The notes below the pieces were generated by a model. It was not told where the DNA came from. It made no database searches and was given only the letters and a program-made list of their open reading frames with translations. Source: Paenibacillus sp. (lineage in GTDB: Bacteria > Bacillota > Bacilli > Paenibacillales > YIM-B00363). Taken from it: a DNA stretch of 64,000 nucleotides. The stretch spans positions 124,001 through 188,000 of the forward strand of contig NZ_DASQNA010000025.1 in assembly GCF_035645195.1 (NCBI RefSeq). Reading direction: 5' to 3'. Numbering within the stretch: the first letter of the stretch is position 1; each line of letters opens with the position of its first letter. A program made the position numbers and the translations under genes. Positions 1-64,000 of this stretch are shown one piece after another.

Positions 1-1698
1 AAGGTAGCCCTTGTACATTTTGCCGAGGGGAATGACGTTGTCCGTGTACCACATGTTGTAGCAATGAAAGTCCGGCAGTCCTTCGCGCGTCGGGGGGTTG
101 TAGTCCCCTTCGGCGTTCTTGACCGCCCGATCCGGATTTTCGATGTAAATCGCCTGTCTGGCGGCGACGAAGAACGCTTCCAGCTCGTCGCGGTGCAGAT
201 GGCGATGGCCTTTCCTTCTCTTTTCCGTCCGAGACGGCTCGTTGATCAGCGAAACCATTACCGCCGAAGGGTGGCTGCGAATCAGCCGTTCCATCTCGGC
301 CGCCTGCCGCACCGCTTCGCTGAATTGATTGCGGCGAATAAATCCGAACGTCGGCAAGTCGCATTGATGCATCATGCCCAGCATATCGAAATAATCGTAA
401 ATTTCCTCTTGTACGGGACGCTGCGTAATCCGGTAGTAATTCATATTGGCGATTTTCGCGATCAGAATGTCGTCGATCAGCTGCTCGTAATTGCGGTTCA
501 TGACGCACTGCTGCAGATGCCCCATCTCGTTGGCGCCTCGAAGCATCACCGGACGGTTGTTTAGATAAAGCGTGCCTTTGGGCGTATCCCGTTCGTCCAC
601 ATGAAATTTCCGCATGCCGAACGTTCGGTCCCTTACATCCAGCAGCTTCGTCGCCCTAAGGCTCACTCTGGCGGCGTACAGATGCGGCGCGTCCGGCTCC
701 CACAACCGGAACTCCGGCAGCGAAAGCCGGTATCGGCAGTAGTTGAGGCCCGGTCCGGCGTACGCCACTTGGAACGTAACGGGACCGACCTTCTTCCCGG
801 CGAAATTTTTCGGCATCAGCTCGATCTCGATTTCGAAGTTTTCGACCACGCGGTCCATCGTGTTCATGATGTCCGCCCATACTTCCGCGCTGCCGTCGTC
901 GATGTTCGGCCTCACGAACACATCTTGAATGAACAGTTCCGAACGCTGCTCCAAATACACCGTATTGTAGATCCCGCCCCCTGGCGGGCAGTGATGCCAT
1001 CCGCTGTACGGATCGTCCCAGCCCGGTCCGGTCGCCGCATAAATTTTGTCGCCGTCCAGCTTCGTGCCGCCGACTCCCATCATCGGGTAATCGTTCTCTA
1101 CCTCGACCACCAGACTGTTTTCTTTGCGCAGCAGCGCGGTGACGTCGAACTCGAAAGGGGCGAAAAACCCTTCGTGCGAGCCTACGCATTTGCCGTTCAC
1201 ATATACCGACGTTTTGTAGTCGACGCCTTTGAATACGAGGTATACCCGCTTTCCTTCCGGAATCGGACCGTATTCGAAGGAAGCGCGGTAAAACGCGGTC
1301 CATTTGCCGTTCTCCCCCGTAGGTCCTCTGAAATCGGGAACGGTCACGGGCTCCCAATCGCCCTCGCCCTCCAAGACGCGGCGGAAATCGTCGTCTTCGG
1401 GCGTCCTGTACCGGAATAGAAATTCGGTAATCAGCAGCGCGTCTCTGCGGTACTCCGGTTCGGAAGTCAAATCGCGCAAATACGGACGGTACTGCTCCCG
1501 CAGCTTGTTCAACTGCTCCTGAAATCGGGCGAGCCGCTCCTCGTGCGGAATCGGCCGATCCGCAGGCGCCCGGTCGCTGCTGGGAGTAAAATAAGTTTTC
1601 TCGATCGGCATCGGGGGGATTTCCTGCAAATCGCCCCTTCCCGGATGTTCTCGAAATGCGATTTCCGCAAATTGATCCGGCTGCATCTCTTGCTCCAA
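1..1698 (-). CDS. Glycoside hydrolase family 2 enzyme (C-terminus beyond window)
   Basis: This is probably a cytoplasmic GH2 retaining beta-glycosidase (beta-galactosidase or beta-glucuronidase type). About 566 residues are visible. They show the GH2 sugar-binding jelly roll (GVDYKTSVYVNGKCVGSHEG, about residue 150) and the TIM barrel with the classic LRGANEMGH and NMNYYRITQ stretches. The acid/base motif is SLINEP, with Glu near residue 487. The nucleophile would lie beyond position 1. The start is TTG at 1698 because AGGAGG at 1707-1712 is 8 bases upstream; the ATG at 1686 is too far from it. There is no signal peptide. The gene lies 70 bases after the GH95 gene stop, so it is probably the last visible member of the operon transcribed from near 7100. 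The exact substrate is not determinable here. Confidence 0.88.
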   Translation of the reverse strand, partial: MEQEMQPDQFAEIAFREHPGRGDLQEIPPMPIEKTYFTPSSDRAPADRPIPHEERLARFQEQLNKLREQYRPYLRDLTSEPEYRRDALLITEFLFRYRTPEDDDFRRVLEGEGDWEPVTVPDFRGPTGENGKWTAFYRASFEYGPIPEGKRVYLVFKGVDYKTSVYVNGKCVGSHEGFFAPFEFDVTALLRKENSLVVEVENDYPMMGVGGTKLDGDKIYAATGPGWDDPYSGWHHCPPGGGIYNTVYLEQRSELFIQDVFVRPNIDDGSAEVWADIMNTMDRVVENFEIEIELMPKNFAGKKVGPVTFQVAYAGPGLNYCRYRLSLPEFRLWEPDAPHLYAARVSLRATKLLDVRDRTFGMRKFHVDERDTPKGTLYLNNRPVMLRGANEMGHLQQCVMNRNYEQLIDDILIAKIANMNYYRITQRPVQEEIYDYFDMLGMMHQCDLPTFGFIRRNQFSEAVRQAAEMERLIRSHPSAVMVSLINEPSRTEKRRKGHRHLHRDELEAFFVAARQAIYIENPDRAVKNAEGDYNPPTREGLPDFHCYNMWYTDNVIPLGKMYKGYL

Positions 1699-1726
1699 CG
1701 GTTCGTCCTCCTCTCGGCCTGCGTCC

Positions 1727-1754
1727 GCGGCGCCCGCTCCGGCGCGGGCGCCGC
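1727..1754 (-). other. Intergenic GC-rich hairpin between GH95 and GH2 genes
   Basis: A perfect 11-bp inverted repeat (GCGGCGCCCGC / GCGGGCGCCGC) with a 6-base loop lies 14 bases after the GH95 stop and just ahead of the GH2 ribosome binding site. No T run follows on the minus strand, so it is not a typical terminator. A role in mRNA processing or stability is an inference. Confidence 0.5.
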
Positions 1755-1768
1755 GATCCGTTGCGCGG

Positions 1769-4105
1769 TTATCCGTTCGACGCTTGGTTTTCCATCCCCG
1801 CGGCGCTCTTCGCCGGCTCCGGCGAAAGCACGTAGGTCTGCCCGGCGACCGCGTTGAATTCGATCACGAACCCGTCGGATTCGCAGACCACTTTCCGTCC
1901 GTCCGCCTCCACGGTCAGCGGCGCTTCCGGCCGTCGGCAGCCGATGCGGCATACGCCGTCGACGCCGGCTTTCAGGCGGCAGCTGACGAGCCGCCCGTCC
2001 GCCCATTCGAGATCCACCTCGAATCCGCCGCGGGCGCGAAGTCCCTGCACGCTCCCCCGCTTCCAGTCGCTCGGCAAAGCGGGAAGCAGCGCGATCTCGC
2101 CGCGATGGGATTGCAGCAGCATCTCCGCAATGCCCGCGATGCCGCCGAAATTGCCGTCGATTTGGAACGGCGGATGCGTATCGAGCAAATTCGGAAGCGT
2201 GGAGGAAGCCAGCAAGCCGCGAAGGTGCTCGCCGCATTTCTCCCCTTCCTCCAGACGAGCGTAAAAGTTCAGCACCCATGCCCTGCTCCAGCCGGTCCTT
2301 CCGGCGCCGTTCTCCAATCTTCGCTCCAACGTCCGTTTAGCCGCTTGAGCCAAGTCCGGGGTATGGCGCGCGTGAATGATTTCTCCGGGATGCAGCGCGA
2401 ACAGATGCGAGATATGCCGATGCCCGGGCTGCGCTTCGTCCCAATCCTCCAGCCACTCCTGCAGCTGTCCGTGTTTCCCGACGGCGGGCTGAGGCAGTTT
2501 GCGAATGGCGTCGATCCATTTCCTGCGCATGACATCGTCGGTCTGCAAAATTTCCGACGCTTTGACGCACGCTTGGAACAACGTGTAAATAATCTGAGTG
2601 TCCATCGCCGGTCCGATGCAGAGGCTTCCGACGCCTCCGTCGGGACGGATGAATTTGTTTTCCGGCGAAGTGGAAGGCCCGGTCACGAGCCGTCCCTGCG
2701 CGTCCTCCGTAAGGTATTCCAAGAAAAACTCCGCCGCTTCCCGCATCACCGGGTACGCCCGCTCCCGGAGGAACGTTTCGTTCATGCCGTACCGGTAATG
2801 CTCCCACATATGGAGGGACAGCCAAGCCCCGCCCAACGGCCAGACGGACGCCGGCAAGTAATTGCCTTCGATTTGACTGGACCCCCACATGTCCGTATTG
2901 TGATGGGCGACGAATCCTCTGCATCCGTATACTTCCATCGCCGTCCTCCGGCCGTACGGAAGCATCCGCTCGATCAAATCGAACAACGGCTCGTGACATT
3001 CCGGCATATGGCACGATTCCGCCGGCCAATAATTCATCTCCGTATTGATGTTCAGCGTATATTTAGACTCCCATGACGGCGTGTAGCTATCGTTCCACAG
3101 CCCTTGCAAATTCGCCGGGTTCGATCCCGGGCGGGAGCAAGCCATGAGCAGGTATCTTCCGTATTGGAAATAGAGCGAAATGAGTCCGGGATCGGATGCG
3201 CCTTCTTTAAATTGCTGCAGTCGAACGTCCGTCGGCAGCGACGCGGCGCTTCCGTCGTTCCCGCTATCCAGCGTGAGCTTCACGCGGCGATACAGCGCTT
3301 CATGCTCCGCGACGTGGTCCTGCTTCAGCTGCTCGAACGGTTTGCGCGACGCCGCTTCCACTCGGTTCACGCATTCCGCATTCGGATCCTCGTGGCGGAA
3401 CGTCGTCGCGGCGGCCAAGTACAATACGATCTCGTCCGCGTGACGAACGAACAGGAAATCCCCGACCGTCTGGACCAGTCCGCCCTTCGCCACGGCTTTA
3501 AGCCCCGTACTGAAAGACACCCCGCCCTCGCCGCAATTCCCTTGCATGAGCAGCGTATCTCGAGACGCCCGCAGCGTGCCGCCGTCGAAAGGTCTCCGGG
3601 TCAGATGGAATCTCATGTTGAGATTCCCCGGCTGCTCGCAAGTAAAGCGCACGACGATGACTTGATCGGCCGCGCTGCTGAAAATTTCCCGCTCGTACCG
3701 AACATCGTTCAGACGGAAGCTGACGCGGGCGATCGCCTGCTCCAAGTCCAGCTCTCGGCGGTATTCGGAAATCATCCCTTTCCCGCCGTTATGATAGAAG
3801 TTCAAGTCGCCGAGCGGCTGATACGGGTTCAGCGATTTCGGGATCGACAGCATCGCCATTTGCGCGAGCTCCTCCGCCTCCGTCTGCTTCCCTTCCGCCA
3901 GCAAGCGGCGAATTTCCGGCAAATAGCGCTTCGCGTCCGGATTGTTTCCCTCTTTGGGGCCGCCGTACCAAACGGAATCCTCGTTCAGTTGAATTCTTTC
4001 CTGGTATACTTTGCCGAAAATCATCGCGCCGAGCCGGCCGTTCCCGATCGGAAGCGCTTCGTCCCACGACTTGGCCGGCTTATTGTACCAGAGCTTGTAT
4101 TGCAT
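1769..4105 (-). CDS. GH95-family alpha-L-fucosidase / alpha-L-galactosidase
   Basis: This is a full-length (about 778 aa) inverting GH95 enzyme that would remove terminal alpha-L-fucose or alpha-L-galactose. The N-terminal beta domain opens with [20 protein letters not shown], typical of the family. The (alpha/alpha)6 core carries the Asn pair and neighbours in [13 protein letters not shown] and the FQIDGNFGG motif holding the likely general-base/acid Asp region. There is no signal peptide, so it should act in the cytoplasm. The start is ATG 4105, with GGAGG at 4113-4117 spaced 7 bases; an upstream in-frame ATG at 4111 is only 1 base from the site. The gene follows the apiosidase-like gene directly (2-base gap), so translation is probably coupled. 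A paralog is at 36221-38587. Confidence 0.9.
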
Positions 4106-4107
4106 CC

Positions 4108-5568
4108 TCATTCCTCCGTTTCTTCGGTAGCGGAGATCTTCCGAATCCGCAAGGCGTAATATAGTTCCGCGGGCAGATCGATGCGAAGTTTGCCGCCGGC
4201 CGACTCCATCTCGTCGGTCACGGTCATGTTCCAGGTATCGATAACATCGACCTTGTAGCGTCCTTCCGGCAGCGAAAATTCGCGGAATAAGAAGCGGTGC
4301 GGGCCTAAATACTGCAAATAATATTCACCCGCGATCTCGAGCGTGGAGGCGTCCATGCGGTTGCCGCTGTAACGAATGTCATCCGGCGCCTCTTCAAGCA
4401 CTTCTCGCAAAAACGCGATTCTTGCGGCGCTTCGTCCGCGAAGCTTTCCCCCGTGCGAGCGCCAAAGCCCCTCCTCCGGGCGCAAATACGTTTCCCCGTG
4501 AGTGACGAATCCGCCGCGAAACACCCCCTCCCATACGCGGAGCGTCATTTCCTCCGGGGTAAGACTGCCCCATGAGGTGTGGAGATTCCCTTCGCATCCG
4601 CAATCGTCGACGATGACCGGCTTCCCGTAATGCCGAACCCACTTCGAAATCGCCCTGACGTCTTCGGTTTGGATGCTCGCGTGCGTCACCCAAGGTTTTC
4701 CGTAATCGTACAGCGATTCGCCGCTGGAGATGGAGCGCAAGTGCCCTGCGTGATCGCATTCCTGCACGACGCGGAACAGCGCATCCCAATGCTCGGCCGT
4801 TTTGCCCTCCATAGCGCCGAAATCGTTCGCCAGCGACCACCACACGTTGCGGTACGCCGCGAAGCGCGCGACGACGTAGCGTACATAATGTTCGTCCTCT
4901 TCGGCCGACATCCGATCGAACCCCCAGCGCCCTCCGTCGTGCGGGTGAAACAAAACGAGTTCCGCTTCGATGCCGAGAGAGGACAAATCTTGAATGCTCT
5001 TCTCTAGGCGAGAGAAATATCGGGGGGTAAAGCGCGTCGGGTCGAACCCTCGCCCCGGCTTCGCGGCGAACGGGTAGAGGCTCGGCTCGGCGTCGTCGAA
5101 AGCGTTGGAAGTCGGGAAGACGCACATGCGCAGTTTGTTGAATGGCGACGTTCGCAACGTATCCAGCGTTTGCGCCTGCTGCCGTTCGCTTTGGAGATGC
5201 CAGACATCGCAAGCGGTGCCGAAGGGGATGTAGCGTGTCCCGTCGGCATACCGGAAGCCGCCGGCGTCTTTGACCGCGACGGGCCCTCGGTTTCCGGGCT
5301 GGGGAGGCGTACTTACAAATTCGCCTGCGATCCCGTTCAGCTCCGGGACGTCGCTGATCGTCTCATACGTGTAAACGCCTTCTTCTTGCGGCATAAAGCG
5401 GAGCTTGTAGACCGAATCTCCGTCGTAAAACCCCTCGACCTCGTATCGCTTCGCGTCTTTGGCGAATCGCGCGCGCAATCGCACGTCGACGAACGGGTTC
5501 CCGACCGGCGGCCCTTCCAGCGCCAGTTCGAACACGCCCCAGCGTTCCGCTTGTGTAGGCTTATGCAA
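4108..5568 (-). CDS. DUF5060/DUF4038/DUF5605 apiosidase-like protein with altered active site
   Basis: This is a paralog of the next upstream gene. It has an N-terminal DUF5060 beta-sandwich (motifs [16 protein letters not shown] and GNRGPV), a DUF4038/GH140-like TIM barrel and a C-terminal DUF5605-like beta domain. Where the sister reads WWSLSNEYD and VIDEMSYEGN, this protein reads WWSLANDFG and [10 protein letters not shown]. Glu is thus replaced by Asp at two probable catalytic positions, although the later EGN Glu is kept. It could be a variant-specificity hydrolase or a weakened one. It has no signal peptide. The longest frame starts with GTG at 5577, but AAGGTGAG (about 5573-5580) sits over that codon and is well spaced for TTG at 5568, which I prefer. 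Family membership is secure; the substrate is unknown. Confidence 0.8.
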
Positions 5569-5601
5569 TAATCTCACCTTCCCGAACCGATTGCTCGTAA
5601 T

Positions 5602-7044
5602 TTACGTCTTGCGAATGCGCAAAGCGATGTACGGCGTACCGGGTAATTCGATGACGCTTCTTCCCCGGAACGTTCCCTCGGCGGGCGACACCGTCATGTT
5701 CCACGTATCGATGATGTCGATGCGGTACGTCGAATGCTCGGGGAGGTCGACTTCGTAATAAGCATGCTGGCGGTTTCCGAGATATAGCAGCATGTAGGTG
5801 CCCTCCTGCCGCGAACGGATCCAGTCGTCCGGACCTTCCTCGAAGATGGCGCGCATGAAAGCGATCCGTTTGACGCTCTCCCCGTACAGCCTGCCTCCGG
5901 CGCTGATCCATGCTCTCGTCTCCCGATCGACGAACGCCTCGCCGTGGCCGGCATAGCCGCCGGCGCACATCGTCACCCAAAACCGATGCGTCATCTCTTC
6001 GCCGGAAATGTTCCCCCATCTGCGGGAGCTGTTGCCTTCGTACGACATTTCGTCGATCACGACGGGCTTCTTGACCTCCGCCAGCCACCGGGACGTCATG
6101 GACGCATCCCAATGCTGTATGCTTTGGTGCGTGATCCACGGTTTGGAAAAATCGTAAAGCCACGAGGATTCGTACATTTTCGTCCCGTTATGGATCGATC
6201 GCAGATGCTGATAAGGGTCGTGTCGCTGCACGAAGCGAAGCAAATCGTCCCAATCTTCTACCGATTTCTGCTTATTGAAATCGTATTCATTGGACAACGA
6301 CCACCAGACGTTGCGGAACGAGGCCAAACGGGCGATCACGTAACGCAAATAAAAACGGTCGGTTTCGCGTCCCAAGTCGTCAAAACCCCAATGGCCTTTG
6401 TCGTAAGGGTGGAACAGCACCAAGTCCGCTTCGACCCCGAGGTTCATCAGATCTTGAATCCTGCGCTCCAAATGGGCGAAAAACGCCGGATTAAACCTTG
6501 TCGTATCCGCATCCTCCGGGCATGTGCCCGCGAAGGCGAACGCCGGAGGAGACATCGCGCGGGTAGGCAAGATACACATTCTCACTTTGTTGAAGGGAGA
6601 CGCCTCCAAGCTGCGCAGCGTCATCTCTTCGAGCCGCTCGTCGCCGGCGTGCGTCCAATGGTAGCAGGTCGTGCCGAACGGCATATAGGGCGTTCCGTCT
6701 TCGTATGCGAAGCGGTAATCTCCCTTCACTCTCACCGGGCCGCGATTGCCTTCCGACGGAGCGACGCATCGGAATTGTCCCCTCCGACCGTCCAGTTCGC
6801 TTCGATTGCTCCGGGTTTCGTAGCGCCATTCGCCGATCCGATCCGGCATGAACCGAATTTTGTACGTCCCGTCGCCGTCGTAAAAACCGTCCGTTTCGAT
6901 TTCGACGTTTTTATATTGAAACCGGGCCGACACCTGCACGTCCTGGAACGGGTTTCCTTCGTCCGGACCGCTCAGGCGAAGCTCGAATATGCCCCATCGC
7001 TCCGTCTCGCCGTCGATTCGCTCCGCGCACATAGGTCGATTCAC
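5602..7044 (-). CDS. DUF5060/DUF4038/DUF5605 apiosidase-like glycosidase
   Basis: This cytoplasmic (no signal peptide) 480-aa protein is predicted to be a retaining TIM-barrel glycosidase related to GH140 apiosidases. DUF5060 spans about residues 15-105 (GFYDGDGTYKIRFMP, then GNRGPVRVKG). The barrel holds FGTTCYHW, LVLFHPYD, a candidate acid/base Glu in SLSNEYD (Glu near 253) and candidate nucleophile motifs VIDEMSYEGN. A small C-terminal beta domain ends the protein. GTG 7044 follows GAGG closely, and ATG 7032 is an alternative start. It is the first gene after promoter site A (7107-7160), and the next gene is a 24-33 base gap away. The paralogs share about the same length and domain order. 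Confidence 0.82.
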   Translation of the reverse strand: MNRPMCAERIDGETERWGIFELRLSGPDEGNPFQDVQVSARFQYKNVEIETDGFYDGDGTYKIRFMPDRIGEWRYETRSNRSELDGRRGQFRCVAPSEGNRGPVRVKGDYRFAYEDGTPYMPFGTTCYHWTHAGDERLEEMTLRSLEASPFNKVRMCILPTRAMSPPAFAFAGTCPEDADTTRFNPAFFAHLERRIQDLMNLGVEADLVLFHPYDKGHWGFDDLGRETDRFYLRYVIARLASFRNVWWSLSNEYDFNKQKSVEDWDDLLRFVQRHDPYQHLRSIHNGTKMYESSWLYDFSKPWITHQSIQHWDASMTSRWLAEVKKPVVIDEMSYEGNSSRRWGNISGEEMTHRFWVTMCAGGYAGHGEAFVDRETRAWISAGGRLYGESVKRIAFMRAIFEEGPDDWIRSRQEGTYMLLYLGNRQHAYYEVDLPEHSTYRIDIIDTWNMTVSPAEGTFRGRSVIELPGTPYIALRIRKT

Positions 7045-7106
7045 GCTCCTCGCCTCAAAAAGCCTAATAATGCAAATAACAATTATTGGTTCTCTTGGTT
7101 TTTATC

Positions 7107-7160
7107 ATTATACAAGTTTCAATTTGAGGCATTATAGGTGATGTTTACTTATTGTATAGG
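7107..7160 (-). promoter_or_regulatory. Regulon promoter A: CCTATA direct repeat plus TATAAT
   Basis: On the minus strand, CCTATA (7155-7160) and CCTATA (7133-7138) are 22 bases apart. TATAAT (7107-7112) begins 48 bases after the first. There is no good -35 box; the second repeat occupies that place. This is the same layout as six other sites in the window. It would drive the apiosidase-like/GH95/GH2 operon. Confidence 0.7.
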
Positions 7161-7203
7161 CGAATCGTGTCATTCCGCCCACGCCGATCCGGCGGAAGGA
7201 TAG

Positions 7204-7232
7204 AAAAGGCCTCCGAACAGGGAGGCCCTTTT
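7204..7232 (-). terminator. Terminator after solute-binding protein gene
   Basis: The inverted repeat GGCCTCC / GGAGGCC has flanking A and T runs and lies 27 bases after the stop of the 7259-8638 gene. The A/T flanks make it potentially bidirectional. Confidence 0.8.
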
Positions 7233-7258
7233 GCATAGTGCACCGCTTATTTTCCGTT

Positions 7259-8638
7259 TTATTGATGTTTCCACCAATCGCCGCCGGCCGCTTTGAGCTG
7301 GACCGTCTCTTCGATCTGTTTGTTCATGGCTTCCTCGATCAAACGAAGAGCCGTCGGCGTATCTTTCGATTCCTCGAAGATATGCGTTTGGAACACGCCC
7401 CATACGTTCGGGTTCACGAAGGTGAGGCCCGGCTTGCGCGCCTTCGGCACCGCCGGCTTCAAAGCGAAGATGTTATGAACGTCCTTCCCTTGCAGCTCCG
7501 GCACGTTCTGCGCGAACGCTTGAACGACCGTCTCGTTCATCAACGGACCGGCGAGCGCGTCCTTGGCCCTCGCCAGCTGCACTTCTTCCGAAAGCAGGTA
7601 GGAAATCACCTGGAACGCCAGATCCTTCTTGTTCGATTGTTTAGTAATGAACAGCCCGTTCAGGTTCGGCATGTATTTGGAATTCGGCGCCTCCGGGAAC
7701 ACAGGCACCGCCCCGAACGCAAAGTTCAAATCCGGATACTCGCGGGACCATTTCGTTACGTTCTCCAACGTATCGACCGAAACGGCCATTCTCCCCCTCG
7801 GGAATTCCGAGGTCGACGTGAACTGGTTACCCGGAATATCGTAGAACCGTCTCATGTTATCCACGATTTTCACCCAGGTGTCGGTCGTCAGCGAAGCTTT
7901 GTCTTCGTTCGGATCGAGGGCCGGTTCCGAGAGCTGATTGTACATCATGTAATGGCTGGGGTGCTGCTGCCAGCCTTTGTACGTGACGTCGCCGTCCTGT
8001 CTCGTCATCGTTTTGGCCAGTTCGTACGCTTCGTCGTACGTCATGCCGACATACGGGTAATCTTGGCCGTATTTGTCAAAGATGTCTTTGTTGTATACGA
8101 GCACGAATTCGTCGTTTTCGAACGGCAGCGAGTACAGCTTTCCGTCCGAAGCCAATTTCGAGTTTTCCAGCATCGCCTGGTCCAATACGCTCGTATCGAA
8201 GTTATACTTTTTGATGAGGTCGGACATGTCGTACTCCATGCCGAATCTGACGATCATCCTTGTCGTGTTGCGGCGCACCTGTTCCAGTACGATATCGGGA
8301 ATCGTACCTTTCGCGATCAAATCCTCGTAGCGGGTGCCGTCGTTCCAATGCACGTGCTTGAGTTCGATATCCGGGAACTTCTTACGGATATACTGGCCGA
8401 TCAGCCGCTCGAAATTTTCTTCTTCCTCGTAAATCTTATTTTGCGCCGTGTAGAAGAACAGCACGTTATCCGGCGTCGTGTTCACCGCCGCGGCGTCCCC
8501 GCCCTCCGTCGTTTCCGCATCGCCGTTGTTCTCGGTCGCGTCGGTACCGGTCGGCGCAGCGCCCCCGCCGAAGCAGCCGGCGGTCCCGACAAGTATAAGT
8601 GCGAGCGCAGTCGTCGTGGCAAACCATTTTTTCATCAT
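7259..8638 (-). CDS. Sugar ABC transporter solute-binding lipoprotein
   Basis: This 459-aa family 1 extracellular solute-binding protein would be membrane-anchored by lipid and deliver a sugar or oligosaccharide to an ABC permease. It has a KK-type signal peptide with lipobox VGTAGC and then a Gly/Asn/Glu-rich linker. The SBP fold shows WNDGTRYEDLIAKGTIPDIV and VYNKDIFDKYG, the usual hinge-region pattern. The start is ATG 8638, 7 bases after GGGAGG; the open frame extends upstream, but those codons lack a site. It has its own promoter (site B) and terminator. The partner permeases are probably one of the two pairs in the neighbouring operon, because none lies downstream. Confidence 0.88.
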   Translation of the reverse strand: MMKKWFATTTALALILVGTAGCFGGGAAPTGTDATENNGDAETTEGGDAAAVNTTPDNVLFFYTAQNKIYEEEENFERLIGQYIRKKFPDIELKHVHWNDGTRYEDLIAKGTIPDIVLEQVRRNTTRMIVRFGMEYDMSDLIKKYNFDTSVLDQAMLENSKLASDGKLYSLPFENDEFVLVYNKDIFDKYGQDYPYVGMTYDEAYELAKTMTRQDGDVTYKGWQQHPSHYMMYNQLSEPALDPNEDKASLTTDTWVKIVDNMRRFYDIPGNQFTSTSEFPRGRMAVSVDTLENVTKWSREYPDLNFAFGAVPVFPEAPNSKYMPNLNGLFITKQSNKKDLAFQVISYLLSEEVQLARAKDALAGPLMNETVVQAFAQNVPELQGKDVHNIFALKPAVPKARKPGLTFVNPNVWGVFQTHIFEESKDTPTALRLIEEAMNKQIEETVQLKAAGGDWWKHQ

Positions 8639-8688
8639 CCAAGAACCTCCCTTTATGAATTCCAATTTGAGTAACCGTTTTCAAGAGA

Positions 8689-8742
8689 ATCTTACTATAA
8701 GGCGAAGGCGTTATGATTAGGGTGACGTTCGACATTTATAGG
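8689..8742 (-). promoter_or_regulatory. Regulon promoter B: CCTATA / CCTAAT repeat
   Basis: On the minus strand, CCTATA (8737-8742) and CCTAAT (8716-8721) are 21 bases apart. A TAAGAT -10 candidate (8689-8694) begins 48 bases after the first repeat; TATAGT at 8694-8699 is an alternative. This would give the solute-binding protein gene its own promoter inside the long operon. Confidence 0.6.
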
Positions 8743-8751
8743 CTGTTTACC

Positions 8752-9450
8752 TCATTTTCCCGATACGGCCCAAGTTAAGACGGCCTCGAGCAGCTTCCAC
8801 CCGTCTTCGGTGTGATATACCACGCTGTCCGGATCAAGGTAGATGAACGCCTGGCGCGCCGGCACCGGATGGCCGTTTAAGTTTTTGCCGCCTTTCTCCA
8901 CGGCGAAGACGACCGCTTTCTGCTCGTCGTCCGCCGCCGTCGCCACGATTTGCGCGTCGCCGCCCGGCTTCGCGAAGCCGATAGCGCCTTCCGATTTGTA
9001 CACGTCGACGTTCCCGCTGAAGCCGGCCGCGATCGGGTGGTCGGGATTCGTGATCGCGATCGTTTGCCCCGGAACGGTCCCGTTGTCTACGGTATCGTCC
9101 CAACCGGCCAAATCGATGTCGCTTATGTTTTGCGGTTCGGCGTACACGACGGGTACCGGGGATTTGTACAGCTTGCTTCCGACTTTGCCGGAGCTGATGG
9201 AAGAGCTGACGAAGACGAGGTCGAAGCCTTCCGCCGATTCGGTCGTGAAGTCTCCGTCGAAAATTTCCGTCACCTCGAACCCCATCTTCTTTATTTGGGA
9301 GACGGTAAGGAAGTCCCCGCCGCTGCTCGCCTTCTCCACGTACAACAGCTTTTTGCCCTCCAAGGATACGGCGGCCGGCTCCGTCTTTTGGCATGCGGCC
9401 AACGATACGATCGCAAGGATCATGGCAATGAAGGTTAACGCCTTTCTCAT
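8752..9450 (-). CDS. Lipoprotein with ThuA/glutamine-amidotransferase-like domain
   Basis: This 232-aa secreted lipoprotein (lipobox VSLAAC) carries a single domain starting at GKKLLYVEKASSGGD. The fold looks like the ThuA/class I amidotransferase-like alpha/beta fold also found as a module in secreted carbohydrate-active proteins: alternating strands, FDLVFVSSSISSGKVGSK, NPDHPIAAGFSG, and a terminal DGWKLLEAVLTWA. The plus-strand gene at 44130-44930 encodes a clear homolog. No catalytic Cys is evident, so a binding role is more likely than catalysis; this is inference. GGAGGGG lies 9 bases before ATG 9450. The gene follows the AbrB-tailed ATPase gene by 18 bases and is in the same operon. 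Confidence 0.6.
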   Translation of the reverse strand: MRKALTFIAMILAIVSLAACQKTEPAAVSLEGKKLLYVEKASSGGDFLTVSQIKKMGFEVTEIFDGDFTTESAEGFDLVFVSSSISSGKVGSKLYKSPVPVVYAEPQNISDIDLAGWDDTVDNGTVPGQTIAITNPDHPIAAGFSGNVDVYKSEGAIGFAKPGGDAQIVATAADDEQKAVVFAVEKGGKNLNGHPVPARQAFIYLDPDSVVYHTEDGWKLLEAVLTWAVSGK

Positions 9451-9468
9451 AAAACAGCACCCCTCCGA

Positions 9469-10353
9469 TTAAAATGATTTCGGCGGCGTCAGCACGATTT
9501 TGCCGTCCACCAACGATACTTGCATGCGGCTTGCGTCCCCCGCTCCGACCTCGTCGAGGTACGTTTTGGGGATTTGCAGCCGGCCCGCTTTGTCCATCAC
9601 CGCGTACTCGATAAAAGCCTCTTCCTCTTGTTTCCGCATGCCCATCTCCAGCTCCATCAGCTCCTGGGCGTACGAAGTGCGGCGGACGATTTCCGAAGAT
9701 GCCTTGCCGTCCCGAATCGCCACGACGCGGTCCACCTTTTTTGCCAATTGAGGATCATGCGTGACGACGACGACCGTCAAGCCGAAATTTCGGGTTAACT
9801 CCCGAAACAGCTCGAGAATCTGATTCGCCATTTTCGTGTCCACCGAACCGGTAGGCTCGTCGGCCAGCAGCAGCTTCGGCTGGTTGGCCAGCGCGATGGC
9901 GATGGCGACCCGCTGCTGCTCCCCTCCGGACAATTGGTTCAATCGGTTTTTCCGACGATGCAGCAATCCGACCGCATCCAGCAATTCGAGCGCGCGCTGC
10001 CGCTTGCGCCGCCCCCGAAGCATGATCGGCAGCTCGACGTTTTCCTGAGCGGTCAAATACGGAATCAAATTGCGAGCGCTGTTTTGCCAAATAAAGCCGA
10101 CGGTTTCCCGCTTGTATTTCACCAGGTCGCTTTCCGTCATCTTCAGCAAATCTTTCCCGTCGACGGTCAAATGCCCGGCGGTCGGCCGGTCGAGGCCGCC
10201 GAGCATATTCAGCAGCGTCGATTTGCCGCTGCCGCTGTTGCCGATGATCGCCATCAGCTCCCCGGCTTCCACGTGCAGATCTAGTCCCTGAAGAGCGAGC
10301 ACCTCCAGATCGGCGATCTTATACACTTTGACGAGACCTTCGCAGTGGATCAA
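9469..10353 (-). CDS. ABC transporter ATPase with C-terminal AbrB-like domain
   Basis: This is an ATPase of the LolD/MacB class that would power the FtsX-type permease encoded just upstream. It has Walker [10 protein letters not shown], signature [12 protein letters not shown], Walker [13 protein letters not shown] and the H-loop VVTHD. After about residue 225 the ATPase fold ends. The last ~45 residues read [16 protein letters not shown] through GKIVLTPPK, resembling a SpoVT/AbrB swapped-hairpin domain, an unusual appendage. The start is TTG 10353, 5 bases after GGGGGAGGA and overlapping the end of the permease gene region, so translation is coupled. The longer open frame to 10449 encodes unrelated residues inside the permease gene. 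Length is about 294 aa. Confidence 0.85.
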
Positions 10354-10354
10354 G

Positions 10355-13213
10355 TTAATCCTCCCCCAGCTTGACGGCCTGATGGATTTTGATGCGGGAC
10401 ACGACGTAACCGAGAATCGCCAGCCCGATCGCGACCATGGCCGACACAATCATATACAGACGCATGTAATCGTCCGGGTCGAACGTCACCTTGAACGGCA
10501 ATATTTGCGACTGCGCATCGAACGACATCTCGAACAGGGGCACGAACAACCGGCTGGCGATCGTACCGGTGTAGATGCCGATCGCGATCGACGCCGCCGA
10601 GATCAAGATTTGTTCGCCCGCAAGCATGGCGATAAGCCTCGAGAACGAGATGCCCATCGCGCGGAAGATGCCGAATTGGAGCGTACGCGCATGCAGCGAA
10701 ATGACCCAATACAGCAAAAATCCGACGAACGTAATGCAAATCGAAATGAGAAAGTCCAGCGTCATCACGCCGTTGATCGCGAGAATGAACGGGTCGTTGA
10801 TCGATTGAATCCGCTCCTGCCGCGCGTTCTGCACCGACAGCACGTCGTACCCTTTTTCGGCAACCGCGTCGTACACTTCTTGGCTGCTTGCTTCCGGCTG
10901 CAGCCTGAACCATACCTCGTACGGCTCGAGAGCGAGCTGGCTCTGGATGTACGGCAAATTGCCGACGATCAGCTTGGGCGTTTCGGCCCGCTCGCTTCCG
11001 GCGGGAACGTTCGGCAGGGGGTTCCAGGACGGCCAATAATCGATGATCGCGAATACGATGAAATCGGCTTGATCCGTTCCGCGCCAGCCGAGGGTGAGCG
11101 TATCCCCGGGCCGGAGTCCGAGCTCCGCGGCCACCGATCGGGAAATCAACACGGCGGACGGTTCCGAAGCCATGAGATTCAAGTAGCTGTTAAACGGGTA
11201 CTCCAACAGCCCGCTTCGCATCCAGGCCGTATGGCCGAAGTCGTACGTTTCAATTCCCATCAACTGAACTTCGCTCTTGGCGGAATTCCCTTCGAACACG
11301 GCCGCGTCTTCCTTGATGAACACCTTCGCGGCGTGGCGGACGCCGGGAATTTCCGTGAAGGGCAGAAACGAGGGCTCGGAATATTGCGTCCTCCTCGGCG
11401 CCGCTTGAGAATCCCCCGCCCCCTCATCGTCGGAACCCGACAGGATGAGCGGCGGCGCGTCGTTCTGCCAATAAATTTGCATCCGGATGTCCGTCCCGAT
11501 ATCGTAATAAATTTTGTCTTCCACGTTCTTGTTGATCGTCCGGTTGGCGCTCGCTCCGAAGATGCCGGTGGCGATCGTCACGATCATGAACACCATGATG
11601 AATTGGTACTGGGAGGAAGACCGGCCGATTTGAACCAACGACGACGACAACGCCGGCGTCCACCAGCGCCTCCCCAGCCTATACACGAGGCGGATCAACA
11701 GCGGATACCACCGGAGCAAGAACAAGGCGGCGCCTAAAATGAAAAACGACGGTATTAAAAATAACAGCGGATCGATCCGGATATCGGCGGCGGAACGGAT
11801 GCCGAACGACAGCATATGCCGAATGCGGGATTGGTAATTTTGCAACCCGTACAGCGCGACGGCGATGAGCGCGACGTCGATGAAATACTTGTGCCAGAAC
11901 GACAGCTTTTGGAGCCTCGCCATCTGCTGCTTTCTTCCGACGATCGACACCCCTGTCGCAAGAAACACCGGGATTAACGTCATCAGCAGGGAAAAGCCGA
12001 CGGCGGCCAGCGCGTATTCGAACGCTTCCCGGTTTACGGAAGCCTCTACCTTGGCGCGCTGCACGAATTCGAGGAACCCGCTCGACGCCCCGAGCAGCTT
12101 GGTCAACAACAAGCCTAAGTAAGGACCGGCGGCGAAAGCGATCGCGCCGAGAATCGCCCCCTCCGCCGCGTAGCTCGCGATAATTTGCCAGCGGCTGGCC
12201 CCGCGGCTCCGCAGCACGGCGATTTCCGTTTTCTGCCGCTCCGTAATTAAATTGGCTACCATGTATAGGTAGAAGGCGAGCATCAGCATGATCGGCACGT
12301 GCAACGACCACAGCAGGATGCGGAGCTTCGCCTCTTTTTCGAAATAAACGCCGAGCGTGCCCAGCGCCGGAACGTTCGAACCGGTATCTTCGAATGTGCC
12401 GTTCATGAATTTGCCGATCGACCGGTCCGTCCTGAGAAAATCGCCGACGGACGACAGCGTCATTTTCGAATAATCGAGAGCGAAGTACCAGTAGCCCGAC
12501 TTGACCGGGAGCTTGCCGCCTAGAACGAACTCTTCGGTATACAGGTCGAAATCAAGCAGGAAGCTGCTTTTGTAGCTCCCCGGATGGTTATACCAGAACA
12601 AATCCGAGCGGTCGTTCGGTTCGATGACCCCGACAGGCCTGACGCGGATCGTCTCGCTCACGCCGTCGTCCCGAATGGTAAATTCGTTGCCGAGCACCAT
12701 GTTAAACTCGGTCAGCGCCTCGGGTACGACGAGCGCCTCGTAGACGCCGTCCACCGCCTCTTTGGCGGGAAGACGGCCGTCCGTAAGGCGGACATGGCGC
12801 TCGATGTCGCTGATCGCCGTCAAATCGGCCCACACCATATTGTCGATATCGACCTGCTCCGCGCTGGCCGGCGCGAAGCTGTATTTGTCGGTCACGCGCT
12901 CCCGCACGAAAAATTGCACGGGGATGCCGAATTTGCCGCCCGCTTCGCGCAAATATTCGTCGGCGGCCGTCACGTCGCTCCCCTGCGAGTCTTCGGGGGT
13001 CAGGTTGGCCGATAACCAATAGGTGCCGGGATATTGATTCATCGAAATTTGCAATTGTTGAAGCTCCTTGATGAGCAAGCGGTGCAAAATCGCGTTCGTA
13101 TAAATCGGCAAGCTGCTCGTCAAGGCGACGGTCAAGACAAGTCCGAACAGGAGGCTGAGCTCGAGCCATTTGTTTTTGATCATTTTGCGGATGATCATCA
13201 CCACTAATGCCAA
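10355..13213 (-). CDS. FtsX-family ABC permease (MacB-like, large)
   Basis: This roughly 950-aa integral membrane protein is the mechanotransmission/export permease of the MacAB-like unit. It has an N-terminal helix (LLFGLVLTVALTSSLPIY), a long extracytoplasmic region, a central group of helices (ILLWSLHVPIMLMLAFYLYM onward), a second extracytoplasmic domain (about residues 560-790), and a C-terminal FtsX domain with three helices ending RIKIHQAVKLGED. Two FtsX modules in one chain suggest a pseudo-dimer serving two ATPases. TTG 13213 is 7 bases after AGGGGGG; TTG 13219 in the same frame is too close to it. The gene begins 12 bases after the adaptor gene stop. The transported substrate is unknown. 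Confidence 0.85.
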   Translation of the reverse strand: MALVVMIIRKMIKNKWLELSLLFGLVLTVALTSSLPIYTNAILHRLLIKELQQLQISMNQYPGTYWLSANLTPEDSQGSDVTAADEYLREAGGKFGIPVQFFVRERVTDKYSFAPASAEQVDIDNMVWADLTAISDIERHVRLTDGRLPAKEAVDGVYEALVVPEALTEFNMVLGNEFTIRDDGVSETIRVRPVGVIEPNDRSDLFWYNHPGSYKSSFLLDFDLYTEEFVLGGKLPVKSGYWYFALDYSKMTLSSVGDFLRTDRSIGKFMNGTFEDTGSNVPALGTLGVYFEKEAKLRILLWSLHVPIMLMLAFYLYMVANLITERQKTEIAVLRSRGASRWQIIASYAAEGAILGAIAFAAGPYLGLLLTKLLGASSGFLEFVQRAKVEASVNREAFEYALAAVGFSLLMTLIPVFLATGVSIVGRKQQMARLQKLSFWHKYFIDVALIAVALYGLQNYQSRIRHMLSFGIRSAADIRIDPLLFLIPSFFILGAALFLLRWYPLLIRLVYRLGRRWWTPALSSSLVQIGRSSSQYQFIMVFMIVTIATGIFGASANRTINKNVEDKIYYDIGTDIRMQIYWQNDAPPLILSGSDDEGAGDSQAAPRRTQYSEPSFLPFTEIPGVRHAAKVFIKEDAAVFEGNSAKSEVQLMGIETYDFGHTAWMRSGLLEYPFNSYLNLMASEPSAVLISRSVAAELGLRPGDTLTLGWRGTDQADFIVFAIIDYWPSWNPLPNVPAGSERAETPKLIVGNLPYIQSQLALEPYEVWFRLQPEASSQEVYDAVAEKGYDVLSVQNARQERIQSINDPFILAINGVMTLDFLISICITFVGFLLYWVISLHARTLQFGIFRAMGISFSRLIAMLAGEQILISAASIAIGIYTGTIASRLFVPLFEMSFDAQSQILPFKVTFDPDDYMRLYMIVSAMVAIGLAILGYVVSRIKIHQAVKLGED

Positions 13214-13225
13214 CGTCAAGCCCCC

Positions 13226-14257
13226 CTAATAGTTCAAAATCACCTTTTGCCCTTCTTGCAGCCCTTGCCGGATTTCGACCTCCGTCGAGGTGACGATCCC
13301 TTTCTCCACATCTACTTCTTTGCGGCTTTCGCCCTCGAGCACCTGCACGAAATCGCGGTTCAAATACGTTTGCAGCGCGGAGCGCGGGATGATCAGAACG
13401 TCGTCCCTTCGTTCCGTCACGATCGTGATTTTCGCATGCGTCCCGATCCCGGCGTCTTTCGGCGCGTCCGGCACGTCGATGACGATCGATCGGGAATTGC
13501 GTTCTTCGATGTCCTGATCGTCGCTTGCGGGCGCCGTCAGCGGCGTTTGCACGACCTTCCCCTTGTACGTTTGGCCGTTAATCTCCACGTCGACCTCCAT
13601 TTGGACGGCCACGCCCGCCAGGTCGGCGCGGTTGCCGGCCGTATACACGAGCTTCAGCGAAGACGGGTCGGAGATCGTGATCAACTCTTTGAACGCCGAC
13701 ACTTTGTCTCCGGGTTTCACGCCGTCGAGGTAAGTCACGATGCCGTCCATCGTCGCCGTCAGCCTCGATTTTCGAAGCTGCTCCTTTAGGACGTTCAATC
13801 GAATTTCCGCGCTTTTCAGATCGAGCATTTTCAAACGGACCGACGGATCGTCCGGTCCTTTGTCCGCCTTTTCCTGCGCCAGCGAAATTTTGATTTTTTC
13901 CATATCGATCGTTCTCAGCTCGATTTCCGCTTCCAGATCGTTCGTCTCGACGGAGGCCAGCACGTCGCCGGCTTTCACTTCGTCGCCTAGTTGCACCTGC
14001 ATGCCGGAGAACGTTCCTCCGGATTCCGTGAAATACAAATATTCCATCCGGTCGGATTGGAAGGTCGCGTCGCCGACGATTTGTTTCATGATCGAGCCGC
14101 GCTTCACTTCGGCGGTGGCGATGTTTTGCTGCACCGGCTTGACCAGCGGCGGCTGCAGTTCCTGCTCCTCGACAGGCAGAAGGGAACAACCGGGCAGCGC
14201 GGAGGCGAAGATGACGCAGATCGCCGACGCACGGAACCATCTAGTCTTCTTTAACAA
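13226..14257 (-). CDS. HlyD/RND-type efflux adaptor lipoprotein
   Basis: This is a periplasmic-adaptor-type (MacA-like) protein, here a Gram-positive lipoprotein anchored outside the membrane (lipobox SALPGC). Domains in order are: a beta-barrel/lipoyl half motif (MQVQLGDEVKAGDVLASVET), a helical hairpin around residues 110-170, the second lipoyl half (ATMDGIVTYLDGVKPGDKV), then beta-barrel and membrane-proximal domains ending EVEIRQGLQEGQKVIL. The open frame begins at ATG 14266 inside the end of the upstream ATPase gene. TTG 14257 is better spaced (9 bases) from GGAGG at 14267-14271 and I use it. It overlaps the ATPase gene end, so the two are translationally coupled. Confidence 0.83.
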   Translation of the reverse strand: MLKKTRWFRASAICVIFASALPGCSLLPVEEQELQPPLVKPVQQNIATAEVKRGSIMKQIVGDATFQSDRMEYLYFTESGGTFSGMQVQLGDEVKAGDVLASVETNDLEAEIELRTIDMEKIKISLAQEKADKGPDDPSVRLKMLDLKSAEIRLNVLKEQLRKSRLTATMDGIVTYLDGVKPGDKVSAFKELITISDPSSLKLVYTAGNRADLAGVAVQMEVDVEINGQTYKGKVVQTPLTAPASDDQDIEERNSRSIVIDVPDAPKDAGIGTHAKITIVTERRDDVLIIPRSALQTYLNRDFVQVLEGESRKEVDVEKGIVTSTEVEIRQGLQEGQKVILNY

Positions 14258-14948
14258 TTTCACCATCCTCCAGTGTGTAGACGTGATCGACGATCTCCTT
14301 GATCGCGGGATCGTGCGAAGTCAATATAATGGTAATTCCCTCCTGTTGGACGAGGTCCCTGAACACCTTCATTACGTGAAGCCCTGTTTTGCTGTCGAGC
14401 TCGGCCGTCGGTTCGTCCGCCAAGATGATCGACGGCTTGTGGGCGATCGCTCTCGCGATGGCGACTCTTTGCTGCTCGCCTCCGGACATCTCGAACGGTC
14501 TATGGTGCATCCGTCCCTTCAAGCCGACCGCCTCCAACGCCGCATGCGCATACGCCGGGCATCGCGAAGCGGGCACTCCCGCGACCCGCAACCCGAACTC
14601 CACGTTTTCGTAAGCGGACATCAACGACACGAGCCCGAACGATTGAAAGATCAAGCCGATCTCTTTGCGGCGCAGCTCGTTGCGGCTTTTTTCCGGCAAT
14701 CCGCCGATTTCCATCCCCTTGAAGTAGACGGCTCCTTCCGTCGGCCGGTCCAGCGCCCCCAGGATATTGATCAACGTCGTTTTGCCCGAGCCGGAACGCC
14801 CTCGAAGCGCGACCAGCTTTCTGGGCGGAATCGTCAAGTGAACCCCTTTCAGCGCATGCACCGCTTCCGCGCCGCGTCCGTACACTCGGGTAACCCCTTC
14901 CGCCCGCAACAGAGGTTCTGCATATTGCGGTTGTTCCGCTGCGCTCAT
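14241..14948 (-). CDS. ABC transporter ATPase (LolD/MacB class)
   Basis: This 235-aa ATPase is of the export/mechanotransmission class, with Walker A GRSGSGKTT, signature [14 protein letters not shown], Walker B IILADEPTAELD and H-loop LTSHD. It is the first gene of the MacAB-like export unit and is followed by the lipoprotein adaptor, FtsX permease and a second ATPase, all overlapping or nearly so. ATG 14948 lies 7 bases after a G-rich site (AAAGGGGGGCG). It begins 33 bases after the preceding importer permease gene, so it is probably co-transcribed with the sugar importers, an unusual association. Confidence 0.9.
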   Translation of the reverse strand: MSAAEQPQYAEPLLRAEGVTRVYGRGAEAVHALKGVHLTIPPRKLVALRGRSGSGKTTLINILGALDRPTEGAVYFKGMEIGGLPEKSRNELRRKEIGLIFQSFGLVSLMSAYENVEFGLRVAGVPASRCPAYAHAALEAVGLKGRMHHRPFEMSGGEQQRVAIARAIAHKPSIILADEPTAELDSKTGLHVMKVFRDLVQQEGITIILTSHDPAIKEIVDHVYTLEDGEIVKED

Positions 14949-14981
14949 CCTGCGCCCCCCTTTCGCCGGGAAAAGCTTCTA

Positions 14982-15956
14982 CTATTCGACCAATCCAGTC
15001 CGTTCCACGCCTTCGACGAACCAGCGCTGCGCGAAGAAGTATAGGACGATCGGCGGGACGATCATCATGAACGTCGTAGCCATGCTGAGCGGTTCGGTAT
15101 AAATAGACGGTCCTCCCGATTCCGCTTCGGCGCGCATGACCGAGGCGATTTTCGTGATGCCCATGGAGAGCGGCTGCACTTCCACATTCGACAAATACAT
15201 GCTCGGCAAGTAAAAATCGTTCCACGTCCACACGAAGGAAAACAGGAACACCACGAGGATCGCCGGCTTCGCCAGCGGCATCATCACTTTAAAGAACACT
15301 TTGAATACGTTCGCGCCGTCGATCTTCGCCGCTTCTTCCAGCTCTTTCGGCTGCGTCGAGAAAAACTGCCTGTAAATGATGACGAACAGCGCGCCTTTCA
15401 ACCCCAGCCCGAACATCGCCGGCACGATGATCGGAATCGCCGTGTCGAGCACGCCCAGCACCCTCGCGAAAATCAGATTCGGCAAAATCGTCAGCTGCAG
15501 CGGCACGATAAACGACACCAGCAAGCAGAAAAACAAAAACGATTTGAACGGAACCTTGAGCCGGGCGAAGGCGTAGCCTGCGATCGCGCACGAGAACGTC
15601 TGCAGCAAAGCGACCGACCCGGCGAGCAGCAGGCTCATGCCGAACGCCTTCGGGTATTCGAGCCACTCCCATACCTCTTGCAAGTGTCCCATATAGATGG
15701 CGGTAGGGATCCAGTTTACGGCGGGATCGAGCAGATCGTTGCCGTTCTGAATCATCATGGACAGCATGCGGAAGATCGGTTTCAAATAAATGTAGGCGGC
15801 ATCGAGCAGAATGACGTAGATGAAGAGCTTGAACAATAATCCTTTGTCGGCCTCCCGGCCGAGTATGGCGAAGCGCAGCCTCGTGATCCGGTCCATCAGT
15901 CCGGACAAGTCCGCCTGCCGCGTCCGCAGTTTCATGTTTTCCAGCAGCTTGTTCAC
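14982..15956 (-). CDS. Carbohydrate ABC permease, MalG-type (pair 2)
   Basis: This 324-aa inner-membrane importer subunit has about six helices. The EAA loop reads ELEEAAKIDGANVFKVFFKV, the coupling helix that docks to the ATPase. The N-terminal 45 residues form an unusually long charged cytoplasmic tail before the first helix (LLFKLFIYVILLDAAYIYL). GTG 15956 is 6-7 bases after AAAGGGGGT. It follows the MalF-type partner (15981-16847) by 24 bases. No dedicated ATPase is next to it; the MsmK-type ATPase at 26114-27235 is the likely motor. Confidence 0.9.
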   Translation of the reverse strand: MNKLLENMKLRTRQADLSGLMDRITRLRFAILGREADKGLLFKLFIYVILLDAAYIYLKPIFRMLSMMIQNGNDLLDPAVNWIPTAIYMGHLQEVWEWLEYPKAFGMSLLLAGSVALLQTFSCAIAGYAFARLKVPFKSFLFFCLLVSFIVPLQLTILPNLIFARVLGVLDTAIPIIVPAMFGLGLKGALFVIIYRQFFSTQPKELEEAAKIDGANVFKVFFKVMMPLAKPAILVVFLFSFVWTWNDFYLPSMYLSNVEVQPLSMGITKIASVMRAEAESGGPSIYTEPLSMATTFMMIVPPIVLYFFAQRWFVEGVERTGLVE

Positions 15957-15980
15957 GCCGAAACCCCCTTTGTCGACTCG

Positions 15981-16847
15981 TTATACCGCCTGCTTGTGCG
16001 ACTTCATCGTTCTGTGGAAAAGAATGAAGATCAGGCATAGGAAGGCGCTGATGATGACGAAATAAATCCAAATGAGCGCGCTGAATTGCCCGTATTCGCT
16101 GTCCCTGACCTTCGCCACGATCGGGTTCGTCGGAAACGTAAACAGGTCGACGACCGTGTAAATCATGTTCAGGAAAATAAACGGCGTCATCGCCGGAAGC
16201 GTAATTTTCCAAAACGTCGTCCACGGGCCCGCTCCGTCGATTCTGGCGGCTTCGTAAGCGGAGTTCGGAATCGTCTGCCGTCCGCCCAAGAAAATTAAGA
16301 TTTGAACCCCCGAATACCACAATATCAGGACGAACGAATCTAAAATCCAAATGAGCGGCGTCGCCCAGGCAGAGGACAAATTGGCGCTGATCAGGTCCGA
16401 GACGTTGTACTTGGACATGAACCCGAGGTCGCCTTCGCCCTGCGTCAGAAATTCCTTCACGACCTCCCCCGTCGACAGGATGACCGGCAGGAAGAAGATC
16501 GCTCGGAACAAGGAACGTCCGGCGAATTTCTGGTTCAATATGATGGCGATCAGCAAGGCGAAGATGACGATGATCGGAATCATGAAGAGCGTCTTTTGCA
16601 AGAACGGCAATAAATCGTTGTACAGCTGGCTGCCGTCCTCCAACAAAATATATTTGTAGTTGGCCAGCCCCACGTCGTAGCTCGTCATCCCCGTCGCGAC
16701 GATATTGACTTTGCGAAAGCTCATAAAGAACGAAAACCCGATCGGGAACGCCATGAACGCCAAAAATCCGATAAACCACGGAGCGATAAACAGGGTGCCT
16801 TCCAAGTATTCAATAAGCGAAGACCGCAATTTGAGCCTCTTGATCAC
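15981..16847 (-). CDS. Carbohydrate ABC permease, MalF-type (pair 2)
   Basis: This 288-aa permease has six predicted helices and the EAA motif AYEAARIDGAGPWTTFWKIT. It pairs with the following MalG-type protein to form one importer channel. GTG 16847 overlaps the DUF5696 gene stop by four bases (GTGA), indicating translational coupling, with GGAGG 9 bases upstream. Being coupled to DUF5696 suggests that protein works on the same substrate. Confidence 0.9.
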   Translation of the reverse strand: MIKRLKLRSSLIEYLEGTLFIAPWFIGFLAFMAFPIGFSFFMSFRKVNIVATGMTSYDVGLANYKYILLEDGSQLYNDLLPFLQKTLFMIPIIVIFALLIAIILNQKFAGRSLFRAIFFLPVILSTGEVVKEFLTQGEGDLGFMSKYNVSDLISANLSSAWATPLIWILDSFVLILWYSGVQILIFLGGRQTIPNSAYEAARIDGAGPWTTFWKITLPAMTPFIFLNMIYTVVDLFTFPTNPIVAKVRDSEYGQFSALIWIYFVIISAFLCLIFILFHRTMKSHKQAV

Positions 16848-19105
16848 TGGCCGGCACCTCCCGGAATGATGATGAAGTCCTGCGCCGGCACTTGAATGTC
16901 GCCGTCCGCGTACGGTTCCGTGTTATAATTCACGATAATTTTTTTGCCGTTTGCATATACGGTTTCCTTCACCTTGTCCGCCAACGTCCTGTGCCCGACG
17001 ATGAATTGGTCCTGGACGTCGCCGAGCGCCTCGTTGAAGCGCGCGTATTCCTGCGTGACGCGCGAACCCCAATCTTCGTAATTGGTGCTGTAAAAGACGG
17101 TATTGTAGGAATTGATAAACTCCTTCGTCTCCGCGGCGGTAAACACGTACGACGGGGCGGCTCCGTACTCGATCTCGCGCAAGAAATCGTTCACGTTCTC
17201 TTCCCGGTTGTTCGCGTAGCGGAACGTGTACGACACCAATCCGTGCGTCGCGATCTGCGCGAACGGCACCGCTTCGTCCGTGAACAAGTCGTAGGAATAA
17301 TCGGATGCCATCCCCTGGACGACGTCGATGTGCGGCAAGGCGTAAAAGTTTGAGCTTCTTCCGATGACGCCGCCCAATTCCTCCTGGATCGTTCGCAGGA
17401 TCCTCTCCTGCACATCCCTAGCCTCGTCCCGGCCGGATCCGTATTTCGTATTGTAATCGCTGAACAAATGGCCGCCGATTCGGTTCACGGCAAGGCCGTC
17501 GACGCCCAACTTCTTGTAAGCGTCCAAATCCGCCTTGATCAGCTGTTCGGCGAATTTGTCGCTGACGACGGAAAGGCCTTCTTCCCCGATCGTGTGTCCG
17601 GCCAAATTGACCATCGCGTGGAATTCCTCGCGGAATCCGTTCGCGCCGGTGTTGTTGATGCCGTACACGGTGTCCAAATATACCCGGTAACCGAGACGAT
17701 GCGCATAGTCCACGAACCGCTTCATGCCGTCGTAACCGCCGATGCGGGAATCTACCGGGAAGGTCGCCCCGAACGAGCTGACGCCCCCCTCCTGCCAACC
17801 GGCGTATGTCACCGTCATGTTGCGAATCCCGCCCGCATGCATCGAACCGACGATCCGTTCCGCTTCGGAGGTAGACGTCCCTTTAATGTAGACATCGGAC
17901 AGCGTCCCCCGTTCCCGGTCGCCGCCGATGATGGAGACGTAGAGCGGGATATCCGAATGTTCGGGCGAAAAACGTTTCAAGCCTTTCTCGTCCATCAAAT
18001 ACTGGCGGTACCGGGAAGCCATGCCGACATAGTCCGTGCTGCCGCTGTCCAGCAAGTAATAGCGCGTCACCCGGTCGCTTCCGAACAATTCGTCTTCGTT
18101 ATAAGAAATGAACCCCCATTCGACCGGATCGTTCCTTCGCGCGAACTGCAGGAAGCTGGCGCGGAAGTTCGTCTGAGACGCGATCCAGTTGTAATTGCTG
18201 AACACGCCCGCGGGGGACGCGACGATGTTCGCGTATTCTTCTCCGTCGTGAAGGACGGCAAGGAAGCCTTTGCCTCCCGACCTCATGCCGAATACGGGCA
18301 TGCCCACCGGGTTGCGGTTATTGATCAGCCCCGGGAACGTCATGTCTCTCCCGTACACGCGCTCGTCGTAAATTTTATTGACGTTTAGCTTGTTGTCTTT
18401 GAACCGGATCAACGCGCCCGGACCGTCGGGAATGAACAAATAGCCGTTCGGATCTTCCTCGGTGTACTCGGCGCCGAAGAACGGATACAGCCTGACCCAG
18501 ATCAACCCCAGATCCCTTTCGCCGATTCCATCCCGGACGACGGTCGTCTCCACGTAATCCTGCTCGATCTTGACGCGAACCGGAATGGAAAACCCTAATT
18601 CCGGCAGCTCGAACGTCATCTCGATGCCGCCCGGAATTTCCCGCATCCCGCTGACCGCGCCGCCCTCGGCGGATAAGCTCGTTTCTTTGGGCTGCAGGAT
18701 CGGCTTTGAAAAATCGACGTACTGCAGCATCAGCGGCGAAGACAAGTGATGCTTCCATACTTTGGACACCTGCTCGCGTTCCCAATAGTCGGGATCCGGG
18801 TACGAGCGATATACGTTCCCGTTGCGTTTATCTTCGACGATGAAATGCCCGGTCGCCTCATGAACCTTCAACCGTAACGTTTCGTTTTCGGCGACCGGGC
18901 GAAAATCGCCGTCGGCGGGTAAGCCCGCCGTTTCGTCGCGAGCGGCGGCCGGCGCGGACGCCGCCGGCGCGGCGTTCGCCGTCGCCGTCTCTTCGGTGCG
19001 CCACTCGATCTTCGCGGTAGAAGCTATGTATGCGGCGGCGGCGACGAGGACGGCGACGATCGCGACGCGGGGATTCAACAAACGGAGTCGTTTCATCCAT
19101 GTCAT
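16844..19105 (-). CDS. DUF5696-domain membrane-anchored protein, probable TIM-barrel glycosidase
   Basis: This 753-aa protein has an N-terminal anchor helix (residues about 13-29, VAIVAVLVAAAAYIA) and an Ala-rich linker, so it acts outside the cell. Residues about 65-330 form a beta-rich domain resembling the N-terminal sandwich of alpha-galactosidase-type enzymes. Residues about 380-700 look like a TIM barrel (MTVTYAGWQEGG, YRVYLDTVYGINN, KADLDAYKKLGVDGLAVNR, IDVVQGMASDYSYD). Candidate acidic residues are present in these loops, but no characterised family is evident. ATG 19105 overlaps the previous stop (ATGA). Its position between the Yip1 protein and an importer permease suggests it trims or binds the imported glycan. 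Function is inferred only. Confidence 0.75.
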   Translation of the reverse strand: MTWMKRLRLLNPRVAIVAVLVAAAAYIASTAKIEWRTEETATANAAPAASAPAAARDETAGLPADGDFRPVAENETLRLKVHEATGHFIVEDKRNGNVYRSYPDPDYWEREQVSKVWKHHLSSPLMLQYVDFSKPILQPKETSLSAEGGAVSGMREIPGGIEMTFELPELGFSIPVRVKIEQDYVETTVVRDGIGERDLGLIWVRLYPFFGAEYTEEDPNGYLFIPDGPGALIRFKDNKLNVNKIYDERVYGRDMTFPGLINNRNPVGMPVFGMRSGGKGFLAVLHDGEEYANIVASPAGVFSNYNWIASQTNFRASFLQFARRNDPVEWGFISYNEDELFGSDRVTRYYLLDSGSTDYVGMASRYRQYLMDEKGLKRFSPEHSDIPLYVSIIGGDRERGTLSDVYIKGTSTSEAERIVGSMHAGGIRNMTVTYAGWQEGGVSSFGATFPVDSRIGGYDGMKRFVDYAHRLGYRVYLDTVYGINNTGANGFREEFHAMVNLAGHTIGEEGLSVVSDKFAEQLIKADLDAYKKLGVDGLAVNRIGGHLFSDYNTKYGSGRDEARDVQERILRTIQEELGGVIGRSSNFYALPHIDVVQGMASDYSYDLFTDEAVPFAQIATHGLVSYTFRYANNREENVNDFLREIEYGAAPSYVFTAAETKEFINSYNTVFYSTNYEDWGSRVTQEYARFNEALGDVQDQFIVGHRTLADKVKETVYANGKKIIVNYNTEPYADGDIQVPAQDFIIIPGGAGQ

Positions 19106-21234
19106 CGCAAAGCCACCTCCCTAAGAACTTCCAGCACGAACGAAATCAAATCGCGGGTCAACCCGACCATAATGAAAATCAGCAGTCCGAGAACCAGCAT
19201 CGTGGCGAGCGTCAAAATGATATTCATGAGCGTCTCTCCGACGCTGTAATTGTGGATAAACTGAACCTTCCAGAAAATGAGCAGCGCCACCCAAAGAATC
19301 ATGCCTTGATCGACGAACTGATACACGCTAGATTCCGACAGCGTCATCACGTTCGATACGATCGTCAGCGGGACGCCTACCACGATGTACGGCACCATCG
19401 CGTATGCGCTGCCGATGAATATATCTCTCAGCCGCCCCTCGCCACGGTAAATCGAACTGACGAGGTGATTCGCCGCGACCCAGGCGATCCACACGACGAA
19501 AAATTGCGTGAAAATCGTATACACATTGACGCGCAAGGCGTTGTTAAACACGAAGCTGGTATGGAACTCGCGAAACAGCATCGAAGCGTACACGAGGAGC
19601 AAGATTAGAATCGCGCTCCAGTAACTCCCTTGCCCCTCGTACCGGAGGGCCGTAAACCCGTCGATCGGATGCTTCAGCAAGCGGAACGCATGTTTCATAT
19701 GCAGCGCGAACTCAGGAAGCTGCCTGCCGTTTCGATTGCGGCGAATGCCCCGCCCGCCGCGCTTCTTCGTCCATTTGTCGAACAGCTGCAGCAGGACGAA
19801 GAGGGCGAGAACGCCGCTCGCGATCCACGAGAAGTATTGCTGAAACCATCGCAGACGGATTTGCCAGTACGCTTCGGAATAGCCTTCTTTATCGCCGGCT
19901 TCGCGAAACAGCTGCTTCGCTTCTTCGAATTGCTCGTTCTTGTACGCCGCCTGCGCCAACGCCAAAATCGCGGGGTTGAACTGCGGATTCATCCGAAGCA
20001 CTTCGCGCCACAATTGTTCGCCTTCCTCGTAAAAGCCCGACAAAGTCAACTGGTTCGCTCGGTCGACCAACTGAGCGAATTCCGACATGCGAAATTTTTG
20101 GACGATGTTTTCTTGGTCGTCAAGGACGTACAATTCGTTCTTCGAATTGAAATCGAGCGCGACCGGATTTTTCATCAATCCGACTTGAGAGGTGCCGAAA
20201 TCGGACGGCCCGCCCCAGAAATACAGCAAGTTTCCATTCGGGTCGTAATGCGTAATGTATTTGAATTGTTTATCCGCCACCGCGATATTGCCGTTGCGGT
20301 CGACGGCCACATCGATCAACTGCGGCCATCGGGCGGCCGGATTCACGACGGACGTCCGGGCGTCCGATCTCAGATATTCCCCGAACGACCCGGTCGAGCC
20401 GCGAAGCAGGTTGATGCCGCGCGTGTTTAACTTCTTCAATTGATTGCTCCTCGCGGAACCGCCGGTCACGGTGTAAATGTACCCGTTTCCATCGGTTGTC
20501 AGGCTATTGATCGTCTCCGGTCTTTTCAGCACTTCCCGCTCGTACATCGCGTCGGTATACAGCCATTTCTTCAACGCTTCCAGCGGCGTCAACACCGTAC
20601 GATTCGTGCCGAAGAACCCTTGAAACCGGCCTTCCGGATCGAGCACGAGCACCCCTTCGTAACTGCCTTGCGACGCCACATACAAAAACCCGCGCTTGTC
20701 GACGATGAGTTTCACGGGCGTAAACACGAAACTATCGGAAATAAATTTCGAATCCGGCCGCTCGTACTTCTGCTTCACATGGCCGTTCTGGTCGAGGCGC
20801 AGCACTCGTTTGTTGCCGGTGTCCGCCACGAATATATCGCCGTCCTCGGTGACGAATACGCCTTCCGGCTTGTTGAACGGATCTTCCGGGGAGGTCAGAT
20901 ACCTCAGGAACGTCCCGTCCGAGGACAAATGGACGATCCGGTTATTGCCCGTGTCCGCGATATAGATTTCGTCTTTGCCGTCGATAAACAAATCCTTCGG
21001 CTCTTTCAAAGAGGATACCGTGCGGACGCCGGGATCGTTCGGATCGGTCACGTACAGATCCGCGCCGATGACGCCCACGGGGAAGTAAGCCGGCTGCAGA
21101 TATACCAAATGGCCGTAGCTGTTCCTCGTGTACGTCGAATATTTCACGTCGGCGAAAGCCGACGCCGGCAGCATCGCGGTGCAAACGACGACCAAGGCCA
21201 AGATCAGGCGCCACCCGCCTCGCTTTAGTATCAT
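19102..21234 (-). CDS. NHL-repeat / TPR / Yip1-domain membrane protein
   Basis: This 710-aa protein combines four parts. There is a Sec signal peptide (cleavage near SAFADVKY). An extracellular NHL beta-propeller follows, with repeats such as IYIADTGNNRIVHLSSDG, IFVADTGNKRVLRLDQNG and IAVADKQFKYITHYDPNG (about residues 60-390). Next is a short TPR-like helical segment (about 395-455). After a membrane helix (IASGVLALFVLLQLF) comes a Yip1-type multi-helix membrane domain (about 515-710). GGAGGG lies 6 bases before ATG 21234. It overlaps the DUF5696 gene and follows the permease pair 1 genes. The propeller may bind glycan or protein outside while the Yip1 part organises membrane proteins; both roles are inference. 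Confidence 0.78.
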   Translation of the reverse strand: MILKRGGWRLILALVVVCTAMLPASAFADVKYSTYTRNSYGHLVYLQPAYFPVGVIGADLYVTDPNDPGVRTVSSLKEPKDLFIDGKDEIYIADTGNNRIVHLSSDGTFLRYLTSPEDPFNKPEGVFVTEDGDIFVADTGNKRVLRLDQNGHVKQKYERPDSKFISDSFVFTPVKLIVDKRGFLYVASQGSYEGVLVLDPEGRFQGFFGTNRTVLTPLEALKKWLYTDAMYEREVLKRPETINSLTTDGNGYIYTVTGGSARSNQLKKLNTRGINLLRGSTGSFGEYLRSDARTSVVNPAARWPQLIDVAVDRNGNIAVADKQFKYITHYDPNGNLLYFWGGPSDFGTSQVGLMKNPVALDFNSKNELYVLDDQENIVQKFRMSEFAQLVDRANQLTLSGFYEEGEQLWREVLRMNPQFNPAILALAQAAYKNEQFEEAKQLFREAGDKEGYSEAYWQIRLRWFQQYFSWIASGVLALFVLLQLFDKWTKKRGGRGIRRNRNGRQLPEFALHMKHAFRLLKHPIDGFTALRYEGQGSYWSAILILLLVYASMLFREFHTSFVFNNALRVNVYTIFTQFFVVWIAWVAANHLVSSIYRGEGRLRDIFIGSAYAMVPYIVVGVPLTIVSNVMTLSESSVYQFVDQGMILWVALLIFWKVQFIHNYSVGETLMNIILTLATMLVLGLLIFIMVGLTRDLISFVLEVLREVALR

Positions 21235-21264
21235 GGAAAACCCTCCAAATCCGTTTGACGTCTC

Positions 21265-22164
21265 TCACTTGATCCCCGAATGCGCCATCGTGTTGATCAC
21301 CTTGTTCTGAAATGCCAGAAAAATAATGAGATTGGGCAAAAACATGAGCAGCGCCGCCGCCGCCGCCGCCCCCTGCCTGGCTACGTTGTTGGCCATATTG
21401 GAAGTGAGCGTCGAGATGAAAAACGGAAAGGTTTTCATCGACTCTTCCTGCATGAATAAAGACGAAGTCTCGGTGTTCCCCCAAGCGTTCTGGAAAGCGA
21501 TGATGCCGATGGTAGCCACCGCGGGCAAACAGAACGGCAGGACGATCTTCAAGAAAATCGTCATTTCCCCCGCTCCGTCCACCTTGGCCGCGTGGATCAA
21601 ATCGTCCGGCAGTTGATCGATAAATTGCTTCATTAGAAACACCCCGGTGGGGACGGCCACCATCGGGAACACGTGGCCGAAGTACGTATTCATAATGCCC
21701 AGCTGACTGACGACCAAATAACGAGGGATCGAAACCGTCTCCGGGGCGAACAGCAGCGTCAGCAGAATGGCTGCGAACACCGCCTTGTGCCCCGGAAACT
21801 TGTGCTTGGATATCGCGTAAGCGCACATGGCGCTAACCGCGGTCACGGCGACGACGGTCAGCGCGGCGACGAACACGCTGTTGAAAATGTAACGCGACAT
21901 CGGAACGGCCGAATTTTTCGTAATCGCCCACAATTCCAAGAAATTTTGGAACGAAGGATTTTCAACGAAAATCGTCGGCGGGTACAAAAACAGCTCTTGA
22001 TACGGCTTCAGCGCGTTGTTGAAGATGAACACGAGCGGCATAAGCATAAAGACGCTGAGCAAAACAAGCAGAACCGCCGCGACTCTCTCCGTCGGGCTCA
22101 AGCGAAACAGCTTCGAGCTCGTTCGCCACATCCGCACTTTGCGAAGCGCTGCGTTGGCTTGCAT
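21265..22164 (-). CDS. Carbohydrate ABC permease, MalG-type (pair 1)
   Basis: This 299-aa permease has six predicted helices and the EAA loop DDLIHAAKVDGAGEMTIFLKI. It pairs with the product of the gene directly before it and, with the 990-aa binding protein, forms importer 1. AAGGAGG is 8 bases before ATG 22164, and the ATG directly abuts the partner gene stop codon. Confidence 0.9.
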   Translation of the reverse strand: MQANAALRKVRMWRTSSKLFRLSPTERVAAVLLVLLSVFMLMPLVFIFNNALKPYQELFLYPPTIFVENPSFQNFLELWAITKNSAVPMSRYIFNSVFVAALTVVAVTAVSAMCAYAISKHKFPGHKAVFAAILLTLLFAPETVSIPRYLVVSQLGIMNTYFGHVFPMVAVPTGVFLMKQFIDQLPDDLIHAAKVDGAGEMTIFLKIVLPFCLPAVATIGIIAFQNAWGNTETSSLFMQEESMKTFPFFISTLTSNMANNVARQGAAAAAALLMFLPNLIIFLAFQNKVINTMAHSGIK

Positions 22165-23139
22165 TTATTCGTCCTCCTTGGAACCGAAAATTCGCCAGCA
22201 AAACTTGTTGGCCACGTACATAAATAGGAGAAGGAATACGGAGAGCGCAGTCGCGTAACCGAGCTCCAGCCGGGTGAACCCGTAGTCGTTAATGTGGTTT
22301 ACAACGAGATGGCCCGAATATTGCGGCGTCGGATTCATGCCCGACAATTGGGTTCCGATGCCGCCCGCGTTGAACGTGCCGACGATCGCCATCACCGCGC
22401 CGAACAGCATCTGCGGCTTCATCGACGGGATCGTGATGTACCAAATTTCTTCAAGGCGGCTTTTGATGCCGTCCAGCCTGCCGGCTTCGTACAACTCTTG
22501 ATTCACGTTCAAGATGCCGGCCAGCATGGCGAGAAAACCGATTCCCATGCTGGACCACAAGGTGACGAAAATCATCGAATTCATCAAATGCTCTTTGCTC
22601 GTCACCCACAAAATCGGATCGTTGATGAATCCGAGATTAAGCAAATAGCTGTTCAAGTAGCCGATTCTGTCTCCGGAGAGGAGCGGCACCCATACGATCG
22701 TCATGATGAGCCCCCCCGTAAGCGACGGGGTGTAGATGGCGAGGGCGAACCATTTCCGCGTGACGGACGGCAAAATCGAGATCAGCCACGCCAGCAAAAA
22801 GGAAGCGATATATCCTCCGGGACCGACGATCATGGCGAACTTGAACGTGTTCGGCAGCGCGTATTTCATAAAGAGCAAATCCTGGGACAGCATATACCGG
22901 AAATTATCCCAGCCGACGAAGCGCGGCGGCTCCAACGAGTTGAACTGGGTGAAGCTGAGCAAAAAGGCGGCGGCGACCGGGATCATGATGAACAGCGTGA
23001 AGCAGATCATGAACGGCGCGATAAATATATACGACAACCGGTAGGACCAAATCAGCTTGGCGGTCGACGCCGCTTTCCGCAGCAGCTTGTTTCCGGGAAC
23101 GTCAGGCGCGCGAAGCTTATTCGCTTCCATCTTCAACAT
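22165..23139 (-). CDS. Carbohydrate ABC permease, MalF-type (pair 1)
   Basis: This permease of about 324 aa has six main helices and the EAA motif LYEAGRLDGIKSRLEEIWYI. The open frame begins at 23151, but ATG 23139 (after AAGGTG, about 10 bases) or ATG 23130 is more likely. Either way it overlaps the end of the giant binding-protein gene, so the two are translated together. This supports the assignment of that binding protein to this permease pair. Confidence 0.88.
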   Translation of the reverse strand: MLKMEANKLRAPDVPGNKLLRKAASTAKLIWSYRLSYIFIAPFMICFTLFIMIPVAAAFLLSFTQFNSLEPPRFVGWDNFRYMLSQDLLFMKYALPNTFKFAMIVGPGGYIASFLLAWLISILPSVTRKWFALAIYTPSLTGGLIMTIVWVPLLSGDRIGYLNSYLLNLGFINDPILWVTSKEHLMNSMIFVTLWSSMGIGFLAMLAGILNVNQELYEAGRLDGIKSRLEEIWYITIPSMKPQMLFGAVMAIVGTFNAGGIGTQLSGMNPTPQYSGHLVVNHINDYGFTRLELGYATALSVFLLLFMYVANKFCWRIFGSKEDE

Positions 23140-26089
23140 AGCGGTCCACACCTTTCCACGGTTCCGTCACCTGCGGCAAATCCAGCGTTCGAACGACGTT
23201 CCCGTTCTTGTCGATCAGATTGAATTCCTGAAACTTGCGATACATCTCTCTCTCGATATCCTTCACGGCGGTCTCGAGCGAGCTTCTGTAATTGATGCCG
23301 TCCACGACGGTCCGGTTCCACGCGTTTTGGATTTCGCGGTCCAGGTAGTAAGAGCCGGGGACGTTCGGAACCTGCTTAAACCAACGCCACTGCTCCAAGA
23401 TGCTTTGGAGGTCGTCCGCTTTCCAAGGCAGCTTGACGAACGCGTCGACGTTGGACGTATTCCAGCGGAACGTCACGCCGTTCACCGTTTCGAGATCGGT
23501 GCCGTAGCGCTCCTGTACTTCGGCGGACGTCCACCACTTCAGAAACTCCCAAGCCTCTTCCGACTTCTTCGTCTTTTTGAAGATGACGCCGGTGTCCATG
23601 CCCCCGCTCATCCATCGAGCGACCGTCCCGTCGGGCTGCCGCACGCCTGGAATCGGGGCTACGCCCCACAAGCCGTTCAATTCGGGAGCGGCCACCATCA
23701 GCTGAATATACGTGTTGATTTCCGAGATGCCGATCGGGTAAATCCCGCTGCGGAACGTCTGATAGAAGCTGGACGACTGACGCTCGACGGCGTGCAAATT
23801 GTACAAATCGGTCCACGTCTTGAACGCTTCGAACCCCGTGGGGTTATTAAATCCCGTCTTCATCCCGTCCGCCGTGAAAAACTCCGCCCCGTTTTGGTAG
23901 AAAATCGGAGTATACGGAACGGGCGGCATATTCATATTGTTTTGGTGCAGCGTAGGAAGCATTTTGTAAACGTCTTCCCACGTATCCGGAACTTCCAGTC
24001 CTAAGCGGTCGAGTATGTCTTTGCGGTAGTACAGCATCTCGAACGTTTGCGTTTCCGGCACCCCGTAATATCCTCCGTCGTAATACAGCGGGGTCCACAC
24101 GCCCGGTGCAAACCGGTCGTACATCTCTTTAAAATCCGGAAACGTCGACAAATCGTAGAGCGCGTTGCGAACCGCGTACTCGAACGGCAAATCTTGCGAT
24201 AAGCCGAGCGCGACGTCCGGGGAGATGTCCGCGGCGTTCATCAGCACGAGCAAATCCGATCCCGGCAGCAAATGGACCTTGACCTTGATTCCGGTTTGCG
24301 GCGTGAACATTTCGTCGGACAGCTGCTGCAGCAAATTGACGTAATCTCTGCCGCGCTGCACCCACACGTTCAGCACCTCTTCGTCGTCCACATCGGTCAG
24401 CCGTTTCTTCGTTTGGAAAGAATGCAGAAAGTTAAAAAACGCGCCTTTGAGGGTTTCCAACATGCTCGGCGTCATTTTAGGAACGTCTTGATCGGCAGGC
24501 ACAATATAGATCCGATCCAGCTGAAGCGGCTGGCTGTTCAATTGCTGCACGTATTCCGCCAGCTTCCCTTGAATCGACACGAACTTGCCGCTTTCGAACG
24601 GAATGTCGTTGACGTCTCTCAGCAGCGTCTCGATATCTTTCTCCACGGTGACAATCCCTTGCGTGACGGCATCGGATCGTCCGTTCACCGCCTCGAGCCG
24701 CGCCCTGACGCCGCGCAGTTCGTCGTACACGCCGTTCAGCTGTTCGACAAACCCGGGCAAATCTTTCCTTGTGTTCCATGTTCGATTCGGATCGACGGTG
24801 CCGCCCGTCAACGCTTCGATTTCGAGCACCATCTCCTTCAGCTGCGAAATCAAACGTTCCAATTCCGCCGTAAGCGGTTTCACTGGCGCTTGCGTGACCC
24901 GCATCGATAACGTGTTCAAGCCCTTCTCCAAGTAAAATTCGAATGGCTTACCGTCCTCGTCCCGCAGCGTAACTCCCTGCCACCCCGTCGAATACGGAAA
25001 GCGGTAGGCTTCAAGCTCGGCGAAAGGAACCCTCCCGTTGATCGAGATCGTTCGGAACGACGAACGGTTGGAGGAATATACCTGCAGCGCGCGCATCCCG
25101 ATTTTGTACAACCCGCTCTCCGGAACCTCGAAGGACCAGGCGATCTCCTGATTTCCAGACGCCCACTGCGTACCGCCGATGACGTTGTACGTAATATTCC
25201 CCCTTTTGTACGGCGAGGCGTAAATATCGTTGTCGTACCCTAACGCGATGGAGGAATCGTTTTTCCAGGCCGCTTGCTCCGCTTCGATCCGAATCGGTTC
25301 GGTTCCGGAGGCGTTGCCGTTGTCGTGTATGGCGCTGCGCACCGTCTCGTAATCGGCGGTCTCGACCGGCGGTTTCAACGTTACGGATTCGATCGCGACG
25401 GGGGAGCTGCCCGCGAAGCGCAGCGTATGCTTCCCCGGCGTCAAGTACCATAAAAGAGGACCCGTGTAAGCACCTGCCGAATCGCGCAGCGCTTCCGTCA
25501 TCCATGCGCTCGCGTCGATCGTCTTCGGGCGCATCTCGTCGCCGTAGTCGTCCTTCTCCGCCGGAAACTGATCCTGCCACTTCCGATACAGCCGGATCGA
25601 TCTCGATTCCAAATAGGGATTCCCGCCATCCAGCGCAACGTTCCACGTGATCGGCAGCCGGTTGGCGCCTTCTTGGATCGGGTAGTAAGAAACCTCGATG
25701 GCATACAATCCGCCGATTTCGACGTCCATGGCGTATTCGACCCACTCGTCGTTCGCCGCGTTCCAAATGAGGACGTTGTTTTTGCCGCCGTAGGCGCCTA
25801 CGGAAACATTCGCGTTTTCGGACGTCCCGGCCAACGCCGTGCCGGGGATCGAGATCTGCCCGCTATGGCGTTCCGAAGCCCCTTCCTTTTTCCATGCCTC
25901 CAAAACTTCGCGATAAGACGGATCCAGTCCGCCCGGCGCCGCCGATCGGAGCCGTTCGCCGCCCGCTTCGGGACGTTCGGGGGACGCGACTTGTTCGCTC
26001 GACGTGGCGGAGACGGCCGGGTGCATGGCCAATGCCGCCGCCAGCGCGATTCCGGTCCAGGTCCGAGCTATTCGCAAGAGCGCTTTCAA
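23117..26089 (-). CDS. Giant chimeric extracellular solute-binding protein (990 aa)
   Basis: The C-terminal ~430 residues are a family 1 sugar-binding protein (LPGSDLLVLMNAADISPDVA, YYRKDILDRLGLEVPDTWEDV, KWWTSAEVQERYGTD). This is fused to a long N-terminal part. A Sec signal peptide (cleavage near AVSATSS) precedes a beta-sandwich at about residues 70-225 (VEYAMDVEIGGLYAIEVSYYP) and a CBM6/35-like sandwich at about 265-400 (IRIEAEQAAWKN, WSFEVPESGLYKIGMRAL). A helical, probably coiled-coil segment fills about 400-560. Ordinary members are about 430-560 aa. There is no lipobox, so anchoring must differ: uncleaved peptide, or partner binding. TTG 26089 follows GGAGGGG by 5 bases. The carbohydrate-binding-like domains suggest capture of a large glycan. 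Confidence 0.85.
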   Translation of the reverse strand: MKALLRIARTWTGIALAAALAMHPAVSATSSEQVASPERPEAGGERLRSAAPGGLDPSYREVLEAWKKEGASERHSGQISIPGTALAGTSENANVSVGAYGGKNNVLIWNAANDEWVEYAMDVEIGGLYAIEVSYYPIQEGANRLPITWNVALDGGNPYLESRSIRLYRKWQDQFPAEKDDYGDEMRPKTIDASAWMTEALRDSAGAYTGPLLWYLTPGKHTLRFAGSSPVAIESVTLKPPVETADYETVRSAIHDNGNASGTEPIRIEAEQAAWKNDSSIALGYDNDIYASPYKRGNITYNVIGGTQWASGNQEIAWSFEVPESGLYKIGMRALQVYSSNRSSFRTISINGRVPFAELEAYRFPYSTGWQGVTLRDEDGKPFEFYLEKGLNTLSMRVTQAPVKPLTAELERLISQLKEMVLEIEALTGGTVDPNRTWNTRKDLPGFVEQLNGVYDELRGVRARLEAVNGRSDAVTQGIVTVEKDIETLLRDVNDIPFESGKFVSIQGKLAEYVQQLNSQPLQLDRIYIVPADQDVPKMTPSMLETLKGAFFNFLHSFQTKKRLTDVDDEEVLNVWVQRGRDYVNLLQQLSDEMFTPQTGIKVKVHLLPGSDLLVLMNAADISPDVALGLSQDLPFEYAVRNALYDLSTFPDFKEMYDRFAPGVWTPLYYDGGYYGVPETQTFEMLYYRKDILDRLGLEVPDTWEDVYKMLPTLHQNNMNMPPVPYTPIFYQNGAEFFTADGMKTGFNNPTGFEAFKTWTDLYNLHAVERQSSSFYQTFRSGIYPIGISEINTYIQLMVAAPELNGLWGVAPIPGVRQPDGTVARWMSGGMDTGVIFKKTKKSEEAWEFLKWWTSAEVQERYGTDLETVNGVTFRWNTSNVDAFVKLPWKADDLQSILEQWRWFKQVPNVPGSYYLDREIQNAWNRTVVDGINYRSSLETAVKDIEREMYRKFQEFNLIDKNGNVVRTLDLPQVTEPWKGVDRYVEDGSE

Positions 26090-26113
26090 TTTTACCCCTC
26101 CACTGTCATCAAA

Positions 26114-27235
26114 TTATTGCAGCAAGCTTTCGCCCGTATCCCTGTCGAAGAAGATGGCCTTGTGCAAATCCATCGTGAGCGTCAGCGGCTCCCCGTCCGT
26201 AAATCGATGTTCCGGGTGCGTGCGGGCAACGAGCAAGGAAGGCGCTCCGATATCCAGATACAAATACATATCGGCTCCCATCAGCTCGTAAATTTTCTGG
26301 ATGCCGACGACCTGCGCGCGCGGGCGGGCCTCCTTCATCGCGTCGTCCAAATGGACATGCTCGGAGCGGATGCCCAAAACGACCGTTTTATTCGTTTTGT
26401 TATGCGCTTTCAATTTTTCCGACTGCCATGCGGGAATTTCGAGATAATAGCGGCTGGTATGAAACTCGAGCAAACCGGAGCCGCCCTCGGCAAGCTTGCC
26501 TTCGATGAAATTCATCGGCGGGGTGCCGATAAATCCAGCGACGAACATGTTCTTCGGGTTGTTGTAGATCGTCTGCGGCGTGTCCGCCTGCTGAATGACT
26601 CCGTCCTTCATGACGACGATTCGGTGGCCCATCGTCATCGCTTCCACCTGGTCGTGCGTCACATACACCGTCGTCACGCCGAGCTGTTTGTGGAGTTTGA
26701 TCAGCTCCGTTCGCATTTGCACCCTGAGCTTCGCGTCCAAGTTGGACAGCGGTTCGTCCATCAGGAACACCTTGGGGTTGCGGACGATCGCTCGGCCGAG
26801 CGCCACGCGCTGCCGTTGACCGCCGGACAGCTGCTTCGGTTTCCGTTCGAGGAACGATTCGATTTCCAGCACTCTGGCCGCCTTTTTGACCGCGATATCG
26901 ATCTCATGCTTCGGCAGCTTCCTCATGCGCAAGCCGAAGGCGATATTTTCGTACACGTTCATATTCGGATACAGCGCGTAATTTTGGAACACCATGGCAA
27001 TGTCGCGATTTTTCGGCGGGAGATGATTGACCAGCCGGTCGCCGATATAAATTTCCCCCGACGTAATATCTTCCAATCCGGCGATCATCCGCAGCGTCGT
27101 CGACTTCCCGCAGCCGGAAGGGCCGACCATCACGAGGAATTCCCCCTCGTTGATTTTCAAATGAAAATCTTTAACGGCGTACAATTTATCCTTGCCGTAA
27201 CGTTTCTCCACATGGTGTAACGTAATGCTTTCCAC
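26114..27235 (-). CDS. MsmK/UgpC-type sugar importer ATPase
   Basis: This 373-aa ATPase for CUT1 carbohydrate importers has Walker A GPSGCGKST, signature LSGGQRQRVALGRA, Walker B VFLMDEPLSNLDAKLR, H-loop VTHDQ and a C-terminal OB-type regulatory region (VVLGIRSEHVHLDD). GTG 27235 lies 7 bases after AGGGGG; the open frame to 27310 has no site. It is the first gene of the long operon behind promoter C. As the only CUT1 ATPase in the window, it may energise both permease pairs and perhaps the LplBC-type importer too. Confidence 0.92.
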   Translation of the reverse strand: MESITLHHVEKRYGKDKLYAVKDFHLKINEGEFLVMVGPSGCGKSTTLRMIAGLEDITSGEIYIGDRLVNHLPPKNRDIAMVFQNYALYPNMNVYENIAFGLRMRKLPKHEIDIAVKKAARVLEIESFLERKPKQLSGGQRQRVALGRAIVRNPKVFLMDEPLSNLDAKLRVQMRTELIKLHKQLGVTTVYVTHDQVEAMTMGHRIVVMKDGVIQQADTPQTIYNNPKNMFVAGFIGTPPMNFIEGKLAEGGSGLLEFHTSRYYLEIPAWQSEKLKAHNKTNKTVVLGIRSEHVHLDDAMKEARPRAQVVGIQKIYELMGADMYLYLDIGAPSLLVARTHPEHRFTDGEPLTLTMDLHKAIFFDRDTGESLLQ

Positions 27236-27301
27236 TGCGACACCCCCTGAAGGTTTTGATCGGTTCCGCCCCATCATTTTCTGGAAACTGATATCGGTTC
27301 C

Positions 27302-27356
27302 ATTATACAAGCGATCGGATGACGCGATTATGGGTGAGGTTCATCCATTCTATAGG
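27302..27356 (-). promoter_or_regulatory. Regulon promoter C: CCTATA / CCATAA repeat plus TATAAT
   Basis: On the minus strand, CCTATA (27351-27356) and CCATAA (27328-27333) are 23 bases apart. TATAAT (27302-27307) begins 49 bases after the first. It would start the long importer/exporter operon about 60 bases before the ATPase start codon. Confidence 0.7.
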
Positions 27357-27393
27357 TCGATTGCGCCGCATTTCCGATGCAGGGATGTTCCAG

Positions 27394-27432
27394 CAAAAAA
27401 AGCGCCCCTGCCGGGAGTTCCCGACAGAGGCG
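27394..27432 (-). terminator. Terminator after SLH-domain gene
   Basis: A 13-bp stem with AACT loop is followed on the minus strand by seven T. Two of its pairs are G-U only in the minus-strand RNA, so it is directional. It lies about 50 bases after the SLH gene stop. Confidence 0.85.
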
Positions 27433-27483
27433 AAAATGTATGGAGTAAAGGGGGAGAAGCCGCATTTCGAAAAATCTTTGCAA

Positions 27484-30400
27484 TTATTGCACTTCTACAT
27501 CAGTAGTAACGGTCTTCCCGTTCGGCAAGACGAACGAAATCGTGAAGCCGATTAAGTTATTATCCGACGGATTGCCGCTCGTTGGAACATACACGATTTT
27601 GTAATCGGGGCCGACATAGATTCGGTCTTGTGTTCCCGCAGCGGTGCCCGGCGCGAATTTGAGGTTGTTAATGACGAACACCCCGTTAAACAACCTGTTA
27701 TAATAGAGGAATCTATCTACGCCGTTCGACTTTCCGCTATTGACTTCTCCGAAGTTGTGCACGATCGTGATCTGATCCATCACCTTGGCGTCCCACGGAT
27801 ACAACCCGTTCAAGACCGCGCTGTCAACCTTGTTATCCTGCTTCTTCGCTTTAAGTTCGCCCACTTCCAGCGGATCGTATTTGACCGTAACATCTTTGGA
27901 CAGCATATGACTGCCGTTCGGCGAATTAAACAGAACGGTCAATTTGGACGTTCCGGCGTCGAGTCCGATAATGCGGTCCAATGCGCCGTTCACGGCTACG
28001 GCCGACGGATTCGAACTCAACACATTAGTAATCATTTTGCTCGGCAGGACGACTTTCCTCCCGTCAACGTCCTTCGCGCGGATTTCGATCGACGCCCCGA
28101 AGTCGTTATACCAGCTGAATTGGTACGTTGCGTCGGTGACGGTCGTCGTGATCCCGCGGTCGTACGTATACTTGCCAATCGCGTACAACGTGTCTTCTTC
28201 GACGTCGAATTCGTAGACGAGCGGCGGGTTTACCCCGTCGATCACGTCCGCCACGATCGATGCAGAGGAGAGCCGCTGCACCACCGTTTGATCCTCCGGG
28301 TTGATTTTGACGAGCGTAGCGGTTAAGCGGTACGATCCCGTCTTCGTTCGATCTGGAACGAATTCGATGTCCCTATCGGCAATATCCTTGATCTCCTTGA
28401 TCACGGTCGGAGTGTCTTCGGACAGCGCGACCGCTCTCGTGGTGACGACGGCTCCGGCATCGCCGCTGATTCGTTCGAGCTTCATTTCGACTTTAATATC
28501 ATGCAGCGCATTTTTGAAATCTTTATTGTATTGATCCAAGATGTCGAATTTCATTTTAGCCGGGGTCGTATTCAGCACCGCTATGCTCGTTTCGCCCCCG
28601 TCCACAACGATCGACGACGGTCTTTGATCGGTCGTTTTCGGTTGAATATGCAAATCGAACGTCGCTCGAACCGGCTCGCTGCCGCCGGTCATGATATAAA
28701 CGTTGATCGAAGCCGGACCGAACCCCGTTATGCTGGCGATTCGTATTTTACCTTTTTCCTTGCCACGATCTTGAACCGCGACGTTTCTATTCACATACGG
28801 GGTAACAGTAACATCCGTGCGTACGGCGGGGTTGGCGCCCAGCGTAATCGGTCCCGTGCTTATGATCATCAGTTTGCCGGTCGTTTCGGCATTCACCACT
28901 TCGTCCGCCGTCAGCTTGTCGCCGTTCGCGTCCTTCACGATCATTTCGACATACTTATTCGTATCCCCGTCGCTCAACGTTTCGTCCAAATAAGCGAATT
29001 CGATGGAAGCCGGCAGCCGAGGCACGGCGACGCTGACCGTCTGCGTTACGGTTTCACCGCTCGCGACCGAGATCAGTTTAACGGTCGATTCCTTGTTACT
29101 GTTCAAATTCGGCACAGCGTCCAGCTGCAGCTCGGGGTACCCGTCGTTATCGTAATCGATGAATGGGTTGGCTTGCGGGTCGGACTTGAGCGCCTCCCCG
29201 GTAACCAATTTCATGATATCCCTTCTGACCGTCTCGAGATCGCGGACACGGAAACCGTATTGATCCAGTAAGGTCAAAGTCAGGTAAGCGGTGCCGCCCG
29301 GCTTCAGCACGGTGTCCTTCCCTTTTATTTTCAGCTCGCCGAGCTCGATCGTCTTCACGACTTGCGGATCGCCGACGGTGAACACTTGGTTGGCGGATAC
29401 CCCCGACAGCTCGTTCATGAGGACGACCGGTACCGGAGTTCCTTTGGTTACATTTTTCAAGTCGATTTGGAGTGTTTGCTTGCCGGGAGTAAGGACCGGT
29501 ACGGAGTTGTTCGGGTACGATCCCATCACTTTCACATGAAAACCGTCCGTCTCTTCCCCGTACTGATTTTTCATCTTGTATTCAAGCGTCACTTTCCCCT
29601 GCGGAAGCGTGGTCGACGGGGAGACGATGTCGATCGAAGCCAAAGTTTCGTTGTCCGCCTCGAACACGATCTCGCCGACCTCAACGGCGTCCTCCTCCAA
29701 TCCGACGAGCTTGATCTTGTATTTGCCTTTCGTCAATTTTTTGTCCATCGTAATTACGGCGGACTTCGAATCGTCATCCCATTCGACGGTTCGATTCAGC
29801 GACGTGGCGCCGCTCCACACTTCCAAATCGGCTTCGACGTCGACGCTGCGGTTCAGCTTGACGGCGATGAGCTTGGCGCCGATCACTTCCGCTTCGACGA
29901 TCGAAGCTTTCGCCTCCTCAGGTCTCGCGTCGAAAGCTGCAACCGCTAGCATTTCCCTGGTGGCGGGAACGGTTCCGCCGAACGTTCCGTCCTCGAGGTT
30001 CGACATGATCCCCTTCTCCAGCGCTAACGCGACGTAAGTTCTCGCCCAGTCACCCACCGTCTCGTCTTCGACGGGCGCGGTCGCTTTCGCCTCTTCCTCC
30101 AGACCGAGCCCTCGGATTAGGAAGGCCGCCAGCTCTTGACGCGTCACCTCGCCGCCCGGGTTGAACAAGGTCCCCTCGGGATCGCTGCCTTTCGTCAGCC
30201 CCGCCTCTTTAAGCGCTTCTATGTAAGGTACTGCATATGCGAATTCGTCAGTGACGTCGGAGAAGCTCGATGTTGTAAGCGCTTCATCAATAGGCAACGA
30301 AAAAATCAGGGCGATCACTTTCGCAAGCTGCGCGCGATTCATCAACTCGTGCAACCCGAACTCGGTTTCGGTCAAGCCGTTGAATACGCCGGCCCGAATT

Positions 30401-30639
30401 AACGCGTCGATTTTCCCCCGAACGTCTTCGGGCACATCGGTCAAATCTTCGAAGGAGTCGGCGCTCAGCCCGGCGGACGACGATTCCTCGTGGTCTTCCG
30501 ACTCCGAAATCGCCTCCTCCGACGTCCCCTCGGCTTGCTGCTCCGCGCCGCTCTCCTCCGCCGCCTGAACGGCTGGAACGACCATGTAAAACATCAGCAA
30601 AACAGAAACCAACAAGCTCAATTTACGAAATCCCATCAT
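27484..30639 (-). CDS. SLH-domain surface protein with Ig-like repeats
   Basis: This secreted protein of about 1051 aa would be held on the cell wall by S-layer homology domains. The signal peptide is residues 1-26 (VVPAVQA cleavage). Three SLH domains lie at about 65-115, 125-178 and 188-236 (FSDVTDEFAYAVPYIEAL, VTRQELAAFLIRGLGL). A chain of beta-sandwich/bacterial Ig-like domains follows to the C-terminus (TLVLDQYGFRV-type, LGELKIKGKDTVLKPGG, VNGALDRIIGLDAGTSKLTV). The start is ATG 30639, 9 bases after GGGAGG. The longer open frame to 30858 runs through promoter D and lacks a signal peptide. No catalytic domain is recognised. The shared promoter motif suggests it is a structural or glycan-binding partner of the importer cluster. 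Confidence 0.88.
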   Translation of the reverse strand: MMGFRKLSLLVSVLLMFYMVVPAVQAAEESGAEQQAEGTSEEAISESEDHEESSSAGLSADSFEDLTDVPEDVRGKIDALIRAGVFNGLTETEFGLHELMNRAQLAKVIALIFSLPIDEALTTSSFSDVTDEFAYAVPYIEALKEAGLTKGSDPEGTLFNPGGEVTRQELAAFLIRGLGLEEEAKATAPVEDETVGDWARTYVALALEKGIMSNLEDGTFGGTVPATREMLAVAAFDARPEEAKASIVEAEVIGAKLIAVKLNRSVDVEADLEVWSGATSLNRTVEWDDDSKSAVITMDKKLTKGKYKIKLVGLEEDAVEVGEIVFEADNETLASIDIVSPSTTLPQGKVTLEYKMKNQYGEETDGFHVKVMGSYPNNSVPVLTPGKQTLQIDLKNVTKGTPVPVVLMNELSGVSANQVFTVGDPQVVKTIELGELKIKGKDTVLKPGGTAYLTLTLLDQYGFRVRDLETVRRDIMKLVTGEALKSDPQANPFIDYDNDGYPELQLDAVPNLNSNKESTVKLISVASGETVTQTVSVAVPRLPASIEFAYLDETLSDGDTNKYVEMIVKDANGDKLTADEVVNAETTGKLMIISTGPITLGANPAVRTDVTVTPYVNRNVAVQDRGKEKGKIRIASITGFGPASINVYIMTGGSEPVRATFDLHIQPKTTDQRPSSIVVDGGETSIAVLNTTPAKMKFDILDQYNKDFKNALHDIKVEMKLERISGDAGAVVTTRAVALSEDTPTVIKEIKDIADRDIEFVPDRTKTGSYRLTATLVKINPEDQTVVQRLSSASIVADVIDGVNPPLVYEFDVEEDTLYAIGKYTYDRGITTTVTDATYQFSWYNDFGASIEIRAKDVDGRKVVLPSKMITNVLSSNPSAVAVNGALDRIIGLDAGTSKLTVLFNSPNGSHMLSKDVTVKYDPLEVGELKAKKQDNKVDSAVLNGLYPWDAKVMDQITIVHNFGEVNSGKSNGVDRFLYYNRLFNGVFVINNLKFAPGTAAGTQDRIYVGPDYKIVYVPTSGNPSDNNLIGFTISFVLPNGKTVTTDVEVQ

Positions 30640-30699
30640 CTCTACTAGCCTCCCGTCTAACAAATGGAATGTTCCGGATCTGGCATCGTTTGCATCCTC

Positions 30700-30753
30700 A
30701 TTGTATCTCGCTTGTATGCAAAAGTTAGGGGGGATGTTCGACGATTGTATAGG
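30700..30753 (-). promoter_or_regulatory. Regulon promoter D: CCTATA / CCTAAC repeat plus TACAAT
   Basis: On the minus strand, CCTATA (30748-30753) and CCTAAC (30724-30729) are 24 bases apart. TACAAT (30700-30705) begins 48 bases after the first. It lies between the AraC gene stop and the SLH gene start, and proves useful for choosing ATG 30639. Confidence 0.65.
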
Positions 30754-30766
30754 TCGATTCCGCTTT

Positions 30767-31660
30767 TCACCCGACCGATATTTCCCCGTCTTCCGTTTCC
30801 TGGAAATTCTTCCGGTACTGCTTCGGCGTAACCCCGGTCTTTTTGCGGAACAGCGCATGGAAAAACTTCATATCCTGGTACCCGACATGGTTTGCGATTT
30901 CGTGAATCGATATATCCGTCGACTTCAGCAAATCGCAGCATTTTTGAATGCGCACGTTCTGCAAATACTGGGTAAACGTCAGCGAGGTCGATTTTTTGAA
31001 CAAGCGCTGGAAATGGCTGGAGCTCATGTAAAAATAATCGGCTACCGTCTGTACCGTAATATTTTTGGAGTGATTGTTTTTAATAAAATCCACGATATCG
31101 TCCAGTTGGCTCTTGGGGGTAGGCAGCGCGCCGTACGTCATCTCGAAGCGCCGCATCAACGTCAAAATTTGCGCGAGCTGCGTGAACAGCATAATGCCGT
31201 AGCCCTTGTTTTTATTCAGATATTCCCAGTGCATGTCTTGGAAAATAGACAGAAATCTGTCGTGTTTGTCTTGAAAATGCAGCCACCGCGCGGAACACGT
31301 TTCCGGGCTGAAAATCATATCGCGGATCCCGGACTGTTCTCCGAAGTTATGCTCCCAATCTTGCAAGACCGAAGCGCGGAAAATGCAGTTGTAGACGACA
31401 AGCATTTTATCTTGCTTCGGTGAAGGCGGCCGAAACACATGCGCGGTGCCGACCGGAATGAGAAACACGTCCCCGCGCTTGACGGACAGCACCTGCTCCT
31501 CGATGTAGTGGTAACCGCTTCCTTCTCCCACAATGCAGATTTCGACGAAATCATGCGTGTGCAGGCTGGTTTTGAACGATTCTACTTCCCGATTTACAAA
31601 AATGTCGTCATCGTGTTCGAAGAAACGCTCGCCTTTTAATTGTTCGATTCTTCCGTTCAT
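30767..31660 (-). CDS. AraC-family regulator with cupin sensor domain
   Basis: This 297-aa transcription factor has an N-terminal cupin sugar-sensing domain (TSLHTHDFVEICIVGEGSG, RGDVFLIPVGTAHVFRPP) and a C-terminal double helix-turn-helix (ITVQTVADYFYMSSSHFQRL, then ISIHEIANHVGYQDMKFFHA). ATG 31660 follows GGGGTGG by about 5 bases; the open frame start at 31705 is a TTG without a site. It is transcribed after the BNR gene (52-base gap). AraC proteins commonly bind direct repeats about two helical turns apart and overlap -35, which matches the seven CCTATA sites here. It is therefore the prime candidate activator (inference). Confidence 0.9.
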   Translation of the reverse strand: MNGRIEQLKGERFFEHDDDIFVNREVESFKTSLHTHDFVEICIVGEGSGYHYIEEQVLSVKRGDVFLIPVGTAHVFRPPSPKQDKMLVVYNCIFRASVLQDWEHNFGEQSGIRDMIFSPETCSARWLHFQDKHDRFLSIFQDMHWEYLNKNKGYGIMLFTQLAQILTLMRRFEMTYGALPTPKSQLDDIVDFIKNNHSKNITVQTVADYFYMSSSHFQRLFKKSTSLTFTQYLQNVRIQKCCDLLKSTDISIHEIANHVGYQDMKFFHALFRKKTGVTPKQYRKNFQETEDGEISVG

Positions 31661-31712
31661 GATTTCCACCCCGGTTTCATAACGCGTAAATTGACCTTGA
31701 TGCAATCACAAA

Positions 31713-32792
31713 CTAGTTGTGTCCCCGTTCGATCCAATCGCTTTCCATGCGCACGTATTTAATCCCCTTGCGCAAATAAGAGAAAGCGATGTGGATGCGT
31801 CCGTCTCGCGTTTGCATAATCGAAGGGTACGAATACCCGATTTGCGAATCCTTGTACTCAAGATCGGCCGTTTGCACGTTTTTCATCAGCGCCAAAGGCC
31901 AGGTGTTCCCGTCATCCTCCGAAACGGCCAGCGTCAGCGGAGTGCGGAGCGGTTTTTTGCGCCATTCCCCTTTCCGTTCGATCCAACGGAACTGATCGCG
32001 TTCCATCGTGGCGTTGTTGAACACGATGGCGATCCGGCCGTCCTGCAGTTTGACCGTCTGCGTGGAAGAGTTGTTGTTCGGCAGTTCGCTCTTCGCAGGT
32101 ACGGACCAGGTTCTCCCGTGATCGCGGGAGACGCTCGTGTAGATCCGGTCGGCCTGCCGGCTGCGATACATCGCGAACAACGTCCCGTCGTTCCGTTCGA
32201 CCACGTTCATTTGCACCCTGTGGACGCTGCCCGGCACTTCGAATTCCTGCCACGTTTCGCCTTGATTCGCGCTGATTTTGACGACGCTGTAATGTCCTTC
32301 GCTCGTACAATAGTACGCCGGCAGCAGCCACTCTCCGGTTTGCAGGACGATCGGCGGATGGCGGAGAAAGATGCCGGGCTTGTCGTCGAACAGCACGCGC
32401 GGCTCGCTCCAGGATTGACCTCGGTTTTCCGAAGTCCTGACAACGACCCTGGACGTTTTTTGATTGTGCGGCTCGTTGGACGTATGGAACAGCCATAGCA
32501 ACCCGCTCGGATCTTGGAACAGCACCGGATTTTGTTCGGACCGTTCGGGATCTCGCGTCAATTCGTCCGGCGCCGTCCAGCGGTCTGATCCCGCGGGCAG
32601 CCTGGACATGACTACGTTCGTATCGGGGTTGCCTTCCCCGCTCCCCGAAAACCAGACGCACAGCAGATCGCCGTTGTCGAGCTCCAACAGATTAGCGGCA
32701 TGGTTGTCGTTCTCGTGCGAAATCGGCAAGTACGCTTCGACGATGCTCGGATCTTTGTCCGATGCGCGGATCACTCCGTCAAACCGATTCAT
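31713..32792 (-). CDS. BNR/Asp-box sialidase-like glycosidase
   Basis: This 359-aa predicted six-bladed beta-propeller of the predicted-neuraminidase (COG4692-like) type has Asp-box motifs such as SENRGQSWSEP, SANQGETWQEF, SRDHGRTWSVP and SEDDGNTWPLA. There is no signal peptide, so it is cytoplasmic. A canonical sialidase FRIP motif is not obvious. A different sugar, such as a keto-deoxy acid or uronide, is as plausible as sialic acid. AAGGAGG precedes ATG 32792 by about 10 bases. A related protein of the same class is at 35213-36190. It is likely co-transcribed with the upstream MGH1-like gene (134-base gap) and the downstream AraC gene. Confidence 0.78.
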   Translation of the reverse strand: MNRFDGVIRASDKDPSIVEAYLPISHENDNHAANLLELDNGDLLCVWFSGSGEGNPDTNVVMSRLPAGSDRWTAPDELTRDPERSEQNPVLFQDPSGLLWLFHTSNEPHNQKTSRVVVRTSENRGQSWSEPRVLFDDKPGIFLRHPPIVLQTGEWLLPAYYCTSEGHYSVVKISANQGETWQEFEVPGSVHRVQMNVVERNDGTLFAMYRSRQADRIYTSVSRDHGRTWSVPAKSELPNNNSSTQTVKLQDGRIAIVFNNATMERDQFRWIERKGEWRKKPLRTPLTLAVSEDDGNTWPLALMKNVQTADLEYKDSQIGYSYPSIMQTRDGRIHIAFSYLRKGIKYVRMESDWIERGHN

Positions 32793-32926
32793 GTCATTAA
32801 TTCCTCCTTGTTATCGTTACCGGCAGTTCCTTTAACGGCGTCATGAACCGGCGGCCGGCTTCGCCGCGTGCGAATGCGTTGTCAATTCCCCCCTGTCCGT
32901 AGTGCCCTGCATCCGGCAGCGCGCGG

Positions 32927-35083
32927 TCAGTCCCTTCCGCGGCCGAGTTCGCGAAGCGGCAGCTCTACCCGGCTCAGCGCGGCGCTCGAATACACGAGTT
33001 CGCCGTCGACGAAAAGACGGTACCCTTCTTCGATTCCCGAATCCTCGCGGACGCCGGGTTTCCGGTAGGTGATCCGAATTTGCAGCCCTGCGGCCTTCAC
33101 GCGGTCCAAGCAAAAGTAATCCAAACCGGCGTCCACGGGATCGAGGACCAACCGATCGCTCTCGACGGACAAGCCGGCGACATGGGAGACAACCAAATCG
33201 ATGTAAAACGAATGATTGTATTCATGCTCGTCGCTGAGCGGTTCGCCGGTTTCGCTGTTGTAATGCTCCACGAGTCCCGGTTGGTTCAAGTCCCGATGAA
33301 AGAAGTGGAGGAACGAGTACTCCCGCAAATAATAGGCGAATTGACGGTCGAAGCGGTGATCTCTCCGCTTGCTCTCCTTCGCGAGCGCATCGAGCGCGAT
33401 GGAATTCGTGTAAGGCCATGTCGGACCGTCCCAGACGCACCCGTTTCGGCCTTTGACGAAGTGCCCCATCCATCCCCCTTCTTTGGCGTAGGCGGGGCAA
33501 TCGGCGGAGACGGACGGGAACGGACATTTCGTGCGAAACTCCTTCTCGTCGAACAAATGATGGATCAACCCGTCGTATCGTTCGTCGAGCATTTGCGCCC
33601 AGGCCGGGTAAAAGCCGACGATGTTTTTGACGAAAGCCTTTTCATCCGTTTGGTGGTGAAGATCGTAAAAGAAGCTCGTCTCCGCATCCCACATTTTCCC
33701 CAGCACGTCTTGCTTGATCCGCTCCGCGATGCCGCGGAAGACGGCCGCCTCCGGATCGCCCAGCTCCTCGCACAACCGGGCCACGCCGAGGGCGTTCAAA
33801 TAATGGTACACCGTCCGGTCGACCCGCTTTAGATGGGTATATGTCTCCGGATCTTTCGGATTTTTCGGGTAATTGTGGAAATACCAATAGCTTGGTTGAT
33901 ATTCCTTGCCCGTGCGCGTGTGCCGGTATTCGATCATCAATTCGTCCCGCTCGTTGCCGTGAATGCTTTTCCACAGCCATACCTGCTTTTTCAAGGAAGG
34001 AAGCAATCGGCGCATCGTTTCGGCGTTTCTATGCACCAAATACAGCTGATACGCGGCCCAACAAACGAAGTTGGCGAACGAGTGCATCTTTTGGTCCACC
34101 GTCAGGCACACGAACAATCCGTCGTCGACGGCGCCTTCTTTCATGTTGTTCAAGGCGCCCTCGCTAACCGTCGGCTCGTGATACCACCTGGCGTCCGTAA
34201 TATGCAGCGGGACCGATAAGTTGATCAGCTTGCTGAATTCCCATCCGCCCTTCCCGAACGGCGTTTTGCTCTTCTTATGCGATCTTCCCTCGTAAAACAA
34301 CGGGTGCTGGAGCAGCCCGTACCGCGGATCCGCCAAATTGTGGCGAAGCAGAAACCAGCGGTACGCCCAGGTTCGATCCAGCAGCGGATCGCTGCTGCGG
34401 AAGACGGGAGCCTTCTCGAACCAGGCTCCGTACGCCGTACGGTATTCGGCGAAAACTTGTTCTGCCGTGTCTCCCCGATTCGCGTAGCGCGCAGCTCGTT
34501 CCGCCAGCCGGTCCGGCAGGTCCAGTCCCCGAATCCCCAGCGCGGCCGCGACGACGAATTGCCGGGATTCGCCGGGCTTCAGCCGCACCTCAGTAAGCAG
34601 CGCCTCGTCGCTCGCGGCCAAGACGGCATCGATATCGAAGCTGTAATGCTCTATGGGGAACGAGCCGTAGAGCTGCGCTTCGCCGCGCTTGCCGAAGTTC
34701 CGTTCGAACGTCGCCAGCCGAAGCACAAGATCTTCGCCGCTCCGGTTCGTCCACGTCTGACAGGAAACGGCGCAATCGTCCCAAGTGATAAATTTCCGTT
34801 CCGTAAAATGCAGAGCGCTGCCTTCATACTCTAGGAACAGATGGCTCGGGTACCATTCGGCACGGCACGGTTCGAAGCTGTCCGTTGCGCTATTGTCGAC
34901 GGTAAACAGCAGCGGGATATTTACTTTATGAATGAAATCGAACCGGCCGGAAAATCCGGGTTTCGGATCGACATAGTCCGCCCATAGCCGAGCGCCCGTC
35001 GAACCGAGCAGCAGCGAACCGGGCCGGGTGCGAAGCGATTTTTTGCCGGCGGCCAGCCGTTCGTCCCAGTGCGCGATAGACAT
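32927..35083 (-). CDS. MGH1-like (alpha/alpha)6-barrel glycoside hydrolase
   Basis: This 718-aa cytoplasmic protein has an N-terminal beta-sandwich domain (residues about 10-200) and an (alpha/alpha)6 barrel typical of the mannosylglycerate-hydrolase/GH63-like superfamily. The barrel carries the diagnostic segment CVWDGPTWPYTNSIALDAL near residue 560, plus FYDLHHQTDEKAF and EYNHSFYIDLV. A small beta tail closes the protein. GGAGGAGGGGG lies about 8 bases before ATG 35083. It is the first gene behind promoter E. Specificity is not predictable; the acid-rich barrel residues fit an inverting alpha-glycosidase. Confidence 0.8.
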   Translation of the reverse strand: MSIAHWDERLAAGKKSLRTRPGSLLLGSTGARLWADYVDPKPGFSGRFDFIHKVNIPLLFTVDNSATDSFEPCRAEWYPSHLFLEYEGSALHFTERKFITWDDCAVSCQTWTNRSGEDLVLRLATFERNFGKRGEAQLYGSFPIEHYSFDIDAVLAASDEALLTEVRLKPGESRQFVVAAALGIRGLDLPDRLAERAARYANRGDTAEQVFAEYRTAYGAWFEKAPVFRSSDPLLDRTWAYRWFLLRHNLADPRYGLLQHPLFYEGRSHKKSKTPFGKGGWEFSKLINLSVPLHITDARWYHEPTVSEGALNNMKEGAVDDGLFVCLTVDQKMHSFANFVCWAAYQLYLVHRNAETMRRLLPSLKKQVWLWKSIHGNERDELMIEYRHTRTGKEYQPSYWYFHNYPKNPKDPETYTHLKRVDRTVYHYLNALGVARLCEELGDPEAAVFRGIAERIKQDVLGKMWDAETSFFYDLHHQTDEKAFVKNIVGFYPAWAQMLDERYDGLIHHLFDEKEFRTKCPFPSVSADCPAYAKEGGWMGHFVKGRNGCVWDGPTWPYTNSIALDALAKESKRRDHRFDRQFAYYLREYSFLHFFHRDLNQPGLVEHYNSETGEPLSDEHEYNHSFYIDLVVSHVAGLSVESDRLVLDPVDAGLDYFCLDRVKAAGLQIRITYRKPGVREDSGIEEGYRLFVDGELVYSSAALSRVELPLRELGRGRD

Positions 35084-35149
35084 GGCAGTTTCCCCCTCCT
35101 CCGTCGTGCCGGATATCGGTGATGAAAGCGTTTTTTTATTTATACCCTT

Positions 35150-35202
35150 ATTATAACTGCCTTTTTTATCCTGTTAATGCCATTTCTCCCTACAACTATA
35201 GG
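35150..35202 (-). promoter_or_regulatory. Regulon promoter E: CCTATA plus degenerate second half and TATAAT
   Basis: On the minus strand, CCTATA (35197-35202) lies 47 bases before TATAAT (35150-35155). The second half-site is weak (CATTAA at 35174-35179). It is the poorest match of the seven but sits correctly upstream of the MGH1-like gene. Confidence 0.5.
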
Positions 35203-35212
35203 TGTATCGTGC

Positions 35213-36190
35213 TTAATTCGAAAGCGTTAGTTTCCAAAAGGCGATCCGCTCTCGTCTCCACGTATACGTAATGTAAATATCGTGTCCGTTCGCGATGACG
35301 GCCGGGTATGAATATTGCTTTTCGCCCCGGTCCAGCTCGAACTCGTGATCCCAGGTCATCCCGTTATCCTCGGACACGCGAAGGACGAGCGGCGTTCGCG
35401 GACCTTTCGTGCCCGTTTCCGGCCGCACAGGATTGTACACCAGCACGAGACGGCCGTCGTCCAGCTTCGCCAGATCGATGCCGCTGTTGTTGTTCGGAAG
35501 CGGCGTCGGGTACGCGGGGCACCACGTTTTCCCCCCATCGGCGGAATCGCTTCGGTAGATGGAGCCTTCCGTGCTGCGCGTCAGCATATGTACGACGCCG
35601 GGGGCGGACTCCCATAACGTCGGCTGAATGATGCCTTTGCCGATCAAGCGGCTGTGGTCGAGCGGCACCGTTTCGCTGCGGACCCACGTTTCCCCGCCGT
35701 CGCGGGAGATGTCGACGAAGGCGTCCCAAGCGGGCTCGACCGACGCCGGCGCTACAATCGTGCCGTTCCGTAAGACGATCGGCTTGTTTTTCACCGGCCC
35801 TCTCCCTCCCGAGCGGTCGCCTTCGACCAACGGAACGGGGGCGGACCAATGACGGCCGTCGTCCGTCGACCTCATGACCATCGTCGTCCACTCCGCTATG
35901 CTGTATCCAACCTTGTAATATAGAAACAGGACGCCGTCCCGTCTTCGGAACAGAACGGGATTCCAGTGCGGCACGCCTTCCTCGTCGGCTACCTTCTCGG
36001 GGGGCGTCCATCCGCCTTTCTCCCTTCTTGCGGTCCATATCGCGACATCGCCGGCCCGCTCTCTCGTTCCGCCGAACCAAGCGGCGATCACTTCGCCGTT
36101 CGGCAGAAGCTCGAGCGTGGAAGCGTGGCAGCTTAGGAACGGCCGGTCCTCCTCGAAAATAAATTCCTTCACGCAGTTTACGTATTTCAT
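35213..36190 (-). CDS. BNR/Asp-box sialidase-like glycosidase (second copy)
   Basis: This 325-aa beta-propeller is in the same COG4692-like class as 31713-32792. Motifs include SCHASTLELLPNGEVIAAWF, STDDGRHWSAP, SRDGGETWVRS and LPNNNSGIDLAKLDDGRLV. There is no signal peptide. ATG 36190 is 7 bases after AAGGAG. It follows the GH95 gene by 30 bases in an operon of cytoplasmic glycosidases. The two propellers share the PNNNS motif, but their N-terminal halves differ, so they probably act on different linkages. Confidence 0.78.
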   Translation of the reverse strand: MKYVNCVKEFIFEEDRPFLSCHASTLELLPNGEVIAAWFGGTRERAGDVAIWTARREKGGWTPPEKVADEEGVPHWNPVLFRRRDGVLFLYYKVGYSIAEWTTMVMRSTDDGRHWSAPVPLVEGDRSGGRGPVKNKPIVLRNGTIVAPASVEPAWDAFVDISRDGGETWVRSETVPLDHSRLIGKGIIQPTLWESAPGVVHMLTRSTEGSIYRSDSADGGKTWCPAYPTPLPNNNSGIDLAKLDDGRLVLVYNPVRPETGTKGPRTPLVLRVSEDNGMTWDHEFELDRGEKQYSYPAVIANGHDIYITYTWRRERIAFWKLTLSN

Positions 36191-36220
36191 GCATAGTCTC
36201 CTTGTCTATATGTGCCGACC

Positions 36221-38587
36221 TCAGTGAATCGGTACGATATCGTATCGCTGCCCCGGAGCGGTTCGGAATGCGACCAAGCCGGCTTCGATGACCTCGGTCT
36301 CGACGTCGCGGCCCTCCTGCCGCACTCGGACCGGAACGCCGGCGCGCAGCCGGCAGCCGCCGCCGGACGCCGAGGTCACCGCCGCGCGGCTGAGCGAACC
36401 GCGCTCCCATGCGATATCGACGAGATAACCGCCGCGCGCTCTCAGCCCCGTCACGCTTCCCCGGTTCCACCGCTTCGGGAGCGCGGGGAGCAAGTGCACC
36501 GCGCCGTCATGGCTTTGAAGCAGCATTTCCGCGATGCCTGCCGTACCCGCGAAATTGCCGTCGATCGAAAAAATGTCCATCTTCACCTTCGGATGCCGAT
36601 GGGCGTTCATCAAATTCGGATGCAGCCCGCCCAGCAGCTCCGTCAAGAAATGGTCGGCGGCGTCTGCCTCCTCCAGCCTTGCCCACAGGCTGATCAGCCA
36701 AGCGCAGCTCCATCCCGTGTGTCCCCCGCCGTGTGCGAGGCGCCGTTCCAGCGACTTGCGGCAAGCCTCCGCCAGCTCGGGATGACGGCGGAGCGTGATC
36801 CGATCGCCGGGATGCAGCGCGAACAGATGGGCGGTATGACGGTGTCCCGGTTCGGACTCTTCGAAATCTTCGTCCCATTCCTGCAGTTGACCGTACCGGC
36901 CGATCCGGAACGGAGGAAGGCGCGAAAGCGCCTGCTCCAGCTCGGAACGGAACGCCTCGTCCGTGCCCAAAATTCGGCAGGCTTCGATGCAGTGTGCGAA
37001 TAAAGAGCCGATGAGCGCCATGTCCATCGTCGACCCTTTCGTCACGCTGCTTTCTTGTCCGTCCCCCGCGATAAACATATTTTCGGGAGATGTCGAAGGA
37101 CATGTGACCCAATACCCGTCCTCGTCTTCCACCAGATAGTCCACGCAAAACATCGCCGCTTCCTTCATCGCTGGGTACCATCGTTCGAGGAACGCCCGAT
37201 CCCGACCGAATGCGTAATGCTCCCATATATGGAGGCTCAGCCACGCGCCGGCCATCGGCCAGAACGCCCAGCTCGGCGATCCGCCGCTGGGAGTCGCGGT
37301 TCTCCAAATATCGATATTGTGGTGCGCGGTCCACCCCCGGCAGCCGTAATGCACGCTGGCGACTTTGCTCCCCGTCGTTCTCAGATCGTCGATCAAATCG
37401 AACAGCGGAAGATGGCATTCCGCCAAATTGCACACTTCCGCCGGCCAATAGTTCATTTCCAAATTAATATTGGTCGTCCAAGCGCTGCACCAAGGGGGCT
37501 GAATGCGATCGTTCCAGATGCCCTGCAAATTCGCCGGCTGGGTTCCGGGACGGGAACTCGCCAGGAGCAAGTATCTTCCATACTGAAAAAATAAAGCCGC
37601 AAGCCCGGGGTCGTGCTCGCCGTTCTTGACCGCTTCGATGCGGGCGTCGGTCGGCCGCTCGCTACGATCCTCTTCCCCGATCTCGAGCGCGACCCGGCGG
37701 AACAGTTCGGCATGATCGGCGGCATGGCGCTCCTTCAATGCGCGATACCCCAATGCCGCGGCTCGCTCCAGCCGTTGGGCGCACCGGCTGGCGGAGCGTT
37801 CCGCGTATGCCGAAGGATCCTTGTCGTATCCGGCAAAGCTTGTGGAAGCGGCCAGCAGCAGGACGATTTCGCCCGAACCGCTGACGCGAATTCGGCCGCC
37901 GCTGACCTCCACCTTGCCTCCCGGCGCCGCCGCGTGCAGGACGACATCGAACGCGATGCCTTTGTTCTCCGCATAATGGACGGGCTCCTCCGTTCGGACC
38001 GTGTTCGGAAGCACATGCGCGGGCGATCGCCCCGACATTGCGATCCGATCGGCGCCCGCCTTCCGCACCGAATACTGCAGCGGGCTGCTCAGCGATACCG
38101 TGAACGTTTGTTTGGCTTCGCTGTACAACCTCACCGCCATGACCTGGTCAGGGGCGGATACGAACACTTCGCGGCTGCAAGCGGCGCCGTTCAGACGGTA
38201 GGACACCCGCGCGACGCCTTCCGTCAAATCCAATTCCCTGCGGTATTCCGTCATTTCGCCGGCATCTTCGAACTGCAGTTCCAGATCGCCCAGTGGCAAA
38301 TACGATTCCGTCCAAGGCCCTTGCATGTAATGCTCTATGGTTCGTTCCGCTTCGACGTACTGCTTCGCGAAGACGAGCTCCCGGACGCGGCCGAGATGCC
38401 GAATCGCATCGTAGCGAACCGGATCGCGCGGTTCTCCGGACCAGAGCGTCTCCTCGTTCAATTGGATCCGCTCGCGGCGCGTCCCGCCGAACACCATGCC
38501 GCCCAAACGGCCGTTGCCTACCGGAAGCGCCTCGATCCACCGCTCGGCCGGCCTTGCGTACCACAATTTCAGCTTGTTGTCGGACAT
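36221..38587 (-). CDS. GH95-family alpha-L-fucosidase / alpha-L-galactosidase (paralog)
   Basis: This 788-aa second GH95 enzyme opens with LWYARPAERWIEALPVGNGR, carries [12 protein letters not shown] in the barrel and FSIDGNFAGTAGIAEML near the C-terminal active-site half. The family Asn pair and Asp region are therefore intact. There is no signal peptide. A GGGGAG site precedes ATG 38587. Compared with the 1769-4105 enzyme it has a different insertion after the first domain. Two GH95 genes in one regulon suggest two alpha-L-linked caps, for example fucose and L-galactose; this is inference. Confidence 0.9.
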   Translation of the reverse strand: MSDNKLKLWYARPAERWIEALPVGNGRLGGMVFGGTRRERIQLNEETLWSGEPRDPVRYDAIRHLGRVRELVFAKQYVEAERTIEHYMQGPWTESYLPLGDLELQFEDAGEMTEYRRELDLTEGVARVSYRLNGAACSREVFVSAPDQVMAVRLYSEAKQTFTVSLSSPLQYSVRKAGADRIAMSGRSPAHVLPNTVRTEEPVHYAENKGIAFDVVLHAAAPGGKVEVSGGRIRVSGSGEIVLLLAASTSFAGYDKDPSAYAERSASRCAQRLERAAALGYRALKERHAADHAELFRRVALEIGEEDRSERPTDARIEAVKNGEHDPGLAALFFQYGRYLLLASSRPGTQPANLQGIWNDRIQPPWCSAWTTNINLEMNYWPAEVCNLAECHLPLFDLIDDLRTTGSKVASVHYGCRGWTAHHNIDIWRTATPSGGSPSWAFWPMAGAWLSLHIWEHYAFGRDRAFLERWYPAMKEAAMFCVDYLVEDEDGYWVTCPSTSPENMFIAGDGQESSVTKGSTMDMALIGSLFAHCIEACRILGTDEAFRSELEQALSRLPPFRIGRYGQLQEWDEDFEESEPGHRHTAHLFALHPGDRITLRRHPELAEACRKSLERRLAHGGGHTGWSCAWLISLWARLEEADAADHFLTELLGGLHPNLMNAHRHPKVKMDIFSIDGNFAGTAGIAEMLLQSHDGAVHLLPALPKRWNRGSVTGLRARGGYLVDIAWERGSLSRAAVTSASGGGCRLRAGVPVRVRQEGRDVETEVIEAGLVAFRTAPGQRYDIVPIH

Positions 38588-38618
38588 GTCTCCCCTACTC
38601 CTCTCCCTGCCGCTTTCC

Positions 38619-40163
38619 CTATTTCAACGGCAGCGGCATATCCGTACGTTCGGATTCCGGCTCCTGGACGGACCTAACGACATGCAGCAACGCGAGCGGC
38701 GCAGGATCGTTCGTCAGCGCCAACCCGTCCGCCGTAAACCATCCGTCGCGGTATCGATTGCGGAGCAGCCATTCCCCCGCGCGGATCGCGTATTCGAGGT
38801 ACTCGGCGCGTTCCGTGGCGCGGTGAAGCTCCAGCATGCCGTACACGAGCCGATGGTCGGCCTCCTTCGGGTCCGGCAGCCGAACCGTCCCGGCGCCGCC
38901 TTCGCTCTCCCCGATATCGCCGATGCCGAGACCCGCCGCGATGTCTCTCGCCATTCGCCACAGGAACGGGTCGCCGGACGCGCGGTACCCCGCCGCGTAC
39001 ATCCAAAAAAAATCGACGCTCGCGCGAATCGGACCGAACGCTCGTCCCTTCGGCCCGAAATACCCGTTGCGGTCGAGCGTCAACCCTTCGATGCTCCAGC
39101 CGTCCGTCAGCATCGGCGCAAAGCTGTTGTCTTGCCTTCGATACGACTTGTCGCCCCAAGCGGCCATCTCTTCGCTGGACCAGCGAACGAACTCCTCGCC
39201 GGCCGCGCCGAGCGTCTCCCCGATCGCCAGCTGGCATCGCTGCACGACCGGCCGAGGCTTAAACAGCGTCCCTTCGTAAACAAGGTGCCCTTCCGGAATG
39301 AGCGGCGCCAATTGGTACTGCGCGCGGTCTCCGCGAACCGACGGCCCGTCGCACCACGCGTTAGCCGATTGGCTGAATTGGTACCCGCTGATCCCGACCC
39401 CGTCCTGCCTCGTGTCCACATACCGTTTCGCCAGCCGTTTCGCCCAAGCGAGCGGATGCGGGTCTTCGGACAAATGCGACAGCATCGCGGCGGCATAATA
39501 CAGGTCGCTTCCGGTGTTGACGAAGGTCAATCCTTCCCCCCAGAAGAACACGTCTCCCCCCTTGTATTCGCTGCGCCAAAGCGGCCCGAGGGGCGTGTTG
39601 TAAGGCCCGTGACGGTTGAAGTCGAGAATCGACCAATCGATCACATGCGCATTCCAAAACGCCTCGATATAGGCGCGGGTCGATGCGGGGTCCGCCGCCC
39701 ACATCAACTCGTAGTCCGGATAATGGAATTTCAGCTCGTGCACCTTCTGCTTGTCGGCGGCGAATTCGATTCTTTGATGTTCCAAGTCGTAAGCCGTGTG
39801 GCCGCCCCAATGGATCAGACCGCTATCGTCGACGTGATGCCGGAACAGGTGACGCAACGCCGATTGCGCCGCCTCCGCGTAAGCGGGATTCTCCGTCAGC
39901 CGGGTCAATCCGGCAAGCAAACGCAGCCAATGGTGTTGGCTGGCCGTGTTCGAGAGCACGGCGTCCTTGCGTACGTGGTCGGTGTCCACCCGCGCCGGCA
40001 GACCGGCGGCGGCGTCCACCCCGTTCGCGAACAACGGCGTCGAACCGTACGGGTCTCGAGCCGCCTTCATCATGCGGTCCGCGTGGCTGACCGCCGCTTC
40101 GAGCAGCGCGCCAGCACGCTCCTTCCATGCCGATGTGCCGGAGCTCCATCGATTCCCGTCCAT
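38619..40163 (-). CDS. Cytoplasmic (alpha/alpha)-barrel protein, possibly PL2-like pectate lyase
   Basis: This 514-aa soluble protein has a helical-barrel look: HHWLRLLAGLTRLTENPAY, FRHHVDDSGLIHWGGHTAYD, KVHELKFHYPDYELMW, FWNAHVIDWSILDFNRHGPY, and a late WFTADGLALTNDPAP. The His/Glu/Arg-rich central motifs and length remind me of family PL2 pectate lyases, which are intracellular or periplasmic oligogalacturonide lyases. I cannot confirm this, and a novel glycosidase is possible. ATG 40163 lies 6 bases after GGGGGGA; the open frame to 40223 has no site. It is in the same operon as the 913-aa protein (44-base gap) and the GH95 enzyme. Confidence 0.55.
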   Translation of the reverse strand: MDGNRWSSGTSAWKERAGALLEAAVSHADRMMKAARDPYGSTPLFANGVDAAAGLPARVDTDHVRKDAVLSNTASQHHWLRLLAGLTRLTENPAYAEAAQSALRHLFRHHVDDSGLIHWGGHTAYDLEHQRIEFAADKQKVHELKFHYPDYELMWAADPASTRAYIEAFWNAHVIDWSILDFNRHGPYNTPLGPLWRSEYKGGDVFFWGEGLTFVNTGSDLYYAAAMLSHLSEDPHPLAWAKRLAKRYVDTRQDGVGISGYQFSQSANAWCDGPSVRGDRAQYQLAPLIPEGHLVYEGTLFKPRPVVQRCQLAIGETLGAAGEEFVRWSSEEMAAWGDKSYRRQDNSFAPMLTDGWSIEGLTLDRNGYFGPKGRAFGPIRASVDFFWMYAAGYRASGDPFLWRMARDIAAGLGIGDIGESEGGAGTVRLPDPKEADHRLVYGMLELHRATERAEYLEYAIRAGEWLLRNRYRDGWFTADGLALTNDPAPLALLHVVRSVQEPESERTDMPLPLK

Positions 40164-40207
40164 GCCGCATCCCCCCATAATTGAACGTTTCTGCGAAACG
40201 AACGTAG

Positions 40208-42949
40208 TTATTCGAACAGCCAATCGAGCGTGTCGACGCCGTCGTTGCGGTGTTCCACGTCCCGAGGCCGCAGCGACTCGTCTTCGCGGATGACGCCGAG
40301 CAGAAGGTACGCCCCTTTGCCGAAATCCAGCGTATGCCGCCCCGCTTCATAACGAATTGCGTGAACGTTGACGGAAGGATAAGCGAACAGGCGCAGCCCT
40401 TTGCGCAAAATCGGCATATATCCGCCCCGGTCGTCCGCGTGCGTATTTTCCTCCAACCTCGGGGGCTGCAGCCATTGTTCATCCGTCGAATTGAAATACC
40501 CGACCAACACGTGAGCCGGCTGCGGCAGCTCGATCTCCACTGCACGGCCGGCCGCGGCCGCCTCCCGTTGGCTGAAGCGGATCCCGGTGAGCCCTTCCAG
40601 CTCCTCCGCGCAGCCGGTAATCCGCGTATCCCCGTCCGTGAACGCGAATGCGCCTTTCTTCAGCACGTACGTCTCGGCGCCGGTCGAATGCAGCGCGAAC
40701 GGCGCTTCCCGGTAAGCGGCGATCCGTTCTTCCTCGCGCCGAAGAGCCTCCGGCACGACGCCGGACGACAGTTCGCCGACATGCCGGCGGAAACGCTCGA
40801 GCTCTTGTTCGTACACCGGCAAGCATTCGCTCCAATGCCGGAAGGCGAACCCGTCTCGGATCGGCACTTTGCGCTGCGGCGTCTGCATGCTGTTGGCGTA
40901 GAAATACGTCCGTTTCGTGATCACCGTGAGCTCTCGGTAATGTTGAACGCTCTTCTCCAGATGGGAAAGCGCTTCCCTAAGCAGCTCCGCATGATCGAAG
41001 CACGTCTTTCTCGGCAGGTGCTTATACGTGAGCACGGCGATCGCCGCCCTTACTTTGTGCGAATAGAAATACACCATCCGACGGATCGCCTCCACGTCGT
41101 CGGCCAGCCGCTCGAACGATTCGCGGTCTCGGGCCGCGAACGCGCGCGCCGCTTCGATCGCGGCGGCCGCGGTCTCCGCGTGACGTTCCGCGTCGGCGAT
41201 CGTCTCGGGCGGCGTCTCCCCGATATGCGGTTCGCCTGACAATTCCTTGACTACGTATTCCTCGAGACGTTCGCCCTGCGGCGATTGGGATTCCCATAAA
41301 TCCGGCCACGGCATGTGACGGTCCGGGTTCGTCAGCTGGCTCATCGTCATGCCAAGGCTCATCGTTTGCCGATTACCTTCGGTAATGCCGAATCTTCGCA
41401 GCAGCTTCGGAGCGCACTCGCCGAACGCATCGTACGCTTCCAGGATCGCCGCGCCCGCCCGAGAGCTGCCGAATCGCCGGCCGATCGTATCCTTCCAGTA
41501 CCGCCGCTCGGCCTCGGGATCGCGGTCAGGATTCCAGGCGTACCGGAACCATGCGGCGAACCAAATCCAATCCCGATCCATCTGACGCAGCCGCGGCTCC
41601 GTCCGGTCCGGCGAATACGGCCAATCCCAGAAAAACAGCGGATACAGATGGAGGCCGTTCGCATGGAGGCGATATTTCGCCGCTTGCATGCACTTTTGGA
41701 TGAATGCCGGCGAGCCGTAACGGAACGGCTCCAGATTGGCCAAAATATGGACGTTGATGATATGCACCGATCGATGCGAGGCGAGCTGGCGATGAATGTC
41801 CTGCCACTTGCCGCGCGGCGTCCAGGTCGTCAGCGATTCTCCGTTGTACTTCGCTTCCGTATACAAGTTCGGATACAGCGGCAGCGCCGCTTCGACGACC
41901 TTGTTCGCGTCGATGGCGTGCGAGCGCAGGATGACCGGGGGGAGCTCCTTGACGCCGGACTGACGCAGCCCATCCCGGATGCCCTCCAGAATCGTTCCGG
42001 TAAACCACTCCGCCCCATACATTTGCCCCTGCAGCGCTTCCCCGAGGCAAACCATCAGCCCCGCGTTCGGATACGCGCTCACGAACGCCGCGAGCGACTT
42101 CTTGTAATAATCGCTCGTGATCGGAAGAGGCTTCGGTTGATGCAGCTTCAACCCGTGCTTCTGCGCGAACGGCAGCGGGATGTGTATGTTGTAAAATTTC
42201 ATTACGACCCAGATGCCCCGCCGGCCCGCTTCTTCCGTCAACCATCGGAACGTATCCGCGTTCAGCGCGAATTGCTCGTCCGTCACCTCGAGCGCTTCCG
42301 GATACTCTTCCAGCCTCACGAGCGAGGAGAACGGATGGCCGCTCCACAGGTAAATGACATTGCAGCGCTCTTCCATTAGCATATCGAGGAACTCCGTCCA
42401 CAGCGTCCGGTCGTAAAACCAAGGAAACCGGTCGGGCGTGATCGGATATTCGTACGTCTGACGGGGCGGTTCGACCGTCATCTTCTGCAATCCGATCGCC
42501 GGACCCCGCAGCCGAAAACGGGGCGCATCCCCGAACGCGAGATCGTTCGGCAGCTCCCCGGCGATGCGGATTCGGCGCGCAAGCTCCTGGCAGCCGTAAA
42601 GCACGCCGGAATCGTCTCCTCCGGAAACGGCCAGCAAATCGCCGGGGACCGACGCAAGATAAAACCCCTCGCTCCCCGGCGCGTCCGTATGATACAGCAG
42701 CACATCCCGCTCTTCCAACCCGCGCAAAAACTGCGACGCGCCGCGATTGCCGGCGTAAATTTTCCTTCCCTCGCCGGTTCGGTAACGGTCCCACTCCCAA
42801 AGCTCCGAATTCTCGTACACGTGATAACCGCATTCCTGCAGCGCAGCCTTCAGCAAATCGAGACCGTACCTTACCCTCGGCGAGGGATTTCTGTCGTATC
42901 CGAGACAAATATTGTCCAACGCGGACCTCCTTTCTGCTGCCGCGTTCAT
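40208..42949 (-). CDS. Unclassified TIM-barrel glycosidase-like protein (GH20b/alpha-glucuronidase-like N-terminus)
   Basis: This 913-aa protein is cytoplasmic. The first ~130 residues resemble the alpha/beta domain that precedes the barrel in GH20/GH67/GH115 enzymes (LLAVSGGDDSGVLYGCQELA). A TIM barrel runs about residues 150-480 (PWFYDRTLWTEFLDMLMEER, GIWVVMKFYNIH, GLMVCLGEAL, NLYTEAKYNGESL). A helical region (about 560-720) and a C-terminal beta domain follow. Candidate catalytic Glu residues are in CLGEAL and YTEAKYNGE. I do not recognise a characterised family. ATG 42949 overlaps the aldolase stop (ATGA) after GGAAGAG, so they are coupled. Confidence 0.7.
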   Translation of the reverse strand: MNAAAERRSALDNICLGYDRNPSPRVRYGLDLLKAALQECGYHVYENSELWEWDRYRTGEGRKIYAGNRGASQFLRGLEERDVLLYHTDAPGSEGFYLASVPGDLLAVSGGDDSGVLYGCQELARRIRIAGELPNDLAFGDAPRFRLRGPAIGLQKMTVEPPRQTYEYPITPDRFPWFYDRTLWTEFLDMLMEERCNVIYLWSGHPFSSLVRLEEYPEALEVTDEQFALNADTFRWLTEEAGRRGIWVVMKFYNIHIPLPFAQKHGLKLHQPKPLPITSDYYKKSLAAFVSAYPNAGLMVCLGEALQGQMYGAEWFTGTILEGIRDGLRQSGVKELPPVILRSHAIDANKVVEAALPLYPNLYTEAKYNGESLTTWTPRGKWQDIHRQLASHRSVHIINVHILANLEPFRYGSPAFIQKCMQAAKYRLHANGLHLYPLFFWDWPYSPDRTEPRLRQMDRDWIWFAAWFRYAWNPDRDPEAERRYWKDTIGRRFGSSRAGAAILEAYDAFGECAPKLLRRFGITEGNRQTMSLGMTMSQLTNPDRHMPWPDLWESQSPQGERLEEYVVKELSGEPHIGETPPETIADAERHAETAAAAIEAARAFAARDRESFERLADDVEAIRRMVYFYSHKVRAAIAVLTYKHLPRKTCFDHAELLREALSHLEKSVQHYRELTVITKRTYFYANSMQTPQRKVPIRDGFAFRHWSECLPVYEQELERFRRHVGELSSGVVPEALRREEERIAAYREAPFALHSTGAETYVLKKGAFAFTDGDTRITGCAEELEGLTGIRFSQREAAAAGRAVEIELPQPAHVLVGYFNSTDEQWLQPPRLEENTHADDRGGYMPILRKGLRLFAYPSVNVHAIRYEAGRHTLDFGKGAYLLLGVIREDESLRPRDVEHRNDGVDTLDWLFE

Positions 42950-43851
42950 TGAATCTCTTCCTTTATGTAGCCTAATTCTTTGTAACGCCGGAGCAGCGTT
43001 CTAAGCTCTTCCTTCAAGGCGGGTTCCGGCGGGGCGATCGGAGGCCGGCACGGACCGGCGTTCAGCCCCATCATGTTCATCGCTTCCTTAAAAACGGACG
43101 GCAGCGTCGCTCGCTTGTACAGCTCCGACAACGGCCGCAGTAGCGATTGCGCTTCTTTCGCCGCGGGAAGCTCCCCGTTTTTCCATCGGGCGTAAATCGC
43201 GGTCATCAGCGCCGGAACGACGTTCGCCGAGCCGCTGACGCCTCCCTTCCCGCCTGCGGCGAGCGTCCACAGCAGCAACGAGTCGGAGCCGGACAACACC
43301 GCGAAGTCCGGCGTCGTTGCGTGAATATATTGTAAGATCGTGTCAAAGCTGCCGCTGCTGTCTTTGATCCCGACGATATTCGGAATGCTCGACAACTCGG
43401 CCACCGTCCTCGGTTCCAGGTGGACCCCCGTGCGTGCCGGGAAGTTATACAGCACGATCGGCAGCGACGTCCAGGAGGCAATGCTCTTGTAATGACTTAT
43501 TAATTCCTGCTGTGTCAACGGCAGAAAATACGGCGTGATGATCGACAGCGCGTCCGCCCCGACGGCCTCCATCCTTTCCGACAGCTCCGCCGTTTCCTTC
43601 GTGCCGATTCCCCCCGTGCCCGCGTAAACCGGAACTCTCCCTCTCGTTTCGTCGACGACGATCTCCACGATGCGGATCTTCTCCTCCGCCGTTAACGAAA
43701 AAAACTCGCCGTTCGTTCCCAAACAAAACAAGCCGTCGGCCCCCGACTCGATAAACCGGTTGACGAAACGGCGGAGCGCGGGCTCGTTCAGTTCATGTTT
43801 TTCCGTGAACGGCGTGATCAGCACCGGAATAACCCCTTCAACACGCAGCAT
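42946..43851 (-). CDS. DapA/NanA-family Schiff-base aldolase
   Basis: This 301-aa TIM-barrel class I aldolase or synthase belongs to the dihydrodipicolinate synthase / N-acetylneuraminate lyase superfamily. Catalytic Tyr135 lies in YNFPARTG and Schiff-base Lys163 in GIKDSSG; the substrate-binding motif is GTNGEF. The location at the head of a glycosidase operon, behind promoter F, argues for cleavage of a 2-keto-3-deoxy sugar acid (KDG, KDO, DHA or sialate type) to pyruvate rather than lysine synthesis. AAAGGAG precedes ATG 43851 by about 9 bases. Confidence 0.85.
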   Translation of the reverse strand: MLRVEGVIPVLITPFTEKHELNEPALRRFVNRFIESGADGLFCLGTNGEFFSLTAEEKIRIVEIVVDETRGRVPVYAGTGGIGTKETAELSERMEAVGADALSIITPYFLPLTQQELISHYKSIASWTSLPIVLYNFPARTGVHLEPRTVAELSSIPNIVGIKDSSGSFDTILQYIHATTPDFAVLSGSDSLLLWTLAAGGKGGVSGSANVVPALMTAIYARWKNGELPAAKEAQSLLRPLSELYKRATLPSVFKEAMNMMGLNAGPCRPPIAPPEPALKEELRTLLRRYKELGYIKEEIQ

Positions 43852-43874
43852 TATGATCCACTCCTTTGAGTTTC

Positions 43875-43928
43875 AATTTATTATGAAAGTCGAAGGCAGT
43901 TATAGGGGGTTTTACCCACGTTTATAGG
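43875..43928 (-). promoter_or_regulatory. Regulon promoter F: perfect CCTATA-N16-CCTATA repeat
   Basis: On the minus strand, CCTATA (43923-43928) and CCTATA (43901-43906) are exactly 22 bases apart. A weak TAAATT -10 (43875-43880) begins 48 bases after the first. It drives the aldolase/glycosidase operon and is divergent from promoter G. Confidence 0.7.
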
Positions 43929-43984
43929 TTGTTTTGCCCTTTTTCCCTTCCGCTTCGAACGGTCTTCAAACTAGCAACAAACAA

Positions 43985-44038
43985 CCTATATTTATGGAAT
44001 GAACCCCCTATAAACAGTAAACTCTCTTTCCGTACAAT
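43985..44038 (+). promoter_or_regulatory. Regulon promoter G: perfect CCTATA-N16-CCTATA repeat plus TACAAT
   Basis: On the plus strand, CCTATA (43985-43990) and CCTATA (44007-44012) are 22 bases apart. TACAAT (44033-44038) begins 48 bases after the first. This is the same geometry as the minus-strand sites, for the only plus-strand gene. Confidence 0.72.
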
Positions 44039-44043
44039 GTCTT

Positions 44044-44057
44044 TGTAAGCGCTTCTA
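44044..44057 (+). promoter_or_regulatory. cre-like catabolite repression site
   Basis: TGTAAGCGCTTCTA matches the Firmicute CcpA consensus (TGWAAGCGYTWNCA) at all but one position. It lies directly at the predicted transcription start of promoter G, where CcpA binding would block initiation. Confidence 0.55.
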
Positions 44058-44129
44058 AATCTCTGGAAAGGCGGGTGGCAGCGCAATGCCGCGAAAATCC
44101 GAAAATCGTTCTAACGGAGGGGAAACGCC

Positions 44130-44930
44130 ATGAAGAAGCTATGGCTGCGTATTTTATTCATTGTTCTAGCCGTGTCGGTCATCGCGTCGCCTGCTCTGGC
44201 GGCACACAGCGGGGTCTCGAGCGCAACGACCAAGAAGGCGGCGGCGAACGCAAAGGAAGTATCCCCCAAAGGGAAGAAAATGGCGATCGTCGGGCGAACG
44301 GGCGGGAAGGCGGCGGAAGATCAAGCCATCGCGAAGCACATGAGGACGCTCGGCTTCAAGGTTACGCTCGTGGATGAAAAGAAAGTAACCGTCAAATCGC
44401 TGGAGACATACGATATCGTCTACTTCAGCCCGACCATGAACGAAAAGTATTTGAAAGACGGGCAAATGAAAGGACTGAAAGTGCCGCAGATTTATGGCAA
44501 ACGGCAGGGACTCGCGGGCATTAAGTTAGTTCCGCCGCCGGACCCGAAGGACGATCCCGACGAGGATGCTTCCGACAAGAAAGACAAAATCAGGTCGATC
44601 AGCTTCGCGGACGCGAAGCATCCGATCGCGAAAGGGTTTAAAGGTCAGGTGGAAGTGTTCCGGAAGGTGGAGGCGAAGGAGAAGCTTACGCAGCTCGGTG
44701 TGGCCGGTCAAAAAATCGGCAAAAACGCGAAAGTGATCGCTACGGTGGCGGGACAACCGAAAGAGGCGTATATCTTCGTATACGAGAAAGGATCGAAAGC
44801 GGATGACGGCTCGGTCGTACCGGCGCGCATCGCTTATGCGTTCGGAAACATCGGTTTCCATGAACAGCTGACCGACAACGGCTGGAAGGTCCTCTCCAAC
44901 ATCGCCCTTTGGGCATTGCAAAAACCGTAA
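44130..44930 (+). CDS. Secreted ThuA/amidotransferase-like domain protein
   Basis: This 266-aa protein has a Sec signal peptide (cleavage near ALAAHSG) and a single domain from GKKMAIVGRTGGKAAEDQAI to VLSNIALWALQKP. It is homologous to the lipoprotein at 8752-9450 (shared GKK start, HPIAxGF, VPAR, DGWK/NGWK and WA end). It lacks the lipobox cysteine, so it is released or wall-associated. Two Lys/Asp-rich insertions (for example DPKDDPDEDASDKKDK) distinguish it. GGAGGGG is 7 bases before ATG 44130. It is divergent from the aldolase operon under promoter G and has a strong terminator. The role is unknown; regulation with the cluster suggests glycan handling at the surface. Confidence 0.65.
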   Translation: MKKLWLRILFIVLAVSVIASPALAAHSGVSSATTKKAAANAKEVSPKGKKMAIVGRTGGKAAEDQAIAKHMRTLGFKVTLVDEKKVTVKSLETYDIVYFSPTMNEKYLKDGQMKGLKVPQIYGKRQGLAGIKLVPPPDPKDDPDEDASDKKDKIRSISFADAKHPIAKGFKGQVEVFRKVEAKEKLTQLGVAGQKIGKNAKVIATVAGQPKEAYIFVYEKGSKADDGSVVPARIAYAFGNIGFHEQLTDNGWKVLSNIALWALQKP

Positions 44931-44940
44931 TAACGCGGAA

Positions 44941-44968
44941 GACCCCTCGTCTGAGAAGACGAGGGGTC
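44941..44968. terminator. Bidirectional terminator between the secreted protein and LacI genes
   Basis: A perfect 12-bp stem (GACCCCTCGTCT / AGACGAGGGGTC) with a GAGA loop lies 10 bases after the plus-strand gene and 4 bases after the minus-strand LacI stop. Both convergent genes could use it, although the T tract is short. Confidence 0.75.
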
Positions 44969-44972
44969 TCTG

Positions 44973-45977
44973 CTATTGCGCCCGATGCGTCGATAGGCGA
45001 ACGTTAAGCTCGGGCCGAAGCACGATGCGCTGCTTGACGGAGTCGGCGTTCGCTGCGTTCTCGATCAGCAGCTTGAACGCCTGCTTGCCCATGCTGGCGA
45101 TCGGCTGCGTTACCGTCGTCAGCGGCGGATCGGTTACCGTCGCCAAGATCGTGTCGTCGAACCCGACGATCGACAGCTGCTCCGGCACGCGAAGGCCGAG
45201 CTGCTTCGCCGCTTGCAGCGCCCCGATCGCCAGCACGTCGTTGCAGCAAAAGATCGCCGACGGCCGGACGGGCCGGTCGAGCAGCTCGAACGCGCCCCGT
45301 CTTCCTTCCTCGATCATAAATTCGCACGTGACGATATCGCCGTCGTCGAACGGGACGTTCATTTCCGCGAGCCCCTGCTTAAAGCCGCGAATCCGCTCGC
45401 GGCTGCTGCTCACTTTCAGATTTTCCGCCAAGATCGCGATCCGCCGATGCCCGAGCTCCGCCAAATGCCGCGCGGCCAGCACGCCCCCGACGTAGTCGTC
45501 GGCCACGACCGTGTCGGCTGCCTGCGCGGCGCTCTCGCGCGCGATCAGCACGAACGGGATCGACTTCGACTGAAGCCGCTCCAAGATGCCCGAGTCCTCG
45601 ACGCCTGTGCCGATGATCATGCCGTCCACTCGCTTCTGCTCGAGCAGCGTAATGTACCGTTCCACCCGTTCGTCTTTGTTGTCTGTGCTGCAAATGACGA
45701 CGCTGTAGCCAGCTACGTGCGCCTCGTCCTCGATCGCGCGGGCGATTTCGGCGAAGAACGGGTTGGAAATATCGGGGATCAGCAGGCCGAGCGTGAACGT
45801 TTTCTTCCCCATCAGGGCGGAGGCGATGACGCTCGGCTGATAATTCAGCTTCTCCATGATTTTGAATATTTGCTCGCGCCGCTTTTTGCTCACTTTGCCC
45901 TTGCCGTTGATGGCGTTGGAGACGGTCGCGATCGACACGCCGGCTTCTTTGGCCACGTCGTAAATGGTCGCTTTCAT
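44973..45977 (-). CDS. LacI-family transcriptional regulator of the inositol operon
   Basis: This 334-aa protein has an N-terminal LacI helix-turn-helix (TIYDVAKEAGVSIATVSNAI), hinge helix region (QPSVIASALMGKK) and periplasmic-binding-like sensor (LGLLIPDISNPFFAEIARAI, IFCCNDVLAIGALQAAKQLG). ATG 45977 follows AGGAG by 5 bases; the open frame to 46097 lacks a site. It is the last gene after iolB. It probably represses the operon by binding the GGTTAAGCGCTT-type palindromes at 54174 and 54264. That is inference from family operator style. Inositol operons in Bacillus subtilis use the DeoR-type IolR instead. Confidence 0.88.
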   Translation of the reverse strand: MKATIYDVAKEAGVSIATVSNAINGKGKVSKKRREQIFKIMEKLNYQPSVIASALMGKKTFTLGLLIPDISNPFFAEIARAIEDEAHVAGYSVVICSTDNKDERVERYITLLEQKRVDGMIIGTGVEDSGILERLQSKSIPFVLIARESAAQAADTVVADDYVGGVLAARHLAELGHRRIAILAENLKVSSSRERIRGFKQGLAEMNVPFDDGDIVTCEFMIEEGRRGAFELLDRPVRPSAIFCCNDVLAIGALQAAKQLGLRVPEQLSIVGFDDTILATVTDPPLTTVTQPIASMGKQAFKLLIENAANADSVKQRIVLRPELNVRLSTHRAQ

Positions 45978-46069
45978 GCTTGCTCCTCTGGCGTTCAAAC
46001 TGGGGGCGGCGCGCGGCCGTTCCCTTGCCGTTATTATGCGCGTTCCGGGCAGAGCTTGCAATACGCCGC

Positions 46070-46891
46070 TTACTTCGGTCCCGCCGTCATGATCCATTCA
46101 TGGTCGGGGTCGTTGTGAAATTTCCAGGTGCGAGTCGGACCGGCCATCACGTTCAAATAGTAGACGTCATACCCGGGCGGCGCCGACACGGGATGATAAC
46201 CGCGAGGAACGAGCACCGCTTCGCCGTCCTTCACGACGAGCGTCTCGTCGAGCGAACGGTCGTCGGTATACACCCGCTGCACCGCGAACCCCTGCTCCGG
46301 CTTCACCTTGAAATAGTACGTCTCCTCGAGCAGCGACTCCTCCGGCAGCGCGTCCCGGTCGTGCTTGTGCGGCGGATAGCTCGACCAATGCCCGTTCGGC
46401 GTGAACACCTCCACGACGAGCAGGCTGTCGGCCGGCTCCCGCTCCGGCAAAATGTTGTGTATGCGCCGTTCGATATTGCCATAGCCGCGAATTTCGACGC
46501 CGACCTGCTCCGGCGCGATGAGGCGCGCCGCATGTCCGCCGCGGCCCGGCGCCGTGCAGATCGCGAGCTCCACGTCCGTGCGCGCCTCCACCGCGTAGCC
46601 GTCGCCGCTCGGCACGTACACCGAATAAGGCGGCGTCCCCTCGAACACGCTCATTCTTCGGCCGATGCCGCGCCATTCGGCGCCGCCCGCAGCGACGTCC
46701 GCGACGCCGCTCAGCAGGACGAGGCACGCTTCGTTCGCCCCCGTTTCGCGGCGGAGCGTCATCCCCGCGGACAGCTTCGCGACTTCGAAGCCGACGTACG
46801 TCCATCCCGCCGACTCCGGCGTGATGGCGATGACCGTTCCGTCCGGTCCCGGATGTCGTTCGGGAGTGACGATGAGCTTCTGTTTCGTCAT
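46070..46891 (-). CDS. iolB: 5-deoxy-glucuronate isomerase
   Basis: This 273-aa bicupin enzyme converts 5-deoxy-D-glucuronate to 2-deoxy-5-keto-D-gluconate in myo-inositol breakdown. Recognisable segments are GWTYVGFEVAKL, FEGTPPYSVYVP, the metal-binding SSYPPHKHDRD and VPRGYHPVSAPPGYDVYYLN. GGGAGGTG lies 5 bases before ATG 46891. It follows iolG by 18 bases. Length matches the family. Confidence 0.95.
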   Translation of the reverse strand: MTKQKLIVTPERHPGPDGTVIAITPESAGWTYVGFEVAKLSAGMTLRRETGANEACLVLLSGVADVAAGGAEWRGIGRRMSVFEGTPPYSVYVPSGDGYAVEARTDVELAICTAPGRGGHAARLIAPEQVGVEIRGYGNIERRIHNILPEREPADSLLVVEVFTPNGHWSSYPPHKHDRDALPEESLLEETYYFKVKPEQGFAVQRVYTDDRSLDETLVVKDGEAVLVPRGYHPVSAPPGYDVYYLNVMAGPTRTWKFHNDPDHEWIMTAGPK

Positions 46892-46909
46892 ACCTGCACC
46901 TCCCTGTCG

Positions 46910-47950
46910 TTATTTCGCCGCCGGCTCGCGGCGCAGCTCGTTCAGTTCGCTAAGCTTGACGGCTCGGTTCAGCTTATAGCTCAGCTTCGCCGCCAGCGCG
47001 ATCCGCTCCGCCTGCAAGCCATCTTCGCCGTCGATGGCGGGCGGCGCGCCGCTGACCAAGCTGTCGACGAAATGCTGCACCTCGTCCGCATACGCTTGCA
47101 TATAACGCTCGAGGAAGAAATGCAGCGGCTTGTCGGACACGATGCCGCTCTCCGTGCTGACCACCGCCGTGCTCGGGTGATCGTTGGCGATGCTCACGCT
47201 GCCTTTGGAGCCGAACACTTCGACCCGCTGGTCGTAGCCGTACGCCGCTTTGCGGCTGTTGTCGATGACGCCGAGCGCCCCGCTCGCGAATTTCAGCGTA
47301 ATGATCGCCGTATCGACGTCGTCGTATTCCGCGAATACCGGGTCGACGAGCACGCCGCCCTGCGCGTATACTTCCGTCACTTCGCTGCCGGACACGAAAC
47401 GCGCCATGTCGAAATCGTGAATGGCCATGTCCATGAACAGGCCTCCGGACACTTTGATGTAGTCTCTCGGCGGCGGGCTTGGATCGCGGGACGTAATTTT
47501 CACGATGTGCGGTTCGCCGATGGCGCCTCCGGCAACATGCTCCCGGACGCGCTTGAAGTTATGGTCGAAGCGGCGGTTGAAGCCGATCTGCAGCTTCACG
47601 CCCGCTTGTTTGACGGCCTCCAGCGCCTTCTCCGTCTCATCGATCGACATGCTGATCGGCTTCTCGCAGAAAATATGCTTGCCCGCTTCCGCCGCTTGTC
47701 GAATGAGCGGAACGTGCGTGTCGGTGGAAGAACAGATGAACACCGCATCGATCAGCGGATTGCGAATAAGCTCGGAGCTGTCCTTGGTCAGGATGCCGAT
47801 CCCTCGCGCCGCCGCCCAAGCTTCCAGCTCGGGTCCGGCGAACAAGTCGCTGACCGCGACGAGTTCGACGTTCGGATGGCGGAGCAGATTGTCCGCATGA
47901 ATTTTGCCGATCCGTCCCGCGCCGATGATGCCGATTTTGATTTTGGTCAT
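46910..47950 (-). CDS. iolG: Inositol 2-dehydrogenase (Gfo/Idh/MocA family)
   Basis: This 346-aa NAD-dependent dehydrogenase oxidises myo-inositol to 2-keto-myo-inositol, the first pathway step. The Rossmann motif is GIIGAGRIGKIHADN; the family EKP motif is in HIFCEKPISM; the substrate-site motif is GGLFMDMAIHDFDMARF. ATG 47950 follows AGGAGG by 7 bases. The open frame continues to 48550 but only as a shadow of iolJ. The gene lies 11 bases after iolJ. Confidence 0.95.
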   Translation of the reverse strand: MTKIKIGIIGAGRIGKIHADNLLRHPNVELVAVSDLFAGPELEAWAAARGIGILTKDSSELIRNPLIDAVFICSSTDTHVPLIRQAAEAGKHIFCEKPISMSIDETEKALEAVKQAGVKLQIGFNRRFDHNFKRVREHVAGGAIGEPHIVKITSRDPSPPPRDYIKVSGGLFMDMAIHDFDMARFVSGSEVTEVYAQGGVLVDPVFAEYDDVDTAIITLKFASGALGVIDNSRKAAYGYDQRVEVFGSKGSVSIANDHPSTAVVSTESGIVSDKPLHFFLERYMQAYADEVQHFVDSLVSGAPPAIDGEDGLQAERIALAAKLSYKLNRAVKLSELNELRREPAAK

Positions 47951-47961
47951 AGGGTTGCCTC

Positions 47962-48825
47962 CTATTTTTTCCCTGCGCTTCCGAACAGGCGGATTTTCGC
48001 CCGAACCGCGGCTTGAATCGCATCGCGGGCCGGAATCATATAGTTTCTCGGGTCGTACGCCTCGGGATGCTCTTCCAGATAGGCCCGGATGGCGGACGTG
48101 CAGGCCATTTGATTGTCGGTGTTGACATTGATTTTGGCGGTGCCTAGGGCGATCGCCTGCACAATTTCCTCCTCCGGCAACCCGCTGCCGCCGTGCAGCA
48201 CGAGCGGCAAACCGGTTAGGCGCTGAATTTCGCCCATCCGGTCGAAGCCGAGCTTCGGCTGGCCGCGATACGGCCCGTGCACGGAGCCGAGCGCCGGCGC
48301 GAGGCAGTCGATGCCGGTCTCGCGGACGAGCCGGACGCATTCCTCGGGGACGGCGTACATCGCTTCCGCCTCGTCGACGACGAGATCGTCCTCCCGTCCG
48401 GTGATCCGTCCGAGCTCCGCCTCGACCGAAGCGCCGAGCGCGTGCGCCGCTTCCGTCACTTTCGCCGTGAGCTCGATGTTGCGCTCGAGCTCGTGATGCG
48501 AGGCGTCGATCATGACCGACGTAAAGCCGGCGTGCAGCGCGCGGATGCATATCTCATAAGTGGAACCGTGATCTAAATGCAGCGCGACCGGCACCGTGAT
48601 GCCGTAATAGTCGATCAGCGAGCGGACCATCCCGGCGATCGTCGGAAGCCCGCCCATATACGGGATGTAGGCTTCGCTGACCCCGAGGATGACGGGGGCC
48701 TGTTCAGCCTCCGCCGCCTGCAAAATCGCCTGCGTGAATTCCAGGTTGTTCAAATTGAACTGACCGACGGCATACCGTCCTTCCAGCGCTTTGTTCAGCA
48801 TCGCCGACATGGATACGAGCGTCAT
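47962..48825 (-). CDS. iolJ: 6-phospho-5-dehydro-2-deoxy-D-gluconate aldolase
   Basis: This 287-aa class II (zinc) fructose-bisphosphate-aldolase-family enzyme cleaves DKGP to dihydroxyacetone phosphate and malonic semialdehyde. Motifs are AVGQFNLNNLEF, zinc ligands in ALHLDHGST and LVLHGGSGLPEE, ASHHELERNI and KINVNTDNQMA. GGAGG is about 10 bases before ATG 48825. It sits between iolA and iolG, and this placement separates it from the glycolytic aldolase. Confidence 0.92.
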   Translation of the reverse strand: MTLVSMSAMLNKALEGRYAVGQFNLNNLEFTQAILQAAEAEQAPVILGVSEAYIPYMGGLPTIAGMVRSLIDYYGITVPVALHLDHGSTYEICIRALHAGFTSVMIDASHHELERNIELTAKVTEAAHALGASVEAELGRITGREDDLVVDEAEAMYAVPEECVRLVRETGIDCLAPALGSVHGPYRGQPKLGFDRMGEIQRLTGLPLVLHGGSGLPEEEIVQAIALGTAKINVNTDNQMACTSAIRAYLEEHPEAYDPRNYMIPARDAIQAAVRAKIRLFGSAGKK

Positions 48826-48858
48826 GCGGGTGATTCCTCCGTCCGTTTCTTCCGCCGC

Positions 48859-50304
48859 TTACCAGCGGGCGGTGACCATTTTTTTGCGGGTGTAAAATTC
48901 CACGCCGTCCGTGCCGTTCGCATGCAAATCGCCGTAGAACGACTTCTTCCAGCCGGAGAACGGGAAGAACGCCATCGGCGCGGGCACGCCCAGGTTGACG
49001 CCCAGCATGCCGGCGTCGATCGTTTCGCGGAACTGCCGCATCGCGGCGCCGCTGCGGGTAAATAAGCAGGCGCCGTTGGCGAATTCCGAACGGTTGGCCA
49101 GCTCGATCGCCTCTTCTAATGTGCCTACGCGCGCGATGGACAGGACAGGAGCGAAAATTTCGTCCTCCCAAATTTTCATCTCGCACTGCACTTGATCGAA
49201 CAGCGTCGGGCCGACGAAATAGCCGCCGCCGCTCGCCGCCGCGTCCTTGCGGCCGTCGCGGAGCAGGAGCGCGCCTTCCTTCTCGCCGATTTCGATATAT
49301 TTCAGCGTCCGTTCCTTGTGCGGGCCCCGAATGACCGGACCGAGGAATACGCCTTCGTCCATGCCGTTGCCGATCGTAAGGCTGTCCGCGGCTTCGACCA
49401 GCTTGGAGACGAGCGCATCGCCGATGTCTCCGACCGCGACGACGACCGAGCAAGCCATGCAGCGTTCGCCGGCGGAGCCGAAAGCGGCGTTAATGATTTC
49501 CTTGACGGTGAGGTCCAAATCGGCGTCCGGCATGACGATCGAATGGTTTTTGGCGCCGGCGAGCGCCTGGACGCGCTTGCCGTGGGCGGAAGCCGTCTTG
49601 TACACGTACTCGGCTACCGGCTGGGAGCCGACGAAAGACACGGCGGCAATGGATGGATGCTCGAGAATGCCGTTAACGACGTCATGCGCGCCGTGCACGA
49701 TATTGAATACGCCCGCGGGAAGTCCGGCTTCGTGGAACAGCTCGGCCAGACGGTTCGCGAGCAGCGGCGTCCGCTCCGACGGCTTCAACACGAACGTGTT
49801 GCCGCAGGCGATCGCCAGCGGGAACATCCAGCAAGGAACCATCATCGGGAAGTTGAACGGGGTAATGCCGCCGACGACGCCGATCGGGTAACGGTACATG
49901 CCGGATTCGAGGTTCGTCGCAATGTCGGGCAGCTGCTTGCCCATCATGAGGCTCGGCGCTCCCGCGGCGAACTCGACGCATTCGATGCCGCGCTGCACTT
50001 CGCCGTAAGCTTCGTTGTAGCTTTTGCCGTTCTCCAGCGTGACCAGCTTCGCCAGTTCGTCCCAGCGCTCGACCAGCAGTTGTTGATATTTGAACAAAAT
50101 GCGCGCTCTGCGCGGAACCGGCGTGCGGCTCCACGTTCGGAACGCTTCCTTCGCCGTTTGCACGGCTTGGTCTACGTCTTCCTTGGCGGATAGAGGCACG
50201 TAAGCGAGCACTTCTTCCGTAGCCGGGTTGTATACGGGATCGGTTTGCTGCGCGCGAGCTTCGACCCACTGGCCCCCGATCCAATTTTTCAACACTTGCG
50301 TCAT
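48859..50304 (-). CDS. iolA: Methylmalonate/malonate-semialdehyde dehydrogenase (acylating)
   Basis: This 481-aa CoA-dependent aldehyde dehydrogenase (also named mmsA) turns malonic semialdehyde into acetyl-CoA and CO2. The NAD-binding loop is [13 protein letters not shown]; the catalytic Cys is in [22 protein letters not shown] and [15 protein letters not shown] are characteristic. GGGAGGGG is 8 bases before ATG 50304. It is in the iol operon between iolC and iolJ. Confidence 0.94.
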
Positions 50305-50341
50305 CGCGAAAGCCCCTCCCTGGAATGGTTATTGACGTCGG

Positions 50342-51349
50342 TTAAACGACGATCTCTCCGCGCTCGCACCGGGCGATGTATTCGTGGACCTCGTCCGCTC
50401 TCGGCATCGCGTCGGAGCAGCTGTGACTGGAAATGACGATGCAGGCGGCGGCGCTGCCGAATACCATGCTTTTCTCCAGCGTCCAGCCCTGCATCAGACC
50501 GTACAGAAATCCTGCCGCGTAGGAGTCGCCCGCACCGAACGTCTTGACGACCTTCGCCGGGAACGACTTGGCGCGATGGCTCGCTCCGTCCTTCGTGTAG
50601 GCGATGGAGCCTTCTTTGCCGTGCTTAATGATGACAATCTTCGCGGAATAGTCGAACCATTTGCCTGCGGTTATTTGATCGTTTCGCTCCGGATTGTGTT
50701 CGAAGCGCTCCATCATGTCGAACTCTTCGCGCGTTCCGATAATGACGTCGCATTTTTCGGCGGCCAGGTTGTAGTAGACGGCCGTTTCTTCCGAGGACTT
50801 CCATGTATAAGGGCGGTAATCGAGATCGAATACGATGACGCAGCCATGCTTTTTGGCATAGCTCAGCGCCTGGAACACCGCTTCGCGGGAAGGGCTTTGC
50901 GCGAGCGCCGTTCCCGAGATAAGGAACATGTTCGTGCGCGCGATCAGCTCTTCGCTCACTTCCCCCGGCGTCAGCAGCAGATCGGCGGCGTTGTCGCGGT
51001 ACATTAGAATGCTGCACTCGGTAGGGCTCTTAATTTCGGTAAAAGCGAGCCCGGTCACGGCCCCGGTCCGGTCCGCCACGACACTGCTCGTCTCGATCCC
51101 GTTTTGCTCCAAATATCGATGAATGAACCGACCCATTTGATCGTTCGCGATTTTACCGACGAAAGCGGTTCGCAGGCCGAACCGGGACATGCCGATCGTA
51201 ATGTTGGCGGGAGAGCCCCCTACGTATTTCGTAAAGGTGCGCGTCTCCTCCATCGGGCGGTTGATTTCGTTGGCGTTAAGGTCGATGCACAGCCTGCCGA
51301 TGGCGGTGAAATCGACGCTCCGGCCGCTAGGAAACTGGATGTAACTCAT
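50342..51349 (-). CDS. iolC: 5-dehydro-2-deoxygluconokinase
   Basis: This 335-aa PfkB-family kinase phosphorylates 2-deoxy-5-keto-D-gluconate. It shows the opening FTAIGRLCIDLNANEI, YVGGSPANITIGMSRFGL and the catalytic GAGDSYAAGFLYGLMQ. ATG 51349 directly follows the iolE stop (2-base gap); the open frame to 51463 is a shadow of iolE. Coupled translation with iolE is likely because its own site is weak. Confidence 0.95.
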   Translation of the reverse strand: MSYIQFPSGRSVDFTAIGRLCIDLNANEINRPMEETRTFTKYVGGSPANITIGMSRFGLRTAFVGKIANDQMGRFIHRYLEQNGIETSSVVADRTGAVTGLAFTEIKSPTECSILMYRDNAADLLLTPGEVSEELIARTNMFLISGTALAQSPSREAVFQALSYAKKHGCVIVFDLDYRPYTWKSSEETAVYYNLAAEKCDVIIGTREEFDMMERFEHNPERNDQITAGKWFDYSAKIVIIKHGKEGSIAYTKDGASHRAKSFPAKVVKTFGAGDSYAAGFLYGLMQGWTLEKSMVFGSAAACIVISSHSCSDAMPRADEVHEYIARCERGEIVV

Positions 51350-51351
51350 CG

Positions 51352-52263
51352 CTATTGCCCCGCTTTCGTTGAAATTAGGCGTTCGAGATACTTCAGCGCT
51401 CTGTCGGCGTATTCGTAAGCCGGGTAAACGGCCGGGTCTTGCTCGCCCTCCAGCATCGCCCAACCGGTATAGCCTCGAGCGATCAGTTCTCGCACGATCG
51501 GCCCGAAATCGAGATCCCCGGTCCCCGGTACGGTGAACACGCCTTTGCGAATGCAGGTTATGAAATCGGCGTTCTCGTTCCTGGCTTCCTCAAGGACGTT
51601 GATGCGCACGTCTTTCAAATGAACGTAGGCGATCCGGTCGTAATGCTTGCGCAGCACCTCGAGCGGATTCGCGCCGCCGTAGTACGCGTGGCCGGTGTCG
51701 TACAGCAGATGCACGAGGTTCGGGTCGGTCAGCTCCATCAGGCGGTCGATTTCGTTCGGACGCTCCACGACGGTTCCGCCGTGATGGTGATACGTAAGCT
51801 TAAGGCCGTGTTCCTTGGCGATCGCTCCGGCGGCGTTCAACCCTTCCGCCAAGCTCCGCCAGCCGGCTTCGTCGAGCCGCAGCACTTCTTTCTCGTTCGG
51901 CGTGCGGCGCGGATCGAAGTGCTGCGAGCCTCCCACTTCGCAAGTGCTGACGACCGTGCTGCCCATTTCTTTCAGGAACTGAACATGCGCTCGGTAGGCG
52001 GCAAGCTCTTGTTCGCGGTACGCCGGATCGGAGAACAGTACCGATTTCCACTGGGACACGAGCTGCAGGCCCCTCTTCTCGAGCTCCCGCTTCAGAACGG
52101 CCGGGTCGGTCGGATACTTACGGCCCATTTCCGTTCCGCGCAAGCCGAGCTTCTGCATATCGTCCACGATTTGCTCGAATGAGGTGCCCTCGCCGTGTTC
52201 TTTCACGTCTTCGCCGACCCAGTTGATCGGATGGGCGCCTAATGCAAACGGAACATTCCGCAT
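51352..52263 (-). CDS. iolE: 2-keto-myo-inositol dehydratase
   Basis: This 303-aa xylose-isomerase-like TIM barrel dehydrates 2-keto-myo-inositol to 3D-(3,5/4)-trihydroxycyclohexane-1,2-dione. Motifs are LGAHPINWVGEDVKE, KLTYHHHGGTVVE, LLYDTGHAYYGG, and VHLKDVR with metal-site His/Asp/Glu. AAGGGGGAG lies 7 bases before ATG 52263. Confidence 0.95.
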   Translation of the reverse strand: MRNVPFALGAHPINWVGEDVKEHGEGTSFEQIVDDMQKLGLRGTEMGRKYPTDPAVLKRELEKRGLQLVSQWKSVLFSDPAYREQELAAYRAHVQFLKEMGSTVVSTCEVGGSQHFDPRRTPNEKEVLRLDEAGWRSLAEGLNAAGAIAKEHGLKLTYHHHGGTVVERPNEIDRLMELTDPNLVHLLYDTGHAYYGGANPLEVLRKHYDRIAYVHLKDVRINVLEEARNENADFITCIRKGVFTVPGTGDLDFGPIVRELIARGYTGWAMLEGEQDPAVYPAYEYADRALKYLERLISTKAGQ

Positions 52264-52285
52264 TGGTCTTCTCCCCCTTCGTCGC

Positions 52286-54151
52286 TCAGTACGGTCTAGC
52301 CGACTGAATGCGCCGTTTCATTTCCTCATGCGCCTTCACGACGTTGCCGCTGACAGACACTTCCGGCACGCCGACGTTCCACCACGATTCGTAGCCGGAC
52401 GTATTCGTGCCGGGCACGACCGGAATTTCAATCAACGTCGTGACAGCTTCTTGCTTCGCCTGCTCCAGCGCCTGTCTCAGCTCGGCCGGCGTAGACGCCT
52501 TGTAGGCTTTGGCTCCGAGACTGCGGGCATGCGCGGCGAAATCGATCGGCATATAGGCGCCGGTCAACCGGCCCGTCGCCGACTCCCGGTAGCGGAATTC
52601 GTTGCCGAATCCGTCGCTGCCGTGACCCCGCTGCAAATTGTGGATGCATTGAAAACCGTGATTGTCGAACAGCAGAATCGTTATTTTCACGCCTTCCTGA
52701 AGGCTGGTGACGAGCTCGGAATGAAGCATCAAGTAGCTGCCGTCGCCGACGAGCGCGTATACCTCGCGGTCCGGTTCGGCCATCGCCGCCCCGAATGCGC
52801 CGCTCACCTCATAGCCCATGCACGAGAAGCCGTATTCCATATGGTACGTTTTCGGCTGCGCCGGCCTCCACAGACGATGCAGATCCCCCGGCAGGCTGCC
52901 CGCCGCGCATACGATGACGGAGCTCGGGTCGATCGTTTCCTGGATGACGCCGAGCGCGCGGGTTTGGGCGAGGCCCTCCTCATGCTCCAGTGAGAACAGC
53001 CGCTCTACTTCGTCGTCCCATTGACGCTTCAGGTTCGCGATTTCGTCCTCTTCGTACCCGCTGCGGTAGCCCGCCCCGCCGAGCGCTTCCGCGAGCGCCG
53101 TCAGCCCCAGCTTGGCGTCGCCCGTCAGCGCGGCGCCGCTCCACTTGGCGGCATCCAGCGCGCTGACGTTGATGTTCACGAACTGCACGTCGGGCCGGGC
53201 GAACGCCGATTTCGAAGAGGTCGTGAAGTCGGAGTAGCGCGTGCCTACGCCGATCACGACGTCCGCTTCCTTCGCCAGCACATTCGCGGCCAGCGTTCCG
53301 GTCACGCCGACGGCGCCGACGTTCAGCGGGTGATTCCAAGGCAGCGAGCTTTTCCCCGCCTGCGTCTCCGCGACCGGAATGCCGAACGATTCGGCGAACG
53401 TCCGCAGCTCTTGAACGGCCGATGCGTAGAGTACGCCTCCTCCGGCGATGAGCAGCGGCCGCTTTTTCCCTTTCAGCAGCTCCGCCGCGCGGGACACCGC
53501 CTCCTTCGCGGGCGGCCGGCGGTCGATATAGTGAATCCGTTTCGCGAAAAATTCCTCCGGATAATCGTAAGCTTCCGCCTGCACATCCTGCGGCAGCGCC
53601 AGCGTCACGGCTCCCGTCTCGGCCGGATCGGTGAGCACCCGCATCGCCTGCAGCGCCGCCGACATCAGCTGCTCCGGACGAACGATGCGGTCCCAGTACT
53701 TGCTGACGGCTTTGAACGGATCGTTCGCGGAAATCGTGTAATCGCCCGGGACTTCGAGTTGCTGCAGCACCGGATCGGGCTGGCGGGAAGCGAAATTGTC
53801 TCCCGGCAGCAGCAGCACCGGGATGCGGTTCACCGTCGCCGTCGCGGCGGCCGTCACCATATTGAGCGCCCCCGGGCCGATCGAGGACGTGCAGGCGAAA
53901 ATTTGCCGCCGGTTCCTTTGCTTTGCGTAAGCGGTTGCAGCATGGACCATGCCTTGCTCGTTTTTGCCTTGGATGTACGCGAGTCCGCCCGCGCTCCGCT
54001 CCAGCGCCTCGCCGATGCCGGTCACGTTCCCGTGGCCGAAGATGCCCATCACGCCGCGCACGAACTTCGTTTCCTCGCCGTCAACCGAAACATACTGTGC
54101 ATCGAGGAAACGGACTAATGCCTGCGCCATCGTCAGTCGAATCGTCGCCAT
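52286..54151 (-). CDS. iolD: 3D-(3,5/4)-trihydroxycyclohexane-1,2-dione hydrolase
   Basis: This 621-aa thiamine-diphosphate enzyme opens the inositol ring. The N-terminal ThDP domain has [15 protein letters not shown]; the central domain follows; the C-terminal pyrophosphate-binding motif is [19 protein letters not shown] with the Mg-binding [20 protein letters not shown] is 5 bases before ATG 54151. It is the first gene of the operon and directly follows operator 54174-54189. Confidence 0.95.
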
Positions 54152-54173
54152 CGTTACCCCCCTAACAATTGGT

Positions 54174-54189
54174 GGTTAAGCGCTTTACC
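54174..54189. promoter_or_regulatory. LacI-type operator, downstream (O2)
   Basis: GGTTAAGCGCTTTACC is a near-perfect palindrome centred on GCGC, between the iolD -10 box and its start codon. It is a partial cre match as well, so CcpA binding is an alternative. Confidence 0.65.
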
Positions 54190-54201
54190 CTTTAGGGAAA
54201 A

Positions 54202-54230
54202 ATATAATTGCACCAGTGATATGGACGCAA
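54202..54230 (-). promoter_or_regulatory. iol operon promoter
   Basis: On the minus strand, TTGCGT (54225-54230) and TTATAT (54202-54207) are separated by 17 bases. Matches are moderate, but the pair lies neatly between the two operators. Confidence 0.45.
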
Positions 54231-54263
54231 TCGTTGTCTCGAAGATTTGTTCGGAAAAGGTTA

Positions 54264-54279
54264 GGTTAAGCGCTTTCCC
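54264..54279. promoter_or_regulatory. LacI-type operator, upstream (O1)
   Basis: GGTTAAGCGCTTTCCC differs from O2 at one position. Its centre is 90 bases from O2, compatible with repression by DNA looping. Confidence 0.62.
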
Positions 54280-54433
54280 TTAACTATACACCCAATTCCG
54301 CTGCCGTACAATGCTCTAAGCAAAATTTTTCCCTCTTCGCCGCCAGAACGTCGAACGGATAAGGGACATTTGTCGCCTGCTGACGCAGCCGTCTTGTTTC
54401 GCCCGCGGTGCGCCCCCCTCCCCCCGCAAAGCG

Positions 54434-54457
54434 AAAAGGCACCCGCTCCCGGGTGCC
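54434..54457 (-). terminator. Terminator after GH42 gene
   Basis: The stem GGCACCCG / CGGGTGCC has a 4-base loop and is followed by TTTT on the minus strand, 9 bases after the GH42 stop. Confidence 0.85.
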
Positions 54458-54465
54458 CCGCCTTC

Positions 54466-56511
54466 CTATCGTTTCAACATCCGAATGCCGTGCGTCGGCA
54501 GCGCCAGCTCGCCGCCGACCGCCTCGCCCGTCTCGAGATCGACGTAAGCGCGGTCGTCGAGCTTCACCGTCTGCGGCGCGCCGCTGAAATTCATGACGAA
54601 CACGTACTCGCGTTCGCCGTCGGTCCGCGCCTGCGCGGTGACGCCCGCCGGAAGCAAGGCGTTCAACACGCGCGGCACGCCCGCTTCCGCGGCGACGCTC
54701 GCGTAGAACCGCTCGTAGAACGGATCCTTCGCCCTCGTCGCGAGATAATACGCCTTGCCCCGCCCGAACCGGTTGACGGTCAGCGCCGGGCGGCCGGCGT
54801 AGAAATCGCTCGTATACGTCGCGAGCACCTCGGCGCCTTCCGCGTGGATCAGATCGCACAGCTCGTGCGACTCGTACGCGACGCCGCCGTATACGAATCC
54901 GTTGGCGTCGTGCGGATGCAGCCCCTCGATCTCCTCGGACCAAATGCCGAGCGTCTTCCGCAGCGGACCCGGGAAACCGCCGAGATGGCACAGGTCGTTC
55001 TCGTCCACGATGCCGCTCCAATACGTCGTCACGAGCGTGCCGCCCGCTTCCACATACGCTTCGAACTTGCGGCCGGACGCCTCGTCGAGCATGTACATCA
55101 TCGGCGCGACGACCAGCTTGTACTTCGACACGTCCGCATGGCGGCTGACGACGTCGACCGTAATGCCGAGCTCCCAGAACGCCCGGTAATGCTGCACGAC
55201 CGTTTGCTCGTAATGAACGCCCAAGTTCCGCGGCCCTTGCGCGTCGCGCACCGCCCAGCGGTTGTCCCAGTCGAACACGATGGCCACACTCGCGTCCGTG
55301 CCCGCGCCGAGCACGTCGCCCGACAGCTTCTCGAGCGTTGCGCCGACCTCGGTCACGTCCTGGAACACCCGCGTGTGCTCGTGCCCGACGTGGTCGACGA
55401 CCGCGCCGTGGAACTTCTCGCTCGAGCCCCGGCTCTTCCGCCATTGGAAGTACTGCACCGTATCGGAGCCGTGCGCGACCGCCTGCAGCGAGCTCAGCTT
55501 ATGCATGCCGGGACGCTTCAGCTTGCTCACCGGCTGCCAGTTCGTCAAGCTCGGCGTGCTCTCCATCAGCATGAACGGCTTCCCCTTGAGCGAGCGGAAC
55601 AGATCGTGGTTGAACGCGAACCACGATGCAACCTTGCTGTCGCTGCCGGCCTCATGCCATGTCGGATACGCATCCCACGAGACAACGTCCACGACGTCGG
55701 CGAATTTCCAATAATCGAGCCCGTCGAACAAATCCATCATGTTCGTCGTCGCCGGCAGCGACGGATTCGCGGCCTTCAGCGGCGCGACCTCATGGCGGTA
55801 GAAATCGATCGTCTGATCGGTGACGAAGCGCCGCCAGGCGAGATTTAGGCCGTGAACCGCCTTCTCCCCGTGCGGGGCGGGCGATTCGATCTGCGACCAG
55901 TCGGTGATCGTATGCGACCAGAACGCGTTCCACCACGCGTGGTTAAGCGCTTCAAGGGTGCCGTACTTGCGCTTCAGCCAGCCGCGGAACGCCTCTTGGC
56001 AGTAGTCGCAGTGGCACTCCCCGCCGTACTCGTTGGAAATATGCCAGCCGACGACGGCCGGATGGAACGCGTACCGCTCCGCCAGCTTCGCGTTCATGAT
56101 CGCGACCTTCTCGCGGTACACCGGCGAGGTGTAGCAGTGGTTGTGGCGGGCGCCGTGCAGGTTGCGCAGCCGGTTCGCTCCGACGCGCAGCACTTCCGGG
56201 TACTTCGCCGACATCCACGCGGGCCGCGCCCCGCTCGGCGTCGCGAGCCATGCGTACAGCCCGTTCGCCGCGAAATCGTCGAGCACCTTGTCGAGCCATT
56301 CGAACGTGAATACGCCTTCTTCCGGCTCGAGCGCAGACCAGGCGAAAATGCCGAGCGCCATCACGTTCGAATTCGACAGCTTCATTAAGCGAATATCTTC
56401 TTTCAGCACCTCCGGAGCGTGCAGCCATTGATCCGGATTATAATCGGCCCCGTGCATGAAGACGGGGAGTTTGCCGCTGATCGGGGGAAAACGTTTGGCC
56501 ATGCCGCTCAT
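54466..56511 (-). CDS. GH42 beta-galactosidase
   Basis: This 681-aa cytoplasmic enzyme hydrolyses beta-galactosides from galactan oligosaccharides. The TIM barrel has GADYNPDQW and acid/base Glu161 in WHISNEYGGECHC (the following Cys cluster is the family zinc site). Nucleophile Glu316 is in MLMESTPS. A trimerisation domain (about 395-600) and C-terminal beta domain follow. ATG 56511 sits 2 bases after AAGGAG; ATG 56502 (11 bases) may be the real start. It follows the GH53 gene by 6 bases. A TTAAGCGCTTCAA stretch near 55944 lies inside the gene and is probably chance. Confidence 0.95.
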   Translation of the reverse strand: MSGMAKRFPPISGKLPVFMHGADYNPDQWLHAPEVLKEDIRLMKLSNSNVMALGIFAWSALEPEEGVFTFEWLDKVLDDFAANGLYAWLATPSGARPAWMSAKYPEVLRVGANRLRNLHGARHNHCYTSPVYREKVAIMNAKLAERYAFHPAVVGWHISNEYGGECHCDYCQEAFRGWLKRKYGTLEALNHAWWNAFWSHTITDWSQIESPAPHGEKAVHGLNLAWRRFVTDQTIDFYRHEVAPLKAANPSLPATTNMMDLFDGLDYWKFADVVDVVSWDAYPTWHEAGSDSKVASWFAFNHDLFRSLKGKPFMLMESTPSLTNWQPVSKLKRPGMHKLSSLQAVAHGSDTVQYFQWRKSRGSSEKFHGAVVDHVGHEHTRVFQDVTEVGATLEKLSGDVLGAGTDASVAIVFDWDNRWAVRDAQGPRNLGVHYEQTVVQHYRAFWELGITVDVVSRHADVSKYKLVVAPMMYMLDEASGRKFEAYVEAGGTLVTTYWSGIVDENDLCHLGGFPGPLRKTLGIWSEEIEGLHPHDANGFVYGGVAYESHELCDLIHAEGAEVLATYTSDFYAGRPALTVNRFGRGKAYYLATRAKDPFYERFYASVAAEAGVPRVLNALLPAGVTAQARTDGEREYVFVMNFSGAPQTVKLDDRAYVDLETGEAVGGELALPTHGIRMLKR

Positions 56512-56517
56512 CGCTCC

Positions 56518-57576
56518 TTATGGGTTGGAAGGGTGTCCATCTTCTAATAATACTTCGACCGATCTCAGCTTATTTCCTGCGTAATCGAACAGCGTCAGAT
56601 TGGACCAATTGTTCGCGTGCCCGACCGACCAGTCGTCCTTCGCCGGAATCCAGCACGGCTCCCACCAGTGGAAGCCGGCGCCGAGCCCGTTCGGCACGCC
56701 GCGGATCGTCTGCATGAACTCCCGCAAATACGCCGCCTGGCCTTCCACCGTCGCCGGATGCGGCGTCTTAAGCGGCGTGTCCGCCGTGACGATGAATTCG
56801 AGACCGTCCGCCGGCTCCGTCGTCCACGGGTACGCCGTCTCGACGACGACGATCGGTTTGCCGTAACGAAGCGCAAGGTCGTTCACATTCGCCGCTAAAT
56901 CGTCGAGCGTCCCGTGCCACCACGGGTAAAACGACAAGCCGATCGTGTCGAAATCGACGCCGAGCGCCGCGAACCGGTCGTAAAACTTCACGCTGGACGC
57001 GTTGTCGCCTCCCCGGTCGATATGAATCATAACCTCGACGTTCTGATCGACCGCCTTCGCCGCGTCGATGCCCGCCTTCACGAGCGACGCCAACGCCTCC
57101 CACTGAACGTCCGTATCGAATTCGCCGTCGACCTTGCCGGTCGGCCACAGCATCCCCGGCGTTATTTCGTTGCCGATCTGCACCATGTCCGGCGCCGCGC
57201 CCGCTTCCTTCAGCGCCGTCATCACCTGCGCCGTATAGTCGTACACCGCCTGACGCAAGCCGCCCAAGTCGAGCGTCTCCCACGCCTTCGGCTTGAACTG
57301 CTTGCCCGGGTCCGCCCACATATCGGAATAATGGAAGTCGAGCAGGAAGTGAAAGCCCTTCTCCTTAATTCGCTTCGCGACGCCGATCGTACGCTCCAGA
57401 TTGCAGAACGTGCGCGGCGGTTCGTTCCAAATGCGCAGCCGAATCGAATTGACTCCGTTCGCCTTCAGGATGTCGAGACAGTCTTCGGCCGCGCCGCCGT
57501 CGCGGAACGTCCCGCCCGCCGCTTCGATTTCGTCCAGGAACGAGACGTCCATGCCTTGAATGAATGCCGGTTTCAT
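56518..57576 (-). CDS. GH53 endo-beta-1,4-galactanase, apparently cytoplasmic
   Basis: This 352-aa GH53 TIM barrel cleaves beta-1,4-galactan. It has GMDVSFLDEIEAAGGTF, SIRLRIWNEPP, LLDFHYSDMWADPGKQ, acid/base Glu137 in QIGNEITPGMLWP and nucleophile Glu246 in VVVETAYPW. Characterised relatives are mostly secreted, but this protein starts at the catalytic domain with no signal peptide. It therefore probably trims imported oligosaccharides. AAAGGGG is about 12 bases before ATG 57576. It is in the same operon as the GH42 and LplBC-type permease genes. Confidence 0.93.
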   Translation of the reverse strand: MKPAFIQGMDVSFLDEIEAAGGTFRDGGAAEDCLDILKANGVNSIRLRIWNEPPRTFCNLERTIGVAKRIKEKGFHFLLDFHYSDMWADPGKQFKPKAWETLDLGGLRQAVYDYTAQVMTALKEAGAAPDMVQIGNEITPGMLWPTGKVDGEFDTDVQWEALASLVKAGIDAAKAVDQNVEVMIHIDRGGDNASSVKFYDRFAALGVDFDTIGLSFYPWWHGTLDDLAANVNDLALRYGKPIVVVETAYPWTTEPADGLEFIVTADTPLKTPHPATVEGQAAYLREFMQTIRGVPNGLGAGFHWWEPCWIPAKDDWSVGHANNWSNLTLFDYAGNKLRSVEVLLEDGHPSNP

Positions 57577-57645
57577 AGTAAAAAACGACCCCTTTACTCC
57601 GTGTAAATGTACGCCGCAAGCCGAGCGCCCGCCGCCTTCCGCGCC

Positions 57646-58521
57646 TTACTCCTTGACCGAACCGAGCACGAGCCCTTTCACGAAAAATCGCTGAAGGAAC
57701 GGATACACGAGCAAAATCGGCAGCGCGCCGATGAAAATTTGCGCCGCGTTAATCGTCTTCTGCGACAGCAGCTCCATATCCTTCGGGGAGATGCTCATGT
57801 CGCTCATGTCTCTCGTAATGATGACCGTCTGCAAATACGTCGCGAGCGGATATTGATCCTTGCCGACGTACAGCAGCCCGTCGAACCAAGAGTTCCAATG
57901 GAACACCATGCTGAACAGCGCGAGCGTCGCGATCGCCGGCATCGAAATCGGCAAATAAATGCTGAAGAGCGTCCGGAAATGGCCCGCGCCGTCGATGAGC
58001 GCCGCTTCCTCCAAATCCTTCGGCACGCCGCGGAAAAAGTTGAGCATCAAAATCGTCAAGTACACGTTCACCGCCGCCGGCAGCACGAGCGACCAGAACG
58101 ATCCCATCAAGCCGATTTTCTGAATGACGATGTAGAACGGGACGAGGCCGCCGTTGAACACCATCGTGAAGACGAAAATCCATGCGTACGCCGTACGGCC
58201 TTTGAACGCCGATTCCTCCTTCGAGAGCGGATACGCGGCCAGGAAGGCGAGGAACAGCGTCAGCGCCGTGCCGAGCACCGTCCTCTGCACCGACACCCAC
58301 AGCGCGCCGAGGAAGGCCGGGTTGTTGACCGTTTTCTTATAGGGCTCGAGCGTAAAGTCTACCGGCCACAAGCCGACCAAGTTCGCGTCCGCCGCCGCCT
58401 TCGCGCTGAACGACACGGCGAGCACGTGGACGAGCGGAATGACGCACAGCAGTGCGAGGAGAGCGAGACCGGTCATGTTGAATGCGTTGAAAATGCGGTA
58501 TTGCAGGCTTTTGTAGTACAT
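57646..58521 (-). CDS. Carbohydrate ABC permease, LplC-type
   Basis: This 291-aa permease has six helices and the EAA motif DLEEAALIDGAGHFRTLFSI. It has the typical long second loop (LWPVDFTLEPYKKTVNNPAF). It pairs with the LplB-type protein and the 60122-61831 binding protein; no ATPase is local. AAGGAGGTG lies 5 bases before ATG 58521, and the gap to the partner is 12 bases. Confidence 0.93.
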   Translation of the reverse strand: MYYKSLQYRIFNAFNMTGLALLALLCVIPLVHVLAVSFSAKAAADANLVGLWPVDFTLEPYKKTVNNPAFLGALWVSVQRTVLGTALTLFLAFLAAYPLSKEESAFKGRTAYAWIFVFTMVFNGGLVPFYIVIQKIGLMGSFWSLVLPAAVNVYLTILMLNFFRGVPKDLEEAALIDGAGHFRTLFSIYLPISMPAIATLALFSMVFHWNSWFDGLLYVGKDQYPLATYLQTVIITRDMSDMSISPKDMELLSQKTINAAQIFIGALPILLVYPFLQRFFVKGLVLGSVKE

Positions 58522-58533
58522 GTCCGCACCTCC

Positions 58534-59430
58534 TTAGAAAATTCGATAGTTCGCCAGCTTGTAAGCGAGCCGGTACGAAACGACGATCAAGATCATGCTG
58601 ATGACCGACTTGAACAAGCCGATCGCGGTGCCGAAGCCCATTTCGCCGTTCAATATTGCCGTCCGGTAGACGAACGTGTCGATGATGTCGCCGGTTTTGT
58701 AGACGAGCGGGTTGTACAGGTTGAAAATTTGATCGAATCCTGCGTTCAAAATGTTGCCGAGCGACAGCGTCCCGACGACGACGGCCATCGGCAGCATCGA
58801 TGGAATCGTAATGTACAGCGTCTGCTTCAGCCGGCTCGCGCCGTCCACCTCCGCCGCCTCGTACAGCGACGGGTTGACATTGGCGAGCGCCGCCAGGAAG
58901 ACGATCGTGCCGAAGCCGAATTCCTTCCACACCTCGGAAACGATGACCGTGACGCGGAACCATTGCGGGTCGCCGAGGAAAAAGATCGGCTCAATGCCGA
59001 ACCATGACGTCAGGACTCGATTCACGAAGCCGCCGTCCGTCGACAAAATGTTCAGCAACACGCCGCCGAGGATGACCCAGGACAGGAAGTGCGGCAAGTA
59101 GACGAGCGTCTGGACGGCGCTCTTGAACAGCCGCTGACGAATTTCATTCAGGAACATCGCGAACGTGAACGGCGCCAGCAGGTTGAAGACGATTTTCAGC
59201 GACGCGATGATGAGCGTGTTCCAGATCACTTCGACGCTGTCCTGCCGCTCGAACAAATAACGGAAGTTGTCCCAGCCGACCCACGCCGAGCCGCCGATGC
59301 CGAGCCACGGTTTGAAGTCTTGGAACGCCATAACGATGCCGCCCATCGGCAGGTACGCGAATACGATTAAGAATAGTAGGGAAGGCAGGATCATGAGATG
59401 GAATTGCCAGTTGCGTCGAATCAGTTTCAT
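58534..59430 (-). CDS. Carbohydrate ABC permease, LplB-type
   Basis: This 298-aa permease starts with a short basic tail and the helix LMILPSLLFLIVFAYLPM. It has FQDFKPWLGIGGSAWVGWDN typical of the LplB group and the EAA motif LYEAAEVDGASRLKQTLYI. AGGGGGAG is 6 bases before ATG 59430. A 691-base gap with repeats and a terminator separates it from its binding-protein gene. Confidence 0.93.
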   Translation of the reverse strand: MKLIRRNWQFHLMILPSLLFLIVFAYLPMGGIVMAFQDFKPWLGIGGSAWVGWDNFRYLFERQDSVEVIWNTLIIASLKIVFNLLAPFTFAMFLNEIRQRLFKSAVQTLVYLPHFLSWVILGGVLLNILSTDGGFVNRVLTSWFGIEPIFFLGDPQWFRVTVIVSEVWKEFGFGTIVFLAALANVNPSLYEAAEVDGASRLKQTLYITIPSMLPMAVVVGTLSLGNILNAGFDQIFNLYNPLVYKTGDIIDTFVYRTAILNGEMGFGTAIGLFKSVISMILIVVSYRLAYKLANYRIF

Positions 59431-59620
59431 CGAAAGCTCCCCCTAGCGGTATATACCGAAATTATATCAACCGACCGACTCCCGAAAGTAGAAGCCAAAC
59501 GCAACATTCATGGCACGATTGCAACCTGTTCGTTCCGTCAAGCCAGCCGGACTCGGGGGAGCGGCGTCGTAAGTGCGCATATCGCTCCTGCTGGCTGCGG
59601 GCGAACGAAGTATGTACTCA

Positions 59621-60030
59621 TAACGTCCCCCACTCCCGCAGGCTGCGGGCGCTCGCGGGGCTTGATGGGAACGAAGTACGCTTAAGAAGGGTAGGGTGGT
59701 TGCTTCTTTTGCGTACCTGCTTCCCATAACGTCCCCCGCTCCCGCAGATCGCGAGAGCTCGCGGGGCATGATGGAACGAAGTACGCTTAAAAAGGGTAGG
59801 GTGGTTGCTTCTTTTGCGTACCTGCTTCCCATAACGCCCCCCGCTCCCGCAGATCGCGGCCGCTCGTGGGGCATGATGTGAACAAAGTACGCTTAAAAAG
59901 GGTAGGGTGGTTACTTCTTTTGCGTACCTGCTTCCCATGTAACGTCCCCCACTCCCGCAGGCCGCGAGCGCTCGCGGGGCAAGAAAGGACGCTTAAGTAG
60001 GGCAGGACGGTTGCTTCTTTCGCTCAACGC
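59621..60030. repeat. Four tandem ~106-bp repeats
   Basis: Copies start at TAACG 59621, 59727, 59832 and 59940 (periods 106, 105, 108), with a degenerate part before 59621. Each has a hairpin-forming core (CGCGAG / CTCGCG in the second copy) and an inverted GTACGC / GCGTAC pair around a purine-rich stretch AAAAAGGGTAGGGTGG. They lie between a terminator and the permease genes. Short open frames through them only echo the period. Nothing else is seen in 59431-60121 except the terminator at 60032. Confidence 0.9.
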
Positions 60031-60031
60031 A

Positions 60032-60069
60032 AAAACTCCGCCCGTTTCGCATGGAAACCGCGGAGTTTT
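60032..60069 (-). terminator. Terminator after galactan-type binding-protein gene
   Basis: AAAACTCCGC and GCGGAGTTTT form a 10-bp stem with an 18-base loop, 53 bases after the binding-protein stop. Partial read-through would give much more binding protein than permease. Confidence 0.75.
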
Positions 60070-60121
60070 CCCCTCGCATTCAGAGCGGCCCGCCGTTCGC
60101 GGACCGCTCTTGTGCTGCGCC

Positions 60122-61831
60122 TTATTTGTTTACGTTCGCATACCACTCGTTGACTTCCTTCGTAATCTGCTCGCCGCCCGCGGATTTCCACGAGGCGACG
60201 AACTGGTCGAACGAGTCGATCGGCTTCTGGCCGTAAATGATCTCGTTGAACGTCTGGTTCTCCAGCTTGTTCAAGTAGTCGAGCTTCGTCTTCATCGTTT
60301 CCGTAGGCGGACCCGTGAACATATCCTTGAAGGAGATGTCCTCCTGCGACAGCAGCACCTTCGCCGCCGCCGGCGTTTCCGGACCGTAGTTGTTCCTCAC
60401 TTCCTTCTCGAGCCGCGTCGTCGGCTCCTTGCCGTCCGCGAGGTTGAGCAGCGCCTTCATCTGCGCGTCCGGAATGCGGGCGCCGTCGCGAATCAGGAAG
60501 TAACGCATCACGTTCACTTCGCCGCCCGGAATGTCCGACAAGTACAACGGATTGCCGTTCGCGTCGAGGTCGTAGTCGTAGCCTTTAAATATACCAATTT
60601 CGTATGGGCTGCCCGGTTGCGGATCGGCGATATGCTCGTACATGTAGTTCTGGTACGTGAACAGCGCTTCCGGGTTTTTCATGTTTTTGTTGATCAAGAC
60701 GACGCCGTTCGTGAAATGCGTGCCGTGGCGGCCCGCTTTGCCGTCCGGACCGGCCGGGATCGCGTACGGCTTCCATACCGCGTGCGGCACGTTCTTCGCC
60801 GTATCGAGCAGCGGCCAGCCGCTCATCCAGTACGGTCCCGGAATGATGCCCGCCGTGCCCGCCACCGCCGGCTCGGCCGTCTTGTTCGCGTCCCACAGCG
60901 CGACCTCTTTCGGGATGAAGCCTTTCTCATGCCATTCCTTCAGCTTCGCGAGGCCGTCCTTCATGGCCGGATTCGTGGAGCCGTACTCCAGGGAGCCGTC
61001 CGCCGCGGCGTTCCATTGGTTCGGAATCGTGCCGAACGCGCCGAACACCCAAGACGGATCGCCCATCCATGTGTTCATATCGTCCTTGAAGCCGATGCTG
61101 AGCGGAACGACTTGATCCGGGGACAACCCGTCCGGATTGTTGTTCTTGAACGCTTCCATGACCGTCTCAAGCTCCGCGAGCGTCGTCGGCGCTTCCAAAC
61201 CGAGCTTGTCGAGCCAATCCTGACGTATCCACAGCAGGTAATCGTGGTTGTACGCGTAATCGAGGAGCGGAATGCCCATCCGCTTGCCGTCGCGCATGTA
61301 CGGATCCCATACATGCGGATCGATCGCCATCGCGGCCTTCCATTTGTCGGACGCATATTTGTCGAACAGCGGGCCCGCTTCTTGGAAGATGCCCGAATCG
61401 ATCAAGTCCTGAGCGAGCGTCGGATCGTCTTTGCCGATCGTGATGACGTCCGGCATCGGTTGACCCGACGACATCGCGAGGCGCAGCTTCGTCGCGAACG
61501 CGCCGTTCGTGTCCGTGACGGACCACAGTGTATTGATCTGAATCCCGAACGTGTCGAGCGCCCATTTCGTCGCTACGTTGTTTTCGATCGTCTCGCCGTT
61601 TTTGAATTTCAAAGCCGGATCGACGCCCCACGCGACGTTGATCGCGACCGGCGGATCGTACTTATCCTTCAGCTCGCCCACAGCCGCTTCCGTCGAAGCG
61701 CTGTCGCCGGAAGTCCCCGCCGGCTCGCTCGCGCCGTCTTGCGCTCCGCCGCCTGCGCAGCCTGCAAGCAGCGTGAACGCCATGGCCGTCGCCGCCGCAG
61801 CCGTTACCCCTTTTTTCGCAAAGGCTTTCAT
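60122..61831 (-). CDS. LplA-type solute-binding lipoprotein
   Basis: This 569-aa extracellular sugar-binding lipoprotein (lipobox FTLLAGC) is of the large LplA class, with ALDTFGIQINTLWSVTD, IRQDWLDKLGLEAPTTLAEL and NEIIYGQKPIDSFDQFVASW near the end. ATG 61831 follows AAGGGGGA by 9 bases; the open frame to 61942 lacks a signal peptide. It probably delivers galacto-oligosaccharides, judging by the GH53/GH42 genes downstream and the regulator pair upstream. A TATAAT at about 61872-61877 (minus strand) is a likely -10 without a clear -35, as expected for response-regulator control. Confidence 0.92.
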   Translation of the reverse strand: MKAFAKKGVTAAAATAMAFTLLAGCAGGGAQDGASEPAGTSGDSASTEAAVGELKDKYDPPVAINVAWGVDPALKFKNGETIENNVATKWALDTFGIQINTLWSVTDTNGAFATKLRLAMSSGQPMPDVITIGKDDPTLAQDLIDSGIFQEAGPLFDKYASDKWKAAMAIDPHVWDPYMRDGKRMGIPLLDYAYNHDYLLWIRQDWLDKLGLEAPTTLAELETVMEAFKNNNPDGLSPDQVVPLSIGFKDDMNTWMGDPSWVFGAFGTIPNQWNAAADGSLEYGSTNPAMKDGLAKLKEWHEKGFIPKEVALWDANKTAEPAVAGTAGIIPGPYWMSGWPLLDTAKNVPHAVWKPYAIPAGPDGKAGRHGTHFTNGVVLINKNMKNPEALFTYQNYMYEHIADPQPGSPYEIGIFKGYDYDLDANGNPLYLSDIPGGEVNVMRYFLIRDGARIPDAQMKALLNLADGKEPTTRLEKEVRNNYGPETPAAAKVLLSQEDISFKDMFTGPPTETMKTKLDYLNKLENQTFNEIIYGQKPIDSFDQFVASWKSAGGEQITKEVNEWYANVNK

Positions 61832-61938
61832 TGCGTCGTTTCCCCCTTCGGTAATGTCTACGTTTTCATTATAGGGGGGCCGTATGTGACAGCCTATGTC
61901 GCGATTCGAACATTTCTGCACCTTTCGCAAGGGAAACG

Positions 61939-63582
61939 TCAATCGCGGAATTCGTTCGGCGTCATCCCGTAAAACTTCTTGAACATTTTGCTGAAATACT
62001 GCGGATTTTGGTAGCCGAGCTCGAGCGTAATCTCGTATATTTTCTTGTTCGTAGATTTAAGCAAATAATGGGCGCGCTCCATCCGCATGCGGATAATATA
62101 ATCGCCGAGACTTTCGCCCGTCTCCGCTTTATATATTTTGGACAAATAGACGGGATGCAGATAGACGCGGTCCGCGATCGTCTTCACGGACACATCCTGT
62201 CCGAGCTCGCTGGAGACGATCTCCTGCACCTGCTTGACGATGTAGCTTTTCGTAAATTTGTCGTTCGCGGACAGCTCCTTCTCAAGCTTCTCCAGCATGC
62301 CGAGCGACCACGTCCGAAGCTTGTCGATCGAATGGACGATGCTGCGGTCGAGCAGGAAATCCATGCCCGCTTGGTCGATTTCCGCAATGAAGTGCCCTTG
62401 CTTGTGCGCCATGTACATGAAGGCGTTCGTCACCGACAGGAACAGCTCGTACAGATGCTCGCGGGACGCCCGGGCCTGCTCCAGCTGCGCGAAGACGTCG
62501 CCGATTTTCGCCCGCGCCGCCTCCCACTGCTTCGATTCCAGCAGATGAATGAGCGTCGGAGGCTTATACAGGCATTCGAGCGATTTGATGTGCGCTTCGC
62601 CGCTCCCCGGCGCCGAGGCGCGGTCTTCGAGGAACGCGATGGACCGCTCGTCGTCCGATTGCAGCAGCATCGCTCCGAGGCCTGCGCGGTACGCCCCCGG
62701 CAGCTCCTCCGGGAAAGCGAACCAGCCGGTGATCGCAAGCGAGATGCCGCCCTTCAAATAGTTGCTGACATGCTTCTGCAGCACGTGCGCATGCTGCTCC
62801 AGGAGCGCGCGCCGCGCCGCCTCGTAATCCTTGCGCATCCGAATCGACTGATGGTATGCCTCTTTCATCTGCGCGATGATCGCGAGGCAGTCGTGAGGCG
62901 CTTTGCCGTGCCACACATCGAACTCGCCGCCGAACACCTCTTCGGCGATGTTGCCGACGGCGTATTCCATCAGCGCGGCCGAATTGTGGTCCATCGCGCG
63001 GAAATGATTCCCCATTTGGACGAGAATCATGACGGCCGGCTCGTCGACCTTCAGCCGAATTTCGTACTGCTCCATTTTTTCCGTGATCGTTTTGTTAAGC
63101 AGCTTGCGCCCGAGCAGCAGATCGTGCATGAGGCTCGACCGCAGCACCGTGAAATCGGCTTTCCGGTTATGCAGCAGCTGATGATACTTTTCCGTTTCGC
63201 TCCATTCGTCCTTCAGCGACTCGATCGCATTCGATAGGCTCGCGATAAATTCTTCGTCGTTGACCGGCTTCAAAATATAATCGAACGCCTGCAGCTGAAT
63301 GGCCCGTTTCGCGTATTCGAAGTCCGAGTGACCGGTCAGCAAAATGCAGCGGATATGGGGCCACCGCTTCGCGATCTCCTCGATCAAGCGAAGCCCGTCC
63401 GTCACCGGCATCCGAATGTCCGTCACGACGATATCGACGCTCTGCTCCTCCAGCAGCCCCAGCGCTTTCGCCGCGGAATCGGCTTGGTATACCTGCTCTA
63501 CCTGCAGCTCTCTCCACGGAATCGTCTGCGCGAGACTTTCCGTCACGTACGATTCGTCGTCGACCAATAAAATCTCGATCAT
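61939..63582 (-). CDS. YesN-type response regulator, AraC output
   Basis: This 547-aa protein has a receiver domain with phospho-acceptor Asp55 (VVTDIRMPVTDG), Lys in ILKPVND and acidic pocket LLVDDE. A long helical middle (about 130-435) follows, then a C-terminal AraC double helix-turn-helix (VSVKTIADRVYLHPVYLSKI, KIYEITLELGYQNPQYFSKM). It is encoded 21 bases after the kinase gene. It probably activates the binding-protein/permease/GH53/GH42 genes when the sugar is sensed. Length is usual for the YesN group. Confidence 0.94.
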   Translation of the reverse strand: MIEILLVDDESYVTESLAQTIPWRELQVEQVYQADSAAKALGLLEEQSVDIVVTDIRMPVTDGLRLIEEIAKRWPHIRCILLTGHSDFEYAKRAIQLQAFDYILKPVNDEEFIASLSNAIESLKDEWSETEKYHQLLHNRKADFTVLRSSLMHDLLLGRKLLNKTITEKMEQYEIRLKVDEPAVMILVQMGNHFRAMDHNSAALMEYAVGNIAEEVFGGEFDVWHGKAPHDCLAIIAQMKEAYHQSIRMRKDYEAARRALLEQHAHVLQKHVSNYLKGGISLAITGWFAFPEELPGAYRAGLGAMLLQSDDERSIAFLEDRASAPGSGEAHIKSLECLYKPPTLIHLLESKQWEAARAKIGDVFAQLEQARASREHLYELFLSVTNAFMYMAHKQGHFIAEIDQAGMDFLLDRSIVHSIDKLRTWSLGMLEKLEKELSANDKFTKSYIVKQVQEIVSSELGQDVSVKTIADRVYLHPVYLSKIYKAETGESLGDYIIRMRMERAHYLLKSTNKKIYEITLELGYQNPQYFSKMFKKFYGMTPNEFRD

Positions 63583-63603
63583 CGGCGTCCACCCCTTTTT
63601 GCG

Positions 63604-64000
63604 CTATTTTGCGAGCTCCTGCCTCTCCGGCGCGACGCGCCATTCCAGCATAACCTTGAGCCCTCCGAGCTCGGAACGGTCGAACCGGAGGCCCGCGCCT
63701 TCGCCGAACCGGAGCGACAGCCGCTGATGCACGTTCCACAAGCCGCAGCCCATCTCTTCATCCATCGGCCGATGGAGCTTGGCGAGCAGGACGCGCATCT
63801 GTTCCTCGGTCATGCCTTTGCCGTTGTCCTCGACGACAAGTCTCGCGGCCGTATCGTCCCAATCGCCGGAGATGCGGATGAAGGCAGAATCGGCATGCGA
63901 CTCGATGCCGTGCAGCACCGCGTTTTCGACGAGCGGCTGCAGCGCCAGCGGCGGGATGAACAGCTTCTTCATCCGCGGCGGCAGGTCGATGGCGCACTGC
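63604..64000 (-). CDS. YesM-type sensor histidine kinase (C-terminal part only)
   Basis: The last ~131 residues of a membrane sensor kinase are visible: N box LVENAVLHGIE, G1 DNGKGM and G2 GCGLWNVHQRL, the HATPase of the YesM family. The N-terminus, dimerisation and sensing domains lie beyond 64000. It partners with the response regulator directly downstream. Confidence 0.93.
   Translation of the reverse strand, partial: QCAIDLPPRMKKLFIPPLALQPLVENAVLHGIESHADSAFIRISGDWDDTAARLVVEDNGKGMTEEQMRVLLAKLHRPMDEEMGCGLWNVHQRLSLRFGEGAGLRFDRSELGGLKVMLEWRVAPERQELAK

Follow-up and report, generated by a model that had tools for sequence, protein, structure and literature searches.

Seven promoter regions in the 64-kb window (the whole stretch of 64,000 nucleotides that was analysed) are very probably, judging from sequence, the operators of a single AraC-family activator of class-II type, the product of the gene at 30767-31705 on the minus strand, which would act on genes for pectin use. 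The sites, their specificity, their conservation and their linkage to the regulator were all computed. Each of the seven promoters begins, at the 5' end of the transcribed strand, with CCTATA placed 47-49 bases ahead of a TATAAT-like hexamer (TATAAT in three, TACAAT in two, TAAGAT and TAAATT in one each), an arrangement that a sequence-only reading of this DNA had proposed and that was borne out. That reading also held that all seven carry a CCTATA direct repeat; the first copy was indeed present in 7/7, but the second was exact in only 3/7 (7160-, 43928- and 43985+). Promoter 1 (7107-7160, minus strand) has CCTATA at 7160-7155 and 7138-7133 with TATAAT at 7112-7107, promoter 6 (43875-43928, minus strand) has CCTATA at 43928-43923 and 43906-43901 with the -10-like TAAATT at 43880-43875, and promoter 7 (43985-44038, plus strand) has CCTATA at 43985-43990 and 44007-44012 with TACAAT at 44033-44038. 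Inexact second copies were found in promoter 3 (27302-27356, minus strand; CCTATA at 27356-27351, CCCATA at 27334-27329, TATAAT at 27307-27302), in promoter 2 (8689-8742, minus strand; CCTATA at 8742-8737, degenerate CCTAAT at 8721-8716, TAAGAT at 8694-8689) and in promoter 4 (30700-30753, minus strand; CCTATA at 30753-30748, degenerate CCCCTA at 30731-30726, TACAAT at 30705-30700). Promoter 5 (35150-35202, minus strand) contains a single good half-site, CCTATA at 35202-35197, followed by TTAACA-16-TATAAT, its second copy being unclear and amounting to GCATTA or GGCATT at most. The second half-site is therefore poor in 3/7 promoters (8742, 30753 and 35202), and the copy-to-copy spacing, which by best match was 21-22 rather than the 21-24 originally claimed, is uncertain wherever the second copy is degenerate. 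Promoter 4 lies immediately past the regulator gene, ahead of the gene for an SLH protein.

The claimed absence of a -35 element held for five of the seven promoters, which have at least three mismatches to TTGACA at 16-18 bp, but not for 35202-, which carries the near-consensus TTAACA-16-TATAAT (also found in P. alkalitolerans), nor for 43985+, where TAAACA-16 differs from the consensus at two positions. The repeat unit proved to be longer than six bases, as the 11 columns ahead of both CCTATA copies correlated at 0.70 in register and at no more than 0.35 when shifted, the common part being A(A/T)(C/T)C-n-CCTATA. A direct repeat about two helical turns apart was found, with the proximal half-site over the -35 region (second copy at about -38 to -33), and this geometry fits a class-II-type AraC promoter as far as sequence can indicate.

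The specificity of the motif was assessed within the 5.95-Mb genome. The exact pattern CCTATA-N15..18-CCTATA gave three matches, all within the 64-kb window, while the reversed pattern used as a control gave four across the whole genome, at places that were not listed. With a control count of 4 against 3, the evidence lies in the clustering and not in the number, the chance of all three exact matches falling in the window being (64/5951)^3 = 1.2e-6. A model of the full 70 bases (R1), built from 11 sites at relatives' regulator loci, returned three matches in the whole genome at E<=10, namely 7160 (8.9e-9), 27356 (0.17) and an eighth site (1.55). As this full-length model recovered only 2/7 window sites and missed 5/7, a two-block matrix was adopted, trained on 32 relatives' sites of which none came from the window genome or from P. 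alkalitolerans (34 rows less the shifted duplicates L024 and L025; L050, L058 and L059 had been excluded beforehand). When the window and 440 kb of the same genome were scanned, promoters 1, 7, 3, 4 and 6 ranked first to fifth in that order, promoter 5 seventh and promoter 2 eleventh, and a score of at least 20 was reached by six window sites and by one match in the 440-kb background. The outcome that the sequence-only reading had named as fatal to its motif, random DNA being matched as often as promoters, was not observed. The lone background match, 13 kb before the window, is a probable eighth site and further member of the regulon. The weakest site, 8742-, scored 13.5, level with the next background match (13.1) and inseparable from it, so that its case rests on its P. 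alkalitolerans counterpart. A further model (R2), which is circular for the seven sites as these were among the 27 used to build it, gave eight matches in the window genome, the seven and the eighth; in G002, G003 and G005, genomes of the same genus without a strong regulator match, it found nothing below E 0.2.

All seven window sites have counterparts in P. alkalitolerans: L034:19992- for promoter 1, L035:1587- for promoter 2, L036:243- for promoter 3, L036:3919- for promoter 4 (here with two exact CCTATA copies), L037:5048- for promoter 6 and L037:5103+ for promoter 7, with 17/24 half-site bases agreeing at site 35202. Between the two genomes, identity was 143/168 over half-site bases, against 474/697 over the other gap-free bases. 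The one-half-site layout of the 35202-type promoter was retained in 17/17 relatives' loci examined.

The product of 30767-31705 combines an N-terminal AraC/cupin-type ligand domain (PF02311, E 1e-10) with a C-terminal tandem HTH (PF12833, E 2e-23), its second recognition helix being GYQDMKFFHALFRKKTG. RhaR chains matched residues 23-118, and the protein scored below the NCBIfam equivalog cut-offs for AraC (arabinose; 86.7 of 208 bits), RhaS (88.4 of 288) and RhaR (85.1 of 525). Of 392 genomes, 32 had both the regulator and a strict site, three had the regulator alone, four the site alone and 353 neither; because genomes and paralogues are related, these counts lack independence, and a Fisher value of 3.7e-39 is too strong. 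The strict site was present in 31/31 genomes with a regulator orthologue at least 50% identical, and in 29 of the 32 co-occurrence genomes the nearest site lay 35-1302 bp from the regulator gene. Gene order agreed, with a site within about 1.3 kb at 18 of 19 regulator loci, the sequence of the remaining one (L028) ending first. In the three regulator-only genomes the regulator was 40-42% identical, and a looser CCTATA/CCCATA-type site was found in place of the strict one (L080-L082). The four genomes with a strict site and no strong regulator match were G067, G207, G165 and G189; a DMKFFH helix and AraC pieces lie beside the site in G067, and G207 has a 39% regulator homologue.

The link between helix and site was also examined at other AraC genes. 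Of 33 loci, L140, L153 and L159 were set aside as not being AraC genes, and the same repeat geometry was found nearby in 24 of the 30 AraC loci with a DMKFFH-like second helix (three of these, L072, L074 and L078, were known beforehand to hold a strict site), against 0/60 own-genome blocks of 6 kb and 2/165 shuffles. By the same rule, no site was found at L070, L071, L077, L141, L148 and L152. At seven AraC loci of the genus whose helices differ, about 3.8 kb each contained no repeat. The 28 sites listed beside DMKFFH-like genes (a second L032 match, at 14691, was excluded by the 3-kb limit) were all upstream of the regulator gene and pointed away from it, with a spacing of 22 in 24 and 21 in four, and a -10 at 47 (13 sites), 48 (13) or 49 (2). 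Co-occurrence, proximity, gene order and this helix comparison all support the earlier assignment of the sites to the AraC gene within the cluster, and 30767-31705 is, on sequence grounds, the best candidate for their regulator. A broader reading, whose chances we regard as evenly balanced, is that a clade-wide code exists, of which the window copy would run a one-component rhamnogalacturonan-II regulon in a Gram-positive bacterium. Paenibacillus AraC regulators with the DMKFFH helix as their second recognition helix would read operators made of tandem A(A/T)(C/T)C-n-CCTATA units, spaced by about 22 bp and fixed at 47-49 bp before the -10, and would differ from one another mainly in ligand domain and targets.

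It is quite unlikely that the boxes are read by another regulator of the region (the LacI-type 44973-46097 or the response-regulator AraC 61939-63582) or by several AraC paralogues, with the 30767 gene a mere neighbour. AraC-type genes are numerous, with 142 loose candidates in the genome itself, and a nearly identical operator adjoins other AraC proteins whose helix is DMKFFH-like. Against this, LacI-family proteins bind palindromes and the repeats are direct, not inverted; the second helix of the 61939 regulator, GYQNPQYFSKMF, is a different one; and the only exact DMKFFH codon match in the window genome is located in the 30767-31705 gene, which co-occurrence and adjacency also single out. 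Both the LacI-type and the 61939 regulator were rejected as readers of the box, the latter for its different helix. A role as repressor, in which occupancy of the -38 half-site would block RNA polymerase, is unlikely; in its favour, the second half-site lies across the -35 region and some AraC proteins act as repressors when free of ligand. However, a usable -35 (no more than two mismatches from TTGACA at 16-18 bp) was found in 0/48 of the relatives' two-copy sites, and these promoters therefore look dependent on an activator; the first copy also keeps a constant distance to the -10, 46-48 in 34 relatives' rows and 47-49 in the 28 DMKFFH-locus sites.

The proximity of a CCTATA-like copy to the -35 position in most sites would also be expected if CCTATA served an alternative sigma factor as its -35, with the first copy incidental, which is very improbable, given that the copy invariant in the window is the first (about -60) and not the second, and that the -10 belongs to the ordinary sigma-A type. 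This explanation was rejected on the agreement in register of the box ahead of both copies and on the retention of the first copy alone in the relatives' 35202-type promoters. That AT-rich promoter DNA was mistaken for a motif by chance is hardly credible; the exact pattern is no commoner genome-wide than its reversed control, but the clustering of all three exact repeats in one 64-kb window and the matrix ranks led to its rejection, with conservation and co-occurrence also against it.

Activation by the 30767-31705 product remains the preferred reading, and about 27 genes (a count of the ORFs searched) follow the seven sites. Promoter 1 precedes a minus-strand group (1769-7044) comprising a GH95 gene (1769-4111) and two apiosidase-like/DUF5060/DUF5605 proteins, among which the Pfam Apiosidase domain was detected. 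The structure 4n0r was the only one matched by the 5602-7044 protein up to E 10, with no BT1012 entry, and the protein was therefore not classed as GH140. Promoter 2 leads into an extracellular solute-binding protein gene (7259-8665, minus strand), and the minus-strand run after promoter 3 (8752-27310), which its co-orientation suggests may be one transcript, encodes a MalK-like ATPase, a 990-aa SBP, permeases, NHL/Yip1 and DUF5696 proteins, further permeases, an ABC/HlyD/FtsX unit and a 232-aa protein (8752-9450). The target of promoter 4 is the SLH-domain protein (27484-30608, minus strand; start codon approximate), for which the domain search used the longer mechanical ORF 27484-30858. Genes for an MGH1-like glycoside hydrolase (32927-35083) and a BNR_2 protein (31713-32792) fill the stretch from promoter 5 to the regulator (31713-35083, minus strand). 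Promoter 6 precedes genes (35213-43851, minus strand) for DHDPS-family, PL2, GH95 and BNR_2 proteins and a GH138-like protein of 913 aa (40208-42949), and promoter 7 a gene for a 266-aa protein with a signal-like start (44130-44930, plus strand). The latter is homologous to the 232-aa protein, and these two, called ThuA-like in the sequence-only reading, had no Pfam or NCBIfam match. The 913-aa protein matched structures of BPa0997, of family GH138, over residues 87-912 (E 5e-210), and reached 1018 of the 1300 bits set as the cut-off of NCBIfam equivalog NF049878. This match suggests rhamnogalacturonan-II as substrate, and the gene set is probably a programme for complex pectin, with rhamnogalacturonan-II the likely substrate.

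With the cre consensus of CcpA catabolite repression, cre-like matches (at most two mismatches, within about 100 bases) were found at 5/7 window promoters and 23/42 relatives' sites, and two of the five window boxes had a P. alkalitolerans counterpart. These two are TGAAAACGGTTACT (8670-8683, minus strand), just past the promoter 2 -10, and TGTAAGCGCTTCTA (44044-44057, plus strand), past that of promoter 7. Those without a counterpart are TGGAACCGATATCA (27289-27302, minus strand), which overlaps the end of the promoter 3 -10, and two with two mismatches each, TGCAAACGATGCCA (30681-30694, minus strand) and AAAAAACGCTTTCA (35123-35136, minus strand).

Binding, activation, the inducer, the substrate and the operon boundaries are what we infer. 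Two monomers would bind in head-to-tail orientation to two half-sites spaced by about 22 bp (two helical turns), each modelled as 17 bp and made up of an A(A/T)(C/T)C box and then CCTATA. The first CCTATA would lie at about -60. The second, spanning about -38 to -33, would replace a -35 element, so that the bound protein would recruit RNA polymerase to a sigma-A -10 in the class-II manner. An inducer, probably a pectin fragment, would bind the cupin domain, and the targets would be enzymes and importers for branched pectin, most likely rhamnogalacturonan-II. The 35202 promoter, which leads into the regulator's own operon, may with its one good half-site depend less on the activator.

E. coli AraC at araI1-I2 and RhaS activate in class-II fashion from a pair of direct half-sites, each about 17 bp long, of which the proximal one overlaps the -35; the window system shares this layout but differs in operator sequence and falls below the equivalog cut-offs for these proteins. 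Rhamnogalacturonan-II loci of Bacteroides use SusCD, unlike the window with its ABC importers and AraC one-component regulator. In Bacillales, 21-bp direct repeats are already known for AraC regulators; novel AraC-family rhamnose regulators are reported there to have unique motifs in which a direct repeat shows 21-bp periodicity. The regulons treated in that study, which also covers the rhamnogalacturonan regulator RhgR, are mostly local ones for sugars (PMC3870299). The system described here has a CCTATA unit, more operons and other genes. PecR of Caldicellulosiruptor bescii is likewise an AraC-family pectin regulator adjoining pectate lyase genes, but in a distant bacterium and with other genes (PMC8579813). 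For MsmR1, an AraC-family sugar regulator in Paenibacillus polymyxa, the sections consulted describe two motifs found with MEME, neither of them palindromic or built on an inverted repeat, and do not mention a CCTATA repeat (PMC9722767). The Bacteroides loci include the BT0997 alpha-galacturonidase and the BT1012 apiosidase (PMC7939467), and the window resembles these loci in its BPa0997-matching 913-aa protein, GH95 and apiosidase-like enzymes. Among the literature matches listed, from a search with most subscription journals outside it, there was no CCTATA AraC operator, no description of this regulon and no earlier Gram-positive one-component rhamnogalacturonan-II regulon.

The finding brings about 27 genes together as a single testable response whose regulator can be named, and provides an operator matrix usable across relatives. 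It also offers a match of recognition helix to operator for the AraC family, whose specificity is difficult to predict. Should rhamnogalacturonan-II be the substrate, it would show how a Gram-positive bacterium may organise the use of the most complex pectin.

The sequence-only reading had placed a CCTATA direct repeat at seven promoters of the window, named here by position and strand of the first copy (7160 minus, 8742 minus, 27356 minus, 30753 minus, 35202 minus, 43928 minus and 43985 plus). The first copy was found at all seven, with a -10-like hexamer starting 47-49 bases past the first base of CCTATA on the transcribed strand, but the second was exact at only three, read CCCATA at one and was poor at three (8742, 30753 and 35202). 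Exact CCTATA-N15..18-CCTATA occurred at three places in the whole genome (5.95 Mb, 55 contigs), all within the window, C25:124001-188000 (promoters 7160, 43928 and 43985), against four places for a reversed-pattern control. Counting both strands, the window contained 18 copies of CCTATA, ten of these inside the seven promoters. The half-site unit was longer than six bases, as the 11 columns preceding the two CCTATA copies correlated at 0.70 in register and at no more than 0.35 once shifted.

The matrix and genome scan that had been proposed were performed with a two-block matrix and a sequence model, R1, both trained on sites of relatives only, with the own genome and P. alkalitolerans excluded. 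The matrix, consisting of two half-sites and the -10 and drawn from 32 sites in relatives (effective number 12.6), was applied to the window together with 440 kb of the own genome. It ranked the seven sites 1, 2, 3, 4, 5, 7 and 11, ranks 8-10 being shifted readings of the same window sites. A score of at least 20 was reached by six sites in the window and one in the background; site 8742 scored 13.5, level with the next background match at 13.1. R1, for which 11 sites at the regulator loci of relatives were used, was searched against the whole genome at E<=10; it returned promoter 7160 (8.9e-9), promoter 27356 (0.17) and C25:110933-110966 (1.55), and did not find the remaining five window sites. 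A broader model, R2, gave eight matches in the own genome, namely the seven window sites, which are themselves part of its training, and a site at C25:110954. This site (L038:6954, minus strand), 13 kb before the window, was also the sole background site at a matrix score of at least 20; its first half-site and -10 are good, its second half-site is poor, and a Gfo/Idh/MocA oxidoreductase and an esterase-like gene stand downstream. It is probably an eighth member of the regulon. In P. alkalitolerans, the nearest named relative by regulator (90% identical), R2 gave seven matches in the syntenic stretch and three at E>=0.19, and in G002, G003 and G005, three further genomes from the genus, nothing below 0.2. 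Counterparts of all seven window sites were present in P. alkalitolerans, with agreement at 143 of 168 half-site bases against 474 of 697 other promoter bases (gap-free pairwise columns); half-site agreement was lowest for promoter 35202 (17/24).

The claim that these promoters have no -35 consensus held for two-copy sites in relatives and failed at promoter 35202. No TTGACA within two mismatches at 16-18 bp was seen at any of 48 two-copy sites in relatives, as would be expected for activator-dependent promoters, while promoter 35202, which has one good half-site and no clear second and leads into the genes preceding the regulator, carries TTAACA-16-TATAAT in both the window and P. alkalitolerans. 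Among relatives, 35202-type promoters had an exact CCTATA 46-48 bases before a -10-like hexamer in all 17 loci examined (of 19; L013-L026, L028, L029 and L033), and in none of the 17 was a second copy within one mismatch found at 21-23. As this one-half-site layout was kept throughout, it is a conserved variant and not decay. A -35 within two mismatches was present in four of the 17 (L013, L023, L024 and L028) and is thus not general. Promoter 35202 is read as supplying the regulator on other terms than the remaining promoters; that it is less activator-dependent is a guess for the own species and P. alkalitolerans only.

Matches to the CcpA cre consensus, lying no more than about 100 bases past the -10, were found at five of the seven window promoters (directly after the -10 at 8742, 27356, 30753, 35202 and 43985) and at 23 of 42 relatives' sites, the match density in the window being 0.08 per 100 bases. 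For only two of these five promoters was a match also present in P. alkalitolerans. These boxes are putative sites for CcpA or another LacI-family protein. Several relatives have a perfect TGAAACCGTTATCA cre-like box.

The genes under the seven promoters encode two GH95 enzymes, two apiosidase-like/DUF5060 proteins, an MGH1-like glycosidase and a PL2 enzyme, together with two BNR proteins, a DHDPS-family protein, several ABC importer parts, an ABC/HlyD/FtsX unit, an SLH protein and two small proteins related to each other. One of these two, the 266-aa protein, has three homologues in tandem at L037:6056-9460 in P. alkalitolerans, with an SBP after them. The 913-aa protein matched BPa0997 structures (E 5e-210) and scored 1018 bits against the NCBIfam alpha-galacturonidase model, under its cut-off of 1300. 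Because its Bacteroides namesake BT0997 is described in PMC7939467 as an alpha-galacturonidase of rhamnogalacturonan-II, our best guess is that this polysaccharide is the substrate. The apiosidase-like part of the case is weaker, since the one such protein tested had 4n0r as its sole structure match.

Assignment of the AraC-family gene at 30767-31705 (minus strand) to the set was supported by its linkage to the sites. Its product has a cupin-type ligand domain. Among 21 loci retrieved from named genomes, 19 carried orthologues 52-90% identical, in similar gene order. A two-copy CCTATA site lay within about 1.3 kb after the regulator gene in 18 of these 19; the other locus, L028, ends too soon, and its site stands 5 kb before the gene. 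A search of 392 genomes of the order for the strict site pattern gave 42 places in 36 genomes (reversed-pattern control, read from rows, 4 places); the regulator, at E<=1e-75, was present in 35. Both were present in 32 genomes, the regulator only in three (40-42% identical) and the site only in four; all 31 genomes with an orthologue at least 50% identical had a strict site. The Fisher value of 3.7e-39 for this co-occurrence is an overstatement because the genomes are related. Taking one site per genome, the regulator-adjoining one where there were several, the strict site and the gene were 35-1302 bp apart in 29 of the 32, 3.6 kb apart in genome G362, and 23.6 and 23.9 kb apart in the own genome and P. 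alkalitolerans, in both of which a looser site adjoins the gene.

The second recognition helix, DMKFFH, was the same in every aligned orthologue of at least 52% identity (locus L030 not being in the alignment), and regulator residues 278-284 map by offset to MarA 90-96, residues that contact bases in MarA. Helix and CCTATA repeat also occurred together in L031 and L032, loci of 39-42% homologues, and the repeat was absent from seven AraC loci in the genus whose second recognition helices differ. The DMKFFH codon pattern occurred at 60 places in 50 of the 392 genomes; 20 non-orthologue loci from these places and 13 further homologues formed a sample of 33, of which 30 held an AraC gene whose helix was DMKFFH-like, with DMKYFH, DMKHFH, DLKFFH and DMKFFY among the variants. 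With at most two mismatches in both copies together, a spacing of 21-23 and a -10 within one mismatch at 46-49, the repeat was found in 24 of these 30 loci, many of them closely related to one another and three already known to hold a strict site from the pattern search; by the same rule it was not found in the other six. As controls, 60 six-kb blocks from the own genome gave 0 and 165 shuffles gave 2. The 28 sites that include L031 and L032 all lay upstream of the regulator gene and pointed away from it, at 0.8-1.0 kb from the helix in 25 and 3.2-4.4 kb in three, with a repeat spacing of 22 in 24 and 21 in four, and a -10 start at 47 (13 sites), 48 (13) or 49 (2).

A second cluster type was observed in genomes G304 (L072, L086 and L087) and G297 (L074, L088 and L089), with six sites in about 50 kb, parts of which were unread (at most one mismatch in both copies, -10 within two), and two clade regulators 62% and 45-46% identical to the window's. 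At L024:11005-11080 and L025:10998-11073, three phased copies were present (CCTATG-22-CCTATA-22-CCTATA), perhaps with a third bound monomer.

For rhamnose genes of the Bacillales, PMC3870299 describes AraC-family regulators whose direct repeats have a 21-bp periodicity, so the operator architecture is already known. No published CCTATA AraC operator, regulon or helix-operator link was found among the matches listed from the open-licence literature. In four loci (L145-L147 and L149), DMKFFH-type AraC genes with the same operator geometry face what appears by eye to be an MFS-type transporter gene, and the helix-operator code may therefore extend beyond glycosidases.
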